Assembly: GCA_021234155.1 (NCBI GenBank)
Contig: JAJEKV010000030.1
Location: 1,812,333-1,876,332, forward strand
Direction of reading: 5' to 3'
DNA length: 64,000 nt
Source of the DNA: Isoetes taiwanensis
Taxonomy: Eukaryota; Streptophyta; Lycopodiopsida; Isoetales; Isoetaceae
In this document: positions 1 to 64,000 of the stretch, piece by piece
Layout of the letters: each line of letters starts with the position of its first letter
Position numbering within the stretch: the first letter of the stretch is position 1
Notes under the pieces: generated by a model
What the model saw: the letters and a program-made list of their open reading frames with translations, nothing else
The model's database searches: none
What the model was told of the DNA's origin: nothing
Program-made: the position numbers and the translations under genes

Positions 1-230
1 CAAGAGGAAGGTGCACATAAACATGCATGGGCCAGCAAATAAACATGGGAAGTGTCTTCATGCCGACCTCATTGAATTTGATTGCGGGCCTACTTATGGA
101 ATACGTAGCATAATAACAGGGGGTTTTCTTTGTGTTTTTGTACGCTTTTCACTAAGGTTTTCCTACGATTTCGTGATGTATTCAAATGGATGTACTAATG
201 CGTATATCTAGAGTGCACCATTTCTGAGCC

Positions 231-432
231 ATTGATTTTAGCCTTTTTTTTTTCAATGGTCAACAACCAATGGCTCACAACAAAAGCCCTTTTTTTGTGC
301 GTGTGGTACATAACGGGCACATGAAGGGCTATTGATTTTAGCCTTTTTTTTCAATGATCAACAACCAATGGCTCACAACAAAAGCCCTCTTTTTGTGTGT
401 GTGTGTGTTGCATAATGGGCACATGAAGGGCT
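231..432. repeat. Two tandem copies of a ~100-bp unit
   Basis: Copies at 231-330 and 331-432 both start ATTGATTTTAGCC, continue with a T run and a CAACAACCAATGGCTCAC block, and end ATGAAGGGCT. They differ by a few substitutions and the length of T and GT runs. Confidence 0.9.
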
Positions 433-1035
433 TGAAGGACGCATGTAGTGCAGTTTCCCTGCCGGCAACACATTTCTTATTATAACTTTTGATCCAGAGC
501 TCTGTTTGAGATGATTTTTATTGCGTTGGAAAGCTCTCTCCGAGATCTTTTTGATAGTATATGATATGGATATGTTTGGTTAAGTTATCTATGCTAAAAC
601 AGCAATTTTTCGGCCGGGTTTGGTAGGCTTTCACATCCTACCAGCTGATTAATACAGGATTGCGCTATTGGATATTGTTTTATGGCTCATTCCAAATGAA
701 GCTTGCAAAAAATTACCATGCATTTTTAGATTTTGAGGCAGTTATTAAGCAAATTCCAAGGCTTCTAGATCCTTGTGCTAACAAGCAGAAAAGTTTCCCA
801 CTTTGGTTTCTCACCACGAGAATCCATGGAGGCCAAAGGCTGCTGTTAAATTCCAGTTGAAAAATGTTTGTATGGGTGTTGCAAACTAATGGGATCAATC
901 TGCTCTATCTTTATGGTAACTTTTACTTATGTTCTATTTGTTTTATTGTGATCAAATTCAAAAGCTACAGGTGATGAAAGCCTCAAATGAATTCTAGTTT
1001 TTTTCTGGTTTGAATTCTAAAATTTTTGTCACACC

Positions 1036-1206
1036 GGGGAGGGGGGGGACGTCCCTAAGGGGGGGACGTCTCTAAGGGCCAAAAAATTGTTTTGCAACAC
1101 AAACCATTAACATCCAACATATAAAAATTAAATCCCCCAACACATAACAACCAACACATAACAACCATTGACATTAACAACCAACACATAACTACCATTG
1201 ACATTA
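1036..1206. repeat. G-rich and CAACACATAAC short tandem repeats
   Basis: GGGGGGACGTCYCTAAGG occurs twice at 1044-1078. From about 1090 to 1206, units resembling AACCAACACATAAC and ACCATTGACATTA alternate several times. Confidence 0.7.
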
Positions 1207-2321
1207 ATTAACACAACCAGAAAAACAACTTACTTGCGATGGAAAATGCGGCTAGGGTTTGCGGCTAGGGCTTCCGCCCTTGGCGGCGACCTGTTTTTCA
1301 TCTTGAAACCACGAAGCGGTCGATCTTTGGAAGGGCCTGCATTTTATTAAATCTGCTTCTTTGCCCTCTCTTGATTTGTTTTCTGATCAGTGGCCGTGCT
1401 CGTCTCTTTTCAGAAGTTCCTGAGAACCAGCAGCAAATCACAGCAAGAGGTAACTCCAACTAGGTCTTCAGCTTTTTTAACGCAGGTTAATAGATCAGTA
1501 AATCTCTGAGAATCGGCTGGGAAAGCCCGCACCCATTGCGGGCTGCCATGCTCATGAAAGGCACTCCAGGTGCTAAGGGGTTTTTTCATCTGCTTCCTGT
1601 GTATATTTTGCTACTAGTAGGTGTGCTTCTTGGTGCGAGCAATGAGGCCCTCCCGATCCCGGCAAGGGGAGGATTATGAGCAGATGATGGCTGCTCCGAT
1701 CATTCTGGAATAGGCTACAGGTGGTTTGCCATGGGCTGCCCTGGGCGGGAGACTAGGGAGGCCCGGGCATTGTGGGAATGAAGCCCATATTCTTCGTTCG
1801 ATGGGATGAAGTTCAGCAGGCCTGTCATCTTTTCTTATTGCTTGGAAGAAGGTTATACACTGTAATCTATGATAATGGAATCAGTAGGGATTAATGCGTA
1901 TGAGCCTCGCCTTGGTTGCTGGGATATTTTACGGAGAATGCTTCAAGTGGCTCCTTCTCACTAAGATCTCTTATGGCCATTCTAGAATGGGAAGTAGCAG
2001 CCTGAACCCTGCTCTTGATCCTGGGCGGCTGAGACAAGATTAACATATCTTATCAGGCCTATTGTGGAGCCTTTGTAATAAGGTCTTAGACCATTTCTTT
2101 ATAAAATTTAGCCTAGGAACTGAGGCCTTCTCTTCTATAGTATCCTATGGAGAAGAAGTTGAGAGAGGCTCCAAGTACTGGGCTAGAGTCTGGACTGCTT
2201 ATCATGGATTGGAGAAGTGATAGCAGCTCTGGACTCATTGTATGTGTAACCACTCTTATCTTTTGAATACAATACAGATCATTCTTGCCTTAAAAAAAAA
2301 AAAAAAAAATTAACACAACCA
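1207..2321 (+). mobile_element. Non-coding retroposon with poly(A) tail and 13-bp target duplication
   Basis: An insertion of about 1.09 kb (1220-2308) is bounded by the same 13-mer, ATTAACACAACCA, at 1207-1219 and 2309-2321. It ends in an A run (2292-2309) preceded by TTTTGAATACAATACAGATC, which resembles a LINE 3' end. A target duplication plus a 3' poly(A) tail is the signature of target-primed reverse transcription. No long open frame is present, so it is either an internally deleted LINE or a processed non-coding retroposon. The leading A of the second copy may belong to the tail. Confidence 0.75.
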
Positions 2322-2399
2322 TTGGGTCCAATACATTTAAATTAAAATCCCCCTTAAACCCCCTTTGGTTTGGGTGCATATTCACACAGAGGGTGACGT

Positions 2400-2641
2400 A
2401 GGGCAGCGAGAGCCCTCATAATTGTATTTTGCATGTATGAAATCAACACCATATAGTGTTCCGCTTGAAATCTTATAGTATTTGCGAATCTTGTTATACA
2501 GTATAGCAAATTTTGTACTTGCATACCCCACAAACGAGGAACTTTACGTATGGTGTAGATTAAGGAATAAGGGGTGAATATGCCTATCCAACAGCAAGTG
2601 GATATGTACAAGCAAGTGTGGAAGTATACAAGATGCCTCTT
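2400..2641 (+). pseudogene. PPR gene, fragment 1 (5' of element A)
   Basis: In the frame ending at the element A junction the translation reads SKCGSIQDAS, the tail of a P/L-type PPR motif. The residues before it (CLSNSKWICT) fit a degraded 'SNSLIDMY' segment. Upstream to about 2400 only weak PPR-like similarity remains and stops are present. PPR proteins of this class act in organelle RNA editing or processing. The reading continues, in frame, at 15623 on the other side of the 13-kb element, which makes this one of three pieces of a single gene. Confidence 0.65.
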
Positions 2642-2670
2642 GGGTCTAAGTTAGATATTGGGGTACAAAA
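2642..2670 (+). repeat. Element A left terminal inverted repeat
   Basis: The first 29 bases of element A match the reverse complement of 15590-15618 exactly. The opening GGGT and the AAG/AG spacing resemble the terminus of element B, which starts GGGTAAAAGAAAG. Confidence 0.92.
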
Positions 2671-2993
2671 GCACCCGTCTGGACGCGCTACTTTTCCTGC
2701 TTGGTCCGCTGTGCTTGGAGGTGCTTGGAGAGCGGGAACGCGATGATCCGTTTTTAGCAAATTGCTTCCGGATCGATGACATGGCTACCCGCAAAATCAA
2801 ATCCGGTACAGAATCAATTTGGCGGGGTTGTTGTGAGATGGCGTGGAGAGTGAATAGGATTTGGCTATGGCGGGAAGCATGATCCGGTGTTGTACCCCTG
2901 AACAGAATTTTCTTTGTGCAGCACGATTTCTCTGTACAACACAATTCTCTGTACAACACGATTCTAAATGGATCAATCAGCCATCAGATTTAG

Positions 2994-3525
2994 ATGAAGA
3001 AAAGCGACTTCAAATTTTCCGGGAAATTCAAGCCGAGAGAAGAAGGCAGGGAGAAAGAAAATATCCAGCCTCAAGTTGACAGCGGCTTGAGTGCGAGAAG
3101 GCTTCAAGAATTGTCCAAGAGTTTGGACGATTATTTCAATAATATCACAAAACCTTTGAAAGAAGGGGATAAGGCACTGGTGGTGCACAGATTTGTGAAG
3201 AGAGTGAGGAAGAAATTGCTACTGGAGGTGGATTTTGTTGATCATGATCAAAGCAAGATCATGAAGAATATAATTAGAAATGTTCAAGAGACACTCAATC
3301 AGCAAAAGAAAGTAAGGAAGACATATATAATGCAAGCAAGAAAGTCCACATTGCAAATGGTATCTTCAACAGCAAACAAAACCAACCAGTCTGCAGTTGC
3401 ACGCCTCCTTCATGTATCAAGAAAATCTGTTATTGCAGCAACCAGAAGAAGAGTAATGGCAGAACAAGAATGTGGTCCGTGGTCAATGTTTTCAAGGAAA
3501 AAGAGATCAGATGCAATAACCCGGT
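2994..3525 (+). CDS. Element A transposase gene, N-terminal exon
   Basis: An open frame of 177 codons, rich in Lys and Arg, starts at the ATG of 2994. It contains SGLSARRLQELSKSLDDYF, then a basic helical region, then SAVARLLHVSRKSVIAATRR, which looks like a helix-turn-helix ('AVARLL-VSRKSV'). A splice donor (CCCG|GTGAGG) ends it near 3523. A further short coding segment at about 3586-3660 (VTKDGERIDHPIQLLEIS) is likely the next exon. Element B carries a shorter counterpart on its minus strand (31938-31650). The role is inferred: DNA binding by the transposase. I do not recognise it as a named domain. Confidence 0.6.
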
Positions 3526-3754
3526 GAGGTTAAAATTACATTTTACAAGTTAAGACCCGAGAAAACACAAGAATCTCACCATACAGGAAGCATGTGAGAA
3601 AGTTTGTTACAAAAGATGGTGAAAGAATTGATCATCCAATACAACTGCTTGAAATTTCTTAGGTAATTATTATACTTTATATGTTTTACCGCTTGTTCTG
3701 CTTTACTAGATTGCCGCTTTTAATTTTTTTTGGAACTTTGTATTTCTGCTTTGT

Positions 3755-3823
3755 TTCCTTTTTGAAGGCCATGTAAAATTGCAACTATAATAGTTGCAAT
3801 TTTACATGGCCTTCAAAAAGGAA
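3755..3823. repeat. 69-bp near-perfect palindrome (34-bp arms, 1-nt centre)
   Basis: The arms 3755-3788 and 3790-3823 are exact reverse complements around A3789, with the core GCAACTATAATAGTTGC. The right arm is the beginning of the next transposase exon (reading MAFKKEF); the left arm is its inverted copy in the preceding intron. A transcript would fold into a long hairpin next to the splice acceptor. Confidence 0.95.
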
Positions 3824-5617
3824 TTCAATGAAATGAAGATTTCCAAAAGCACATTTGAATTCTTTGAAGCCATCTTTTGTGTGGCGTTTAAAAGAAAGAG
3901 AGACACATTCTTTGCCAATATCACATGCACTTTGAGTATGTGATGCAAGCACTCAACAAAATCAGAACAGATCCAAATGGAGTGCACAAAGAATGCAATT
4001 GTAATTGTGCTGTTTGTGGTGATGGTAACTTCTGTAGTGCCAAGAACCATGTTTATAAATCCACTAGTGATTTTTGGAGGCAAATGGTCTGCTCTAAAGA
4101 AGAAGATGAAGAATGGCACAAACATCAATGTCTGCAGTTGGCATGCAAAGATTGTGGGCTGAAAAGGTACTCTTAAGTTTGTCTCTTCAATGCTATGATG
4201 TTTAAAGATATTACCGTCAGTAACTTTAATTGTGGTGTTATAAACAGGTTTGCTTTTTGTCCTAAGGAGAAGATGGAAACTGATTACAAGGTGGAGTGGA
4301 AACAGTTTGAAAAGGTATTCTATTTGGCTTAATTAAATTGTGCTCGTGTAACATGCTTTTTAAACAAACTGCAAACTGACAGAAATGTTCATGGTCTGAA
4401 ATCAGCAAGAAGTTGGATACATGAAGGAGACTACCAAGAAAAAAATGGGAGGGAGGAAACCAGCAAAAGTAACAAGACTTGCATACAAGAACGAGAGTCT
4501 GCCCCAGTTCATGAAGCATGCTTCCAAGACAATGGTACAATTTGTCGCACACAATTATATGGCACACTGGCAGGCAAAGCAATTCAGGACGTGTTTGGAT
4601 ACCTTTCCTGAAGATGCAATTGTCTCTGTAATTGACTTTGCTGAAAATTACAGTTTTAAAATTCAGAGGGAGGCACAATCTTGCCAGCGGCACCGCGGAC
4701 CCGGGCCTCAATTCGGTTCATATCACATATAGACATGCAACCCAAGCTGAGATAGAGGAGATGGAAGTTAAGGAGGCAGAGCAAAGAGAAGAAGAGCGAG
4801 ATAAGCAGAAAAGAAAGAAGAAGACAAGTCAAGAAACCATCAGCACTAATCAGAGGAGAATTATAAAGGAAGTGCACTTTTATATTTCAGATGACAGGGA
4901 GCATAGCACTGAGTTTGTACAATATTGCTTGAAAGTACATGCTGACTGGCTTAGAGCATAGAACATTGAGTACAAGAAACATATTTTTTGGAGTGATGGT
5001 TGCACATCCCAGTTTAAAGGAGCAAGGCCTTTCTGGTATTTAGGAAGGAACTATGTGTGTAGTGAAGGAATTGAGTATGAGTGGAATTTCTTTGCCAGTT
5101 CTCATGGCAAAGGAGAACATGATGGACAAGGTGCAATATTGAAAAGGGTTTTGGCAAGAGAGCAATTGAAGTATGAGGCCTGGAAATTGGATCGTGTCAA
5201 AGATATTGTGGATTTCATGAACTGGTACATAATGAACAATCCACCAGACCCTCATATAAGAAGGTAAATTCTTGTTTTTTCTTAGATTTGAAGTTGCATG
5301 AATCTGTTTTATATTGCAGGTTCTTTTGGCATATTGATCCCCAAAGTGTAGACAAATCTGAAAGGAAGGAGTGGAGAACACTATGTGGGAGCTCTAAACT
5401 TCATTGCATCAGACCATGTGACAAAAAGAACCCTGCAAAAGTTGCTTACAGGTGCCTCTCTTGCTATTGTTCTTATTGCTTTCATGGTAAAATGGATGAT
5501 TGCACGAACAAAGCACGTTTGGGAGCATGGCTCACAGCAGAACTGAAACCAAAGATGAATTCTCACAAGGCACCCAAAATTATAACACTGCATGGTTTTT
5601 CCCATGGTTATGACTAG
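3804..5617 (+). pseudogene. Element A transposase core (DDE-like), interrupted
   Basis: Coding pieces in order: FKKEFNEMKISKS (3809 onward); a Cys-rich block with CNCNCAVCG (about 3985); an exon after an intron with FCPKEKMETDYKVEW (4257 onward); a Lys-rich stretch; IDFAENYSFKI (Asp codon 4634-4636); VHITYRHATQAE; VHFYISDDREH; FWSDGCTSQFKG (Asp codon 4995-4997); SSHGKGEHDGQG (about 5100-5133); and a Cys-rich tail with CLSCYCSYC after an intron at 5265-5320. Two Asp motifs plus the acidic HGKGEHDG motif suggest a DDE/DDD nuclease. The frame shifts near 4680 (between the first Asp motif and VHITYRHA), and an in-frame TAG (4959-4961) precedes the second Asp motif, so the copy is broken. Element B carries the same motifs in the same order. 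I recognise the family as one spread through eukaryotic transposons, but I cannot fix its name. Confidence 0.75.
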
Positions 5618-6061
5618 AAAACTATTCTAGAAAACCAATGCATGTTTGTGGGTTGATATCATTAAAAACCATATGTGACTAAACTAATGGGTTCTCTTGT
5701 AAGGTTTGTTATGATGGTATTATGACATGGTAATTGCAAATAGTTTCTTTGTAGAGTTTGTCAAAGTGGTATTACATGTTGGTAAGTTGATGTGGTACAT
5801 TATAGTGTTTAAGGGTATGGCTTGTGCATGTGGTATAACATGATGGTTGTGGATGTAGTTTAATATAGTGTTGTTATGGATGTGGTTTAATATAGTGCTC
5901 AATTTATGTGAAAATATAATGTGGTTGATTGTTGTGGTATACTAGCATGGCTAAATGTCATGGTAAATGCACATGGTTCACAATGCATTAGATGCAAATT
6001 ATGATTATTTATAGTAATTGTTTGTCCTAAATGTGTATGGTTTTGTTATGTATTAGCTTCA

Positions 6062-6235
6062 TGTTTATCATTAATAAACCAGTATGATAACCAACAATGT
6101 TTTGTTGTTTGAAGCATTTCATGTTTAATAATGTTCTGTTGTTTGAAGCATTTCATATTTAATAATGATAGCATTTCATGTTTAATAATGATAGCTAACA
6201 ACGTTTTGTTGTTTGAAGCATTTCACGTTTTGTAA
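6062..6235. repeat. Short tandem repeats around TTGTTGTTTGAAGCATTTCA
   Basis: The motif recurs three times, with 'ATGTTTAATAATG' units between, in an AT-rich stretch. Copies differ by a few bases. Confidence 0.8.
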
Positions 6236-6324
6236 ACTGAAACTCTTAAAGACTGTGAATGGTTTCTTTTATATATTATAGTACGTATTCCAACTATGTC
6301 ACTAGTCCTCAATAGCAACACAAA

Positions 6325-6362
6325 TCAGGGAGCAAGGGGATTTGAACCCCCATTCCAAAACT
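6325..6362 (-). other. tRNA-like T-arm (B-box-like) without a full tRNA
   Basis: On the minus strand GGGGGTTCAAATCCCC forms a 5-bp stem with a 7-base loop, like a tRNA T arm and the Pol III B box. No matching 5' acceptor strand, D arm or anticodon arm is found at the right distance, so this is at most a tRNA-derived repeat fragment. Confidence 0.3.
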
Positions 6363-8535
6363 CATAAACAAAACAATGACAAATCTATTTTTAAAAAGAA
6401 ATATGTACAATGTAAATTTAGATCAAATAGCAAACATCCAGCATAGGAAGAAAGTAATGACCTTGCATTTTTATTTAAGTACTCAAACATCGAACATATA
6501 TTAATACAGCTCAAATGGATCACATATTAATCCAACTTAAACAGATCACCTCTATTTGGATCACCTCGAATTCCCTGTGGTGATGCGACAAGGCCCCGCA
6601 GATTCCACCTACTGTATTCAAAGTGGAGATTCAAAAATTACATTCCACGCATATTCCTAGCTTTGAACTACCCTTGATGCAGACGGTGTTTGCCTATTGC
6701 CATAGCTGGAAGAGTAGAAAAGAGAGAAAATTGTGTGTCAAAAAACAAGAGTCTGGCTTAGCGTTGTAGTAAAATAGGGCGTCAATGAAACTTTACCAGA
6801 CCTGCTGACTTTAGATGTATGTGCTCCTATTGGTTGACAATGGCATTTGAAGCATTCCACTCTGACCACAAGCTACCAAGCATTATTCGTAGTCTGTCTC
6901 CAGATGCCGACCAAGATCTCCTGCATAACAAACAAAGCAACCCTGCTTATAAACATTAGCTAAATAAACGGCATAACAAATAGAGCTAGACTTGGAAGGT
7001 CCTACCTGCCTCAATCAGCATGAGCTTCCATTTGCCAAAAGGGAAGAACCAAATAGCAAGAGCATTAAGGATAACCTCAAGGTAAAGTTGCAGATCGATT
7101 TAGCAAGCCCAAAGTAGTTGCATCACAAAATGAGGCCCATTTACAGTTGGATTATCAAACATGAATAAGATGCAAGCCAAGTGAGAATGAACACTTCTAT
7201 CCAGTATAATGCATAATCTGTCATTGCAGCGGAATGTTCTTGATAACCTATTGATGACTGCAACCAGTGCAGATTGAATGCATGCAGTTAAAGAAGTACT
7301 AGAAACCAAGGCTATAAAGCATTCTCATTTCAGGAAAAAATATGTCCTAGATAGGATGGGCTAACATGAATTTTTCCCCTAACCTTCTTCTGATATGCTA
7401 GCCTTCTTCTGATACAGTCAGCTCCTGGTGGAGATATTCACGCATCAAAGCTTGAGTCAAAAGAAAAGGTTTTGAAGCCTTTGATACATATGAGAAAGAT
7501 CAGGATCATATCTCAGGCTTGATATTATTCCCATACCTCGACAACCAAGCAAGCATCTTTCCTTTCCTCGCACCTATGTTGCTTTAAACCCGAGGTAAAT
7601 CAAAAAACTCAACTCCGTGAAAGGGATATTTTAATCCACTTACTATTTGTCATTTCATTTTAGTTCAATGAAAGAAATGTATGAGCCGTGAAAACGACAT
7701 AAAAGGACGTAATAAAATAAAGAGGAGCAAGCCAAACATACCTCTCAGTAGTCATGCGACACACGAAAAGAAACAATAAACAATGAAGAACAAATGAAAC
7801 AAAATAATCCATCTCGGCTTGAGGCGGCAATGAAATCCATCTCTCGGGCTGAAGCCGTGAAATGAAAAATTCGCCGCAGGTTCCGCTTTGCTTGCTCAAG
7901 ACGCCGGGGAGCTCAAGGTTTTACTTGCCCCGATGGTCGGAGGCGCCTCAATGAGGGTTTGCCGCCTCATTCCCTTTGAAGTCGCTTCCCCCCTTTTTCA
8001 TAGAGAGCAGTAGATCACAATCGTAGCCGTTGATGACTTCCATATTTGGATTTTAGACTAGTTGAATTTGTTTTCACGCATTTTTCAAAATTTAAGCATG
8101 TAGTTGTTTGAGTGGTAACCTAGGTGTATTTACTTAAGCTCGGATTTCCACTAACGATTTCCACTAGCTGTATTTTACCTAAGCTCGGATTTCAAAATGA
8201 TGTGGCCTCATAGTTTCAAGGCACTAACATAAATTTGTTTGAAATTGCTGCATCTTCTACTTTAAAAACTTCCAATAAGCCAACCACAAAACCACTAATT
8301 AGCTATTTTTAACCGTGCATTCTTCCTATTGTCGTTGAAATTTTATTCTACCAGGCAATATTGGCCGAAAGCATGAAAATTCCACGACAACAACAAAAAT
8401 AATACCAGTTATGCAATGCAGCTACCACAACTAAAGAGGGATGAACGACAAAATGTGACGTGGGGATTTCCTATTGGCTTCTATTTTAAATTAAAATTGC
8501 CACTGCCGAAGCTGAGGAGAAAACTTGTTCTAATT

Positions 8536-9150
8536 CTAAATCATAGCCAAAGGACAATAAAACCTAGATAACATTGCCTTATTGAAACGAAATCCCTGCT
8601 CCAGTCTAATCCCGATGAAAACAAGACTCGACATATTTGCTGCAAATAAAAAATCCACCGTACAGCCGCATGCATGTAAGCAGCCTCCAACCTTGGTGAT
8701 GATCTGTATCAAGCTTGACTTAAGGCCATCCATCTTCTGGAGCCTGTCAATATAACATTTAGCAGCCAGCAGAAACATCGCCAGATCCTCTCATCTATCT
8801 GGAGATGCATTCTCAGAAGAACAAGAAAAAGGTCCGTACCATAGATTAGCTCCAGCCGCTATGGCGATGGCGTTGGTCGTAGAGTCTGTAGCCGATAGGA
8901 CTAGGCTCCAGCTGTTACACATTAAACTCAACGTCTCAATATAATGATGCCTCTCCTGCATTGCCGCCATAAGAGAAAAAAACAAAGGATCGATATGCAT
9001 AATTTTAGTTTTTACCGGTTGGGTTTTTTCATTGTCTCTCGTGTGTATACTAGGTGGAGATATGAGAAGCGCCGTATATATCGGACGCCAACATGTTATA
9101 GCCACGGGCATATCCGTGGTATATCCATGTCTTTGACATGTTATAGCCAC
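8536..9150 (-). pseudogene. Unrecognised ~200-codon frame with one in-frame stop
   Basis: Two open stretches on the minus strand (9150-8791 and 8778-8536) are in the same frame and separated by a single TGA. The upper part reads SLMAAMQERHHYIETLSLM, the lower SLIQIITKVGGCLHACGC. Composition is protein-like in the middle, but I recognise no family. It may be a decayed host gene caught in the block, or chance. Confidence 0.25.
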
Positions 9151-11270
9151 GCCAAAAAAAAATTACACGGCGTTTTTGTGGACTTAGCGGATTTTTTGCC
9201 ATTTAAGGCTGGCTATAACATGCCCACGTTCGACATTTACCGCGATGGGAGGTATGCGTCCAGATTCTCGTTATTATTTATCCCTACAAGAAATTTATCG
9301 CGATGGCCAAGCCCGCTACAAACATTTCTTTAGTTCAGACCCGTGCAATTGAACTCAGTATTATTTGACAATGCAATGCTTGCTTAAAAAACAAAGGAAG
9401 GCAAGTTCACAAGCGAACACATTCATTGTTTATACAAAGAAAGTTAGAAGCAAATAAAATGAATTAAAAGATGCCACATACATTTTGTGAGGGTTATAAA
9501 CAATAAGAATGATTCTATGTGCAACTGCAAATGAATCTTGAGGATTAAGAACAATAAGAATGAATCTTTGTACAACTACAAATGAAGCTTGAGGATTATA
9601 AACAATTACAATTACAAATGAATCTTTTCACAAATGCAAACCTCCAATGCAAGGAGTATAGAACTCTAACTCTAGAAGTTAGAATTTAGTCAGCGTAATG
9701 GGCTTAAACCCCAATTACACTTAGATTGAGTCAAAGCCCATCATGTTGCATATAAGGATGAGCTAAATTACATTGTTGTTTGGACAAATATCTGAGCTTG
9801 ATCATATTTCCATGTCCATACATATCACCTTCCAGAATGTGCCATCAAAATCTAGAGTTTAGAGCAAACAGAAGGAGCGAAAGAGATAGAATGGCATCGC
9901 CTATTGCATGCATCATTTTAACGTACCTCCCTCGCTCATGCCTGTAAACAAACAAATTGTACCATTTATAGGTCACCTTCCAGAATGTGCCATCAAAATT
10001 TAGAGTTTAGAGCAGACAGAAGAAGCGAAAGAGATAGAATGGCATCGTCTATTGCATGCATATGGACTCTACAACTTTTTCTTTCTAAATTTAGATGGCT
10101 ACATAAATAAACTCAATTAATAGTCCTTTATTCGGATTAGTTCATATTCAGGGAGGCTTCATCTCTAATCTGATTGTGCAAATAAACAACAAATTGAATC
10201 ATATTGAATTGAGCATAGGGTGAGGGTATATGGTTAAATAACTCATCTATAAAGACCCGTACCTTACTGGCTCGCAAGACAGAATAAAACATTTGAGCAC
10301 ATAAAGGCCATTTGTACCATGTCATGCGCATCATTCCTGTTGTTTTCTAGGCTGGCCCCTGATCTTTTTAAACGTACCTCCCTCGCTCATGGTTTTTGTT
10401 CTTGCCATTTTTCTTCCAATTGTGATATCCTAAGCATTTTTTGCTCATGAAGCATGTTAGACCTAGGATTTCCTGTCTGAAGCCTTATAAACATTGTTTT
10501 CCATGAGTTATTCTTGCATGATAGTTTTTTCTTCTCTCAATTATCATTTTCTTTGCTTGGCTCTTGCTTTCAAGAGTTAAGCTCTGCTGTGTTGCTCAAA
10601 AATTGAAAGATGATTTGGTGTGCGAAGCAAAGCTACATTTGTGAATTTCGTCTTAAGAATGGCCTACATCATAAAAGCCCCATCCGGAAGGCACCCTTAA
10701 TGCCCAACCAAAGCTCAGTTTATGGAGGTTCTTCAGAAGGCTGAGCTAGATCAGAGTTTCACAAAAAAAAAAAACATATATCTTCCTTTTGTGTTTTCCT
10801 CTGGATTTAACATAAGACTCTACGGCCAGTGTTCCTGAAATGCAATAATTACATTCCACTCTCTAAGTTTCCAAAAATATATAAGTGCGCCATTTTTAAA
10901 ATGGAAGAGAGATGTATCAATGTTTATATAATCAACAACTTTTGGAACTTTTACCACAATGCACTGAACAGATATTGTGCCGTAGTCAAAAGTGGTGCTT
11001 CAATCTGGTTAAACTTCTGAATCAATCTATATTACCACATCTACTTGCAGATGTGCCTGAAAAAGAAAGAAATGTCAAATGAAAGAAAGAATACTTCTTT
11101 TGCAAAGATGAACACACATGTGTTCTTTACAAAGAGTTTGAACTATGAATTACAAATTACAAAAGACACCTTTTGTATTTTCTTATACATCGGTTTGCTT
11201 GATATTTGAAAAAAGTCTAACGTGCTTCGGAGGCTTCGAACAACAAAAATTACAAAAGATCATATCTATC
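9151..11270. repeat. Non-coding stretch with local duplications
   Basis: No coding domain is recognised. Units with GAGGATTATAAACAAT recur at about 9490-9620. A ~100-bp segment (ACCTTCCAGAATGTGCCATC to GCATGCAT) is present twice, at about 9828-9914 and 9975-10060. The string AACGTACCTCCCTCGCTCATG occurs at 9920-9940 and again at 10370-10390, suggesting a local segmental duplication. Confidence 0.65.
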
Positions 11271-11742
11271 GTGGTTTGATAGTGGTTAATTAAGACAATT
11301 TTTGGGTGTGCTTATGAGTAACCACTATGGATGGCTACATGCTTTTAGGTGATAGCTATGAGAACTATGACAAGTAACTCGATAGTGAAACTATGCTATA
11401 AACCACAACCATTTTATAGAATACAGTGATAATAGAAGACTAGCATAAATAACCACCCCATGACATTAGAAAAGCATGCCATAAACTAATTTAACTTTGT
11501 GGCAATAGAAAATCTACTAAACAACCATTGCTACCTTTATTGTGGTGTTGAAAAACCATGCTACAAACCATTGTCCATTTAATAACCCTTCTCGAACCCT
11601 TATATGTTAGAAAACAAACATGAATGACCACTATTTTTTGCTAGAAATCATGTAATAAACTAATATGGATTCTAATAAACCACGCTATACCAAAAAATCA
11701 ACATAAATAACCATGTACTAGATATTAAAACCACTATGTTAT

Positions 11743-12261
11743 GTGGTTTTGATTAAGAATGAAATTTTTGGCATAAGAAAATGCATAGTGGTTTTTCAGT
11801 GGTTTATTATAGTGGTTAAAGTTTTGGGTGCCTTGTCTGTTGCTGGAGAAACATCCACAGCAATTAGTCAGGGGGAAGAAGAAGAAGATGAAGAAGTAGA
11901 TTACCTTAGTTCTCTTGTAGAAGTTGGAGATAACTTTGCTGTAAATGCACATCCAGAAGATGATGAGGGAGTTGACTTTTATGTTCTTAGGTGTACAGAG
12001 ACTAAACACACATTGTTAGATACATATGAAGATGCTTGGGGTACTGCATTTGGTGTAGGAGAAGTTATAGTTTCTGGCCATTACTACAAGCAAACAGATG
12101 CACTCCAATTTGAGTTACTATTGGACAAGCCAGTTGCTAGTTTGTATAGCCACCTTGTCAGACATGTGAAGTTTGATATGGAGAATCTTGGTAACAACAG
12201 TTTCAAGATGAGTGAAGAGACATGCCAAAAAGTTATGGCATCCCTTCCAGTAGAGTGCTAA
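11743..12261 (+). CDS. Element A transposase gene, C-terminal exon
   Basis: A 172-codon open frame. An acidic linker (GEEEEDEEVDYLSSL) is followed by VEVGDNFAVNAHPEDDEGVD, then FYVLRCTE, GEVIVSGHYYKQTD and a C-terminal segment with SHLVRHVKFDME. Element B has the same segment, decayed, right after its transposase core (29160-28800, minus: LQIGDIFASFAAPG, VIAGHYYQ, KGHVRHI), which is why I assign it here. I cannot name the fold. It resembles the small beta-barrel (BAH/Tudor-like) layout only loosely. The first ~25 codons come from the AACCA-rich block and are probably intron. Confidence 0.55.
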   Translation: MVLIKNEIFGIRKCIVVFQWFIIVVKVLGALSVAGETSTAISQGEEEEDEEVDYLSSLVEVGDNFAVNAHPEDDEGVDFYVLRCTETKHTLLDTYEDAWGTAFGVGEVIVSGHYYKQTDALQFELLLDKPVASLYSHLVRHVKFDMENLGNNSFKMSEETCQKVMASLPVEC

Positions 12262-12733
12262 TTCTGCTGTCCGTTTTTTCTGCTTTTGCTTCGAAGAAGC
12301 AGAAGTTGAGTTTTTAGATGTACACTGGCTCTTTCCTGCCATATTCTTTCTTATACTCTTTATAATTCGTTATCAATGAAAACTAACAAATTCTTTGCTG
12401 TACAAATGTTCCTTGTCCTCACAGCTTTAAAAGAAAAGCTGCTAGGTCTGCTTTTCTTACTTATGCTTTGTCTGCTTACATGCTTTCTGTTTTCAGTTAA
12501 CTATTACAGACTTGATGAACTTCTGGAAAACAGACTTCATGGACATGGAAAACAGATTGCGAGTTTACAAATGAACAAAATGATGATCTGCACAAGTGTA
12601 GGTAAATGCCTGAAACCTTGAATTTACATTAATATCCGTTCTGTTACAAAAGTGTACAGCTATGTACTCATATACAGTCTTCACAAAGAAACAGCTGTTA
12701 TATCTTAAGTTACATCTTAAGTTACATGAATTT
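12262..12733. other. Gap between the two convergent genes of element A
   Basis: The 3' ends of the + strand transposase gene and the − strand accessory gene face each other across this AT-rich 470-bp stretch. It probably contains both 3' UTRs. No coding domain is seen. Confidence 0.6.
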
Positions 12734-13626
12734 CTAAATCAGTATCTCAAAGTCAGTATCTTCAATGTGGGTCTGATCTTGTGTTATTTCTTCTCTTGCA
12801 GTTTCCTCCTGTTTATCGGTATCTTCAATGTTGGTCTGATCAGTATCTTCAATGTGTTCAGGATCAGTATGGAGAATCTGTGTTGTGTCTTCTCTTGCAG
12901 GTTCATCCTGTTCATTTACAACAATATCAGCTGCAACACCAACAATATCTTTCACCAATTGCATGCTTCCCTCAATTGCTACTTTCCATCTTGCAAGTTC
13001 TTTCAAGTGGTCAATAGTAAGCTTGAGTATGTTGATGTCTACTTCCTTGACCACATCAACATGAAGCTGCTGGTGCAACCACTTTTGAGGATTCTTTGAA
13101 TGAAGCCAAGTGTGAAAACATGCTTTTATGTAGTTGAATACCTTATCATTTTCCTCATTGTCAAAGCTCTCAACTATTAAGTATGTGTCTGGTGGGGACA
13201 AGACAGTCTTGTACAAAGAGTCATCCACAAGCACAACATCCTGTACATCATTAAAATTGTTGTAAACTTTGACAATTGGCTTCATAAATACTGGTTTGGT
13301 TGCACTGCCTGGAAACATAAAAGGCAGCACCTCACATTCATTCTGACCCCAAATGAATTTGAATTTAGCAATGTAGTGTGCTGGCAAAATACTGTTAAGG
13401 ATTTGTATGATGTTGTGCTTCATCATGCTAGACCAAATCCCAACTTCAAATCTTTCAAAACTCCAATCCAAGAACTCTTGTAAAAAAGGTCTGCAAATAA
13501 CCACTTTCCCTGCTGTGTAATACTTCTTGAGCCCTGGTGGAATCTTTACTCTTGCTCTTTTTTGGAAGGTGTTGACCAAAACTCCATTAATGTCTAAGAT
13601 GATAAGTTTTTTCTTTTCTAAATACT
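12734..13626 (-). CDS. FCP1/NIF-like HAD phosphatase domain of the element A accessory gene
   Basis: The last exon gives about 297 residues with the HAD order of FCP1/SCP-type phosphatases: LIILDINGVLV (motif I), VVICRPFLQEFLDW, FEVGIWSSMMKHN (motif II region), a conserved Lys (TKPVFMKPIVKVY) and VVLVDDSLYK (motif III). Motif I is D-x-N rather than D-x-D, so the general acid is replaced; similar changes occur in other plant NIF-like proteins and may lower activity. The tail is acidic, with four IEDTD-type repeats. The exon starts at a good acceptor (ATGTTGCAG|AGTATT). Joining it to the donor at 13802 (TTGA|GTTAGT) keeps the frame (KSL-KYLEKKK). It is intact. Its role in a transposon is unknown. 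Confidence 0.85.
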
Positions 13627-13801
13627 CTGCAACATTCATAAAAAAAGAAACTTAAACATCAACATGACTTAAACATGAATTAAAAGAAGTCATTAATTAA
13701 AGAAAACAGAGTTACAATATTCAAACAATGTTCTCAAACAACATAAAATAATTAAAACAGTATTTAACATACACTGCAATATGTTATGTTCTGAAACTAA
13801 C

Positions 13802-14201
13802 TCAATGACTTGATATACTGAGATGCTTGAGGTGGCAGCTTCTTTGAGGGTCTCCCAATCTTCTTTTTGACTTTTGTTGTTGCTACCTCCATTTCAACTG
13901 CTGCTTCACCCTTACCCTTACCTTTCTCAACAGCATCTTCAGCAACTTCAGCAACTTTAGCAACTTCAGCATCAATATCATCTTCATTTGCTTGTTCTTC
14001 ATCACTGCTTACGTGAACTTCTACATTTGCAGCAGTAGAACTTTCTCCTGCAGTTGCACTCCTCAACCTGGTCTTTATGCCAATTGCAGGAACCTTTTGT
14101 ACAGGTTGTTCATAATATTCTTCTGAACTGCTCTCAACAACACGTGAACGTTTTATCCTTTTTTTTGCTGGCCCCTTACTAAGCTGAATTACAGAACTTT
14201 G
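13802..14201 (-). CDS. AT-hook/acidic linker exon of the element A accessory gene
   Basis: A 400-nt exon (133 codons plus one base) has an acceptor at GTTCTAAGCAG|CAAAG and a donor at TTGA|GTTAGT. It begins QSSVIQLSKGPAKKRIKRSR (basic, possible nuclear signal), continues through Ser/Glu/Ala/Val-rich acidic sequence (EVAKVAEVAEDAVEKGKGKG) and ends with KKKIGRPSKKLP. That last string has the GRP core and flanking Lys of an AT-hook, which binds the minor groove of AT-rich DNA. Phase matches the exons on both sides. Function is inferred from composition only. Confidence 0.6.
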
Positions 14202-14274
14202 CTGCTTAGAACACAAATCAATTTATATGAGATTAAATTAATTAAAACACAAATAAGAAATATCAAAGTCTTAC

Positions 14275-14869
14275 CTTCTGCAAAGCTTCTACAGCTTTGC
14301 TTACTGGACTTGATGACACTTGAGCTGATGCAGTAGAATCAACATTTTTTGGTGACTCAGAAGCAGGTGAAGCCACAGGTGCCACAGGTGCTTTACTAAA
14401 TAATAAAGCAGGTGAAGCCACAGGTGTGGCAACATTGGAAAACTTATCAGGTGAAGCATATGCACTAGTAGTGCCTACCTCAAATGCACTGCCTGCCTGA
14501 ATCTGCAAGTCTTCTTCACCTGCAACCTCTAGACCAAGTTCCACAAAAACTTCCCTGGGAACTTCCTTCAAACACCTGAAGCATGTCTTCTTTTCATACA
14601 GAAGCATGCAGCATGCCAAGTGATAGACATGTTCACATGGTAATGCCATACTCAATTTTCATTTTGGATTGAAGACCAATCCACATGCAGCACATGCATC
14701 TTCCATGAAACCAGGCAACCTGCTTTTCATAGTTATGATAGACACTTTTGATATATCTGAGTCCATCAATTGTCTACCAGCTTCTAAGTAGTTCCCGCTT
14801 TCTGAATCAAATTCCATTGAAGTTTTTAATCTTTCCTTCTTTTCCTTATCCCGTAATGCTTCAACACTA
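14275..14869 (-). pseudogene. RING-like finger exon of the element A accessory gene, with in-frame stop
   Basis: Reading leftward: a Lys/Glu-rich start (SVEALRDKEKKERLKTS), then GFMEDACAACGLVFNPK, a TGA, then KLSMALPCEHVYHLACC, KKTCFRCLKE and a long Ala/Ser/Pro/Val linker up to a donor (CAGAAG|GTAAGA, exon end 14275). The spacing C-x2-C ... C-E-H-x-Y-H-x2-C ... C-x2-C is that of a RING/treble-clef finger, as in ubiquitin or SUMO E3 ligases. The TGA between the first and second Cys pairs would truncate the product. Element B retains the same finger region (HEHSFHIFCF...CPRACKW), also broken. Confidence 0.65.
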
Positions 14870-15180
14870 ACCTTTGGAAGGCAAGTTCCAGTTTAGAGCA
14901 AAAATATATTTCACCACTTATTTTTTGCTTTAACTCTTCCACCTGCTTCAAGTCTCCATCATTCTTGTCTGCTTTGGCATTCAAAGCGCATAAACTCATT
15001 CTCCATTCTTGCTATCTCGTTCCTTCCATGCTCAATCATCCTCTCTTCCCTTGCTAAAGAGTTCTTATCTACCTCAATGGTACTAATTATTTTTACCGAT
15101 CGGGTTGTACATTTGTCTAAATCTGTTTCCAACTTACTAACCTCCTCTTCAATCAAAGAAATGTTGAAACTTAAATTGGA
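14870..15180 (-). pseudogene. Coiled-coil region of the element A accessory gene
   Basis: About 80 residues of heptad-like sequence: ISLIEEEVSKLETDLDK, STIEVDKNSLAREERMIE, NEIARMENEFMR. Then, in a shifted frame, come DLKQVEELKQKISGE and a possible donor. Frameshifts separate it from the upstream and downstream pieces. A matching coiled coil (RKEEMSREFREPLEKAIREE) precedes the RING remnant in element B. Confidence 0.6.
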
Positions 15181-15199
15181 AACGTAAAACTCTTCGAGA

Positions 15200-15602
15200 A
15201 GACCCGACCTGCTTTCCCCTTAAATTCAAGTTGAGGTGTTGATCTGCCTGAAGCTAGAGGTGTACTTTGGCATGAAGGAACTGTAGTTTTGATCCTTTTA
15301 ACATCTTCTTTTTTAACATCAATGTCATCCCTTTTTCTCCTGGACCAAACATTGATCTGTTTCTTGTAAGCATCCCAATCAACCCGATGAACCTCAGGGT
15401 TATGCTATGCCCGACTACAGTTTTCCCATGCAAATGATAATGCTACTAGCTTCCTCAATTCATTATTCGGGACACCTCCATCTCCATACAAGAAATCGAT
15501 CAAGCCGTCCAATTTCTGCTTCAAATAAGGGCGAACAAAGTAGATTTTGATTTTGCTTGAAACCATTTGTTGGACGGCTTCTCGCGCTTTTTTGTACCCC
15601 AA
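15200..15602 (-). pseudogene. N-terminal domain of the element A accessory gene, adjoining the TIR
   Basis: The coding-like sequence starts within or next to the right TIR: KAREAVQQMVSSKIKIYFVR, LKQKLDGLIDFLYGDGGV, NNELRKLVALSFAWENCSRA. A stop follows, then HNPEVHRVDWDAYKKQINVW and a Lys-rich linker (RKRDDIDVKKEDVKRIKTT). Element B has a matching VDWDTFK segment at about 18246. There is no canonical ATG at the left end of this frame, so the true first exon or start is unresolved. I do not recognise the domain. Confidence 0.45.
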
Positions 15603-15618
15603 TATCTAACTTAGACCC
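15590..15618 (-). repeat. Element A right terminal inverted repeat
   Basis: Exact reverse complement of 2642-2670. The following tctt (15619-15622) repeats the 4 bp before the left end. Confidence 0.92.
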
Positions 15619-15622
15619 TCTT

Positions 15623-16163
15623 ACATATTCCACACTCTCCCCACAGAAGACATGATCGCATGGACTGCAGCTTATGTTCGACATGAAATGAGCAAGGATA
15701 TGTTCGACATGAAATGAGCAAGGAGGTCCTTGTGAAGACAGGTAAAGTCACTTTTCTTAGTGTTGTTAGTGCATGTTCTGGTTTAGCAGAATTAAGACAT
15801 GAAAAATAGGTTCATGCTGCCATGCTAAACTTTGAATATGAATCTGATATATCCATTGCCATTGCACTACTTGGCATATATGCCAAGTGTGGAGCTACTA
15901 AAAGGTTGAGCCCAGTGTCTAACAGATTTATTTTACCAAATAGAATAACTTTCACAATGATAATTACAAGACGTGCCTATCATGGCTATCACATGAAAAT
16001 TCGTTGGTTCTTTAGGAAAATGCAAGGAGGAATGAGCCTAGATAATATAACTCTGATTTCCCTGTTGTCTGCATTCCAACATGCAGGATTAATTTATGAA
16101 GGTTGTCACTATTTTTTATTTTAAATTGTAATTTTGATGTTACTCCCCTTATGAGAAGCATTA
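15623..16163 (+). pseudogene. PPR gene, fragment 2 (between element A and the LINE)
   Basis: The reading continues from fragment 1 as YIFHTLPTEDMIAWTAAYV, then VTFLSVVSACSGLAELRHEK, a stop, VHAAMLNFEYESDIS, LLGIYAKCGATK, NRITFTMIITRRAYHGYHM, FFRKMQGG, NITLISLLSAFQHAGLI and GCHYF. These are successive P, L and S-type PPR motifs, normally about 35 residues each, of an organelle RNA-binding protein. There are in-frame stops and a 26-bp tandem duplication (15673-15724). The last motif reads KHYAC just before the LINE. Confidence 0.85.
15673..15724 (+). repeat. 26-bp exact tandem duplication within the PPR pseudogene
   Basis: TATGTTCGACATGAAATGAG plus six more bases is present at 15673-15698 and repeated at 15699-15724. 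26 is not a multiple of three, so the duplication shifts the PPR frame. Confidence 0.92.
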
Positions 16164-17145
16164 TGCATGCATTTTTTTTTTTTTTGAAGAACTGTGTCAG
16201 CAATATATTAAAAGAATGGTAATGTTACAAAGCAAGTGAGGAGGAAGGAGAACTGCCCCAAAGAGACAGTGATACCTCGACACTCCACAACAACTGCAAC
16301 TCTACTGCTGTACAAACTGACCATCACCATCTACCACACCCAAGAAGTCCCGCCAAATGGAAAACTTCCGCTCGACTAATCCCGGGAACACCAAAAAGTT
16401 TTGAAATAGCTTGTACCGAAGTCGAGGAATCGAGAGGCTGCAGTAGCACTGAATCCCCCTCGAAGATCCACAACCGCCGCCGCTTCCAAATCAACCACAC
16501 CAACCAAGCCACGCACAGATGCAAGGCTTGCTGCCGTACGAGCGGCCAAGCACCAGGATACACATGAAGCAGCAATTGTTGGCTATTCAATCTCACCTGA
16601 AACAGAGCCCTGACCCAATCCCGCACAACCCGCAAATGAGGGCATAAAACCGCATAATGCTCCACAGTCTCACGATGAAGGCCACAACAAAGGGGGCAAA
16701 GAGGGCTCACACCCGCCCTAAACCGACTCACAAGGACATTCACCACGATCAGCGGTGCACCACCGCCACATAAGCACCCGAACCTTCGGTGGGGAAGTGA
16801 GCTCCATGTCCACGCCCAAACCGAAGCCATCGAGAACCCTGCGCAGAGACCACTTGCCCGAAGGGGCGAGTGTCATGAATAGCCAACACCCGGTAACAAG
16901 ACCGCACAAAACAAGAAGATACAACATCACGGATGAACCTTCCAAACCTCGCACCACCACATCACCCTGAGGGACTATAGGTATGTGTAGCGGAATACTC
17001 CCCGCCACTTGTTCCCAGATAGCCCGGTCACTGTCCTTCAGGCGAAAGCGAGCTCGAAAGAACTCCCACGAAGCTAGCTGACCATCCCAATACCAATCCT
17101 CCAAGGTGAACACAGCAGCTCGCCTCCAACGGGCCTGCATGCATT
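16164..17145 (-). mobile_element. 5'-truncated LINE (L1-like) tail with target duplication
   Basis: On the minus strand the sequence encodes the 3' end of a LINE ORF2: LEDWYWDGQLASWEFFRARF, SPPKVRVLMW and, after a frameshift near 16770, the zinc-binding motif CPLCCGLHRETVEHYAVLC of the RT-associated finger (zf-RVT), ending LAGLLGCGRW at 16324. The 3' UTR runs to an A tail seen as T16172-T16185. The 10-mer TGCATGCATT flanks it at 16164-16173 and 17136-17145. Insertion was into the PPR pseudogene: KHYAC before and IIQFW after read as one motif. Confidence 0.88.
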
Positions 17146-17514
17146 ATTCAGTTTTGGACAAATAATCATGGAAAATCATGTACAGTTTTTTTTGTTGTCA
17201 TTCCAATGGCTATCATCCTTGGTTACATAATGGTCAAACTGGACAAACTTCATTGCATATGTGAATGCATCTTCTAGTATGTGTGATGTTAATCTTGTTT
17301 CATCTACATATCAGGTACTAAATGGAGAAACTCAAATCAAAACCATGGATTGATGTTATTTATCATGACGTTTCATCTACATATCAGGTACTAAATGGAA
17401 GAACTCAAATAAAAAACAAGCACAATTTCATTATTTTTGGACAATACCTAAATTTATGGACCATTTTTTGGCCTTCTCGCATCAATGACTCTTTTCCATA
17501 CACTAATTGACATC
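17146..17514 (+). pseudogene. PPR gene, fragment 3, and decayed 3' flank
   Basis: Immediately after the LINE the frame gives IIQFWTNNHGKSC, the expected follow-on of a KHYACII...-type PPR motif, then decays. A 74-bp segment starting GTTTCATCTACATATCAGG (17296-17369) is tandemly repeated at 17370-17443 with small changes. The last four bases, catc, are the target duplication of element B. Confidence 0.5.
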
Positions 17515-17538
17515 GGGTAAAAGAAAGCTAGGGTGTCT
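17515..17538 (+). repeat. Element B left terminal inverted repeat
   Basis: 24 bases matching the reverse complement of 32176-32199 without mismatch; they diverge at the next base. Confidence 0.9.
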
Positions 17539-17553
17539 AAAAAAAATGCCCTT

Positions 17554-17571
17554 ACATTATGTATAATGTAG
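17554..17571. repeat. Subterminal palindrome next to the left TIR of element B
   Basis: TACATTATGTATAATGTA is an 8-bp inverted repeat around GT. With the flanking TGCCC/GGGCA it extends to a near-perfect hairpin of about 13 bp. A similar TACATT palindrome lies beside the right TIR. Confidence 0.8.
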
Positions 17572-17845
17572 GGCATGTAGGCACCCGTTTTTGTTATTTT
17601 TTTGAATTTTAGTTAGTTGGGATATGTAATGATTAGGAGTAGCTACGTCAGCAATTCAAAATTATGAGTGGCAGTGGCAACCAGAACGTACCTTCATTGC
17701 AATTTTTCGGAGGGAGATTGCGAAGTGTTTCCTGTTTAGGAAAAAAATTTGCCGCCGTTCCAATTTTTTGTGTTTGTGAGTGATCAACGAAGTAATTCGA
17801 CTGTAAGTATTCTTCTTCCTCGAAATCCTTGCCCAAATCCAAGCA

Positions 17846-19062
17846 ATGGGCGCTTTTGCCTCCCTAAGTCACTTTCGATTAAACAAAAATTTGAAAATAG
17901 CCGATTCTAGCAAGAAAGCCGAAAAAAACAAGAGGAAGGTTCAAACTTCGAGGAACCAGGGGCCAAAAAGAAGACTTATTTGTGAAGAACCCGCTGTTGT
18001 GGAAGCAAAGCATATAAGATGTGTCAATGCAGATGAAATTTTTCAGATTTACAACAGATAATGGACGAAAGCGAAGGGGGCCCCAAAGACATACGGGTTC
18101 AAAGAATCTAGCGTGAAGCCGAAAGTGGGCGAGAACTTCTACAAACATTATGAAATTGTTTTTGGTAAGTGGGAGGTCACAAATCGCCATGTACCGAAAG
18201 TACTTTGCTCGTGCATTTGCCCTTCAATTGACAGGTAAAAAGTAGATTGGGATACTTTTAAAGTTTTGGCCAAAGATTTGGCAAAGGGAGGGGCAAAAGA
18301 ATCATATTACTGAAGAAATTGGGACCTCTAAATCCACATCCAAGGTTCCTAAATTTCAGCAAGGATTTTACCCTAAGGAAGAGCTTGAATTTGCGTAAAC
18401 TCGCAGCTTTGCGGTGTTGTCATGGAGAGTTAATTAGAAGCACATCCAAGGTTGAAGAACTGAAAATCCAGCGAGGCAATTACGTGACAATATAAATAAG
18501 ATTTCGGGGAAGAAAGGATGCACATGAAGAGGACCTAGCACGGATACAAGAAGACATCAATAGTGTTCTCGACGACGCCTAAGCGTAATAAGAGAGACAT
18601 CAAGACTTGTGCAACGAGGAGGTTGACCTTTTGATGAGGGATAGAACCAGGAAGGAAGAAATGTCAAGAGAATTCAGGGAGCCATTGGAGAAAGCCATTC
18701 GAGAAGAAGAGTTATGTGAAAAGAGGATTGCAGAACTTGAGGAGGCTCACAAAGTTCGGTTTGAGTCTTTATAGACGCGGCTTGATGATATGCATAAGTA
18801 CATGATGCATTCTGCAGCGATTCTCCTTCAGCCCAAAACAAGCTTGGTGATCTCTCCAAATGAAGAAAAATTCATATCGTGCATGGATGTGTGTTTTGGC
18901 GATGAATGGCTTTGCTAATAATGAACCTATCCTAGTTGCTCCATCACGAGCATTCATTTCATATCTTCTGTTTCTCATATTCTATTTCTGCTGGACTATC
19001 CTGCCCAAGAGCATGCAAATGGGACGATAACATTTCAAAGACCTTGGGTGTGTACACTGGAG
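17846..19062 (+). pseudogene. Element B accessory gene, 5' part (N-terminal domain, coiled coil, RING-like)
   Basis: From the ATG at 17846: a basic start (SSKKAEKNKRKVQTSRNQG), RCVNADEIFQIYNR, stop; then in shifted frames GENFYKHYEIVFGKWEVT; VDWDTFKVLAKDLAK (matching the element A VDWDAYK segment); a coiled coil RTRKEEMSREFREPLEKA ... RIAELEEAHKVRFES (about 18640-18770); then FISCMDVCFG and, after a frameshift, HEHSFHIFCF...CPRACKW, which lines up with the element A RING CEHVYHLACC...CFRCLKE. A donor-like GGAG|GTAAGC lies at about 19062. Many stops; not functional as it stands. Confidence 0.6.
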
Positions 19063-19414
19063 GTAAGCAGTATTTCATGATTTATGTTCAATTTGCTTTG
19101 CCCAGATTACCTTGCAATGTAGAATCCATTTACATGTAGAATCCATTTACATGTAGATTGCTGCACTTAAGGTTTTGCTACAGCATGTAAGAGTGTACTG
19201 GTTATTTTATACTTATAGTTCCTTGGCTTGCATGTCATACATATATGTGTTTCTTACATACATGTTGTACATTCACAGTGTAGGGTCCTAAATGTAGAAC
19301 TTAAATACATAAAATTAGGAGTTGTGTACTGAGTTTTGTGGCAGAACATTTAGAGGTATTTTATGTAATGTCTGATGTGTACATGTGCATACATTGGAGC
19401 ACATTCATGTACAT
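19063..19414. other. TGTA/TACA-rich intron-like stretch of element B
   Basis: AT-rich, with many ACATGTA, TGTAC and ATGTAGA motifs, like the other spacers of element B (25210-25340, 26090-26200, 30660-31230). The copia element inserted here. Confidence 0.55.
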
Positions 19415-20177
19415 TGTTAGGAATTGACACACAAACTATAATGACCTTTGCAAATTACTTGTCTAGCAAGATTTATTCACAAAAATTTTCGTCACATGCA
19501 CTAGGGAGCCACAAGATGGTCACTTATCCCTTGTGCTTGACAAATAAAATAAAACTCTTAAGTTCTTAAAGCAATTCAAACTTTAAGTCATGAGAATGAA
19601 AATATTAAACCATTGAACAGTTACTGTAGCAGGGTCATTTACTCGAACACTGTTCCTGCTTTGACCGATATTTGTATATCGGATTCTTCACCAAAAACTT
19701 TGATTCTGCTTCATCCACCGTGTATATATCCTCTGCTATCTTCATTTCTTATATAATGCAGACTTCCGGCGGTTAAGGCATCATTCATGCTTTCCAATCT
19801 GAGGCTGTTGTCTATTGAACTATATCCCACAGGCTTGGCAAAGGAAATCTGCTACTTTCGATTTATCCCACATACCTGCTTTAGGAAACAAGTCCTTTAA
19901 CCATTAACCAATTTTCGCCCCTAATTTGTAAAGCACATAAAGCACTTATATGCATAAAGCACTTATATGCATTTGCTTTCATCTTCAACTGCTTGCATTT
20001 GAACAATACCCCATAAGTGAAAATACTGTCACCATTGTAACCAAACTCCCTGCATCTAGTAAGTATGTTGTAGTCCTATGCAAACCTACTGCCACTGCTT
20101 CTCATAGGTTGCTTTGTAGTCAAACAAATATTCACTGCCACTGCTTCTCATGAATATAAGATGACTATTTTCTAACA
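19415..20177 (-). repeat. Copia 3' LTR
   Basis: 763 bp, TGTTAG to CTAACA. Matches 24447-25209 with differences seen at three sites. Confidence 0.95.
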
Positions 20178-20190
20178 TTCCTCCTTCAGC
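20178..20190 (-). other. Copia polypurine tract
   Basis: On the minus strand GCTGAAGGAGGAA directly precedes the 3' LTR, the expected place for plus-strand priming. Confidence 0.7.
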
Positions 20191-20201
20191 TTATATTCAT
20201 A

Positions 20202-20740
20202 CTATAAGTCCAACACATTCAACTGTTGTTTGAATTTACTGAATTTGACTTCTGCAAGTGCTTTAGTGAAGATGTCTGCTGTTTGACTGTTAGTGTCAAC
20301 ATATTTCATTTGAATGATACCTTGTGATGCCAGATCTCGTATGAAATGAATACTTAGCTCTATATGCTTAGTCCTGTCATGATGAACTGGGTTTTTCACT
20401 ATAGCTATGCAACTTTGGCTATCTGTCATAATCTCTGTAGCTTCACTTTGTACATGATTTAATTCCTCCAATAATCTTCTCAACCATACTATTTCTTTGG
20501 CCACTAGAGATGAGGCAGCATATTCTGCCTCTGCAGAGCTCATAGCTATGGCAGCCTGTTTTTTGCATCTCCAAGTTATAGCATTTTTTCCTAGGAATAT
20601 GACATATCCTGATGTTGACCTCCTTGTGCTTAGATCTCCTCCCCAATCTGCATCACTATAGGCAGTTAGTCTTAAATTTTCTGCAGTATAACATATACCT
20701 TGAGTGGATGTTCCCTTTAGATACTTTTAGCACTCGTTTG
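20202..20740 (-). pseudogene. Copia RNase H
   Basis: After the RT frame breaks near 20745, the next frame gives EATKRVLKVSKG, then AYSDADWGGDLSTRR (first acidic motif), then SSAEAEYAASSLVAKEIVWL, MTDSQSCIAIVKNPVHHDRT, HIELSIHFIRD and VDTNSQTADIFTKAL. These are the standard copia RNase H motifs. The frameshift at the RT/RNase H join means the polyprotein would stop here. Confidence 0.85.
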
Positions 20741-21851
20741 GTCGCCTCCCGGTGATTTTTGTAGGATTGTGGCATCTTCTACTCAAGATATTGACAGCAT
20801 ATGCAATGTCAGGTCTGGTATTATTTGCCAGGTACAACAAGCATCCAATTAAAGCCCTGTATGGAGTGTTTTCCATGTCTATACTTGGCTTGTCTTCTGA
20901 GTTTGCTGTAAGAGTATGCCCTGGAGTCATAGGTATTTTCACAGCCTTAGCATCTTCCAAATTAAATCTTCTCAACATGTTATCAATATGTGTCTTTTGA
21001 TGTAACTTGATGTACTTCTGATCCCTGTTCCTGATGACTTCTATACCCAAGAATTTCTTTAGTTCTCCTAAGTCTGACATTTGAAACCTGTTTTTCAGAA
21101 TCTTCTTTGCTTTATTAAGAACATTCATAGTACTTGCAATCATTATACAATCATCCACATAAAGTGCTATAATGCAAAATTCTTCTCCTTCTTGGAATCT
21201 ATAAAGGTTACCATCATTCTTTAATTTTTCAAACCTGTGTTCTTGTAGAAATTGATTCATGCAGAGGTACCATTCTCTAGGGGATTGCTTTAACCCATAA
21301 ACTGCTTTATGTAGTCTCCAAATCTTATTTTCTCCCTGCTCAAACCCAGGAGCTTGTTTCATGTAAGCTTCCTCTTCTAAGGTAGCATTTAGAAAGGCTG
21401 TTTTGACATCCATATGGTGTATTTCCATATTCATTTCATTTGCCATTGCAATCAAAATCCTAATGCTTGTGAGCTTGACAATAGGAGAGTAAGTTTCTTC
21501 ATAGTCTTTGCCCCTTTTTTGAGTGTACCCCTGAGCAACCAGTCTGGCTTTATACCTCTTGCTGCCATCAGAATTTTCTTTGATCCTAAATAGCCATTTA
21601 CTTCCAATCACATTTTTGCTGTCATCAATATCCACCAGCTCATATGTTTTTGTTTCAGTAAATGAGCTTAGCTCCTCTTTCATAGCTGCCATCCACTTGC
21701 TTTTATTTATACTTTGCTGAGCTTCCTCAAAATTCTGTGGTATATCTTCATTTTCAAGGAGGGCCATAATTTGTTCATCCTCTGGTTCATCAATAGTAAT
21801 GTTTCTTCTGCTTCTCCCTTGCTCATCCCTTCCATATGGTAAATCCCCCAA
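20727..21851 (-). CDS. Copia reverse transcriptase
   Basis: About 374 codons. They begin with an acidic linker, then the RVT_2 domain: GSKWLFRIKENSDGSKRYKA, RLVAQGYTQKRGKDYEETYS, HHMDVKTAFLNATLEEEAYM, KAVYGLKQSPREWYL and the catalytic ALYVDDCIMIAS (YVDD). LYLANNTRPDIAYAVNILSR follows. Length and motif order are normal for copia RT. The end (KITGRRPNEC) is an out-of-frame tail produced by a frameshift. It copies element RNA into DNA in virus-like particles. Confidence 0.93.
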   Translation of the reverse strand: MGDLPYGRDEQGRSRRNITIDEPEDEQIMALLENEDIPQNFEEAQQSINKSKWMAAMKEELSSFTETKTYELVDIDDSKNVIGSKWLFRIKENSDGSKRYKARLVAQGYTQKRGKDYEETYSPIVKLTSIRILIAMANEMNMEIHHMDVKTAFLNATLEEEAYMKQAPGFEQGENKIWRLHKAVYGLKQSPREWYLCMNQFLQEHRFEKLKNDGNLYRFQEGEEFCIIALYVDDCIMIASTMNVLNKAKKILKNRFQMSDLGELKKFLGIEVIRNRDQKYIKLHQKTHIDNMLRRFNLEDAKAVKIPMTPGHTLTANSEDKPSIDMENTPYRALIGCLLYLANNTRPDIAYAVNILSRRCHNPTKITGRRPNEC

Positions 21852-21860
21852 CTTAGCTTC

Positions 21861-22859
21861 TTATATGAGTTTTTCAACTTGTGTTTTTCTTTTTCTTCTG
21901 ACTATTGTTTCCTTGTTCTCAAGGTTTCCATTGTTGATCTGCTGGCCTTGGCTGAGTTCTTGTTGTGTATTTCCATTTTCTGTTTCCACATTATCCTCTT
22001 GGCTATTTTCATCATTTTCATCAACATCAAATTTTACATCCTTATGTTTGATGTGTTCCTCCTCAATCTTATGCCTCCTTTTATACCTGTGCTTGTACAA
22101 TATGTTTTCATTGAACAAGACATCTCTACTGATTATGATTGTTTTGTTTTCTGGATTGTAAATTCTATATCCTTTGGATTCATCATCATAACCAACCACA
22201 AATCCAATTTCAGCCTTATCATCCAGCTTTTTCCTTAACTCTTTGGGTATATGTGAATATGCCAAACACCCATATACTTTGTACTTGTCAAAATTAATCT
22301 TTGTGTTTGGATTCCATAGCAGACTAGGCAGATTTCCATCAATGCTGCTTGATGGCAAATTGTTTTGTATTTCTACACTTGTCTTGAGTGCTTCTTCCCA
22401 TAGATTGCTAGGTAGTCCACTTTGCTTCAACATAGATCTAACAGCATCTAATATTGTTCTGTTTTTCCTTTCTGATACACCATTCTGTTGAGGGCTATGT
22501 CTGCATGTCAATTGCCTTTTAATTCCATGCTTCAAGCAATATAATCTGAATTTGTCAGATAGGTATTCTCCACATCTATCTGACCTAATACATTTCAGTT
22601 TATTTCCAGTTTCTCTTTCAGATGCCACCACAAATTGTTTAAATGCTTGTAGTGCTTGGGACTTTGTAGTTAGAGCATAAGTTGTGCACTTTCTACTGAA
22701 ATCATCTGTAAAGGTAATGAAATACCTTTTATTTGTCCTACTTTTGACATTCAGAGGACCACAGAGATCTCTATGTACCAGCTTTAGCACCTGAGTTGCT
22801 CTGGTTTTTCGTTTGGCAAAAGGCAATCCGCTTCGCTTTCCCAAAAGCACATCCTTCAC
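21861..22859 (-). CDS. Copia integrase
   Basis: 332 codons with a DDE core: VHRDLCGPL (first Asp), CIRSDRCGEYLS (second Asp; the usual NGGEY is RCGEY here) and SPQQNGVSERKNRTILD (Glu). The C-terminal part has YGCLAYSHIPKELRKKL and a GYRIYNPENKTI box, as in other copia integrases. Upstream on the same strand the zinc-binding pre-integrase region (LWHNRLAHTNNKNLK ... CEGCAFGKAKR, about 22985-22830) is in a different frame, so one frameshift lies between them. Confidence 0.92.
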   Translation of the reverse strand: MKDVLLGKRSGLPFAKRKTRATQVLKLVHRDLCGPLNVKSRTNKRYFITFTDDFSRKCTTYALTTKSQALQAFKQFVVASERETGNKLKCIRSDRCGEYLSDKFRLYCLKHGIKRQLTCRHSPQQNGVSERKNRTILDAVRSMLKQSGLPSNLWEEALKTSVEIQNNLPSSSIDGNLPSLLWNPNTKINFDKYKVYGCLAYSHIPKELRKKLDDKAEIGFVVGYDDESKGYRIYNPENKTIIISRDVLFNENILYKHRYKRRHKIEEEHIKHKDVKFDVDENDENSQEDNVETENGNTQQELSQGQQINNGNLENKETIVRRKRKTQVEKLI

Positions 22860-23211
22860 ATATGAAGTGTGCTTGAGTTTTGTTGCAGCATATCCAACCT
22901 TGTTTAATCAATTGTTTGAGATTTTTGTTGTTTGTATGAGCAAGTCGATTATGCCATAGTTCTAACCCTTCTTCTGTTAATAGTATTGATGCTCACTACA
23001 TTTTCATTGCAAATAAATTTCCAAATCTGGTAGCACGAAATTTCAATTCATCCTTGAGATAAATATTACATTGCAATGAGTCAAAAGTGACCTCAGAGCC
23101 TAGATCAACCAGTTGACTAACAAAATCAAATTCTTGATTATTGTAGGCACACACAACACATTTTGTATATCTACAATGTCACCATTTAAATCTTCAAGCT
23201 GCAGCAAACCC

Positions 23212-23451
23212 TTACTGCTGAATTTTTTGTAGAGCTCCATTTCCAACTTGTATATTTCTTGAACTTGCATTGGTAGGATTCTTCAGTAGATCAGTGGACT
23301 GCACTACTGATCTTTCAGCTCCACTATCAACTACCATATAATCATCAAACTTGTTAGATTCAGCTTTATCAAGAATAGCAAATTCATTAAGTACCTCATC
23401 ATCTTCATCTTCAGAATTTGCTTTAGATTTTTCTCCATGTTCTTCAGCCAC
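23212..23451 (-). pseudogene. Copia aspartic protease region
   Basis: YMVVDSGAERSVVQS carries the D-S-G active site in a frame that follows an acidic linker (NSEDEDDEVLNEFAILDKAE). It is cut from gag and from the following pol region by stops or frameshifts (for example 22870-23200 has several). Confidence 0.8.
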
Positions 23452-23487
23452 AAATGCTTTTTCATAACTTCTTCCTCTTCCTCTATT

Positions 23488-24426
23488 TTAGGATCTGCCA
23501 CCTCTGCTGTCAGGTCTCCCTCTTCCCCTTGCATAACTCTTTGGAGTTGGACATTTTGAGGCTACATGACCTCTTCCACCACATGTGTAACAGTTAAACT
23601 CTTTTTTCAACTTAGGACATTCATTCTTGTAGTGACCTTGCTCATGGCAATGATAGCAAGTCACTTTCTTCTTAACAACTAATATCTCAGGATCATTAGA
23701 TTGTTGCCTTGATATTTTCTTTTGTTCCCATTCTGTTCTCAAACAATTTTCTGCTTCCTCTCTTGTCTTACAAGTATTTCTAATAAATAAGGCAAGATTT
23801 TCATTATCCACTGTTCTAGATATTTGCAGAATTTGGCTTCTGTCTGATACATTCACATTTGCCCCGGCAAGATCAGCTATGAGGTTATCAAACCTATCAA
23901 AGAACCCTGAGACATCTTCATCCTCTGCTAATTTTAACCCTCTTAATTCATTTTCAAGTAAATCAATTTGAGAGGATGTTTTATCTTCATAATGTTTAAG
24001 CATATATTTCCACATATCTCGTGGACTCGAGCCCCTTAATTTCAACCTAATTGTAGGACTTACCTTGCAAGATATGATTCCTTGAGCCTCCTTTGCTTTT
24101 GCATACAAGGATTTTCCTCCTGAGCTGCTTCCTCCTGTTGTACCTCCTGTACCTGCACTTTGAGAAGTCCTACTTCCCCCTGCTGTGCCACCTGCACCTT
24201 CATTTTGAGAAGTCTGCCCTGCACCTGCAGCATTAGTTGAGCTAGCTGTGTTAGAGCCAGATCTCGTCAGTATTCCTGCAGTAACATTTCCTTGGGGATC
24301 CACCAAATCCCACAAATCTTCTACTTCCAAGATGTGTACTATAGCATCCTTCCAAATCTGGAAACCTGGACCTCCAGCATACACATCCACAGTGTTGAGC
24401 AAGCTTGCTCCAAATCTGCTAGACAT
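23488..24426 (-). CDS. Copia gag
   Basis: The frame is open further upstream into the LTR, but the likely start is the ATG at 24426 (MSSRFGASLLN), downstream of the primer-binding site. A capsid-like region (WKDAIVHILEVEDLWDLVDP ... MWKYMLKHYEDKTSSQIDLL ... LKLAEDEDVSGFFDRFDNL) is split by a Gly/Ser/Thr-rich insert of about 60 residues. Two CCHC zinc knuckles, CYHCHEQGHYKNEC and CYTCGGRGHVASKC, sit near the end, followed by an RG-rich tail. The two knuckles and the low-complexity insert are typical variations for plant copia gag. Confidence 0.92.
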   Translation of the reverse strand: MSSRFGASLLNTVDVYAGGPGFQIWKDAIVHILEVEDLWDLVDPQGNVTAGILTRSGSNTASSTNAAGAGQTSQNEGAGGTAGGSRTSQSAGTGGTTGGSSSGGKSLYAKAKEAQGIISCKVSPTIRLKLRGSSPRDMWKYMLKHYEDKTSSQIDLLENELRGLKLAEDEDVSGFFDRFDNLIADLAGANVNVSDRSQILQISRTVDNENLALFIRNTCKTREEAENCLRTEWEQKKISRQQSNDPEILVVKKKVTCYHCHEQGHYKNECPKLKKEFNCYTCGGRGHVASKCPTPKSYARGRGRPDSRGGRS

Positions 24427-24433
24427 ATTACTA

Positions 24434-24445
24434 GCTCTGATACCA
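24434..24445 (-). promoter_or_regulatory. Copia primer-binding site (initiator Met tRNA)
   Basis: On the minus strand TGGTATCAGAGC starts two bases after the 5' LTR; this is the common plant LTR-element primer site for initiator methionine tRNA. Confidence 0.93.
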
Positions 24446-24446
24446 C

Positions 24447-25209
24447 TGTTAGGAATTGACACACAAACTATAATGACCTTTGCAAATTACTTGTCTAGCA
24501 AGATTTATTCACAAAAATTTTCTTCACATGCACTAGGGAGCCACAAGATGGTCACTTATCCCTTGTGCTTGACAAATAAAATAAAACTCTTAAGTTCTTA
24601 AAGCAATTCAAACTTTAAGTCATGAGAATGAAAATATTAAACCATTGAACAGTTACTGTAGCAGGGTCATTTACTCGAACACTGTTCCTGCTTTGACCGA
24701 TATTTGTATATCGGATTCTTCACCAAAAACTTTGATTCTGCTTCATCCACCGTGTATATATCCTCTGCTATCTTCATTTCTTATATAATGCAGACTTCCG
24801 GCGGTTAAGGCATCATTCATGCTTTCCAATCTGAGGCTGTTGTCTATTGAACTATATCCCACAGGCTTGGCAAAGGAAATCTGCTACTTTCGATTTATAC
24901 CACATACCTGCTTTAGGAAACAAGTCCTTTAACCATTAACCAATTTTCGCCCCTAATTTGTAAAGCACATAAAGCACTTATATGCATAAAGCACTTATAT
25001 GCATTTGCTTTCATCTTCAACTGCTTGCATTTGAACAATACCCCATAAGTGAAAATACTGTCATCATTGTAACCAAACTCCCTGCATCTAGTAAGTATGT
25101 TGTAGTCCTATGCAAACCTACTGCCACTGCTTCTCATAGGTTGCTTTGTAGTCAAACAAATATTCACTGCCACTGCTTCTCATGAATATAAGATGACTAT
25201 TTTCTAACA
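24447..25209 (-). repeat. Copia 5' LTR
   Basis: 763 bp, the partner of 19415-20177. The minus-strand transcript would start here. Differences seen: T for G, A for C and T for C at three sites relative to the other LTR. Confidence 0.95.
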
Positions 25210-25214
25210 TACAT

Positions 25215-26600
25215 TACATGTACATTCCATCTGGATAAATAGCTGTTTACATGTGTATGTACTCAAAGTACTTCAATGTAGATCAGTTCTAGTAATATGT
25301 ACAGCTATTGATATGTATAGAACAGTTAGAGACTGATTAGTTTGAGACCCGATATCCGATGTTATGTGATTTATTTTCGTGAGCTTCAAAGTGCCAAAAA
25401 CTACCGAGCGAAATTACACCACGATCCAGGTCGCTTGTTTTCAAATTCTATTTGCATTGTGTCAGAGGAAGCAATTTCTTATTCTTGGTTCGGTTTTCAC
25501 AGTTTTGGAGGTTCCAAAGAAAATTGAGGTGCAAGATGTAGCCGAGGGAAAGAAAGCAGTGATTGAAGGAAAAAGCAAAATCACTATTCCTCAAGGGTGA
25601 TACAGGTTGAGGAGGCTGGCACCAGTGTCTGCATGGTGACATTCCGTTATGACGAGGAACTCGAGAGATTGAGGGAGCAGGCTAAGGCCACATCTTCAAA
25701 AAGTAAAGGCAAAGCAGCCGAAAAATGTGACTCCAAAGAAGAACTCCACGCCTAAAAATTGAAGCAAGAGAAACAATTAAGAAAGCATTTTATTTCCCGA
25801 GGTACAAAGATTTGAGAAATCCATGACATCCTATGTTTACAGTCCTAATGAAGAGGAATATTCGAAGCATCAAGATGTAGAGCGGGATACTTTTAAGTTT
25901 GTGTCAAATATTGCTTCCGACATAGCAAAGGACGCTGAATTTCCCCGACAATGAGAAATCGTGGAGAGGTTGCGACGAGGATTCCGGACCTAATAAGAAT
26001 CGAAAGTGAGGAAACCAAAAAAGTAGGGAAGGAAATGGATAATCGACTCAGAAAACAAAGATCATTAGAGCGTAAGAATGATCTCTATAGGTAACTTGAT
26101 CTACATTTCTTACATTTTTTTACATCTAGTATCCAAGTTAAAAACTTTAAAATAATATGGATAGTAGTAGACTAATGTAGATGATTTGTGTAAATGTACC
26201 GGTCATTGAACCCGCATCGCAGCTCAATACACAGCCATACGATGCCTTGCTGAACCGAATGATGAAGCTCAAGAAGGCAAGGATTTTCCCGTGATCTTTG
26301 CCCGAAATGGAGTGTTATTTATTTGAACAAGATGTCTTTGGACATGGATGTGGGGAAATTTTCCAACCCAAGATGTGGATATGTATGCCGTCTTTGGACT
26401 TTGAACTTGTTCATTTGTATGTGTAAGTCAAGTTAGTAATTGTATCCTTTTTCAACTTGTTATAGGTACCGCAGCTCTCGTGTTCCGGATGATAAGAAGG
26501 CCGACGTCCGTTCTTCCCACCGGACAGCTTCATGGAATTTGCAAAGATGGGCCAAGGCAAGTTTAAAAAGATAAATCTATGGCAGCCTCCGGAAAGCGTG
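25215..26600 (+). pseudogene. Element B accessory gene, middle part (unrecognised)
   Basis: Continuation of the accessory gene after the copia element. Coding-like scraps include VPKKIEVQDVAEGKKAVIEG, then ELERLREQAKATSSKSKGKA (Lys-rich helix) and, after a TGTA-rich intron-like stretch (26090-26200), FMEFAKMGQGKFKKINLWQ at about 26535. Stops are frequent. I do not recognise a family. By position it corresponds to the linker between RING and phosphatase in element A, but it is longer. Confidence 0.4.
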
Positions 26601-27110
26601 GAAGAGATATTGTAAAGGTAGCTCTTCTGAGGGGATAAATTGGCTGAAGTGCGTATGGATCATGATTCCAATGCTATGTAGAGTTATTCTTGAACATCAC
26701 ACTTTGGCCATCTTCAACATGGCACTTACTAAGAGTAAGAACACCATCAACATTCAGATCTTCAATTCTGCCGAGGACATTGACGTTGACATGCTTGCAC
26801 TTAAGAGGTATTTTGTATTTCACATCTCCTTTTATTAATATTGAGTAGATTGGATACCATGTTAGCGACTTCTTTCATTCATTTGCTACAAAATAGATCC
26901 GTCTTTTTGCGGCTCCATATCCTCACTATGGCACGCGGTTGTGTCGAAAGTGTCCCACTTTTTGAAGCATGGACAAAATCCTTCACCGGTTGTGAAGATT
27001 CATAAGTGTCCACGGCCGAAAAGATGGGGATTCATGTGGCCTCTATGTTGCGGCTTATATGCGAAGTTTGTAGACACAATCGTGTGTGGTAAAACTACCA
27101 ATGTGAGTGT
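26600..27110 (+). pseudogene. ULP1-like (C48) cysteine protease remnant in element B
   Basis: One frame reads INWLKCVWIMIPMLCRV, then HHTLAIFNMALTKSKNTINI and QIFNSAED, which fits the ULP1 pattern 'V.IP....HW.L..I....I..(Y/F)(D/N)S' with His and Asn/Asp. After an intron-like gap (about 26810-26897) comes VVKIHKCPRPK and, one frame over, DGDSCGLYVAAY, the expected catalytic Cys motif (D-x-C-G-x-Y/F-V). The pieces are separated by frameshifts. ULP1 proteases remove SUMO-like modifiers and occur in several plant transposon groups. No counterpart is visible in element A. Confidence 0.5.
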
Positions 27111-27469
27111 CTCACTTCTTTTGTCTTGCAAAACAAATGGTTTTAATACTTATTATGTAAGTATTGTTGTCACATTTGCAGATTACCCGAAACTGGTTCT
27201 TGACAAAGTATGCATCTGATCGTCGTGATGTTCTCACCCGAGCACTACTTCAGGAGTTAGACCACATTCACTTCGCACCCGAAACTATTAGACCACCTGG
27301 TACTAATAAATGTGGGAGAAACAGCCTCTCCCTATTGTCAATGCTAAACACTATTTGATTATAAAATACACATTTTTTTCATTGAATTTGAATACAATCT
27401 CTTTTATTCAACTCCACCATACTTTATTGATAAATTGCATGTTCTTTCATATCGGGGTGTACCAAAAGG

Positions 27470-28165
27470 TTGATAGTGTTTGATATCAATAATGTTTTGG
27501 CAAAACAAATACATAGGACTTTGGTATCGGATGATCACTAGTTGGAAATTATGACATAATAGGCAAGAAAGTGTTGTTTTAAGGCCCCACCTAGACGAAA
27601 TTCCTCGAATTTGTATTTGAACACTTTGAAGTAGAAATATGGTCATCAATAGCTCCATGGAACCTATCAAGAGTAGTGGATAAAATCTTCACAATGACGC
27701 AGAGATAAAGGGACTTAAGGTTCACCTTTGATGGAAGCCACCGCTTGAAGCTGCCTTTCCGGATTGCGCAAGTGAAGATAAACCTTTTGTATCTGAAGCC
27801 AATTGAGTTTATATACGAGAAGTATCCGGCAGAATGACAAAGAACACACTAATAGTAGACGACTCAGAGTACAAGATGCTCTTCATTCCCAAATCGAAAA
27901 TTGCATATGCCCACCTTCATGGCGGGGAAAGTGATGTTGAAGACACAGTCTCTTGACACTTCAAAACCATAGCTAGAGGGTTTGTTGATAGCACCAGACC
28001 TGCAACAGTATGTGAAGCAGAATCCTTTACGCAATCCATCCGATGTACTAACAACAGCTGTTTGGAGGCAAATGCTTTCAGAGGGCTACAGGGACAGAGA
28101 TGGCATGTCCAGGCTATGGACAAGCTGCAAGAAAGTAACATATTAAAACAGCGAAATAGTATGTA
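27470..28165 (+). pseudogene. FCP1/NIF-like phosphatase remnant in element B
   Basis: Homologous to the element A phosphatase piece by piece, over several frames. Motif I reads IVFDINNVLAKQIH (Asp codon 27482-27484; the Gly of DINGV is Asn). VVLRPHLDEI follows, then FEHFEVEIWSSIAPWNL (about 27610-27660) and TLIVDDSEYKMLF (VDDS codons 27856-27867). IARGFVDS comes near the end. Frameshifts and stops (for example taa after TMTQR) break it at several places. It shows that the phosphatase was already part of the common ancestor of A and B. Confidence 0.75.
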
Positions 28166-28799
28166 ATCGGCTTCACATCGGTGTGACCAGATTTTGAATG
28201 TAAATTAATGTTAACATAAAACATGAACAACGGACTTGTATATATTGGCATCATATCCGATATGACCAAAGTTGTATATCTTGTGATATGTAATACAAGA
28301 GTTTTTGTCTCCATACATGTTCCACTTTCTCGCTTTGTTTCATGAATCAAAAGAAAAGCTATTGATATCCATTATAACGAACAAGTTCACAGACTAGTTT
28401 AACTTCTTCATGCAACAATTGATGAACATTTTGTACTTTCTGATATACATTGTGCTTGGAAACAGAAGATATTGTGTGATACTGAAATTTAAGTATCAAA
28501 ATGCACTTCAGATTAAAAAATAAGTAAATAAGAAAAACTTGCGTCGACTAGTTTTCTCAACATAACAATGCACTAGTTTAACTTCTTCATGCAACAATTG
28601 ATAAACATTTTGTACTTTCGATATACATTTTGCTTGGTCACGTAAGATATTCGTGATCTTACCAAATTTAAGTATCAAAATGCACTTGATATTAAAAAAT
28701 AATTAAATAACAAAAAAACTTACAGCAATCGACTAGTTTTCTCAACATAACAGAAGATAATGGCAAATATGAAAGTTCCTTTGTACAGAACTTAGTCAT
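28166..28799. repeat. Gap between the convergent genes of element B, with a ~178-bp tandem duplication
   Basis: Units at about 28394-28571 and 28572-28753 share TAGTTTAACTTCTTCATGCA, GTATCAAAATGCACTT and CGACTAGTTTTCTCAACATA, with scattered differences. No coding domain is seen. Confidence 0.8.
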
Positions 28800-31700
28800 G
28801 TGCACTCAACAATCTCGTGTAGGCTTGATATAAGCATGTCATGCACCTCTCGTGGTGATCATATATGCCGCACGTGCCCCTTCAACTTATGCTTGACCTC
28901 TTTGCATCGTGAACTTTGCTCCAATTACGATTCAGGCGGTACCAATACTATTTTGTCATCCAAAGAACTTGTACTTGTGCTTTGTGCCTTGTAGCGTTTG
29001 ATAGTAATGACCAGCTATAACCCCTGTCACCAGCAAGCATTCTATTTCCATAGTCGTCAATCACATCTTCTCAAGAATATGCATCTCCTTCACGCATAGG
29101 AGGACGGTATGGAACATTTTCATGATTCCCTGGGGCAGCAAAAGATGCAAATATGTCTCCAATTTGGAGTACATTGATAGTTCTTGCTCATCACCGCATA
29201 AAACCAACTAGCTCTTCTTGTTCGGCCGACTTTGGGCGAACTAGGCTCGGTTGTGCAGCTTCCACGCACCACAATGCTCGAGATTCTCACATTCTCCCCA
29301 TCTGAAATTCAAGCAAGCATTGCAAAAACATGACATGGATCTATTCATGACAAGTGTTGGGTCACCGGATTAATAGCGCATACACAAATGTATAGCTAGA
29401 GTACCGTGCAATGTCTCACAATCGACGAGGGTCCCCTGTTAATGTCTTACGCTATCACCTCCCATATGATGACTCGCCCATTTTGCACTTCTTTTGTCTC
29501 AAAGAAAGTGCAAGCAGAGTTGGCACCCAAAATCGGAACACCATTCTCTTTCCTTTGCTCGTCTGCTAGGAACCTTTTCTCCAAAGCAGCCTGCCCATCA
29601 TGTTCTCCTTTTCCATGGCCTGAGCCAAAATAATTCCACTGCATCCTAATTTTATACCTGTTATAATATTGGGCCACATTCAAATAAAAGGCTCGAGAAC
29701 ACTTAAACTGAACAGCACACCCATCAGACCACATGACATGGTATTTGATGTGGCCAAAACCTTTTTGCATCATCCAAATATGGTGCTTCTTGAGTGCAGC
29801 CTGAACAAAGAAAGCATCATGCTTCATAACATCGGAAACATACAAATGAACAGTTTTTTTCAGCTCGCCATTGACTTTCATCATGGTTATATGCACCAGA
29901 ATAGTTATCTGGTCATTGTTCCAATGCTCGGACTGAACCTCCCTGAATGGCTGCAAAGTGTAGTTCTCTGCAAAGTCCATTACTGACAAAACGTAATCAT
30001 CCCTCAAATTTTGCAATCGATTTCTGAATTGTTTGCTCACGCCAACTTGTGAAAAAGTTGTGAATAGTGAACTTTGTAAGGTGCTGAAACATCTTGTCAA
30101 GCAATGTACCTGGAGTCCCGCTTTCAGTAACAAGCTTCAACCTCCTTGAAGTGCCAGCTTTGGAAGGTTCATTCACGTACTTGTAAACTTGCCATTCAAT
30201 GTTCTCATTCTGCGACTCTTTCTCCTTAGGACAGATTTGAATATTTTTAGTGCCACAGCTTCGCACTCTCCCTTGACACCTGATCCAAACTATGCCACTC
30301 TTTCGCCTTCCTTATCACGCACCATAGCTCTCCACATAGCACCAACATTTTGAAATGTTTTAGAAGGAGCTTGGCGGGCGCCATTGTTCTCATCATCTGC
30401 TGCACAAACACCACAAGAACATGTACAGTTGGCATGAAATTTGCTCCTCGGGGCCGCTTAAAAGCTTTCTGTAGATAGATCAGCTTGTTCATGCTTCACG
30501 CAGGCGACATGTGTTCCTCTCTTTCAACCTTCTCACACATGTAGGCTTAAGCAGCTCGAACTTTCGATGCTAATCTTCACTTCAGGATATTCATCTTTGA
30601 ACATCTCATACAATTCACTCTGCAAGGAAAAAAACGGCATGTATAAGTAAGATATAAATTAGAACTACTTACGAATTCAAAGATGTTGCAGACATTGCAT
30701 TAGTTCTATGGCACTCAGATCATGATTTGATATACATTCAACTACTATATTACACCATCATACATACCCTGTACATGATATGTATAAATGTATAAATAAT
30801 GTACTCCAAAGAGTTCCAGATGTACATAAAAAAACTCAATATGTAACCAGGTCACAGACAGTATCACTGTATTACAGATGTATGTATTTCATACTTTTCT
30901 TATGGAAGGAAGTATACATTTAAATACTTTTATGTATCACCCTATCTTTAAAGACTATTTTGAGATCAGGAAGGCTTAAAATGTACTATAATGTACTTGG
31001 GAACTACAAAAAGCAAGACTATAATAACACAGCCTGACTTTCAACACATTTTCTGCCTTATGCCACATTGGATGTAACTGGAAGTACATCCAAGTACTTT
31101 TCCTGTTAAACATAGCTCATTCAAGCCTCCAAGTGTAAAAATATAATTATTGTAGTTGGATGTACTACAATGTATATCGATACATCCCTTACATGGAATG
31201 CAAATAGGATTACTAAACTTATCCAGGATGCACATAAGCTAGCTTCTATCAAGCTTGCAAGAAAGAGGATTACAAGACTTAAAACTGACCTGGGGCATGT
31301 CCAAAAACCGGATTGAAGTGTCCTTTTCTTCCCGACATCCCCTGTACTTTGGAGAAGTTTTTGTGTGGGTTAACCAAAACTCATTTACCAACCTGCTTGG
31401 TTGATTCCTAAGCATGTCCGCCTGGTTGCCTTCTGCCGGTGGGCCACATATTAGCACCTGATAATGACATCCGTTTTCTTCTAATTGCAGCTTTTGTGAG
31501 GTTTCTTGCTTGCACTTGAAGAATTCTGGAGGCTACTCCTTTTTGTCCGAAGTTTTCCATTCTCACCAACAATCATTGATAACAGGAATGCTTAGTCGCT
31601 AATTTATCATTGCTATTTGCTTGTTTCACTTCCCTCAAGGACCTTCACGGATATTTTTAGCATAGTATCCTTCAGAATTGCTTGCACCGGATTTCCAATG

Positions 31701-31938
31701 GCGTGGTTCAAAAAAGAAGTGCAGCCTTTCATCCCAGGTTTTTCATCGCTAAAGCTCTCCTTTGCACAGGACGTAAATCTTGAACCTGATCATATATAAA
31801 TTTACAAATTTCATCAATCTTACGCTTCATTTTCTTTGTCACATTCCCGATATTGCAATCTTCTTGCGCCATTTCTGTTCCTTCGTTGTTCATCATGGTT
31901 CTTGCGTGGTTTAGGGTTAGCTGGAGGAATTCTGGCAA
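28800..31938 (-). pseudogene. Element B transposase (DDE-like), decayed
   Basis: On the minus strand, from right to left: a basic helical N-terminus (NVTKKMKRKIDEICKFIYDQ, 31938-31729); PVQAILKDTMLKISVKVLEG; FWLTHTKTSPKYRGC; a TGTA-rich intron-like gap (30660-31230); ELYEMFKDEYPEVKISIE; the Cys-rich block CTCSCGVCA (about 30410); ICPKEKESQNENIEW; VMDFAENYTLQPF (29959-29982); VHLYVSDVMKHDAF; VMWSDGCAVQFK (29711-29733); SGHGKGEHDGQA (29590-29617); and the C-terminal domain LQIGDIFASFAAPG ... VIAGHYYQ ... HVRHI (29160-28800). All motifs match element A in order, with several stops and frame changes. Confidence 0.75.
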
Positions 31939-32157
31939 GAAGGAGGGAAGGGCGAAGTTTTAGCCAGAAAGTGGGAAATTCTCCTAACGTTCAGGCGTTT
32001 CTTGGAGTGGTTACAGCGGCGGGAATTGAAATCTGCTTCATGATTGCGTTTTAATTGACGTGGCAAGTAGTTCCGAAAAAAAAGATTCCATAATATAGCT
32101 ATTATGTACATACTGAAAAAACGGTTATGTATTTGAAATGTGATACATCTCTTACTC

Positions 32158-32175
32158 TACATTTGGCCAAATGTA
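32158..32175. repeat. Subterminal palindrome next to the right TIR of element B
   Basis: TACATTTGGCCAAATGTA is a perfect 18-bp palindrome abutting the right TIR. It shares the TACATT/AATGTA arms with the palindrome beside the left TIR. Confidence 0.85.
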
Positions 32176-32199
32176 AGACACCCTAGCTTTCTTTTACCC
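32176..32199 (-). repeat. Element B right terminal inverted repeat
   Basis: Reverse complement of 17515-17538 over 24 bases. The following catc duplicates the 4 bp before the left end. Confidence 0.9.
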
Positions 32200-32203
32200 C
32201 ATC

Positions 32204-33784
32204 CCCTGCGAGTGCTGCATATGCCTCAGCAGCATGCACGTGTATCTTGATAGTATTGGGTATCTTATTCTTGTTCGACGGTTCCCAAGCATAGTCGACT
32301 AACAGACGTCCCCAGCGAGTGCTGCATATGCTTCATAAACTAGCTACCATCCCTGCATGGGTTGACAATAAATGTTACCTCTAGATAATGGGTTGACGAT
32401 GAATGTTACCTCTAGATCATATACGGTGTAATTTAGAGCCAATGCTAGACGTAAATAAAAATGAGTTACCACATGTTGGGGTCCCTACATGGGTCGATAT
32501 TGGATGTTACCTCTAGATCATAGGTCGACGGTAACTAGGAGTTGTTGGCCTCCATCTCTTCTTCCAACATCAGTCGGCCAACATGTCATATACCAACATC
32601 ATCTGTGACTTCACAGTGTGGATCAAATTAAATTGCAAGCCGCCATATCCATCATAATGCTCATAATGCCATGGTGATCAAACTGCACACCTACACAACC
32701 TCCATATTAGCATTGACGTGTACTAGTAGTTAGGATGCAACCTGTAATACTAGTTGGGATGCAACATAGAGATAGAAGAACATGTGTGATGGCATACATT
32801 TTAATGAGGTGATATTCATATTTGAAATGGCACTCCAAAAAAAAAAAAAAAAGAACTTAAAACTTAGGGCAATAAAATAAATGTACATGACCTAACCCTA
32901 AATTCTAAAAGTAACAGTGGCTATGGCGGAGGAGTCGCGTGCTTGGTGCCAGGCGGCGATGGGGAGCTAATGGCGGGCTAGTGTTCTTGGTATGGCCGCC
33001 GAATGAGAGATGTCATCGGCTCTCGGCTCGAGCTTTTCGGTCGGGCTAGACCGTAACGAGGCAACAGAGTTTTCGTTGGGCTAGGTCGTGGCGGAGGTCT
33101 CAAATGCGATACATGATCCTGTTTCTTAATAACCTACAAGTGAATCTGAAAGCTGACCTGAATCATTGCCGCTCTTCACTTGATACTTGTTCCATCCCGT
33201 CAGCTCATCATCTCGTTACTTATGGAGTAAAGCAGCCTTTGCCTGTTCCTTTTAGCTGCTAGAAGTCATTGAAGAAATAAAAGGGTCCAGCAGACCAAAG
33301 ATGAGAAGCAAATAATCCGAAATCGAAGATGAAGTTACATCCCGTAAGTTAAAATATGAATGTGATGTTAAAATATGAATGTGATTTGGGGATTTCAATC
33401 TTATTAATGTTATTTGGCTTCATGCTACGATCTGTAAATGCTTCTAGCAACAAGATATGTAAGTTTCTCGCTAAATAAGCCCAATTTAAATAGTTTAGAA
33501 ATGAGGATTCAAAAGCTATTTGAATCCTTTGAATCTTATGATCTGTAAACAAAGAGATGATAAGTATTGATGTTTCTAGCTTAAAAAACTTGTGAATCGG
33601 GCGGTCGCCAATTTAAATGGTTTAAAGTGCTTTACGGATATATTACTGGCGAAGGTGCATCTCGGGAACTCTTACGGTGATATGACATGCATAATTACAT
33701 ACGAATCGTAGGTAGGTAGGTAAGTCCAGAAGCTTGATGCGTCTATGAATGCGTGTAAAGAGTCTTATGTAAGCAACAACCGCG
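32204..33784. other. Intergenic stretch, no gene recognised
   Basis: Short internal repeats such as GCGAGTGCTGCATATGC (32207 and 32317) and TGTTACCTCTAGATCATA-type units (32375-32525). There is an A run at 32838 and a GC-rich patch at 32920-33090 without a useful frame. Confidence 0.55.
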
Positions 33785-33785
33785 G

Positions 33786-34420
33786 CATTACATATTGGGC
33801 GACCGCCCAATTTAGGTGGAGTCACAGCATTACATATTGGGCGACCGCCCAATTAAGGTGGAGTCACAGCATTACATATTGGGCGACCGCCCAATTTAGG
33901 TGGAGAAAAAGGGAACCAATAACCAACATTATCCTCTCCTTTATAGACATATATTGGGCGGCCACCCAATTTATATGGAGAAAAGTGAACCAATTTAGTG
34001 ACGAGAAAGTGAATCTCATAGATCGGGGGCTTATCCTCTATATATTGGCCGCCCGCCCAATTTAGATAGGAAGAAGTGAATCCCATGGACCGGGGGCTTA
34101 TCTTATAAACATGGGGGCTTATCTTATAAAACATATTGGGGGGCCACCAATTTAGATAGGTAAAAGTGAATCTCATGGACCCGGATGCCTTATCCTTTAT
34201 AAATATACTTTGGTGACTACCTAATTTAGATAGGAAATCTATAAATATCTTTGGGCGACTACCTAATTTAGATAGGAAAAGTGGACAGGGCACTAAGTGA
34301 TACGATAACATATTGGGTGGCTTACCCGGGTGGTCTAGGTAGGCAAATGCTTGAGTCGGTCTAGGTAAGCAAACATATTGGGTGGTCTAGGTAAGCAAAT
34401 GCTTGAGTCGGTCTAAGTAA
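33786..34420. repeat. 42-bp tandem repeats with TTGGGCGACCGCCCAA palindrome, then diverged copies
   Basis: Three near-identical 42-bp units start at 33786, 33828 and 33870 (CATTACATATTGGGCGACCG, then CCCAATTTAGGTGGAGTCACAG). More diverged copies with 'ATATTGGGCGGCCACCCAATTTA' and 'GACTACCTAATTTAGATAGG' style cores continue to about 34280. A second unit, TTGAGTCGGTCTARGTAAGC, follows to about 34420. Confidence 0.85.
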
Positions 34421-34940
34421 GCAAAGTGCATCTCATGAACTGCGGTGTGATATGACAACCTATATAGGTAAAGAAGGCTTTGGTGCTCAAAGAATAAGAA
34501 TTTAGATGGGGCCACTAAAATAGCGGATCACCCTTTTGAAGATTGAGATACTTTTTACTTGAAGTATCACATTGGCCTCTTCTGTAATTCAAGTTAATCA
34601 ACAAGATGGGCACATGATATTGGGAAGAAACATTAAACAAGAATGGATATAAAAATTATGTAATCGAGACAATACAAGTAACTTCGCCTATTAGACACAA
34701 GATGACCAAAACATAGATTGGTAAAAGCTACATAATCAAAAAATATGTAAAAGAAACCATACCTCTATTTTAAACATAGTAGAGGCAAGACTAGAGTCAT
34801 TTGAAACCGATGCAAATAAGATGCTTAATGATGTTATCGGCAAAGACGCAATGCCAAGCTAGTGATGGAGCCGATCACCAGAGTAAAATGCCCAATCTTG
34901 CTCTTTCTGCAACCGCATAGGTAGTCATGTAATATGGGGG
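34421..34940. other. Intergenic stretch, nothing recognised
   Basis: AT-rich, no coding domain or clear repeat seen. Confidence 0.5.
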
Positions 34941-35120
34941 TGAAATTTGAATTTGAATCACGCGTCTTGGGAAACGGGCCCACATTTAAAATTTGAATTT
35001 AAATCATGGGCGGGAGGAGATGGGGAACGAACGCCCACATTCAAAATTTGAATTTGAATCGTGCAAGGGGGGGAGATGGGGAATAGCAGGCCCACATTCA
35101 AAATTTGAATTTGAATCGTG
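34941..35120. repeat. Four AAATTTGAATTTGAATC units
   Basis: AAAATTTGAATTTGAATC-type strings at about 34942, 34987, 35042 and 35099 are separated by G-rich segments (GGGAGATGGGGAA...GGGCCCACATT). This is an irregular tandem array with ~45-58 bp spacing. Confidence 0.85.
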
Positions 35121-35559
35121 GGCGTTTGGTTGTGAGCGGGAGGGGAAAGGGGGGCCCTATTTCTTCCTTCTATCTCAGAAGAGCACCACGCCTAGCTCTT
35201 GGCACATCGCCCTCCATTCTTTGCTGATAACATCATTAAGCATCTTATTTGCATCAGTGGCGCCATACCTTATTGGTCGCTATCTTCATCTACATCGATA
35301 TAGCAGAGGGAGAATAATCACAGGTGCTTATTTTCAAGCTTGTTCTCTTCATCTGTCATAGATCTATGTTCTTCTTGCTCGTAGAGTATGGAGGCCTTTT
35401 TTCCTGTTAGCTTAATCCTTATTCTATATGTTTTATTCTTGTTTTCACCTTTTCATTTATCTTTTTTTTGCTATGCTAGTATGCTTTAGAAGCGCACATC
35501 CTTAGGATTATCTTGCTCTATAGGTAGAATTACTTAGATTCCATTATTCCATAGGTGCC
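35121..35559. other. Intergenic stretch, nothing recognised
   Basis: No recognisable coding domain. T-rich tracts at 35395-35470. Confidence 0.5.
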
Positions 35560-36800
35560 CACGTGCATATCCCTAGGCCGAACTTTATCAAGGGACCCCA
35601 CTTGTGTAAATAATATGCATAAAAAGCCTTTCCAACGAGCTAAAAAGCAAAAAATGGAGTCCGAATACAAGAGTTATGCCAAAAACTGTATACATCGCCA
35701 CCACTGTGCTCCTCAACTTGGGCAGGCGCCCAATTTGGGTCCCCATCTGTGTAAATAGTATGCTTGAAGGGCCCTTTGGACAAGCTTTCCAACGAGCTAA
35801 AAAGCGCCAAAACCAGAGTCAAAATACATGGGTTATGCCAAAAATCCTATACATTGCCACCACGGAGCCCCTCAAATTGGGCGGGCGCCCAATTTAGAGC
35901 CCCATTTGTGTAATTACTATGCTTGAAAGGTCCTCTGGAGAAGCTTTCCACCGAGATAAAAAACGCCAAAACAGAGTCCGGATGCAAAAGTTATGCCAAA
36001 AAAAGTATTCTAACACCCCGGAGCCCCTCAAATTGGGCGCCCGCCCAATTTGAGCCATATTTGGATCCCATTTAGATAAAGCTTATGCTTGATTATTGTC
36101 TTTATCAAAGCCCTCTGAATAAGCATTCCAAGGAGCTAAAGAACGCCGAAAACGGAGTTCGAAACCAAAAGTTATGCCGAGAAACCTATACTGCCACCCT
36201 TGAGCCCCTAAAATTGGGCGCCCGCCCAATTTGAACCCAATTTCAGGGTCTATTTCTATAAATAGTATGCTTGGTTTTTGCCTTTATCGAAGCCCTCTAA
36301 ACAAGCTTTCCAACTATATAAAAAACGCCGAAAACGGAGTCCGGATGCAAAAGTTATCCCGAAAAAAGTATTCTGCCACCCCGGAGTCCCGAAAACACCT
36401 TAAATTGGGCGCCCGCCCAATTTGAGCCAAATTTGGGGACCATTTGTTTGGCTTTTGGGGGAAAACATTTTGCCATGCAAGGCAATACCCCCCGAGAGCA
36501 AATTGGGCGCCTGCCCAATTTGGCCCTTGGGGGAAAACTTTTTGCCATGCACCAGGGCAAATCAGGCGCCCGCCCAATTTGGACCTTGGGGGAGACATTT
36601 TGCCATGCAAGGCAACACCCCCTGGGGCAAATTGGCCGCCCGCCCAGTTAGGCTTTTGGGGGAAAACTTTTTGCCATGCAAGACAACACCCCACAGGGCA
36701 AATTGAGCCCCCCTTTGATTTTAGCCCTTGGGGGAAAACATTTTGCCATGCAAGGCAACAACCCCTGGGGCAAATTGGGCGCCTCATTTTGGCCCTTGGG
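35560..36800. repeat. Satellite-like array built on a GGGCGCCCGCCC palindromic core
   Basis: Units of ~155-190 bp (35560-36420) share 'AAGCTTTCCAACGAGCTAAA', 'CGGAGTCCGRATRCAARAGT', 'TATGCC' and then CCCCTCAAATTGGGCGCCCGCCCAATTT. From 36420 a second series of ~65-95 bp units shares 'TTGGGGGAAAACWTTTTGCC', 'ATGCAAGGCAA' and CACCCC with the same core. The core is seen as GGGCGGGCGCCC at 35880 and as its reverse complement GGGCGCCCGCCC from 36037 on. Open frames through the array (NWAGAQF- or LGARPI-like) are products of the repeat, not genes. Confidence 0.85.
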
Positions 36801-36944
36801 AGAAGTTTTCTTTTGTCTTAATATTAGGTATTTAAATGGCGTGTTTTTTTATTTGGCATAACCTTCTGTTCTAACCGAAGATTTATTGCTGTGCAGAATC
36901 AATGGCTAAGAGATTCTTGAGAGTCTTGACGGATTGAGAAGTCA

Positions 36945-37115
36945 ACTCCACATGAGGTAGAAGAGGAGGGAAATAAGTCACGCTCCCAAGAATTCATGGA
37001 GAGGATGGAAAGTATGAAAGATGCTCCACAACAAGCTCAAGCACACATTGAAGAACCTAAAAAAGGTCTGCCAGACGAAGAGCAACCTGATGTTATATGC
37101 TCCATATGTTTGTAA
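36945..37115 (+). pseudogene. Short acidic frame ending in a partial RING start (CSIC)
   Basis: The frame reads TPHEVEEEGNKSRSQEFMER, then MESMKDAPQQAQAHIEEP and EEQPDVICSICL before a TAA. CSIC after an acidic lead is how many RING fingers begin, but the rest is missing. It could be a truncated E3-ligase exon or chance. Confidence 0.25.
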
Positions 37116-37800
37116 ACAATATCTAATGAATGTCTCGCATTAAATGTTATTATATCCACTTATGTTGTGCTATGTTCGGACCATTCTGAGTGTCCCCGAC
37201 TATGAATCTACACTATGCGGATTTGCGAAAGCCGGCTTCAGTAGCAAGACCACCTATAGTGAAGGCGCTTGGGCGGGACACAAACTTGGATGGCACTTCT
37301 TTGGCTTAATAGATACAAGGCCTGCCATCTCACCTACCTGCACGATTCCCGAAATTTTGCATCATTCTAACAAATAAAACCCCTATATTCTAAAAATTCG
37401 GGTCCATTTGGGAGTCATATGGACTTAGGGAAAGTCCATATATAATGAAATTATGCTTAAACATTAATTGATGTTGTTTATCACGATGATCAGAAGTCCA
37501 CAAAGGAACAATTTGTAAACTTATCATTAGCTTGATTAACCGGATTTGTTGCACACTTGGACTCAAGTATGATAGCATAAATACCTACAAATTTCTTTTG
37601 AATATTCTAGTTCCGACCCTTGACAAATCAAGCTCAATTATAGTTTTGATGTTGGAGACTCTTGGAGCAGCAATTGACCCTAGATGCTCACTAAATCAGG
37701 GGCATTATCTATTATTTATTCTATTACCTCCAAGTTGTCTGATCTACTCCAAACTTAGAGCAAAATCAGGGGTCATATTTGCATGATCTTCAAATCTTCA
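37116..37800. other. Intergenic stretch, no gene recognised
   Basis: Short frames only. Nothing assignable to a family. Confidence 0.5.
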
Positions 37801-37805
37801 AAGAC

Positions 37806-38030
37806 ATTTCTCTGCTAACAGAAGACTTTTTGGCACAAGTAAAGTTGGAGACTTTGGAAAAAAAATTCATTGGGGTTCCTGTCTGCAATTAGTATTAGCC
37901 CAACTATGGGTGTGACATTCTCTGCTAATACAAGACTTTTTGGCACAAGTAAAGTTGAAGACTTGGAAAACTTCTCATGGGGGTTCCTCTTTGCAATTAG
38001 TATTAGCCTAACTATGGGTGTGAACATTCC
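37806..38030. repeat. ~112-bp tandem duplication
   Basis: Both copies read TTCTCTGCTAA...AGACTTTTTGGCACAAGTAA...GTTCCT...GCAATTAGTATTAGCC...ACTATGGGTGTGA (37806-37916 and 37917-38030) with about ten differences. Confidence 0.85.
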
Positions 38031-38239
38031 GATTTATTGTCCCGAGGTGACCGATTTGCTGCGAATCGTGTTATGCCATGTCAGCTTTTTTTCATCTCAA
38101 CCATTAGATCTTCTAATTTATGAATTGACAGCTAGGAAAAATAGAAAACCCAGGTAATTCCTTCGGCGGGCCACGGCCCTAACCATTCCGACCCAGAGGT
38201 GACCGGATATCATTCATCGTCTTGGAAAGGGACTGGCTT

Positions 38240-38366
38240 ATTTTATTTTTTCCATGCATTGATAGAAAGGCTAGGTATAGGTAATGAAACTTCTAGAGTT
38301 CATTTTTATTTTATTTTTCCCATGCATTGATAGAAAAGCTAGATAATGAAACTTCTAGAGTTCATT
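38240..38366. repeat. ~62-bp tandem duplication
   Basis: ATTTTATTTTTTCCATGCAT, TTGATAGAAA.GCTAG and TAATGAAACTTCTAGAGTTC are present twice in a row with small indels. Confidence 0.85.
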
Positions 38367-38439
38367 CTGATGTATTTTTCTTCCACCTATATTTATTATT
38401 TTATTGAGTTTTCTTGTTTCATGGGACTCTTGTTTGGTT

Positions 38440-40661
38440 GTATTTGTTATTGTTCAATTTAGAAGAATTGGGAAAGCATTTCTATTTCTATCCAACCACC
38501 ATACCCCCAGCAAAATAAGCTTTGCAACGAAGACCAAGAAGTTGTGGAAAGAATACGGAGAAGACATCCTAAGGTTCGGACTTCCAGACATAGATGAAAC
38601 GAAGGCGAGGCTGTTGTCCTCGATGCTGCTCTCCAAATCGATCTCGCCCACTAAAGCCGCTCTAGCATGCCTCCAAATACCAATCATATGGAGATCAGAC
38701 GACGTCCACTTCATCGACTCCTCCCCGCTGTCAACCAGAGAGCACCTCCTCACATGCGACGCCATGCCAACGCTCCATCCCATAGATCACTATGTAACAA
38801 GGCCCGTAAACATGGACGGCGTAATATACAACTAGTTCTGGCACTCATACATCGTCAAGCCAGCCACGTCCACAAAGCAAGCCACGTTCCACACTGCTCT
38901 AGACCACAAGATCATCCCCACAAACCAACTAGTACGCTTCACCGACTACCATCCCATCCACCACACCGAAGAATTCTGCTACAACATACTCCTTGACAAA
39001 ATCCCGTTCAAACTGAAAGCCGAACTGCTCTCCCCAAACAAACCATGCACAGTCCCATGGCCTGGAACTAGAATGCCAATTCTAACACCTACTGTCAACC
39101 GAAGATGGCATCCTCGCCCACGTCCAAGCATATGCCGAACACCACCTCCTCGCGAACGAGGAGCAGCAACAAATCATCGATGCAATACTCTCGAACACCC
39201 TGTCGCTCAACATGCAGCACCATGGCTCACCAAACGTTGACTAAGAAGACCAACAACCACATGCAGACGATCAGCAAGGCCAAGCGCAACACACAGGCGA
39301 GCCAAACATACCAGCCACCCCGCCGGTGGACGCCACGCTGTCACCCAAGCAAGCACACACCCACGAAGCAATAACGAGAGAAGCGCACAGGTTCCACGTC
39401 ATATCGGGCACGCTGGGATCTGGAAAGACCTATTTGACGAGACACATAATACAACACTTCATCAGCAATGGGAAAGCGGTATTGCCCACCGCGACCACCG
39501 GAAGGGCTGCATCAAAGCTATGGAGAGGAGCGACCACTACGCACTACCAATTCGCAATCCCAGGTAAACAGCAAACCTAAAATGCGAGTCGCGGCTGCCC
39601 AACTGCACTAACGCATGGCGCCCTCTCATTGTGCAGTAAAACAGCAATGGCCAAACAAAATCAGACACACAGACGTAAGGCACCAACAGATTTAGGCGTT
39701 CCAAGTCCTCATCATCGACAAGATGTCAATGCTCACGTTCGCCAACCTCAACATGATACTCAGGCAAATAGAAGAAGTGACAATGCAACCACCAAGCGAG
39801 TTCCTGCGAACACGGGCGATAATCCTCGTCGGCGACCACACCCAGCTCCCTCCCATATGCAAACACAAAAAGAGGGACACCGACAATGTCGACAACGTGT
39901 GCAAGCTGTGCACCCTCGCCAACAGCCCCCACTTCGTGCAAGCAAAGAAGTGCCACTTGACGCAATCCATCGGGCACTCCTCTGATCCAGAGCGAGCTCG
40001 CGCAAATGTTGGGACCCTACATCATCGACAAAGAAGAAGAACTCGGCAAGATCGATCGTAACACCACGGTGCTGTGCACCCACCATGAGGACGTCTGATA
40101 TTACAAAGCGATGGCCATGATCAAGATGTTCCTTTGCGACTGTATCCACGAGATACGAGTACATACCAACGCAACAACAGAAGACGAGATGAGCAGCTGG
40201 ACCGACGACCCGGCATTCCACCAGATACCTTACATCATCGTGGGATGCAAAGTCATAATCGTTACCAACATGGACAAACCAGGAGAAATAGTCAACGGAA
40301 CGACATGAACAGTCGCATATATAGAGACCGACGAGCAAACATGAGATGTGAAAGGCATCACGATCTACCCGATGACTCCCTCTACCACATACACGTCAAG
40401 CAAACGCTGGACGAGTACAGGCACTAGAGGCCCAAGACCATCTTGAAGGGAACATTCGTGCTCGCGCTGGCGTATGCCATGACAGGCCACAAGAGCCAAA
40501 GCTCCATGATAGAAGGCAACGCAATCATAGTTGTGAGGAGGGCATTCACGCCTGGGCTACTGTACGTGATGCTCTCGCGAATAAAAGACAGGAAACAATT
40601 GTCGATCGTGTCGCTAATCACGACGGCGGACTTCCAGCCAAACAAAACGCTGCTAATGTAG
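38440..40661 (+). pseudogene. Pif1-type helicase (probable Helitron Rep/helicase remnant)
   Basis: A degenerate reading over several frames. The upstream part reads DETKARLLSSMLLSKSISPT, ACLQIPIIWRSDDVHFIDSS, FCYNILLDKIPFKLKAELLS and HVQAYAEHHLLANEEQQQII, which fits the region between Rep and helicase in Helitrons. The helicase follows: HVISGTLGSGKTYLTRHIIQ (Walker A, about 39400-39440), LIIDKMSML (Walker B; the usual Glu is Lys), AIILVGDHTQLPPICK (motif III), GCKVIIVTNMDKPGEIVNGT, then LALAYAMTGHKSQSS and TPGLLYVMLSRIKDRKQLSI (C-terminal motifs). Stops and frameshifts occur throughout. GC content and C-ending codons are higher than in the neighbours. A Pif1 gene of other origin cannot be excluded. 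Confidence 0.7.
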
Positions 40662-42173
40662 CTGCTTCAAAACCTGTGGTAATCCCCACTTCGTCGTACA
40701 AGGGGAAACCCTACATTTTTAAAACGCCGTCGCGCCATGGATTCTTTCTATTAGGGACCCAATAAAGGATGCACAATGTAAGATTCATATATTAATACAT
40801 ATTCTCTTAGCATGCCGCTAAAATTCAAATTACTACAATTAAAATACCAACACAAATCCATCTACCTAGCCTTCTTCCGAACCCTGCAGTTCTGCTAGTT
40901 AGCTTCCATTTTGTGTTACAGCTTTGGGCTTCCTTCAGTTCATGGCTATGGTTCGGATTTGGTCCGTCGCATTTTGTACAGAGTGTTGTTGTGCAGTTTA
41001 GTCTGTTGGTGTAGCCTGGATATGGCTTGCAAATCCTAGAAGAGCTTTGTCGCCCAACATGGCCCTTTTGGTAGAAACACATGGTGGCAACATCCCATAC
41101 ACTTGGTAAGTTACAATTCTAAAGGCAATTCGCTTTCTAAATTTAAGCTGGTTTGATAATTTCACTTTCTAGATCATTACTCTTACCTGTAAGTTGCTTT
41201 GATCATTGGCTTCCCTATTCCTACAGCAAATGCTGTAGAAGAATAATTGATGGAGCTCAGATGTCTTAGAGATAAGGAAGATACTAATAGAAAAAAGTGG
41301 GTTGTATTGATATCTCAAATGTAAAAGGAAGTCCAACTTAGCTATTTTTGTTATGTTATTGCGCATAAGTAAATATGAAGAGCAAGAGTTCTTGAAGCCA
41401 TCAGGATCCTAAAGGCATAGTATTTATGTTGTTGGTATATATCATTGTGATGTGTGTCTTTGGCTTATGCATTGCCTCTTTGATGCCCATGTGAGTTGGA
41501 AAATGGGGACTGTATTTATTGTTTGGAATGGAAATAATGAAGATCAGATTCTTCCAGGTCCTTCTGCAGATCTTCCCACCTACTGACTAAAAGATTAACT
41601 TGACCAATAATATTCAACTCAACATTGTTCACTTTGTTATATCATAACCTTTTTTGGTCATTAATCAATATATTGATTTGCTCTCTTTGCTATCAATATT
41701 TGTGCTTCTATTTATCGAATTGATATCAAAGCCACAAATCTAGCTGTCAATTTGGTACCAGAGCAAGGGAACCACCAGACACTAGGTCTTAACATTAGAC
41801 AAACAACACTACAAATAATCATATGCATCTAAACATCAGGTGGTTGGTATTGAACATCAGATAAGCAACACTACAAATAATTGTTTGTCCACTGTCACCA
41901 ACATGCTATAGATGCATATTTGAGAGAAAGCATTATCCACCTTTACAACTGCAAATTCAGGTCCGTTGCCTAGAGAAAGCATTGACCATATAAGATAATT
42001 TGGTACCAGAGCAATTTGTGATAATCATTTGTGGTCACAACCTATAGTAGGTAAGACCTTCGCATGTGCCCCAATGCATCTTGGTAGGATATTGCATGAG
42101 TTCGTTTTACTTGCCTCATTAGTCTTGATGTAGCATTTTCAATACAATGTAATGATCCAGTGAATATGAGAAT
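40662..42173. other. Intergenic stretch; possible LTR-element scraps
   Basis: No coding domain. TTTGGTACCAGAGCAA occurs at about 41752 and 41999. It resembles the initiator-tRNA primer site TGGTATCAGAGC, and the first copy follows a CTGTCA end. ACACTACAAATAAT occurs at about 41807 and 41869, within two similar segments. Confidence 0.4.
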
Positions 42174-42893
42174 TCAACTATATAATTTTATTGAAAAACT
42201 TCTAAAAAAAAGTTCAATTGAAGCTTTTCGATTAAGTTCCAACTTTAATAGGGAAGTAGACGAAAACTTGCCCAGAAAATGGCCTTCATGACTGAATAAA
42301 ATACAAGGGAAATGACCCATTTTAATTAGGAGAAATTGTATGCTTCGTAAGATTTTTACTGATAGATTGTTGATGTACTTCCCGTACAACATTTCAGGTG
42401 CCATATAGGAGTATGTGCCTTTCATACTTGTATTAATAGAATCTGCATTGAAATCTAGTTTAGCCTCGCCAAAGTCAGCGATCTTCATTAAAAAACTTTC
42501 GACTCTTTTAGTGACCAGAATGTTGGAGGGCTTCATATCTCTATGAATCACTCCATTTCTATGCAAGTATTCCATTGCTTTTGCAATCTGTAGCATGATT
42601 TCTACAGTCTGCCCCAGGTTTACAGGGTTTTCCAAGAGCTGTCCAAGGTTTGTATCCATTATCTCCAAAACAAGACAATTATTGGATCTATCACTAGGCA
42701 AGAGAGGCCATTTATCCCTCTTGAAATGGCCTATTATCTGCACTATATGAGGGGAACCAGAATCAATGGTCGGCAATGTTCTTAACACAAGAATTTCGTC
42801 CTCAAAGGATGAATGTTTAGGAAGAAAGAATTTCACGGCTACTGGAAAGGCACGCCGATGACAATCCCGATGACGGTATTTGAGAATATTCAA
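42174..42893 (-). pseudogene. Truncated protein kinase, copy of the 47.6-50.6 kb gene
   Basis: Reads FPVAVKFFLPKHSSFEDEIL, PHIVQIIGHFKRDKWPLLPS, SNNCLVLEIMDTNLGQLLEN, GVIHRDMKPSNILVTKR, IADFGEAKLDFNADS, GTYSYMAPEMLYGKY. This matches the larger kinase gene at 47601-50626 but lacks the glycine loop and everything after the APE motif, where unrelated sequence follows. VAVK, HRD and DFG are retained. Only one copy of the DFG segment is present, unlike the large gene. It is probably a partial duplicate and not active. Confidence 0.85.
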
Positions 42894-45218
42894 GTTTGGG
42901 CTGGTGAATTCACCTGCTTGTACTAAAGATGCTTGCTTGTTTCATGTAAAATACTTGATTCAATATTGACAACACAATCACCTTAGTTTTTGGAGGATGG
43001 CTCGTCCACCATGGGACAATGGCCATTGGAACATATCTTTTTACTATTGCCCTTTATGTGGTAGCATAGTAGTCCACTGCCACAGCCACATCTAAATCAG
43101 CCATAGTTAGAATCGAGTATTCTGCATTTTAGTTGTACCACTAATTCAGTGTCCTGTCCCCTGGATTAAACTAATCGGCCTAAAACTTAAATACATAGAT
43201 TTCGTTGCATGAGTCACTTTGCTCTATGTGAATAAATATTTCTATTCCTATGGGTGCAGATTAATGCACTGCCTCCAATGCTGAACTCATCTACCTAGTC
43301 TAATTTGTGCCTGTCAGCGCCAATATGGACTCGCATCCGGAACACTGTGATAGATTGCAGTAGCTGTTGCTAATGGGCATGAAGCCGAGAATAAACCACT
43401 GCTTCAAATTTTAGGGTCTAAACAGGGTCTAAACAAAACCATAATAGTATCCTGATCAAGCAAGGGCTAAAGGAAAAAGACACATTCACAGAAGCAGAAT
43501 AGCTGGTTGGGACACATAAAGCACAAACCACCTAAACTTTTCAAAGAGGAAAAAATTGCATCGGTAAAGGGCAATAGACGGTTCATATTAAGCGAAATCT
43601 TTTGTATGGGACTATGAGAGCCATCGATGTCAGGGCAAATAATGAAAGGCCTTCTTTGCACCATCGATGTCAGGGCAAATAATGAAAGGCCTTCTTTGCA
43701 AGGTAAAAGAAGGCAAACAACGGAAAATAGGAAAAGGAAAAAAATTCTGGGAATCAACCTTTGTGCAAAAACTGCGTTGTCGGAGTTGCGGCTATGGTGG
43801 ATTCAGAGCCCCAGTCAGATTCTAGCTGTGTCACCGTATCGCCATAAACAATCTATGATTCCAGAATGGCTTGTCTTAGTCTAACTTCGACATAGCCCTG
43901 ATTCTTTAATTTTTTCTTATTTTTTTCGATATCTGCTGAGTCTAGATCCAATCCGACTATGGCGATTTTAGATCCACAAAGGGCGATTTTGGGGGTTAGG
44001 AGAAAGGATTCATGCAAGGGCAACTGACCCCATCAGGGGGTCTTTAACTAAGTCAAGATCGTTTCTAACACCAGATCTGTGCACAGGTCCATTGGAGCTG
44101 CAAGAAGGCTATTCTGAGCAGAAAAAGGCAGAATCTTACAGCATCGTCGGGAGGCGAAGTTAAGGCCAGGTCTCTCAATTGGCATTTTTCTCCATCTCTG
44201 CAATGTCTCCCCTCACCCAAATCCGTTGTTTTCCCTATTCCTCTGTTATGAGCCAAGTTTCGATTTGAGCCACCAGATTGAACCAACCCTGAGATCTCAG
44301 AACTCGCCAAACTCCTGTCGCAGCATAGCATAGCATGAACAATATCGCAGCACAGCATGAACAGAGCAGAGGACACTTGTTCTTTAGAATCTGGCTGCAC
44401 ATGAATGGATGGCTGGTGCCAGATTGTTGAGCCCCTGAAGGCCGTGATGGCAAAATAAGCTATAGAAGCTTCTCCTTGTTGCCCTCCATTGCCAACAGCT
44501 AGGTGTGCAAGTGGCTTAACCTTTCTGGCTGGAAATATGTATGGTGCAGCATCACCAAGCTAAGAAGATCGCCATAGTTCAGATTTTATAGAAAACCTCT
44601 GAAATGCAGAGTCGGAATGGCATGATGCACTCCGGGGTATAGGAGGAGATCCATAGCTCTGATCAATATGGTCTTGGGATCCGTTGAGATCAATTTCCTA
44701 AATACAGAGATGCCGGTCGGCTTGCAGAGCAAGAAAGGGCAATGAAGTGCAAATAAAAAAGTGAGAAGTTCAAATGAAAAGTGAAACACAATGCGTGTCA
44801 ACCAGAGAGCCAATTTCAAAGAAAATCTAGCAAAGAAAATATTGCGGGCAGAAAAGGAGACTGCATTAGGCTGGGATCACACTTACTGGAATGACCGAAG
44901 GTGAATAGAGAAGGACCAAATAGCATAGTGCCATGTGGCAAAATGCAAAGAAAGTGGTATCGCACTAAAACGGCCAAACCACCTGCTTTGTTTGGGCGGG
45001 CGCCCAAGTTGTGGTGGGCGAGACTGCCTGCCCAAGTTCGGGCTGCTGCATACGTGGACAATATTTGGAGGGAATTGCAGTATATGATCGGCTTGCAGTG
45101 AACGAAGACATACAGTGGTCAAACTGTTCTGCGCACAAGCAACAATCTTGAAATTTTTGTAAAGCACGTCGAATTGCTAAGAATTCAATTATTGCAGGAT
45201 TTAAAGTGTTGGCATTCT
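42894..45218. other. Intergenic stretch with a 40-bp exact tandem duplication
   Basis: No coding domain recognised. 43621-43660 is repeated exactly at 43661-43700 (CCATCGATGTCAGGGCAAAT start). TTTGGGCGGGCGCCCAAGTT at about 44990 is a stray copy of the palindromic core of the 35.6-36.8 kb array. Confidence 0.55.
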
Positions 45219-45260
45219 TTTGTTTTGCAGATTTCCATTCTTTTGTTTTGCAGATTTCCA
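45219..45260 (+). repeat. Tandemly duplicated splice-acceptor-like segment
   Basis: CATTCTTTTGTTTTGCAGATTTC occurs twice in a row (about 45212-45234 and 45233-45255), giving two identical pyrimidine-rich CAG acceptors 21 bases apart just before the ATG at 45262. Confidence 0.75.
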
Positions 45261-45261
45261 C

Positions 45262-46277
45262 ATGGAGCACACTGATATTGAATCCGTTACTTGCACCCAG
45301 GACAGCCAAATGCCATTCTTTCCAAGCCATTTGCCCAGCAATTCCATGTGCACACCCTCCATGCATCCTACTTTTGGGATTGCTACTCGCTGCCATTTGT
45401 GTTTCATCAGCAGCCTAGCAATCCTCCTTTGGCATTCCAAGCATCACAGAATCTATCTTCTGCACCATATGGTGTTCATACTTACGCTGGAAATCCACAA
45501 ATTTCTCTTTCTCAGCCTCCAAACAAACCATGTGAATTCAGCAAGTTCTCAAGATTCTCCCATACATATTGCTGATCCTATTGTACAGAAGAAAAAGAGA
45601 GGTAGGCAACCCACTGGGAACAAGTCTGCTACAAAGAAAGGCAGGAAGGTAGACTCCAACAAGCCTGAGAAAGGTGAGAATGAATCCGATGACGAGGAAG
45701 GATGTGGTCCTAGAATTTGGCCAGAAAGGCATGTCGTTGCCCTTCTTCATGCTAGATGTGAGATGATCGCTGAATTTCAAGAGAAGCCCAAGCAAGGCGT
45801 AGATTTATGGGCGAAGGTACACACGAAAGTTATTGCTACTTGTCTTGATTTTAAGAAGGATTCAAAGGCATGCAGGAAAAAGTTCTCTTATGTTTTCAAG
45901 CAATACCGGCTGATGTGACATGGAACAGCATCTCGGGTAATGATAGGAGGGAGTCATGCCCTTACTTCGCTCTGTTAGATGAGTACTTTGGTGAAAGAGC
46001 CAACGTGCGAAAACATGTTCATGCCGTTGCAATTGACTTGGAGGAGGAGTCTGAGACACTTGAAGGGCAGCAAGCACCACCTGCAGTGGTCAAGAAAGAG
46101 ACGCCTGATTCTGTCTTCTCGAAGGAAAAGGCCAAGCAAATGGCTTTCACATTGATGGAGGATGTCATGAAGCAAGGCCAAGAGTTGAACAAGACTCTGC
46201 AAGCAAGTGAAGCTAAAAAGATCAGCATTCTTAAAGACTTCCGTGCTACGTTTGCTGCCATCCTTGACAAAATGTAG
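45262..46277 (+). pseudogene. Myb/SANT-like (trihelix-type) DNA-binding protein, frameshifted
   Basis: From the ATG at 45262 (MEHTDIESVTCTQDSQMPFF) the coding sense moves between frames: a Pro/Gln-rich part (HQQPSNPPLAFQASQNLSSA), then a basic linker (KKKRGRQPTGNKSATKKGRK), then the domain IWPERHVVALLHARCEMIAE ... DLWAKVHTKVIATCLDFKKD ... ACRKKFSYVFKQYR. That is a three-helix Myb/SANT-like fold with spaced aromatic residues. A one-base shift follows, then DVTWNSISGNDRRESCPYFA, LLDEYFGERANVRKHV, an acidic linker and a C-terminal helix (KAKQMAFTLMEDVMKQGQEL). At least three frameshifts are needed, although introns could explain some. Such proteins are transcription regulators or parts of PIF/Harbinger-type elements; I cannot decide. 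Confidence 0.6.
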
Positions 46278-46436
46278 ATGTCCAAAATATTGTTGATTCT
46301 GTGTAGTTCCTATGTCTACTTCTGTTTTCATACTTACGTTAATGATAATTTTCTGTAAGTGCAAATGCCTTGCATATATCTCAAAACATATTTTTTGTTC
46401 TTTATCATTTTCTTAAAACAAGCATGAGAATCTTTG

Positions 46437-46814
46437 TTATATCTTTTCATGTTCACCATATATGTCTAACAAAATCTGATCCAATCCTAGCCCCCTTCTG
46501 TATGCCCAAAGTGCAGGAGCAGATTGCTTCCTTGTAAGAGTGCTTTCAAAAAGGGAGCAGAGAAGCCTTACAGACTTTGACCAATTTAGGATTTGCATAC
46601 ATTGCGAAATGTTGTCATCTATGAACATGTAAATGAGTTGCATTAGAACAATCAGGAACCTTAAAAAAAGTCTTCGTTTACGCTGAACAACATTCTGAGA
46701 ATTGTGATCCTCAGAATTTGAGACAACATGTTCAGTGGTTTCATCCTCAGAATTTGAGATTACCTCCATTTGCCTACATATAGGAAATGAAAAGCTCTTT
46801 GGAAAAGCATGCAT
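46437..46814 (-). CDS. Unrecognised 125-codon frame
   Basis: Reads MEVISNSEDETTEHVVSNSE with a duplicated SNSED motif, a basic RKRRLFLRFLIVLMQLIYMF segment and LLCSLFESTLTRKQSAPALW. It faces the Myb/SANT-like gene from the other side. No family recognised. A PIF/Harbinger N-terminus was considered because of the neighbour, but there is no catalytic motif. Confidence 0.25.
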   Translation of the reverse strand: MHAFPKSFSFPICRQMEVISNSEDETTEHVVSNSEDHNSQNVVQRKRRLFLRFLIVLMQLIYMFIDDNISQCMQILNWSKSVRLLCSLFESTLTRKQSAPALWAYRRGLGLDQILLDIYGEHEKI

Positions 46815-47600
46815 GATTGCAGGGAACTATAGAAAAATGAATTTACAGAAAATTGATTTCAAGAATGATCTTGAGAAATTTGACAACAGCACCTTCCATT
46901 TGATGCAGGGATTTCGAAGAAAGAGACGTCTTCTTCGATGGCAGCGTGCTTCATGCTTCAAGTTTTGGCGCCATGGAGTTGTTTGATTCCAACGTGTACC
47001 GTTGATGTGGCATATTGTTCCCTCCTTAGTGCGATATGAATCTTCGGGCACCCACCTCCACCGAAACCTGCCCCAAATATGCCTAGCGAGTTCAGTCGTT
47101 GTCTCTAGTGCGATCCCAGCCTTATATAAGAATGAAAGGTAGACGTGCCAGCAATGGTGAACTTAAGGGTAGAATGAATTTAATGAATCAGAAATTCAAA
47201 CAGATGAGTCAAATATCTATTTTTTGATATCAACAAGTTCTCTCGAAGGTGCTCCATCAATTATCACCATCTCTTCAAAGGGAAGGGGGTCCTAACACTG
47301 TTATGGTGATACCTAAAACTCTACGGTGCATTCAACATGCGTGCACAAAGTGTTCCTAATGCTGATATCCTCTAGCAAGCATGGTACACGCATAAGCTAG
47401 AATAGTGCATGCATTCACATACAACTATTTATGCCATTATGGTGCCCAGATCCACCTGATTTTTGCATTCAGATCCACCTGATTAGTGCATTCAGATACC
47501 ACTAGAATAATTTACAACTTCATGGCACAAACAAAATCAATGTTCAAGACAATGACATCAAATCTGTCTGAATCTGCAAAGTAAATTACAATATAACCTT
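46815..47600. other. Stretch without a recognised gene
   Basis: Nothing assignable. Contains AT-rich repeats of ATTCAGATCCACCTGATT near 47450-47500. Confidence 0.5.
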
Positions 47601-50600
47601 TTACAAACTGAGAAATTCGAGACGAACATTTGCCTCATCTTTGTAAACATCATCAACTGATTTTGGCCTCTTGCTTTTAGCTTCACTTTCGTCAGAGCTC
47701 CCTGCACTATCATCATTTTCTTGGGCCTCATGAAACGCATCATTTTCTTCATGGTTTTGACTGTTATACAAATCAGAAGCAACAACATTTACTTGTGCAT
47801 TTACATGCTTACATGAGAGACTTGTAATAGAACTTAAAGAGTGACTGGAATTTTCTATAGCTGGAAGGTCTGTATCCATGGGTTCGTCATGATAAACGGG
47901 TGCTGCTACTAGAGGAATGTCATCTTCATCTTCTTCTTGTTGCATTTCTGACTCCATCGTTCTTTTTGTTCTCCTCCTTTGTCTTTCGGGATGAGTGGAT
48001 GCTTGGACTGCTGCTGCTTGATGCTTCTCCAATGCTGCAAGTTTATTCTCCTCTCTCATTTTTCTGGCTTCCTCTCCTCTCTTTTTCTCCCTTTCCTTAA
48101 CCTCATTTCTTTCTTCTTGAAGTGACTTTTCTTCTTCCATTTGTTGTTGCCTGACCTGTGTTGCAACTTCGCATTGTCTTTGGTATTCTAACCTTGCACA
48201 ACCTTGTGGAATCAAATCTATAAAAGAAACATTAGAACCTGATAACAAAGTAATTGTGCATTTTAAGAATTCCCTAACCTTCTTTTGTTTGTGCAACATC
48301 ATTATCTCCAACGATATTTTGTTGAGGTAAATCTGATGCAACTCTTTTAGACTCAGCCGGACCTGCAAAAGAAACATATCTATCACCTTATCCAGAAATA
48401 TCATGTAGCAGTTTATCATACAGCAGTGGGCGTACTTTGTTGCGGTTGGGCAGAGAAAAGTAATTTGTGATTGTCCTCATTGCAATAAAAAACAACGCCC
48501 CCTAAATCTTCCTCCTCGACGAGATTTAATTCGCTTCCTCCATCAATGATGATCTTGATAGAAGGGACATGATGCTTGGATAATTGCCTCAGATAATTAG
48601 CAGAAATATAGAGATGGTCAAACATATCAGGACTGACGTCTCCAATTGAAGGCAATATGTCAATAGAGGGAGATAGTCTTAGACCAATGGTAAGACCAGG
48701 CAGCGCTTTCCTGAGCTGCTGCAACTGCATATTAACATGAATAGGCTTCACAGTACCATGGTATTGAATATAAATGCCGTTGAAGATTTCATAGACTTGT
48801 AGAAATTCCGATATGAACTCTAATGATTCATCTCCCAGAATGTCCTGGTGAGAAGTGTGAATGCCAAGAAAAAGGTTAAACGTTTTGCTCTGATCTATTA
48901 GGAGTTTCTTAAATTGCCCAACCACTCCTAGATCTTGCGGTAGATTTCCAAATGGCTTATTTTGAGGATCCACCCCATCATCTTCTGTAAAAGGCCTGGA
49001 TATGCTGTTCCACTCATCCATCAAGTGAGCACGGCCAGAATCATCAATGTTTATGCACGGAAATATTATGTCATTTAGTTGGCCGCCGATAGGAAGAAAT
49101 TTGAGGTTACGTTTCTTGAAGAACGAGAGCTCAAAAACCAGGAAAATTCTGACGGTTTTTCTTCTAGTGGAAGTTAAGACCTCATGAATTGGAGTAAAAA
49201 ACTGGGATTGTTGTGACTCTGTTACTTCAGGAACTGGGGTTGGAGGAGCTTTGCCAGTTAGAAGCTCTTCCTTGATACGCCACAATTCTTCGCAAATAAA
49301 TCTAAACGTAGGATGATTTTTATCATTGCTCTCCAAGCAACTAGCTATCAACTCCTTCGCGTTCTTACAAATCTCCATTTCTGTAACTTTCTTTTTCAGC
49401 TCCTCGCTCTCATTACTTTTTTCAAGTTCACTCTGTCCAGTGAGAATTTGGTAACACACTATCCCAAAACTAAAGACATCAACCTTGTTGCTGTACTTCC
49501 CGTGCTTCAATTCAGGTGCCATATAGAGGCATGTGCCTATCATATTTGTATTAGTAGAATCTGCGCTGAAATTTGTTTTAACCGTGCCAAAGTCAACGAT
49601 CTTAGTAGAATCTGCGCTGAAATTTGTTTTAGCCGTGCCAAAGTCAGCGATCTTAATAAGAAAACTTTCGCCTCTTTTAGTGACCAGAATGTTGGCGGGC
49701 TTCATATCTCTATGAGCCACTTCACTTCTATGCAAGTATTCCATTCCTTTTGCAATCTGGAGCATGATTTCTACAGCCTGCCCCAATTCTAGGCGGTTTT
49801 CAAGGTTTTTCAAGAGCTTTTTAAGGTTTGTGTCCATTAGCTCCAAAACAAGACAATTATTGGATCTATCGCCAGGGAAGAGGGACCTTTTTTCCCTCTT
49901 GAAATGGCCTATTATCTGCACTATATGAGGGGAACTAGAATCAATGGTCGTCAATTTTTTTAACGCAAGAATTTCTTTCTCAAAGGATTCATCTTCAGGA
50001 AGAAAACATTTCACGGCTACTGGAAAGGCACCCCACAGTTTGTGTTTATGGACTTTCCCAAAGGTACCTTCTCCCAGAAATTCCTTTTCTGGGGATAGAT
50101 CCGTGCTCTTAAGCAATGGTATATCAGGCTGCGTTAAAACTTTATCAAGATAATTTTTTATCTTTTTGGGGATAAGCCTATGCCTAAATGAAGACTTTAA
50201 ACTCTCCTCCAAATAAATCTTATCGCTTTCATGAGCTGCTGTAAGATTGATCTGGCAAAACTTGCAGTCATCCTTAATTTTCTCATCTACCGTGATTAAG
50301 CGATCAATCATTTCAGAGTATCTACTCACATCGTCAATAATTTCACGAAATTGACAAAAACTGCCTAGAATGATGGAAATCAGACCTGAAGAAGCTATGC
50401 TTGACTCTGCACAGGACCTGAGGATGTGCAAGCCCTCATCCTCCAACACTCTAACCAGCTCTTTTCCAACTGGATCTGCTGCCATCTGTGACTGCAGTAC
50501 TTCCTTGAGTCGTTTAGCATATTCTACTACTGAATAGACCAGGGATTGAAACACAAGACACTGCTTTTTAAAGATCAGTTTGTCACTCCGAAAAGTGCTT

Positions 50601-50626
50601 GGGGCCAAAAATGTGTGGAAAGCCAT
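47601..50626 (-). CDS. Multidomain Ser/Thr kinase with duplicated DFG segment and C-terminal coiled coil
   Basis: Proposed exons: 50626-48436, 48362-48279 and 48217-47601. They use AAA|GTACGC, GCAG|GTCCGG, GAAG|GTTAGG and TATAG|ATTTG, and together give 963 codons in frame. Residues 1-170 are helical, like the N-terminal bundle of MLKL-type proteins. The kinase spans ~183-455: GEGTFGKV, Lys206, HRDMKPAN (305-312), DFGTAK (328), a second DFGTVK (345) from a 51-bp tandem duplication, and APE (370-372). Residues ~515-725 (LNDIIFPCINIDDSG, FNGIYIQYHG, LPGLTIGLRLSPSID, DHLYISANYL) resemble a GH18-type barrel without its catalytic acids; this is tentative. The last exon is a Glu/Lys/Arg coiled coil followed by an acidic tail. 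A LINE lies directly upstream, so 5' exons may be missing. Confidence 0.8.
49552..49653 (-). repeat. 51-bp in-frame tandem duplication over the kinase DFG motif
   Basis: 49552-49602 and 49603-49653 are near-identical. Each encodes I(A/V)DFGT(A/V)KTNFSADST, so the activation segment is 17 residues longer than normal and holds two DFG motifs. Confidence 0.95.
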
Positions 50627-50639
50627 CTCTGGTTTCCAA

Positions 50640-52437
50640 TCTCCTGCTATGGATTTTATTAGGTTCTGGATTAATAAAAGTAAACCCTTAGAAAGTCCCT
50701 CCCTTAAGCACCAGCTCCCCAGACACTTTCTATGAGTTTCAAATGTGCAGCTAATACTTCTCCTCTCCTTAGAAGTATCTTTAAAGCATGGGAGAAAAGT
50801 GGCTGCTAACTTTACTCATGACAAATTGTCTAATTCATTGAGAGATACTTCCATATTCTGGTCTCTGTGATGGCCCCTCCCTCCTACTCGCTATGGCTAT
50901 CGTCACCCCACATGTTACAAAAATGGCACTCTGCTAATATTTTGCATGTCAAAGACCTCATTGATGATGAGGAAAATTGGATTCCTTGGGAAATGATTAA
51001 GAAGAAAGTTGGAGGTGCTACTCACGAGATCGATTTATAAAGAAAGTGGTGCTCACCTACTCCCCTTTCTTAGGCAAAAGATGGCAAGGGGAGAGTCACT
51101 CCCCCACGAATTGGTTTTCAAGGTTAAAAGGAGCTACAAAGTATCTAAGATTTACCGGGCATGCCTTCCCCTGGAAAAGCGAAAAGCATGCCTCTCTCTC
51201 GAGGCTTATCTTCCAAGAATTTCAAGAAAATTCTCGGTCTAAATTTGAAATCTATGCTTGCCCTAAGATAAAAGTGTTCTCTTGGCTCATCACCCACGCG
51301 TGCTATCACGAGTAACACTAACATGATCAAGAGAAACTTTAAGACTGTCCATAGTGCCCTCTGCCAGCTCTGTAACAATCATGATGAATCTGTGCTACAC
51401 ATTTTCACTTGCCAAAGGATCCAGGACTTTTGGAGATGGTTGACTCGGTCGGGCCTGAAAATCCCTGATTTCGATTCCATAACCAGTATTTCTCAATTCT
51501 TTCAGCTCCAGAATTCCAGTGTCAATTGTACAGTCCTACAACTAGCCCTCTGGATTGTTTGGAAACATAGGAATAATGTGGCTCTGGCAAACAGGAAGTG
51601 TGACCTTAATTGGATGAAGCTCAATTTCCAATTTGAACTTATTAGATGTGCTATGGCTCATAAAGCCCTTAAATTGGAGAAGTTTGATACGGATTGGTTG
51701 AATTGGGGCTCCTTCAAGTCTACTTTCTTTACTATTCATTCTGACTCTCTGATTGACTTGAATGCCTTTGTGGATTGCAGCCTTTTTGAGAATATGTGGT
51801 TCGGTATTCAGGGGATCAATCCTACCGGATGATGTTCCTACCCACCATTCGGGGGCCCTCGTCAAGTCGCCGAGCTACGTTTAGGCTTAAATTCTTCTTT
51901 GAAGGAAGCATACAATGCACACATTCTCCACAAGTTCATTGGAGCCAACAACCGAAAGCTTCTTCTTGAAAGGCGTTCTCTTGCTTGCGGTCTATGTATT
52001 ACTACCATAAAGGCAGATGTGAGGCTTGCGGCTGGTGTGTTATTGGATATTATCCGGTACCCATTGAAGAGTTATCTGCTGCTGACCCCCTCACGGGCTG
52101 AGATTAATTGGATGGCCCCCTTGCTTTTCAATGCCCCTTAATGCTACACACTCTTTCCCCGGATCTTCCCACTATCCCGGGATTCTCTACTGAACTTATC
52201 CCCTACCCCGTGTTCTGCTTTCCCCTACCAGGTTCCCAAAACTCTGTCTCCCCATCCCCGGCATATGGTACGTGAAGATGATCCCGTTTTGACGGACTTT
52301 TCGTTGCCAATGGACAATTGGTTATTTTGTCTATATTTTATTTTCTCTGATATGGGCTTTGAGCCTTATTTTGTATGTACTTAAGTTATGATTAATATAA
52401 TCCTTCCTTTCCCTCAAAAAAAAAAAAAAAAAAAAAA
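50640..52437 (+). mobile_element. LINE (L1-like) 3' part with poly(A)
   Basis: Degenerate RT downstream region (PPSYSLWLSSPHMLQKWHSA, NILHVKDLIDDEENWIPWEM), then an intact 169-codon frame (51323-51832) with CQLCNNHDESVLHIFTC, the zf-RVT finger of LINE ORF2, followed by LQLALWIVWKHRNNVALANR. Like other LINE ends it runs through a 3' UTR to a 22-base A run at 52416-52437. The left edge is unclear, close to the kinase ATG, and I could not find a target duplication. It lies head to head with the kinase gene. Confidence 0.8.
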
Positions 52438-52588
52438 GAATTGTGCTCTGGGAGGCAAAACCGAATATCCAATGCATCGATCTGTAACCGATGATTCGCC
52501 CAGCTCCATTCCTTGCTTGACTGTACTCATCCAATTAGAACGCTGCCCTGCCACCACTTTTCAACTGCAAAAGATAAGAGTTACTATG

Positions 52589-52810
52589 CTATGGTATTGC
52601 TATAGAATAGACCAGGGATTGGAACACAAGACACTGCTCTTTATAGATCAGCTTTTCACTTTGAATTGTGACAGTGGAGGCAAATACAACATCCCTTACA
52701 TCCTCAGACAGATCCGATGAAAGTGATCCAATTATGAAAACGCGGTGGCCTTTGTGCCGAAGACTTTTCAACTGCCCAATCTCAGAAAGAGAGAGGATAT
52801 TTCGCACAAT
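52589..52810 (-). pseudogene. Duplicate of the kinase N-terminal exon start
   Basis: On the minus strand QSEKLIYKEQCLVFQSLVYS matches RSDKLIFKKQCLVFQSLVYS at the start of the kinase gene (50590-50530), with about 85% identity over ~65 bases. Upstream it reads GQLKSLRHKGHRVFIIGSLS and DLSEDVRDVVFAST, which may be an exon the main gene lost when the LINE inserted. Confidence 0.6.
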
Positions 52811-53227
52811 TTCACAATTTCACCGTTGGACCCACTAACGTTTGATAGACTCCTCATCCGGATCTAGATCTCTAGATATAGATATCAAAACATATATAAT
52901 TGATGGACGTCCGCGTGGAAACAAATTATGCATCCTAAAGTATAGCGCATGTTTTTCCCGGACTTTTTTTTGAAGAGAAAAATTAAGAAAAATATCGGGC
53001 GCCACTTTGGCGCCGAGATAATCTTTCACGACGCCTCTCTATGCTTTCTGGCTAGAGCACGCGAGCAGCCCCAAATCGGGCTTGGAGCAGGTACTCCGGT
53101 TTGCCTATTTCAAAAGCCATTACGCCAAAGAAGAATCATCAGCCCCAAAATGAGGACCTTTGTCACCGTTCTCCAAAACATTCCCCTTTTTGCCTTCATT
53201 GTCTACTGATACTTCTGTTACTGTTGC

Positions 53228-53506
53228 TTACCCTAAATTAGAACGAGAAGCAAAATTCAACAGACAATCCGGCAAGTTCATAGCCGACTCTTTAATTGCA
53301 TGATATAGGGCAGATAGAAGAACCAAAGGGCCGATTTGAGCATAAGAGACCACATCCCGAATATAACTTGTGGGTTTTCTCGATTCATGAAGGGCAGTAT
53401 GATGGGCCCAGCCGGCTTGCACAGGCACCTTCATCTCCTCTCTACACAGCTTCACAGTGAAGATAGAAACAAATGTAAGATTTGAACAGTAACTCCAGCA
53501 GACCAA
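53228..53506 (-). CDS. Unrecognised 92-codon frame
   Basis: Reads REEMKVPVQAGWAHHTALHE, SYIRDVVSYAQIGPLVLLSA, LYHAIKESAMNLPDCLL. It has the look of a helical protein fragment and lies on the strand of the kinase-related piece. No family recognised; possible upstream exon of the kinase paralogue. Confidence 0.3.
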   Translation of the reverse strand: MVCWSYCSNLTFVSIFTVKLCREEMKVPVQAGWAHHTALHESRKPTSYIRDVVSYAQIGPLVLLSALYHAIKESAMNLPDCLLNFASRSNLG

Positions 53507-53594
53507 GCGTCCTCGTACCTCTTATTCCGATTCTACTCTTTTTGCTTTCTTGATTCACCGACCTCTTTGCCAGGTCATCCCTATATTTTCTCTT

Positions 53595-53752
53595 TCAGTG
53601 GTTATTTGGTTATTTTCCTGTGGTGGTACACGCTGCATTTTACCAACAACTGGTATGAAAAATGATGGTAAATTCAGTGGTTATTTGGTTATTTTCCTGT
53701 GGTGGTACACGCTGCATTTTACCAACAACTGGTATGAAAAATGATGGTAGAT
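53595..53752. repeat. 79-bp tandem duplication, nearly exact
   Basis: TCAGTGGTTATTTGGTTATT starts copies at 53595 and 53674. They differ only in the last few bases (TAAAT versus TAGAT). Confidence 0.95.
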
Positions 53753-54020
53753 TTACTTTATGTTTGCAGTACTAGAAGCCCTATTTACAGGTTGATTCAC
53801 TCAAATATCTATTTTGCGTTGCTAGTGCTCAAGCAAGCTCCAATAAACAACAGCTTTGTAATTTCTGTGGCATTAAATGCTGAATTTGATGAAAGTTTTT
53901 GGTTGCTTGAACCACATGCATGGTTGATCTCTCAAAAGAGGATGCAAATGCAAGCTCCTCATCGATCATAGAGCTAAAAGGGCTTTTTGAATCCAGCTCA
54001 TTCTTTTTCCATTTTCTTGC

Positions 54021-54052
54021 CGATATTATCATCACTGAGGATGATAATATCG
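54021..54052. repeat. Hairpin: 13-bp perfect stem, 6-base loop
   Basis: CGATATTATCATC and GATGATAATATCG flank ACTGAG (54034-54039). There is no T run after it and no gene evidently ends here, so I do not call it a terminator. Confidence 0.85.
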
Positions 54053-54480
54053 CTACTACCAAATGTTTTGTGTTCTCTTATGAACAATTTGAGATTGATC
54101 TATTTGAAGGTGGTCCATGATTTCAAGTCCAAAACAGTGATTTGTCTTAGGTATTCCATTTCGGCTTTTCTAGAGTTGTATTTAAACCATAGACTAGACA
54201 AAGATAGAAATGGAATAAAATCCCATTTAACTCAACGTTATGTACTGTATTTCAGCCTCTTGAAAATTGTATACTTCTATTAGTCATGACTCACATACAA
54301 TTTAATCTTCTATAATAAAATGCTAGAAAACATTTAGATTGGTCTATGTGCTCGAAATTACATTTCCACTTTGTGCAACATTAACAAGCCCGAGGAAACA
54401 ATACAAACCTTGCAAGCAAACTGAACAAATTTGTCTAACAAAAAGTCGTTACTAAACAAGTATTTCACTACTCTTGAACA

Positions 54481-54675
54481 TTAGGAATAGGTCCAATCAC
54501 AAGAGTATGGAACCAAAGAAATGTTCGCGGCGGCCTTGGCCGCCGCGATAAATTTCTTGTAAATATTAATCGTTTTTTCCATGTATTGTATTATGGCGTT
54601 CCGGTCATCTTTTATTGCGTACCATCGATGTGGGGAATATTCCTGGCATTGTACCAGATCGATGGCCCACATCAT
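54481..54675 (-). CDS. Unrecognised short frame with Ala-rich helix
   Basis: Reads WAIDLVQCQEYSPHRWYAIK, NAIIQYMEKTINIYKKFIAA and AKAAANISLV, then a stop at 54481. The Ala codons create the 10-bp GC palindrome CGCGGCGGCC/GGCCGCCGCG at 54526-54547. It could be a last exon of an unrecognised gene. Confidence 0.3.
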   Translation of the reverse strand: MMWAIDLVQCQEYSPHRWYAIKDDRNAIIQYMEKTINIYKKFIAAAKAAANISLVPYSCDWTYS

Positions 54676-57420
54676 TTACAACTAAAGCCAGACAAACTTT
54701 TCCAATGGTGCACCTTGACCTCAATGGTCCAAAACCACAATATCATTAAATGAAAGAAATTACATAAACCTTGGTAGACCGGATTTGCCACCATGGGTTG
54801 GCCTCATCTTGAATGAATAGAGGCTTGGAGGCCGGATTAAAGAAAGCAGATGATCTGCAACAGAAGTGTGTATGTATTCTATGTATCTGCTGGCAGTAGA
54901 AGCCGTTCCCATGCCTTCCTGCAACCTACAATTTCTCTGCCTTTGCAAACTGCCAATCTCCCGTTTACGCGACCGAAATGCTCGTTTTCCTTTTGAAAAA
55001 ACCTTTCGTTCCTCTGTTCCAGATCACGAAGCCCATCACGAAGCTTTATAACAGAACATTGATTTTCCGCTCAATTGGAATGTGACAGCCCATCACTAAG
55101 CTTTAAAACAGAGCATTGATTTTTCGCCCAATTGCAATATACAGCAGGCCATTTCAACCAATTTGGATGACCAACACGAAAAATCATTATGCCCAAAGCA
55201 GAATGGGATTTTCTGCTTCAATCCCTGCAAAAACTTTAGCCCGATTTGGCTAATATTAGTCCGATTGGGGATTGAAAGTCCGGTTCAGACCCATCAAATG
55301 GAAAAGGATTGAGAAGTCCGATTTGATCCTGTGAGGTCCGATTTATGGGTTTGCAGTCAAGGATTACACAGCCTTGGTTTAAACAGAGCTGAGCTCCTCA
55401 TGTTTTGGCCCATTAAATGAAACAGGTTTCTAATCAAGGGCGTCTAATCTGTAGACATATAGAATCACAATTCCAAGCCTGTGAACTTCACTTTTCGGAA
55501 GGCATCTCCTCATCCGCATCCTCGTTGATGTTCACCAACCTCTGCGGTCTTCGGCGGCACGGCCTCGCCCCACGCCCGGCCTCCACACTGAACAAGAATT
55601 CCAAGCCCCTCTAACCTTCTCGCCCGGCCGTCTCTGAAAGCGACCACTCTCGCCTACGCCCTCTGACCCACCATGCACACACACACAGGAATTCTATGAA
55701 GGTCAACCAGGCTCACCAACATCCTCCATCGTCCTCCAAGCTCCTGCAATCGGCTCAGCCAACCGGAATCCTTCAACGCTGCTATCAGAGGAGAAAGCAC
55801 ACTGCTTTGTGTGCAACAAACCGGCCATCTCTGGCCCACACACGCGAAGGTTCATTCGCCTTCCTCTCGCAGACGGCGCCCTCTGGACACATACCACAGG
55901 GCATGACAGGAATTGGCTCGTGCTTTCCAAATTTGGTTTTCTACAATTGAGCCTTTGCAAAAAGATCCATGCAAAAAGGGAGTTGCAAAGCACCCAAAAT
56001 AGCAATAACCACTCAAGCTCCTCCCACATGGCAAATTATACCATTTTTTATACAATACCATACTGAAATCATAGTCCTAACCACTGCCAGAAAACCCTCC
56101 CCCAACCCAAAACGAATTAGGCAAAGTATATGCCACATGATTATTGTATCTTGATTTAGGCCCTTTTTCTCGACCTTACAATCTTAAATTTCTCAAAATT
56201 TGATTGGGCGGCCAAATTGGTGGAAATGGGAGAGAAATGTAGGAGGAATCGGGAATGTAGAAGTTTATTAAAAAAAAAAAAGGTGCTGCGCACGGAGGGT
56301 TGCCCTCCATGGCCAGAGAGTGAAGTGGCTTAAGTTGTAGTTGTAGACAATGGAGTGTTTGAATCGAAATTGCTATTTTAAAACATTCACATTTTGTGAA
56401 GGTGATGGTTCCCATTTTGCATTACTAAGTGTGTTGAGGTGTTGTTGGAGTAGGATGCAGTTGGACATATAGGGTAGAATTACCCTATATTTCCAAAAAT
56501 TATCCCAAAAAGCCTCTAGATTCTCCAAGATTCTATGCGATTTTATGAGACTTAGCAAGATTCCATGAAGGCTTCCCCGAATTCCCTTAGGTTCTCCAAG
56601 ATATTATGTATATTCCCATAGATTGACTTAGATTCTCTTAAATTTTATGAGATACCTTTAGATTCGCTTACGTTCTTTTAGATTTTGTAAGATTTTATGA
56701 AGGTTGTAAGAATTTGTGCATTAGAATGAAGTTATAGTTGTTGCATGTTGATGTGGTCGTTGAAATTTATCCATGGAATTCAAGCACCATTGGGTTGATG
56801 CACATGTAAGAGACCATGTGAGAAGAGTTCATGGTTTATTAAGTATATTTGTTCTATCTATAATAATGTGTGAGAAGTGGGTGGTTGTTTGTCTATCATT
56901 AATGTTTCTTCAAGTTTCATGATGCAAATAGAAGGAAGGAAGGAAGAAATGTAAGTGGGCCAAAAGAGTGTACATTAAGACGTTTTTTTATGGTTCATGG
57001 TTATAGTGAAGGTTGTTTATTGTTTAAAGCAGTATTAAATAACCTAAGGTGACTATTCATGGATGTAAAAATTCCACGATTATACTCAGAAAACCCAAAG
57101 TAATTATTTATGATCCTAGAAATTCAATCATTGAGTAAATAGGTGGGTCGCCGCTAGGAGATCTAGTTGTTGTATAGGGTTTATTATTCGGAATTATATT
57201 GTTCTTGTGATGCAAGTGCAAGTAACGATCCAAAGAGATTTATTTTAGATGTAACGGGGCATAAGTTGCAGAATATGCAACGCTCAGCAGCATCTCTCCA
57301 TGTGGGGCTCCAATAACTAAAGTCTATCCCCAAATAACATGCATGACCACAGGGAAAATATAAATAGGCACCGTAAATTTGCCAACTTAGATGCATTTTA
57401 ATTTGATCTCAAACCCTGGA
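54676..57420. other. Intergenic stretch, no gene recognised
   Basis: Only short frames. Degenerate repeats of 'TTCTCCAAGATTCTATG/TTTTATGAGA' type at 56500-56700, an A run at 56270-56281 and a stray TTGGGCGGCCAAATTGG at 56203. Confidence 0.5.
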
Positions 57421-57451
57421 TAAGTTACAAAGAACAATATCTTCGCCCATG

Positions 57452-57567
57452 TAGTAATGCATGTCAGAAGAAAAGTCTGAGCTCAAGAAACATACATGAC
57501 CGTGGGAGATAGTAATGCATGTCAGAAGAAAAGTCTGAGCTCAAGAAACATACATGACCGTGGGAGA
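57452..57567. repeat. 58-bp exact tandem duplication
   Basis: TAGTAATGCATGTCAGAAGA starts copies at 57452 and 57510; the copies run 57452-57509 and 57510-57567 and look identical. Confidence 0.95.
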
Positions 57568-58527
57568 TAAAACACCTAGTTTATTCAACTGCATCACCTC
57601 CATAAATTCCAAATCATTACTGTAGCTAGCAAGCAAGCAAGTTCCATAATATGCACATCCTAGCACCAGCTCTCCATGCAAACATTCCCCGACTGTTCCC
57701 CTGCAATAAATCAAACCATCACATCAAACAGCGTGCAAGCAAGCTACACAACTTAATTTCATACCAAACCCTCTATAAGTTACAAAGAATACTATCTTCA
57801 CCTATCTAGTAATTACTGAGATTATAATCCACAACAGCTAACCCGCTATGCTATTAGCTCAGATAACGAATTTAGAGGCATATTCTGGGATATCCATAGA
57901 ATATGCCATTCTACCACCTCAACGATTTGCCTTTAGGACAAGCGAACCCAAGATTGAGGGATTTATTTTTACTACATATTCAATCGTAGATTAAACTTGC
58001 TTTAGTTTCTTTGCATCCTAGTTTCTTGTCAATTGTGATCTCAAGCCATCAACACCTTTCCAAAGGTAAACTCTCTTCAATTTTGAAATTCGGTATTGAT
58101 TAAACTTAATTTACTACAGGATATGAACTTGAATGTAGACCTAAACTTAATTTACTAAAGGATATGAATTTTATTGTAGCAAAGATTTTAGTTCCCACAA
58201 TCTGCAAAATAATTTTTCCTTGTCTTTCTGGTTACTATACAACATTTGATGTGTTTAATAAGATATTATTGGTATTATCATGCGTATAATAAGGGCTAGG
58301 CATCATTTGGAGGCACTATTGGCGGCTCCCTCCCCAACTGGTTTACCTCTCCCTCTTCATCCTTCATTGCAGGGTGGGAATATGCATTCTCTAAATAAGA
58401 ATTCAAATTCCAGTCACCTTGTGTGGCCCTGTCCAGTATATCTTTTTGCATGGCATCCTAAGAAGAATCAACATAGCAATCATAAACAACATTACAGAAA
58501 TTGATCAGAAACATCAGGACTGCATAC
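57568..58527. other. Stretch downstream of the OSCA-like exons, not resolved
   Basis: The C-terminal exon(s) of the OSCA-like gene should lie to the left of 58528 on this strand, but I see no clear coding segment. The sequence is AT-rich. Confidence 0.4.
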
Positions 58528-58763
58528 CTCTAACGAATAATTATTTTCAAATGCTCCTTCAAATCGACCTTTGCAGTACAGGTGGAAGAGAATAGTAAGT
58601 GCTAAAAGGACAACAAGAAGGGGTACAAAATAGGAGATCATTTTTGTTGCAAACACTCCGATAAGTGTTAATTGTTCGATTATCATAGATGCCATAATGC
58701 GGTTATGTATATGAGGCCAGAATGCTGCTGCACTCTCATATTCTGAATCATAGACATTAATGA
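58528..58763 (-). CDS. OSCA/CSC1-like channel, exon with late transmembrane segments
   Basis: Reads INVYDSEYESAAAFWPHIHN, then two hydrophobic spans (MASMIIEQLTLIGVFAT; PLLVVLLALTILFHLYC) and KGRFEGAFENNYSLE, ending at a GAG|GTATGC donor. The order and wording match the end of the DUF221/RSN1_7TM core of OSCA (hyperosmolality-gated Ca2+-permeable) channels. With the acceptor CATCTAG|TCATT, the join to the previous exon (CACCAG|GTAAGC) is one base short of the frame (expected Q-VINVY). This suggests a 1-nt deletion or an unusual splice. Confidence 0.85.
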
Positions 58764-58852
58764 CTAGATGAAAAGATTGGTGCCATCTCAGAAATATTTG
58801 CATTCCACCAACATATTTCCAACAAGGTTTAACAATTTCCGCAAGAGCTTAC

Positions 58853-59177
58853 CTGGTGACGATAGGCGACATATGCAAATGCAAAATAGATAACAATAAA
58901 TGGCAACACAAATGGTGTCAATATTGCATGTATGAGCCCCAGAAGAAAGTAAAGCTGCACCTGAGCAAAGACACTATCAAAGCTTGCACTACCAGGAGAC
59001 ATGGCTTTCTCTCTGTCTTTCTCTGTTTTGACAATGAACAAGTTTTTCACATAGTATAAAATAAGTTGTTTCAACTGTAGCATATCGCCTGCAACTGCCG
59101 ACCAACCATCTACCATGATATATGTAACGAAAAACGTTGCTTTTATTGGAACGTTATTACCAAGAAGTCTTCTAATC
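58853..59177 (-). CDS. OSCA/CSC1-like channel, exon with central transmembrane core
   Basis: Starts after a TACAG acceptor with IRRLLGNNVPIKATFFVTYI, then MVDGWSAVAGDMLQLKQLIL, YYVKNLFIVKTEKDREKAMS, PGSASF, AQVQLYFLLGLIHAILTPFV and LPFIVIYFAFAYVAYRHQ, ending at CAG|GTAAGC. ATFF-Y-MVDGW, the KTEKDREKAM-PGS box and the FAYV-YRHQ end are signature stretches of OSCA/CSC1 proteins, plasma-membrane mechanosensitive or osmosensitive cation channels. The splice joint to 59314 keeps the frame (SPTG-IRRLLG). Confidence 0.92.
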
Positions 59178-59313
59178 CTGTATTTATCAATTCAATGTAT
59201 TGACATATGTTTAAATGAGATAGCTTGCATAGTGCAAACTTATAGATACAATGCACAATTTCTAAATATAAAACTAACGATCCACAACGTGTTTAAATGA
59301 ATAAACTACTTAC

Positions 59314-59416
59314 CCTGTTGGAGAATCATGAATAAGCGTCTTTAGCTGCTGGAAAGCAGCTTCTGCAATTACGGATGTAAAGAATACGTTGACAACAATG
59401 AAATAGTAATATTTCC
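59314..59416 (-). CDS. OSCA/CSC1-like channel, upstream exon
   Basis: 103-nt exon bounded by ACAACAG|GGAAAT and AACAGG|GTAAGT. It encodes GKYYYFIVVNVFFTSVIAEA and AFQQLKTLIHDSPTG, matching the conserved K-YYF-VNVFL....AF-QL segment before the ATFF core. Phase agrees with the next exon. Exons further upstream are not visible: about 100 bases on, the gypsy LTR begins, so they should lie beyond the right window edge if the gene is otherwise complete. Confidence 0.88.
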
Positions 59417-59515
59417 CTGTTGTAACTAGTTCAAATTCGACAAGGATATAAAGCCTTCAAGTTTAGACATTATCAGCAGTATTATAGGCAGAACAAGTAG
59501 AAACAACTTGAGCAC

Positions 59516-61100
59516 TGTGACGCTCCCTGAATATATACGACACCTGAGCCGTATACATACGGGGACTTTCCCCTCCCATGGCGACCATCTCGCCATGAAC
59601 AGGGCCCTCCGTCAATCCCGGGCCATCTATAGAAGATGCCCGAGTGAAGGACACAGAGGGGTCATTCGGCCCATGCCTTCAATGGGACTCCTAAGTCGCG
59701 GAAGCATGAATACAAGGTTAGCACACATCATAAATCATATATAAATAACCACCACGAAGGGTGGCGCATCCATCCAAGTACCAACGGCAAAGAATATACA
59801 TCTAATCCTACGGAAAACACCCCAAACCCCAGGTTCTACCCCGGTTCAGACTCCTGTGAGGATGGACTGATGGCTCGGTCTCAAGAGATCAGCAGACAGA
59901 GGTATAACCTGGCGTTGGCTGGCATAGAACATCGGCTAGGGTTGTCCACTCCATCCGTCCCTCCTGTGCACACTTTGCAGATGGGTCGATTCACGCTATG
60001 GCTTCGCTATAGCCTTCCGGAGATGCAGACTCAAGGTATCACCCTTCGAGCCTACTCCAGGGTTCATGACACCCGGTCCGATGAGGCAGGTCAGGGAAGT
60101 GTCCCCTTCCAGGATCACAGTGGTTCTATGGGTGAGCTAGAGGATACGTGCCACATCAGCGACCCTCGCATCCGTACCTGACTTACTCACCCTAAATCTA
60201 CTCAAAGTGCATGGTGCCCCATACAGGTCACACCTCTACACCAGTGTCGGACCCATACCCGCCCCCACGTGGACGGCTTATCGAGCCTAGCCCATTGTAG
60301 GAGTCTCAGGAGCCTTTTATGTTCATGCAAGACCCCACCCCCACTTCACCACTGCGTCCCTTCTCTGGTGCTAAGCCATTCCATAGCATCTACGACCCGG
60401 TGCCCTCTTGTACACAGGCCGCATCAAATGGGCAGTACAGGGATCAACCTAGGAGTATACTACTAACATGGCTCAGAGGTCTCTACCCCCCTTAATACCC
60501 CCATTTCCAGGATAATACTATGCAAAGAACTATCAATGCATCCTTTAAGAGCAAAACCAGAATCAGAGATAAAGAGAACTCACCTTTGCAATCAAGAGTT
60601 AGTTCCTACAAGTAAAACACAAAGAGAACAGAAGAAATAAACACTACAAGTGCCCAACAGGGGCACTACCCTAGAACATCAAGCTATACTAACCACTAAC
60701 CTGAGTTCCTGCTGGATCCATTGTCATTTGGTACTTCCATCTTCCCTGGACTTGGCGCTCAGCTATGGACACACAGGTAAGTTGGGTGCTTAGCAAGGGT
60801 GGGCGCTCAGCTGTTGTTCCTCTTGATCGATTAGGGGTCAATTTGGGGTTGGGGTCAAGTTGATGATCCAAATTGGAACTTCCCATGCTGCCCAATCGAG
60901 TTAGGCTAGGTGGCGCTCCCTTAAATAGCCAATTAGTATTATTCAATTAATTGGATAATTATCCTTTAATGGTTAATTTAGCATAGCTAAATTAATCCCT
61001 TTTAGGTCAATGTCAAAATACCCCATGGTGGCGTACCTTTACTGGTGACATGTTAGTATATTATTTATACATATCCCGTATAAATACATGGAACGTCACA
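59516..61100 (-). repeat. Gypsy 3' LTR
   Basis: 1,585 bp. On the minus strand it starts TGTGACGTTCC and ends GGGAGCGTCACA, so the inverted ends TGTGACG/CGTCACA are longer than the usual TG/CA. It is directly followed by the purine tract. Confidence 0.8.
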
Positions 61101-61112
61101 TTCTCCCCCCTT
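61101..61112 (-). other. Gypsy polypurine tract
   Basis: AAGGGGGGAGAA on the minus strand abuts the 3' LTR. Confidence 0.8.
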
Positions 61113-61790
61113 AGAATTAATGCTGTCCTCGGCATTGGGGTTAGTTAACCAGAGACAGTTAATCGCAGAACTGAAATAGGAGAAAGTGTACTTAAGAAAG
61201 GAAGATAACTCGTTATTTCTGACAGTAATACATTGAAGTTCAAAATATATCAGAGTGTAAGCACCAAGGTGCATTTTACAGATTTATGATCAAAGAAAGT
61301 TCAAGGACCGAAGTCCAATTTTAAAACATCATCGGCAACGAAACTAACACATGTAGACAAAACAGAACTGAAGAAGTCGGGCCATCAGCAACCCTCTATA
61401 CATGGGCAGGTCACGAACTGTTCACTGGCCTGCACGTGTCAGTATATCAGTATGTATAAATAATATAAATAGATTGTGGTTGAAGGGACCACCCCCTAAA
61501 ATAAATGAAAGAAAATCCTATCTACAAGGGGACCTATCATGTCTATGGTTTGCAATTCATTGCAGCATAGGGAATGGTCAAGTTCCCATTGTAGCCGAGA
61601 TGAACGCGGCCTATCAACTATATGCCCTCCAAGCAATTCGTGGTCATGTCAACATCGACAGTACACCACGTCCTAGAGAACACAAAGGTGATCTCATCAT
61701 CGGTAACTATTATTACTTACGATGCATCTACCCCTCTAGAGCATCACTCCTGGCAATCAAGCTTCCAAGCTTACCGCCGGCTGCGGGGTT
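61113..61790 (-). other. Non-coding 3' region between pol and the LTR of the gypsy element
   Basis: No domain recognised. Frames on the + strand here look like antisense of the element. Confidence 0.5.
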
Positions 61791-62170
61791 GATAGCATCG
61801 TTGATGGTGCGGCCTTGAGATTCCCGCATGAAGTCTGATAGTGCTTCTCAAGGTCTATTTTCATCACCCACGAAGCATCCTCTCGGGCGGCAAGTGTTTC
61901 CACTTAACCAAGTATTGTAGCATTTGACTCTTCCGTCTCGCTTTTATAGGCCCGATCAAGAAGAGCTTCGTGCACTATATCTAGATGCTCTTCCGTCATT
62001 TCAAGAAGGGTGGGTGTATCCAAGATCTCCTCTGGATCTGGGGTGTGTTGTTTCAGAAGACTCACGTGAAAGACCTTGTGGATCTTCAAGCGGGGTGGCA
62101 AATCCAAGCGATATGCCTGTTCTCCAACTCGTTCAATGATTTTGAACGGCCCAGCCCATCCGGGTGCCAA
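61791..62170 (-). pseudogene. Gypsy integrase C-terminus and chromodomain
   Basis: WAGPFKIIERVGEQAYRLDL, PPRLKIHKVFHVSLLK (the GPF-like end of the integrase), then an acidic linker and, in shifted frames, QYLVKWKHLPPE followed by ASWVMKIDLEKHY, the core of a chromodomain that binds histone marks during integration. The chromodomain is frameshifted. A piece between this and the integrase core (62170-62233) is in another frame. Confidence 0.8.
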
Positions 62171-62232
62171 ATTTCTTGCGCTACCAATCTTTAAGCTTGG
62201 CCTGCTTTTACCTTAATCTTAAGCCAAACTGA

Positions 62233-63030
62233 TTAAGCCCACGGAAGACTCATGGGGTTCTCGTGTTTATCCGCTACACTCTTTCCGACGACCGCGCTCA
62301 ATAAGTAACCACGAACTTCCTCAACCAAAGCTTGCATTTCTAAGAGGAGTTGTTGAGAAACCTCCACTTTAGAAACGGGGTTATGCCATGTGTCTGGAGT
62401 AAGACATTGATAACCATAATTTATCATAAAGGGAGACATTCTGGAAGACTCCTGTTTCATGCTGTTATAGGCAAACTCGACCAGATAAATATAGTCAGCC
62501 CATTGTGATTGCTTACTCCACACATAACTTCGTAGCATATCCTCTAAAATGCGATTGGTACGCTCTATCTGGCCATCCGTCTGAGGATGATATGCCGTAT
62601 TCATAGCAAGCTTGGTCTGGATGGTGGCAAAGAAATCCTTCCAGAATGCACTTACGAATTTGGGATCCCTGTCGGATATGATAACTCGCGGCATTCCGTG
62701 CAATCTGAAGATCTCCTTTGCAAAAAGCAAAGCGGTATCGAAGGCTATGTCCGTGGTACGACATGGCAAGAAATGAGCCATTTTCGACAACTTGTCGACC
62801 ACTACCATCAATACGTCATATCCACGGAGCGTACGGGGAAGGCCCACAATGAAATCCATGGTTATTACTTCCCACTTAGCGTTGGGCACATCCAGAGGTT
62901 GCAACTCTCCTGGAATCCTTAATTGCTCAGCCTTGGTTTGCTGACACACTTGACACTGCTTAATGTACCTAGCAATGTCCTTCATAGAAGGCCAGAAATA
63001 GCTGGAGCGGATCTTAAAGTAGGTCTTCAT
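62233..63030 (-). CDS. Gypsy integrase core
   Basis: The zinc finger Cys pair (CQVCQQTKAEQLR) is followed by a DDE core: ITMDFIVGLPRTLRGYD (Asp), VIISDRDPKFVSAFWKDFFA (Asp), TAYHPQTDGQIERTNRILED (Glu) and WADYIYLVEFAYNSMKQES. The His pair is upstream (HDTHNSPIA, TGA, HAGFMKT), so an in-frame TGA separates it from the rest. Confidence 0.93.
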   Translation of the reverse strand: MKTYFKIRSSYFWPSMKDIARYIKQCQVCQQTKAEQLRIPGELQPLDVPNAKWEVITMDFIVGLPRTLRGYDVLMVVVDKLSKMAHFLPCRTTDIAFDTALLFAKEIFRLHGMPRVIISDRDPKFVSAFWKDFFATIQTKLAMNTAYHPQTDGQIERTNRILEDMLRSYVWSKQSQWADYIYLVEFAYNSMKQESSRMSPFMINYGYQCLTPDTWHNPVSKVEVSQQLLLEMQALVEEVRGYLLSAVVGKSVADKHENPMSLPWA

Positions 63031-63042
63031 AAAACCTGCATG

Positions 63043-64000
63043 TCAAGCGATAGGGCTGTTGTGCGTGTCATGGAGAATTAGCTTACGTATTCCTGAGGTT
63101 TCAGGTACACACAACTTATCCTTGTAATATAACAAGTTGCCCTCTTTCTTATACGAACGGAAAGCTTCACGTTCTTTATCTGTGCGTGCCTCCTTATTCA
63201 AACTCTCCCAAACATCATGGAATTCGGGATCTGTGGCCAAGGTCTGTGCTATGTGGTTCCCAAACTCACTAGTGAGTGTGAAAATTGCATTACAATGGGT
63301 GCAGGTTACCAGGGGATGGCGTGACAACGCATCCGCAACCACATTGTGCTTCCCACATAATCTCAAAATCATACTCCTCCAGAAATTCCATCCATCTTCT
63401 TTGACGGAGGTTGAGATTCGGCTGGGTGGATAGATAACGGAGACTCTGATGATCTGTATCAAGTTGAAATCTTCTACCAAGAAGGTAGTGTCTCCATATA
63501 CGCAGAGCGCGGACAACGGCTAATAACTCCTGGTCATGGGTAGGGTATCGCTGCTCAGTCGCGTTCATTTTCTTTGAATCATATGTAATAACCCTCCCTT
63601 CCTGCATTAGGACTCCACCGGTAGCAATCTTACTGGCATCTGTTGCCACTATTTTATCCTTTTTAGGGTCGGGCAATGTGAGGACTGGTGCTGACGTTAA
63701 AGCATCCTTAAGCTTCTGAAAACTTCCCTGGACCTTTGCTTTCCAATGCTCAATCCAATCCTTCACCTTCTCATGCTTGGTAAGATCAGTAAGAGGTGCT
63801 GCAATCTTTGCAAAATCCTTAACAAATTTCCGATAATATCCTGCCAATCCTAAGAAACTTCGGACCTCGGAGACATTCCCTGGAATGGGCCAATCCTTCA
63901 CTGCCTCTAACTTTGCTGGATCGGTAGCAATTCCCTCTGCTGAAATGGCATGTCCCAAATAATCCACCTTTGGAGTGGCAAACTTGCACTTAGAGAACTT
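63043..64000 (-). pseudogene. Gypsy RT C-terminus and RNase H, frameshifted
   Basis: From the window edge: [20 protein letters not shown] (end of RT), [40 protein letters not shown] (RNase H first Asp), [76 protein letters not shown] frameshift near 63350 moves the reading to [15 protein letters not shown] and the linker to integrase (LLYYKDKLCVPETSGIRKLI). It continues beyond the window. Confidence 0.93.

Follow-up and report, generated by a model that had tools for sequence, protein, structure and literature searches.

The window, that is, the whole 64,000-nucleotide stretch of Isoetes taiwanensis DNA analysed here, contains two large elements, A (12,977 bp, 2642-15618) and B (14,685 bp, 17515-32199). 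Each is bounded by perfect terminal inverted repeats (TIRs; 29/29 matching positions in A, 24/24 in B) and flanked by a 4-bp target duplication (TCTT and CATC, respectively) that extends to 5 bp in neither case (Table 1). These coordinates, repeats and duplications, first described in an earlier note, were exact on re-check, and the transposase motifs DFAENY, WSDGC and HGKGEHDG were found again in both elements. In A as in B, the transposase gene converges tail to tail with an accessory gene. Both genes of both elements contain apparent stops or frame changes, with the exception of the FCP1 frame of A, which is open over 305 aa.

Table 1. Parts of elements A and B, with positions in the window
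Feature	Position	Strand	Basis
A target duplication, TCTT	2638-2641 (left), 15619-15622 (right)		exact sequence match
A left TIR, 29 bp	2642-2670	+	417 exact genome matches, reversed control 0
A transposase gene, broken	2994-12261	+	A-B alignment; frame changes and a stop read
A transposase, N-terminal piece	2994-3527	+	sequence reading, A-B alignment
A transposase, Cys-rich middle	about 3866-4173	+	A-B alignment
A transposase, core with DFAENY, WSDGC, HGKGEHDG	4574-5171	+	motifs, A-B alignment
A transposase, second Cys region	5372-5569	+	A-B alignment
A-only stretch, ~6.3 kb, inside transposase gene	5563-11836		missing from L010, L013, L018, L020
A transposase, C-terminal domain	about 11902-12261	+	A-B alignment
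A accessory gene, NIF/FCP1-like HAD domain (motif I DINGV), frame open over 305 aa	12737-13651	-	PF03031 E 5.9e-16
A accessory gene, acidic/basic linker with GRPSKK stretch	13797-14222	-	sequence reading; A-B similarity 5/200 shuffles
A accessory gene, RING-H2-like finger, one TGA inside	14548-14709 (approximate)	-	zf-RING_2 18.4 bits, E 0.0026
A accessory gene, coiled-coil-like stretch	14950-15200	-	by eye; present in 11/11 A copies
A accessory gene, N-terminal part	15290-15560	-	A-B score 51, 0/200 shuffles; present in 11/11 A copies
A right TIR, 29 bp	15590-15618	-	exact sequence match
B target duplication, CATC	17511-17514 (left), 32200-32203 (right)		exact sequence match
B left TIR, 24 bp	17515-17538	+	298 exact genome matches, reversed control 0
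B accessory gene, N-terminal part	18113-18318	+	0/200 shuffles against A
B accessory gene, coiled-coil-like stretch	18439-18780	+	by eye; likeness to A's not significant, 6/200 shuffles
Possible RING remnant of B	18879-18965 (approximate)	+	position transferred from L064; RING not established
Copia LTR retrotransposon in B accessory gene	19415-25209	-	LTRs 99.5% identical; flanking duplication TACAT
B accessory gene, NIF/FCP1-like domain (motif I DINNV), interrupted by stops and frame changes	27464-28020	+	PF03031 E 7e-12 when read through
B transposase	28998-30551	-	motifs, A-B alignment
B transposase, middle	30551-30246	-	A-B alignment
B transposase, core	30136-29450	-	A-B alignment
B transposase, Cys region	29414-29262	-	A-B alignment
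B transposase, C-terminal domain	29175-28998	-	A-B alignment
B right TIR, 24 bp	32176-32199	-	exact sequence match

Ends, copies and size

Among 66 pairs of perfect inverted 14-mers in the window with a spacing of 1-25 kb (overlapping pairs counted individually), a matching 4-bp duplication was found in two, which are A and B. The many further copies that had been expected exist: the 1.66-Gb host genome holds 417 exact matches to the A TIR and 298 to the B TIR, against none for the reversed controls. Exact ends and duplications, the pair scan and the genome matches together rule out chance as the origin of the repeats. Three other GGG-starting inverted pairs, with AATT and 168-540 bp apart, lie inside a palindromic repeat cluster (35879-36418). 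As proposed earlier, the 4-bp duplication is a family trait; it is kept in 13 of 19 fetched A-type TIR pairs, and is also seen at L064, a sister copy of B. None of the 13 A-type duplications is longer than 4 bp, palindromic or TTAA; they are 69% A+T, follow no common pattern and include some rich in GC, for example TCGG. The genome also contains an empty site for A, matching at 99% over 119 bp that span the junction, and two more at 84-86%.

Giant size, which the earlier note took for a family trait, is a property of these two copies and not of their families, since B holds a Copia element, missing from L064, and A holds a ~6.3-kb stretch without counterpart in four sisters. Natively giant families are ruled out by these two additions, by L064 and by the full A copies fetched (7.2-7.6 kb); B itself measures ~8.9 kb once the Copia insertion is subtracted. 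A search of the A-only stretch for a nested TIR element found none. The same note had named copies lacking the accessory gene, or with different ends, as counter-evidence. Copies of the former kind do occur among the A copies fetched: three measuring 271-273 bp and some of five measuring 2.2-4.3 kb. Their TIRs are unchanged, however, and they resemble products of internal deletion; different TIRs on one kind of transposase are already the situation of A and B.

A first look at the host genome, where the superfamily is abundant, gave 7,816 transposase-core and 5,415 FCP1-domain candidates, with relatedness judged for the 150 and 129, respectively, that were scored. An A TIR lies inside 12 kb of 24 of 27 FCP1 loci. 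A TIR-plus-duplication scan of fetched stretches L030-L063, which mostly end before an element end, found none. Two FCP1 matches in the genome stand at 41-42% identity.

The transposase

We compared A with B by frameshift-aware alignment, using 200 dinucleotide shuffles per part. The transposase cores are 47-53% identical. No shuffle (0/200) reached the score of the middle part (111, shuffle maximum 53), the Cys region (87, maximum 46) or the C-terminal domain (78, maximum 51). Similarity is weak or not significant at the N-terminus (14/200) and over the last 50 residues (166/200). The similarity between the transposase C-terminus and B 18528-18409 (1/200) was taken as chance because the C-terminal domain lies elsewhere in B (Table 1). 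The claim of one transposase kind accompanied by a shared convergent gene with a phosphatase-like domain stands, PF03031 being detected in both elements.

Three Asp residues are constant or nearly so among alignment rows with a letter (L062 numbering: D235, 46/46; D319, 48/48; D360, 44/46). We infer a DDE/D-type transposase whose catalytic D-D-D would be the Asp of DFAENY, WSDGC and HGKGxxDG. The E of HGKGEHDG was dropped as third catalytic residue, being present in 30/46 rows versus 44/46 for the later D. The predicted RNase H-like model has a pLDDT of 41, and none of its fold matches reached significance; the weak ones obtained were in part to RNase H-like proteins (RuvC, Argonaute, terminase nuclease), but many were to others. 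Sequence searches of the PDB yielded no significant match, and those of Pfam none above cut-off. Homologs occur in moss, Taxus and molluscs. With a few peptide patterns and tblastn, no relative was confirmed in viral contigs, phages, plasmids or bacterial genomes; the sole motif match, in the phage-like contig L001, is off frame and was rejected.

The Sola assignment proposed in the earlier note is a candidate one: in the published descriptions considered here, the 4-bp length of the duplication is the sole trait common to Sola and these elements. The transposase might instead represent an undescribed superfamily with 4-bp duplications, as the lack of a Pfam match above cut-off and duplications that are neither palindromic nor TTAA would allow. 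We consider this rather unlikely, given that homologs are widespread among eukaryotes and that described Sola elements offer parallels. Sola2 elements of social amoebae likewise have 4-bp duplications and an extra gene, with TIRs of 12-21 bp and, in one, a transposase of 888 aa; by description, their duplications are AT-rich, and they differ in that the extra gene is Fanzor1 (PMC3627910). In Ectocarpus, large Sola-1 elements are described in which an accessory gene occupies the opposite strand, among them the TIR transposon Sola1-1_Ec32. It differs, again by description, in its length of 21.5 kb and in an accessory protein that combines ParB-like domains with DNA methyltransferase domains; in the giant families of this alga, too, insertions are nested and transposases broken (PMC12477816).

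The accessory gene and its possible role

Judged by alignment, the accessory gene is homologous between families strongly in its FCP1-like part (score 160, shuffle maximum 54, 0/200) and modestly in its N-terminal part (score 51, maximum 44, 0/200), although the A-family N-terminal profile reaches only E 0.15 in L064. The RING (1/200, for a position that was subsequently discarded), the coiled coil (6/200) and the linker (5/200) are weak or not significant. PF03031 scores are 59 bits in A, 45.7 in B (read through) and 21.4 in the related stretch L061 (cut-off 21.8); the A domain scores below the cut-offs of TIGR02251 and TIGR02245, and its predicted structure has a pLDDT of 34. By reading, the RING-H2-like finger of A has all eight ligands (C-C-C-H-H-C-C-C), with a zf-RING_2 score under the cut-off of 27.3 bits. 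In L064 only the first part of a RING-like stretch is recognisable, just before the Copia site position (E 0.047; an unrelated place scores better, E 0.016). A candidate B RING at 26349-26466 (1/200) was dropped, as L064 places the RING-like stretch, itself not significant, just before that site. Hence, of the accessory parts reported earlier, the N-terminal and FCP1 parts hold as homologous between A and B, and the RING is recognisable by sequence in family A but not established in B.

Every accessory module is present in all 11 near-full A copies fetched (for the RING, the module and not its individual ligands was counted). In L061 the FCP1 domain and a transposase frame of 620 aa, ~50% identical to the B core, are arranged tail to tail. 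Of the stretches L060-L063, all four of them distant or B-like, two (L061 and L063) have FCP1 downstream and opposite; in L060 it lies upstream, on the strand of the transposase, and in L062 it was not found. It was not seen at E <1e-3 in 25 of 30 short stretches, which end 1.5 kb beyond the match.

In active phosphatases motif I reads D-x-D. Here it is D-x-N in A, B and all eight database relatives, and L061 reads EIQG; we therefore do not claim phosphatase activity for the accessory domain. All eight relatives combine PF03031 with a D-x-N-G motif I, and seven have a VDDS-type motif IV. The nearest include plant HAD proteins with a DLNG motif (Striga, Urochloa, Panicum), which differ in being only 31-36% identical and in having, by eye, no RING or coiled coil.

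Such relatives would suit a passive host cargo taken up through transduplication, possibly in two events involving related host HAD genes, as would the broken state of the present copies and the frequency of gene capture in plant transposons noted in a review (PMC13317346). However, between two A subfamilies dN/dS is 0.17-0.23 for FCP1 and 0.12-0.29 for the transposase core (up to 0.57 for RING and coiled-coil pieces). The FCP1 part of family A is under purifying selection about as strong as that on the transposase core, which argues against a passenger gene. The accessory modules in 11/11 A copies, a position and orientation of the gene that A, B and L061 share, and the N-terminal part common to A and B also count against cargo, which we regard as improbable. 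Because its gene shows the mark of natural selection, the accessory protein looks like a working helper, not idle cargo. dS between the subfamilies is 0.90-1.15 for FCP1 versus 0.47-0.67 for the transposase core, which leaves room for exchange among the subfamilies or for differing rates, and co-inheritance need not have been strict.

Overall, we think it likely that A and B belong to two TIR families of one cut-and-paste superfamily whose accessory protein would aid the element in trans, the putative helper role being drawn solely from selection and domain content. Movement of A and B would require proteins from other copies, because both genes look broken and the ends are intact. The protein could alternatively be a putative transposase subunit for end binding or nuclear import, comparable to that of Harbinger elements with two genes, instead of a factor directed against the host. 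The coiled-coil-like stretch and the GRPSKK stretch would fit this, as would the tail-to-tail layout, known from autonomous Harbinger elements (PMC12477816). We hold such a subunit to be possible, if somewhat doubtful.

We know of no RING or HAD modules in Harbinger-like subunits, which counts against that option. For a helper acting in trans, the mechanism we favour, though by itself rather unlikely, is that the RING-H2 would recruit a ubiquitin E2, while the HAD module, whose motif I has Asn in place of its usual second Asp, would bind a phosphorylated nuclear partner without cleaving it; a silencing or restraining host factor might thereby be marked or removed. VANDAL elements are of the MuDR kind. 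These plant DNA transposons carry a second protein, VANC, which counters silencing; VANC is a sequence-specific anti-silencing protein, the accessory protein here a putative helper (PMC5735166). Kaonashi MULEs likewise are plant DNA transposons with an added ubiquitin-like pathway gene, but this encodes an Ulp1 protease and the elements are non-TIR MULEs (PMC13317346). In the open-access papers searched, no transposon with this accessory gene was found. Speculatively, a plant lineage of a eukaryote-wide superfamily (new, or a deep Sola branch) may have turned a host-type HAD protein and a RING finger into a selected, ubiquitin-ligase-like counter-defence protein. Such a protein would disarm host control by means different from those of VANC and of the methyltransferases in algae. 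A transposon-borne selected gene with HAD and RING parts offers a way to study the response of plant DNA transposons to host control. Several transposase frames in the genome are open over 550-630 aa, which makes function testable.

Copies, insertion sites and native size

The earlier note had proposed a family of giant TIR transposons whose accessory gene carries RING-like and FCP1-like phosphatase parts, and the host assembly containing the window (1.66 Gb) does hold further copies. The TIRs of both elements, A and B, start with GGGT; exact genome matches number 417 for the A TIR and 298 for the B TIR (reversed controls, 0). We fetched 20 stretches, picked among the listed A-TIR matches that looked paired (11 around pairs 7.2-7.6 kb apart, 9 around closer pairs). 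A left-right TIR pair is present in 19 of the 20. Identical 4-bp duplications flank 13 of these 19 pairs, none of the 13 extending to 5 bp or being palindromic, and three of the remaining six show a one-base mismatch. The search for an empty site of A was also successful: contig C1031 has an element-free site that is 99% identical to the two flanks of A placed end to end (positions 58-176, including the junction at 100), and the flanks have two further matches at 84-86%.

The 11 A copies fetched are 7,153-7,562 bp long, and A's stretch at about 5563-11836 is missing from the four copies compared by blastn (L010, L013, L018 and L020). Element B is interrupted by a Copia element; its sister copy L064 (8,845 bp, duplication AGGT, 91% identical) runs uninterrupted across that point and is thus an empty site for the Copia insertion. 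Among listed matches, several B-type TIR pairs are spaced about 9.0-9.1 kb. Short A-type forms, five of 2.2-4.3 kb and three of 271-273 bp, have the TIRs in common and look like deletion derivatives that would need movement in trans. The smallest (L021-L023) are MITE-like, with A's exact TIRs and a 4-bp duplication in two of three.

Features of the window (window positions)
Feature	Position	Details
Element A	2642-15618	Perfect 29-bp TIR; TCTT flanking both ends
Hairpin in A	3755-3823	Perfect, long; within apparent intron of transposase gene; parts seen again in L010, L018 and L020
Element B	17515-32199	Perfect 24-bp TIR; CATC flanking both ends
Copia LTR retrotransposon in B	19415-25209	5,795 bp; duplication TACAT; young, LTRs 99.5% identical
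Repeat cluster	35592-36804	Diverged direct and palindromic repeats around GGGCGGGCGCCCAA
PIF1-like helicase fragment (weak)	39696-40058	
Two related protein kinase frames	42177-42941; 48419-50815	DNA 87% identical over about 430 bp
Myb/SANT-like frame	45205-45915	
LTR-element integrase	62236-63042	

Two genes common to both elements

In A and B alike, the transposase gene adjoins one TIR and the accessory gene enters from the other, tail to tail. Transposase core pieces are 47-53% identical between the two. In frameshift-aware alignments of A with B, none of 200 dinucleotide shuffles reached the score of FCP1 (160; shuffle maximum 54), the transposase middle (111; 53), Cys region (87; 46) and C-terminal domain (78; 51), or the accessory N-terminus (51; 44). 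Similarity is weak or non-significant for the accessory RING (1/200 shuffles), linker (5/200) and coiled coil (6/200), and for the N-terminus (14/200) and last stretch (166/200) of the transposase. Pfam finds PF03031 in A and in B independently; their FCP1 modules are identical at 55/175 positions (31%), with DIN, IWSS, KPI and VDDS in matching columns. All eight database relatives of the module, three of them named plant proteins, have PF03031 and motif I D-x-N-G, so the Asn is a trait held in common with these relatives and not damage.

In several transposase matches the reading frame stays open over 550-630 aa. The 629-aa frame of L062 has 71 homologs, among them proteins of the moss Ceratodon (32%), Taxus (28%), Mytilus (29%), the mollusc Liolophura (28%) and the thrips Frankliniella (27%). 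The first 47 of these were aligned with L062; counting rows with a letter, the constant acidic residues are the Asp of DFAENY (46/46), that of WSDGC (48/48) and that of HGKGxxDG (44/46). A Pfam search with the transposase gave nothing above cut-off. In its low-confidence predicted model (pLDDT 41), strands and helices follow one another as in RNase H-like folds, and the weak fold matches include RuvC, Argonaute and terminase nuclease alongside unrelated folds.

The accessory gene across the genome

N-terminus, coiled coil, RING and FCP1 were all detected in 11/11 A copies (phmmer, E < 1e-3), often as multiple fragments, since the copies are broken; in L014 a single 357-aa open frame spans coiled coil and RING. 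All exact A TIRs are listed for contigs C1-C912. Of the 27 FCP1 loci there that rank among the best A-like matches, 24 have such a TIR no more than 12 kb away, and 23 have one within 10 kb, versus 0.5% expected.

Thirty short stretches around the transposases closest to B's (L030-L059), each ending 1.5 kb beyond the match, yielded FCP1 pieces at E < 1e-3 in five (L033, L042, L043, L044 and L049) with a profile that included B and L061. Four longer stretches surround other transposases. L061 has FCP1 (E 1.9e-9) opposite a 620-aa transposase frame, tail to tail, and the B-like copy L063 has an FCP1 piece downstream. In L060 the piece lies upstream on the same strand and perhaps belongs to a neighbour; in L062 no FCP1 was found. 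Against A-family profiles, L064 gave FCP1 at E 3.8e-35, the N-terminus at E 0.15 and RING at E 0.047 (an unrelated place scoring better, E 0.016), with the coiled coil absent at its expected place. The accessory core common to both families is therefore FCP1, joined, with modest support, by the N-terminus. Two open 260-aa FCP1-like frames, 41-42% identical to A's (C1038:9253008-9253682 and C935:49616-50290), are perhaps a third accessory-gene lineage or host genes.

Selection and possible mechanism

Nei-Gojobori dN/dS was computed for a few pairs of deliberately chosen open frames. FCP1 compared between A-like and L015-like subfamilies gave 0.230, 0.224, 0.231, 0.195 and 0.173 (dS 0.90-1.15), and the transposase core 0.292, 0.256, 0.231 and 0.115 (dS 0.47-0.67). 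Values were 0.424 and 0.516 for the transposase C-terminus, 0.286, 0.462, 0.572, 0.508, 0.338 and 0.185 for RING or coiled-coil pieces, and 0.518 and 0.902 for recent FCP1 copies. With few pairs and chosen frames, this pattern indicates that the copy-producing lineage of family A held FCP1 under constraint, and that individual copies drift once inserted. Since dS of FCP1 and transposase is unequal, exchange between A subfamilies is possible.

The elements would move by cut and paste, with putative D-D-D catalysis by the transposase and a helper role for the accessory protein; the domain content of family A invites the guess that the latter is a ubiquitin ligase. Sola membership, inferred in the earlier note, is a lead. 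The precedent closest in plan to A and B is Ectocarpus Sola1-1_Ec32 (PMC12477816); other precedents are Sola2 elements bearing Fanzor (PMC3627910), VANC (PMC5735166) and Kaonashi (PMC13317346), and a table names a Physcomitrella Sola1 (PMC9033089).
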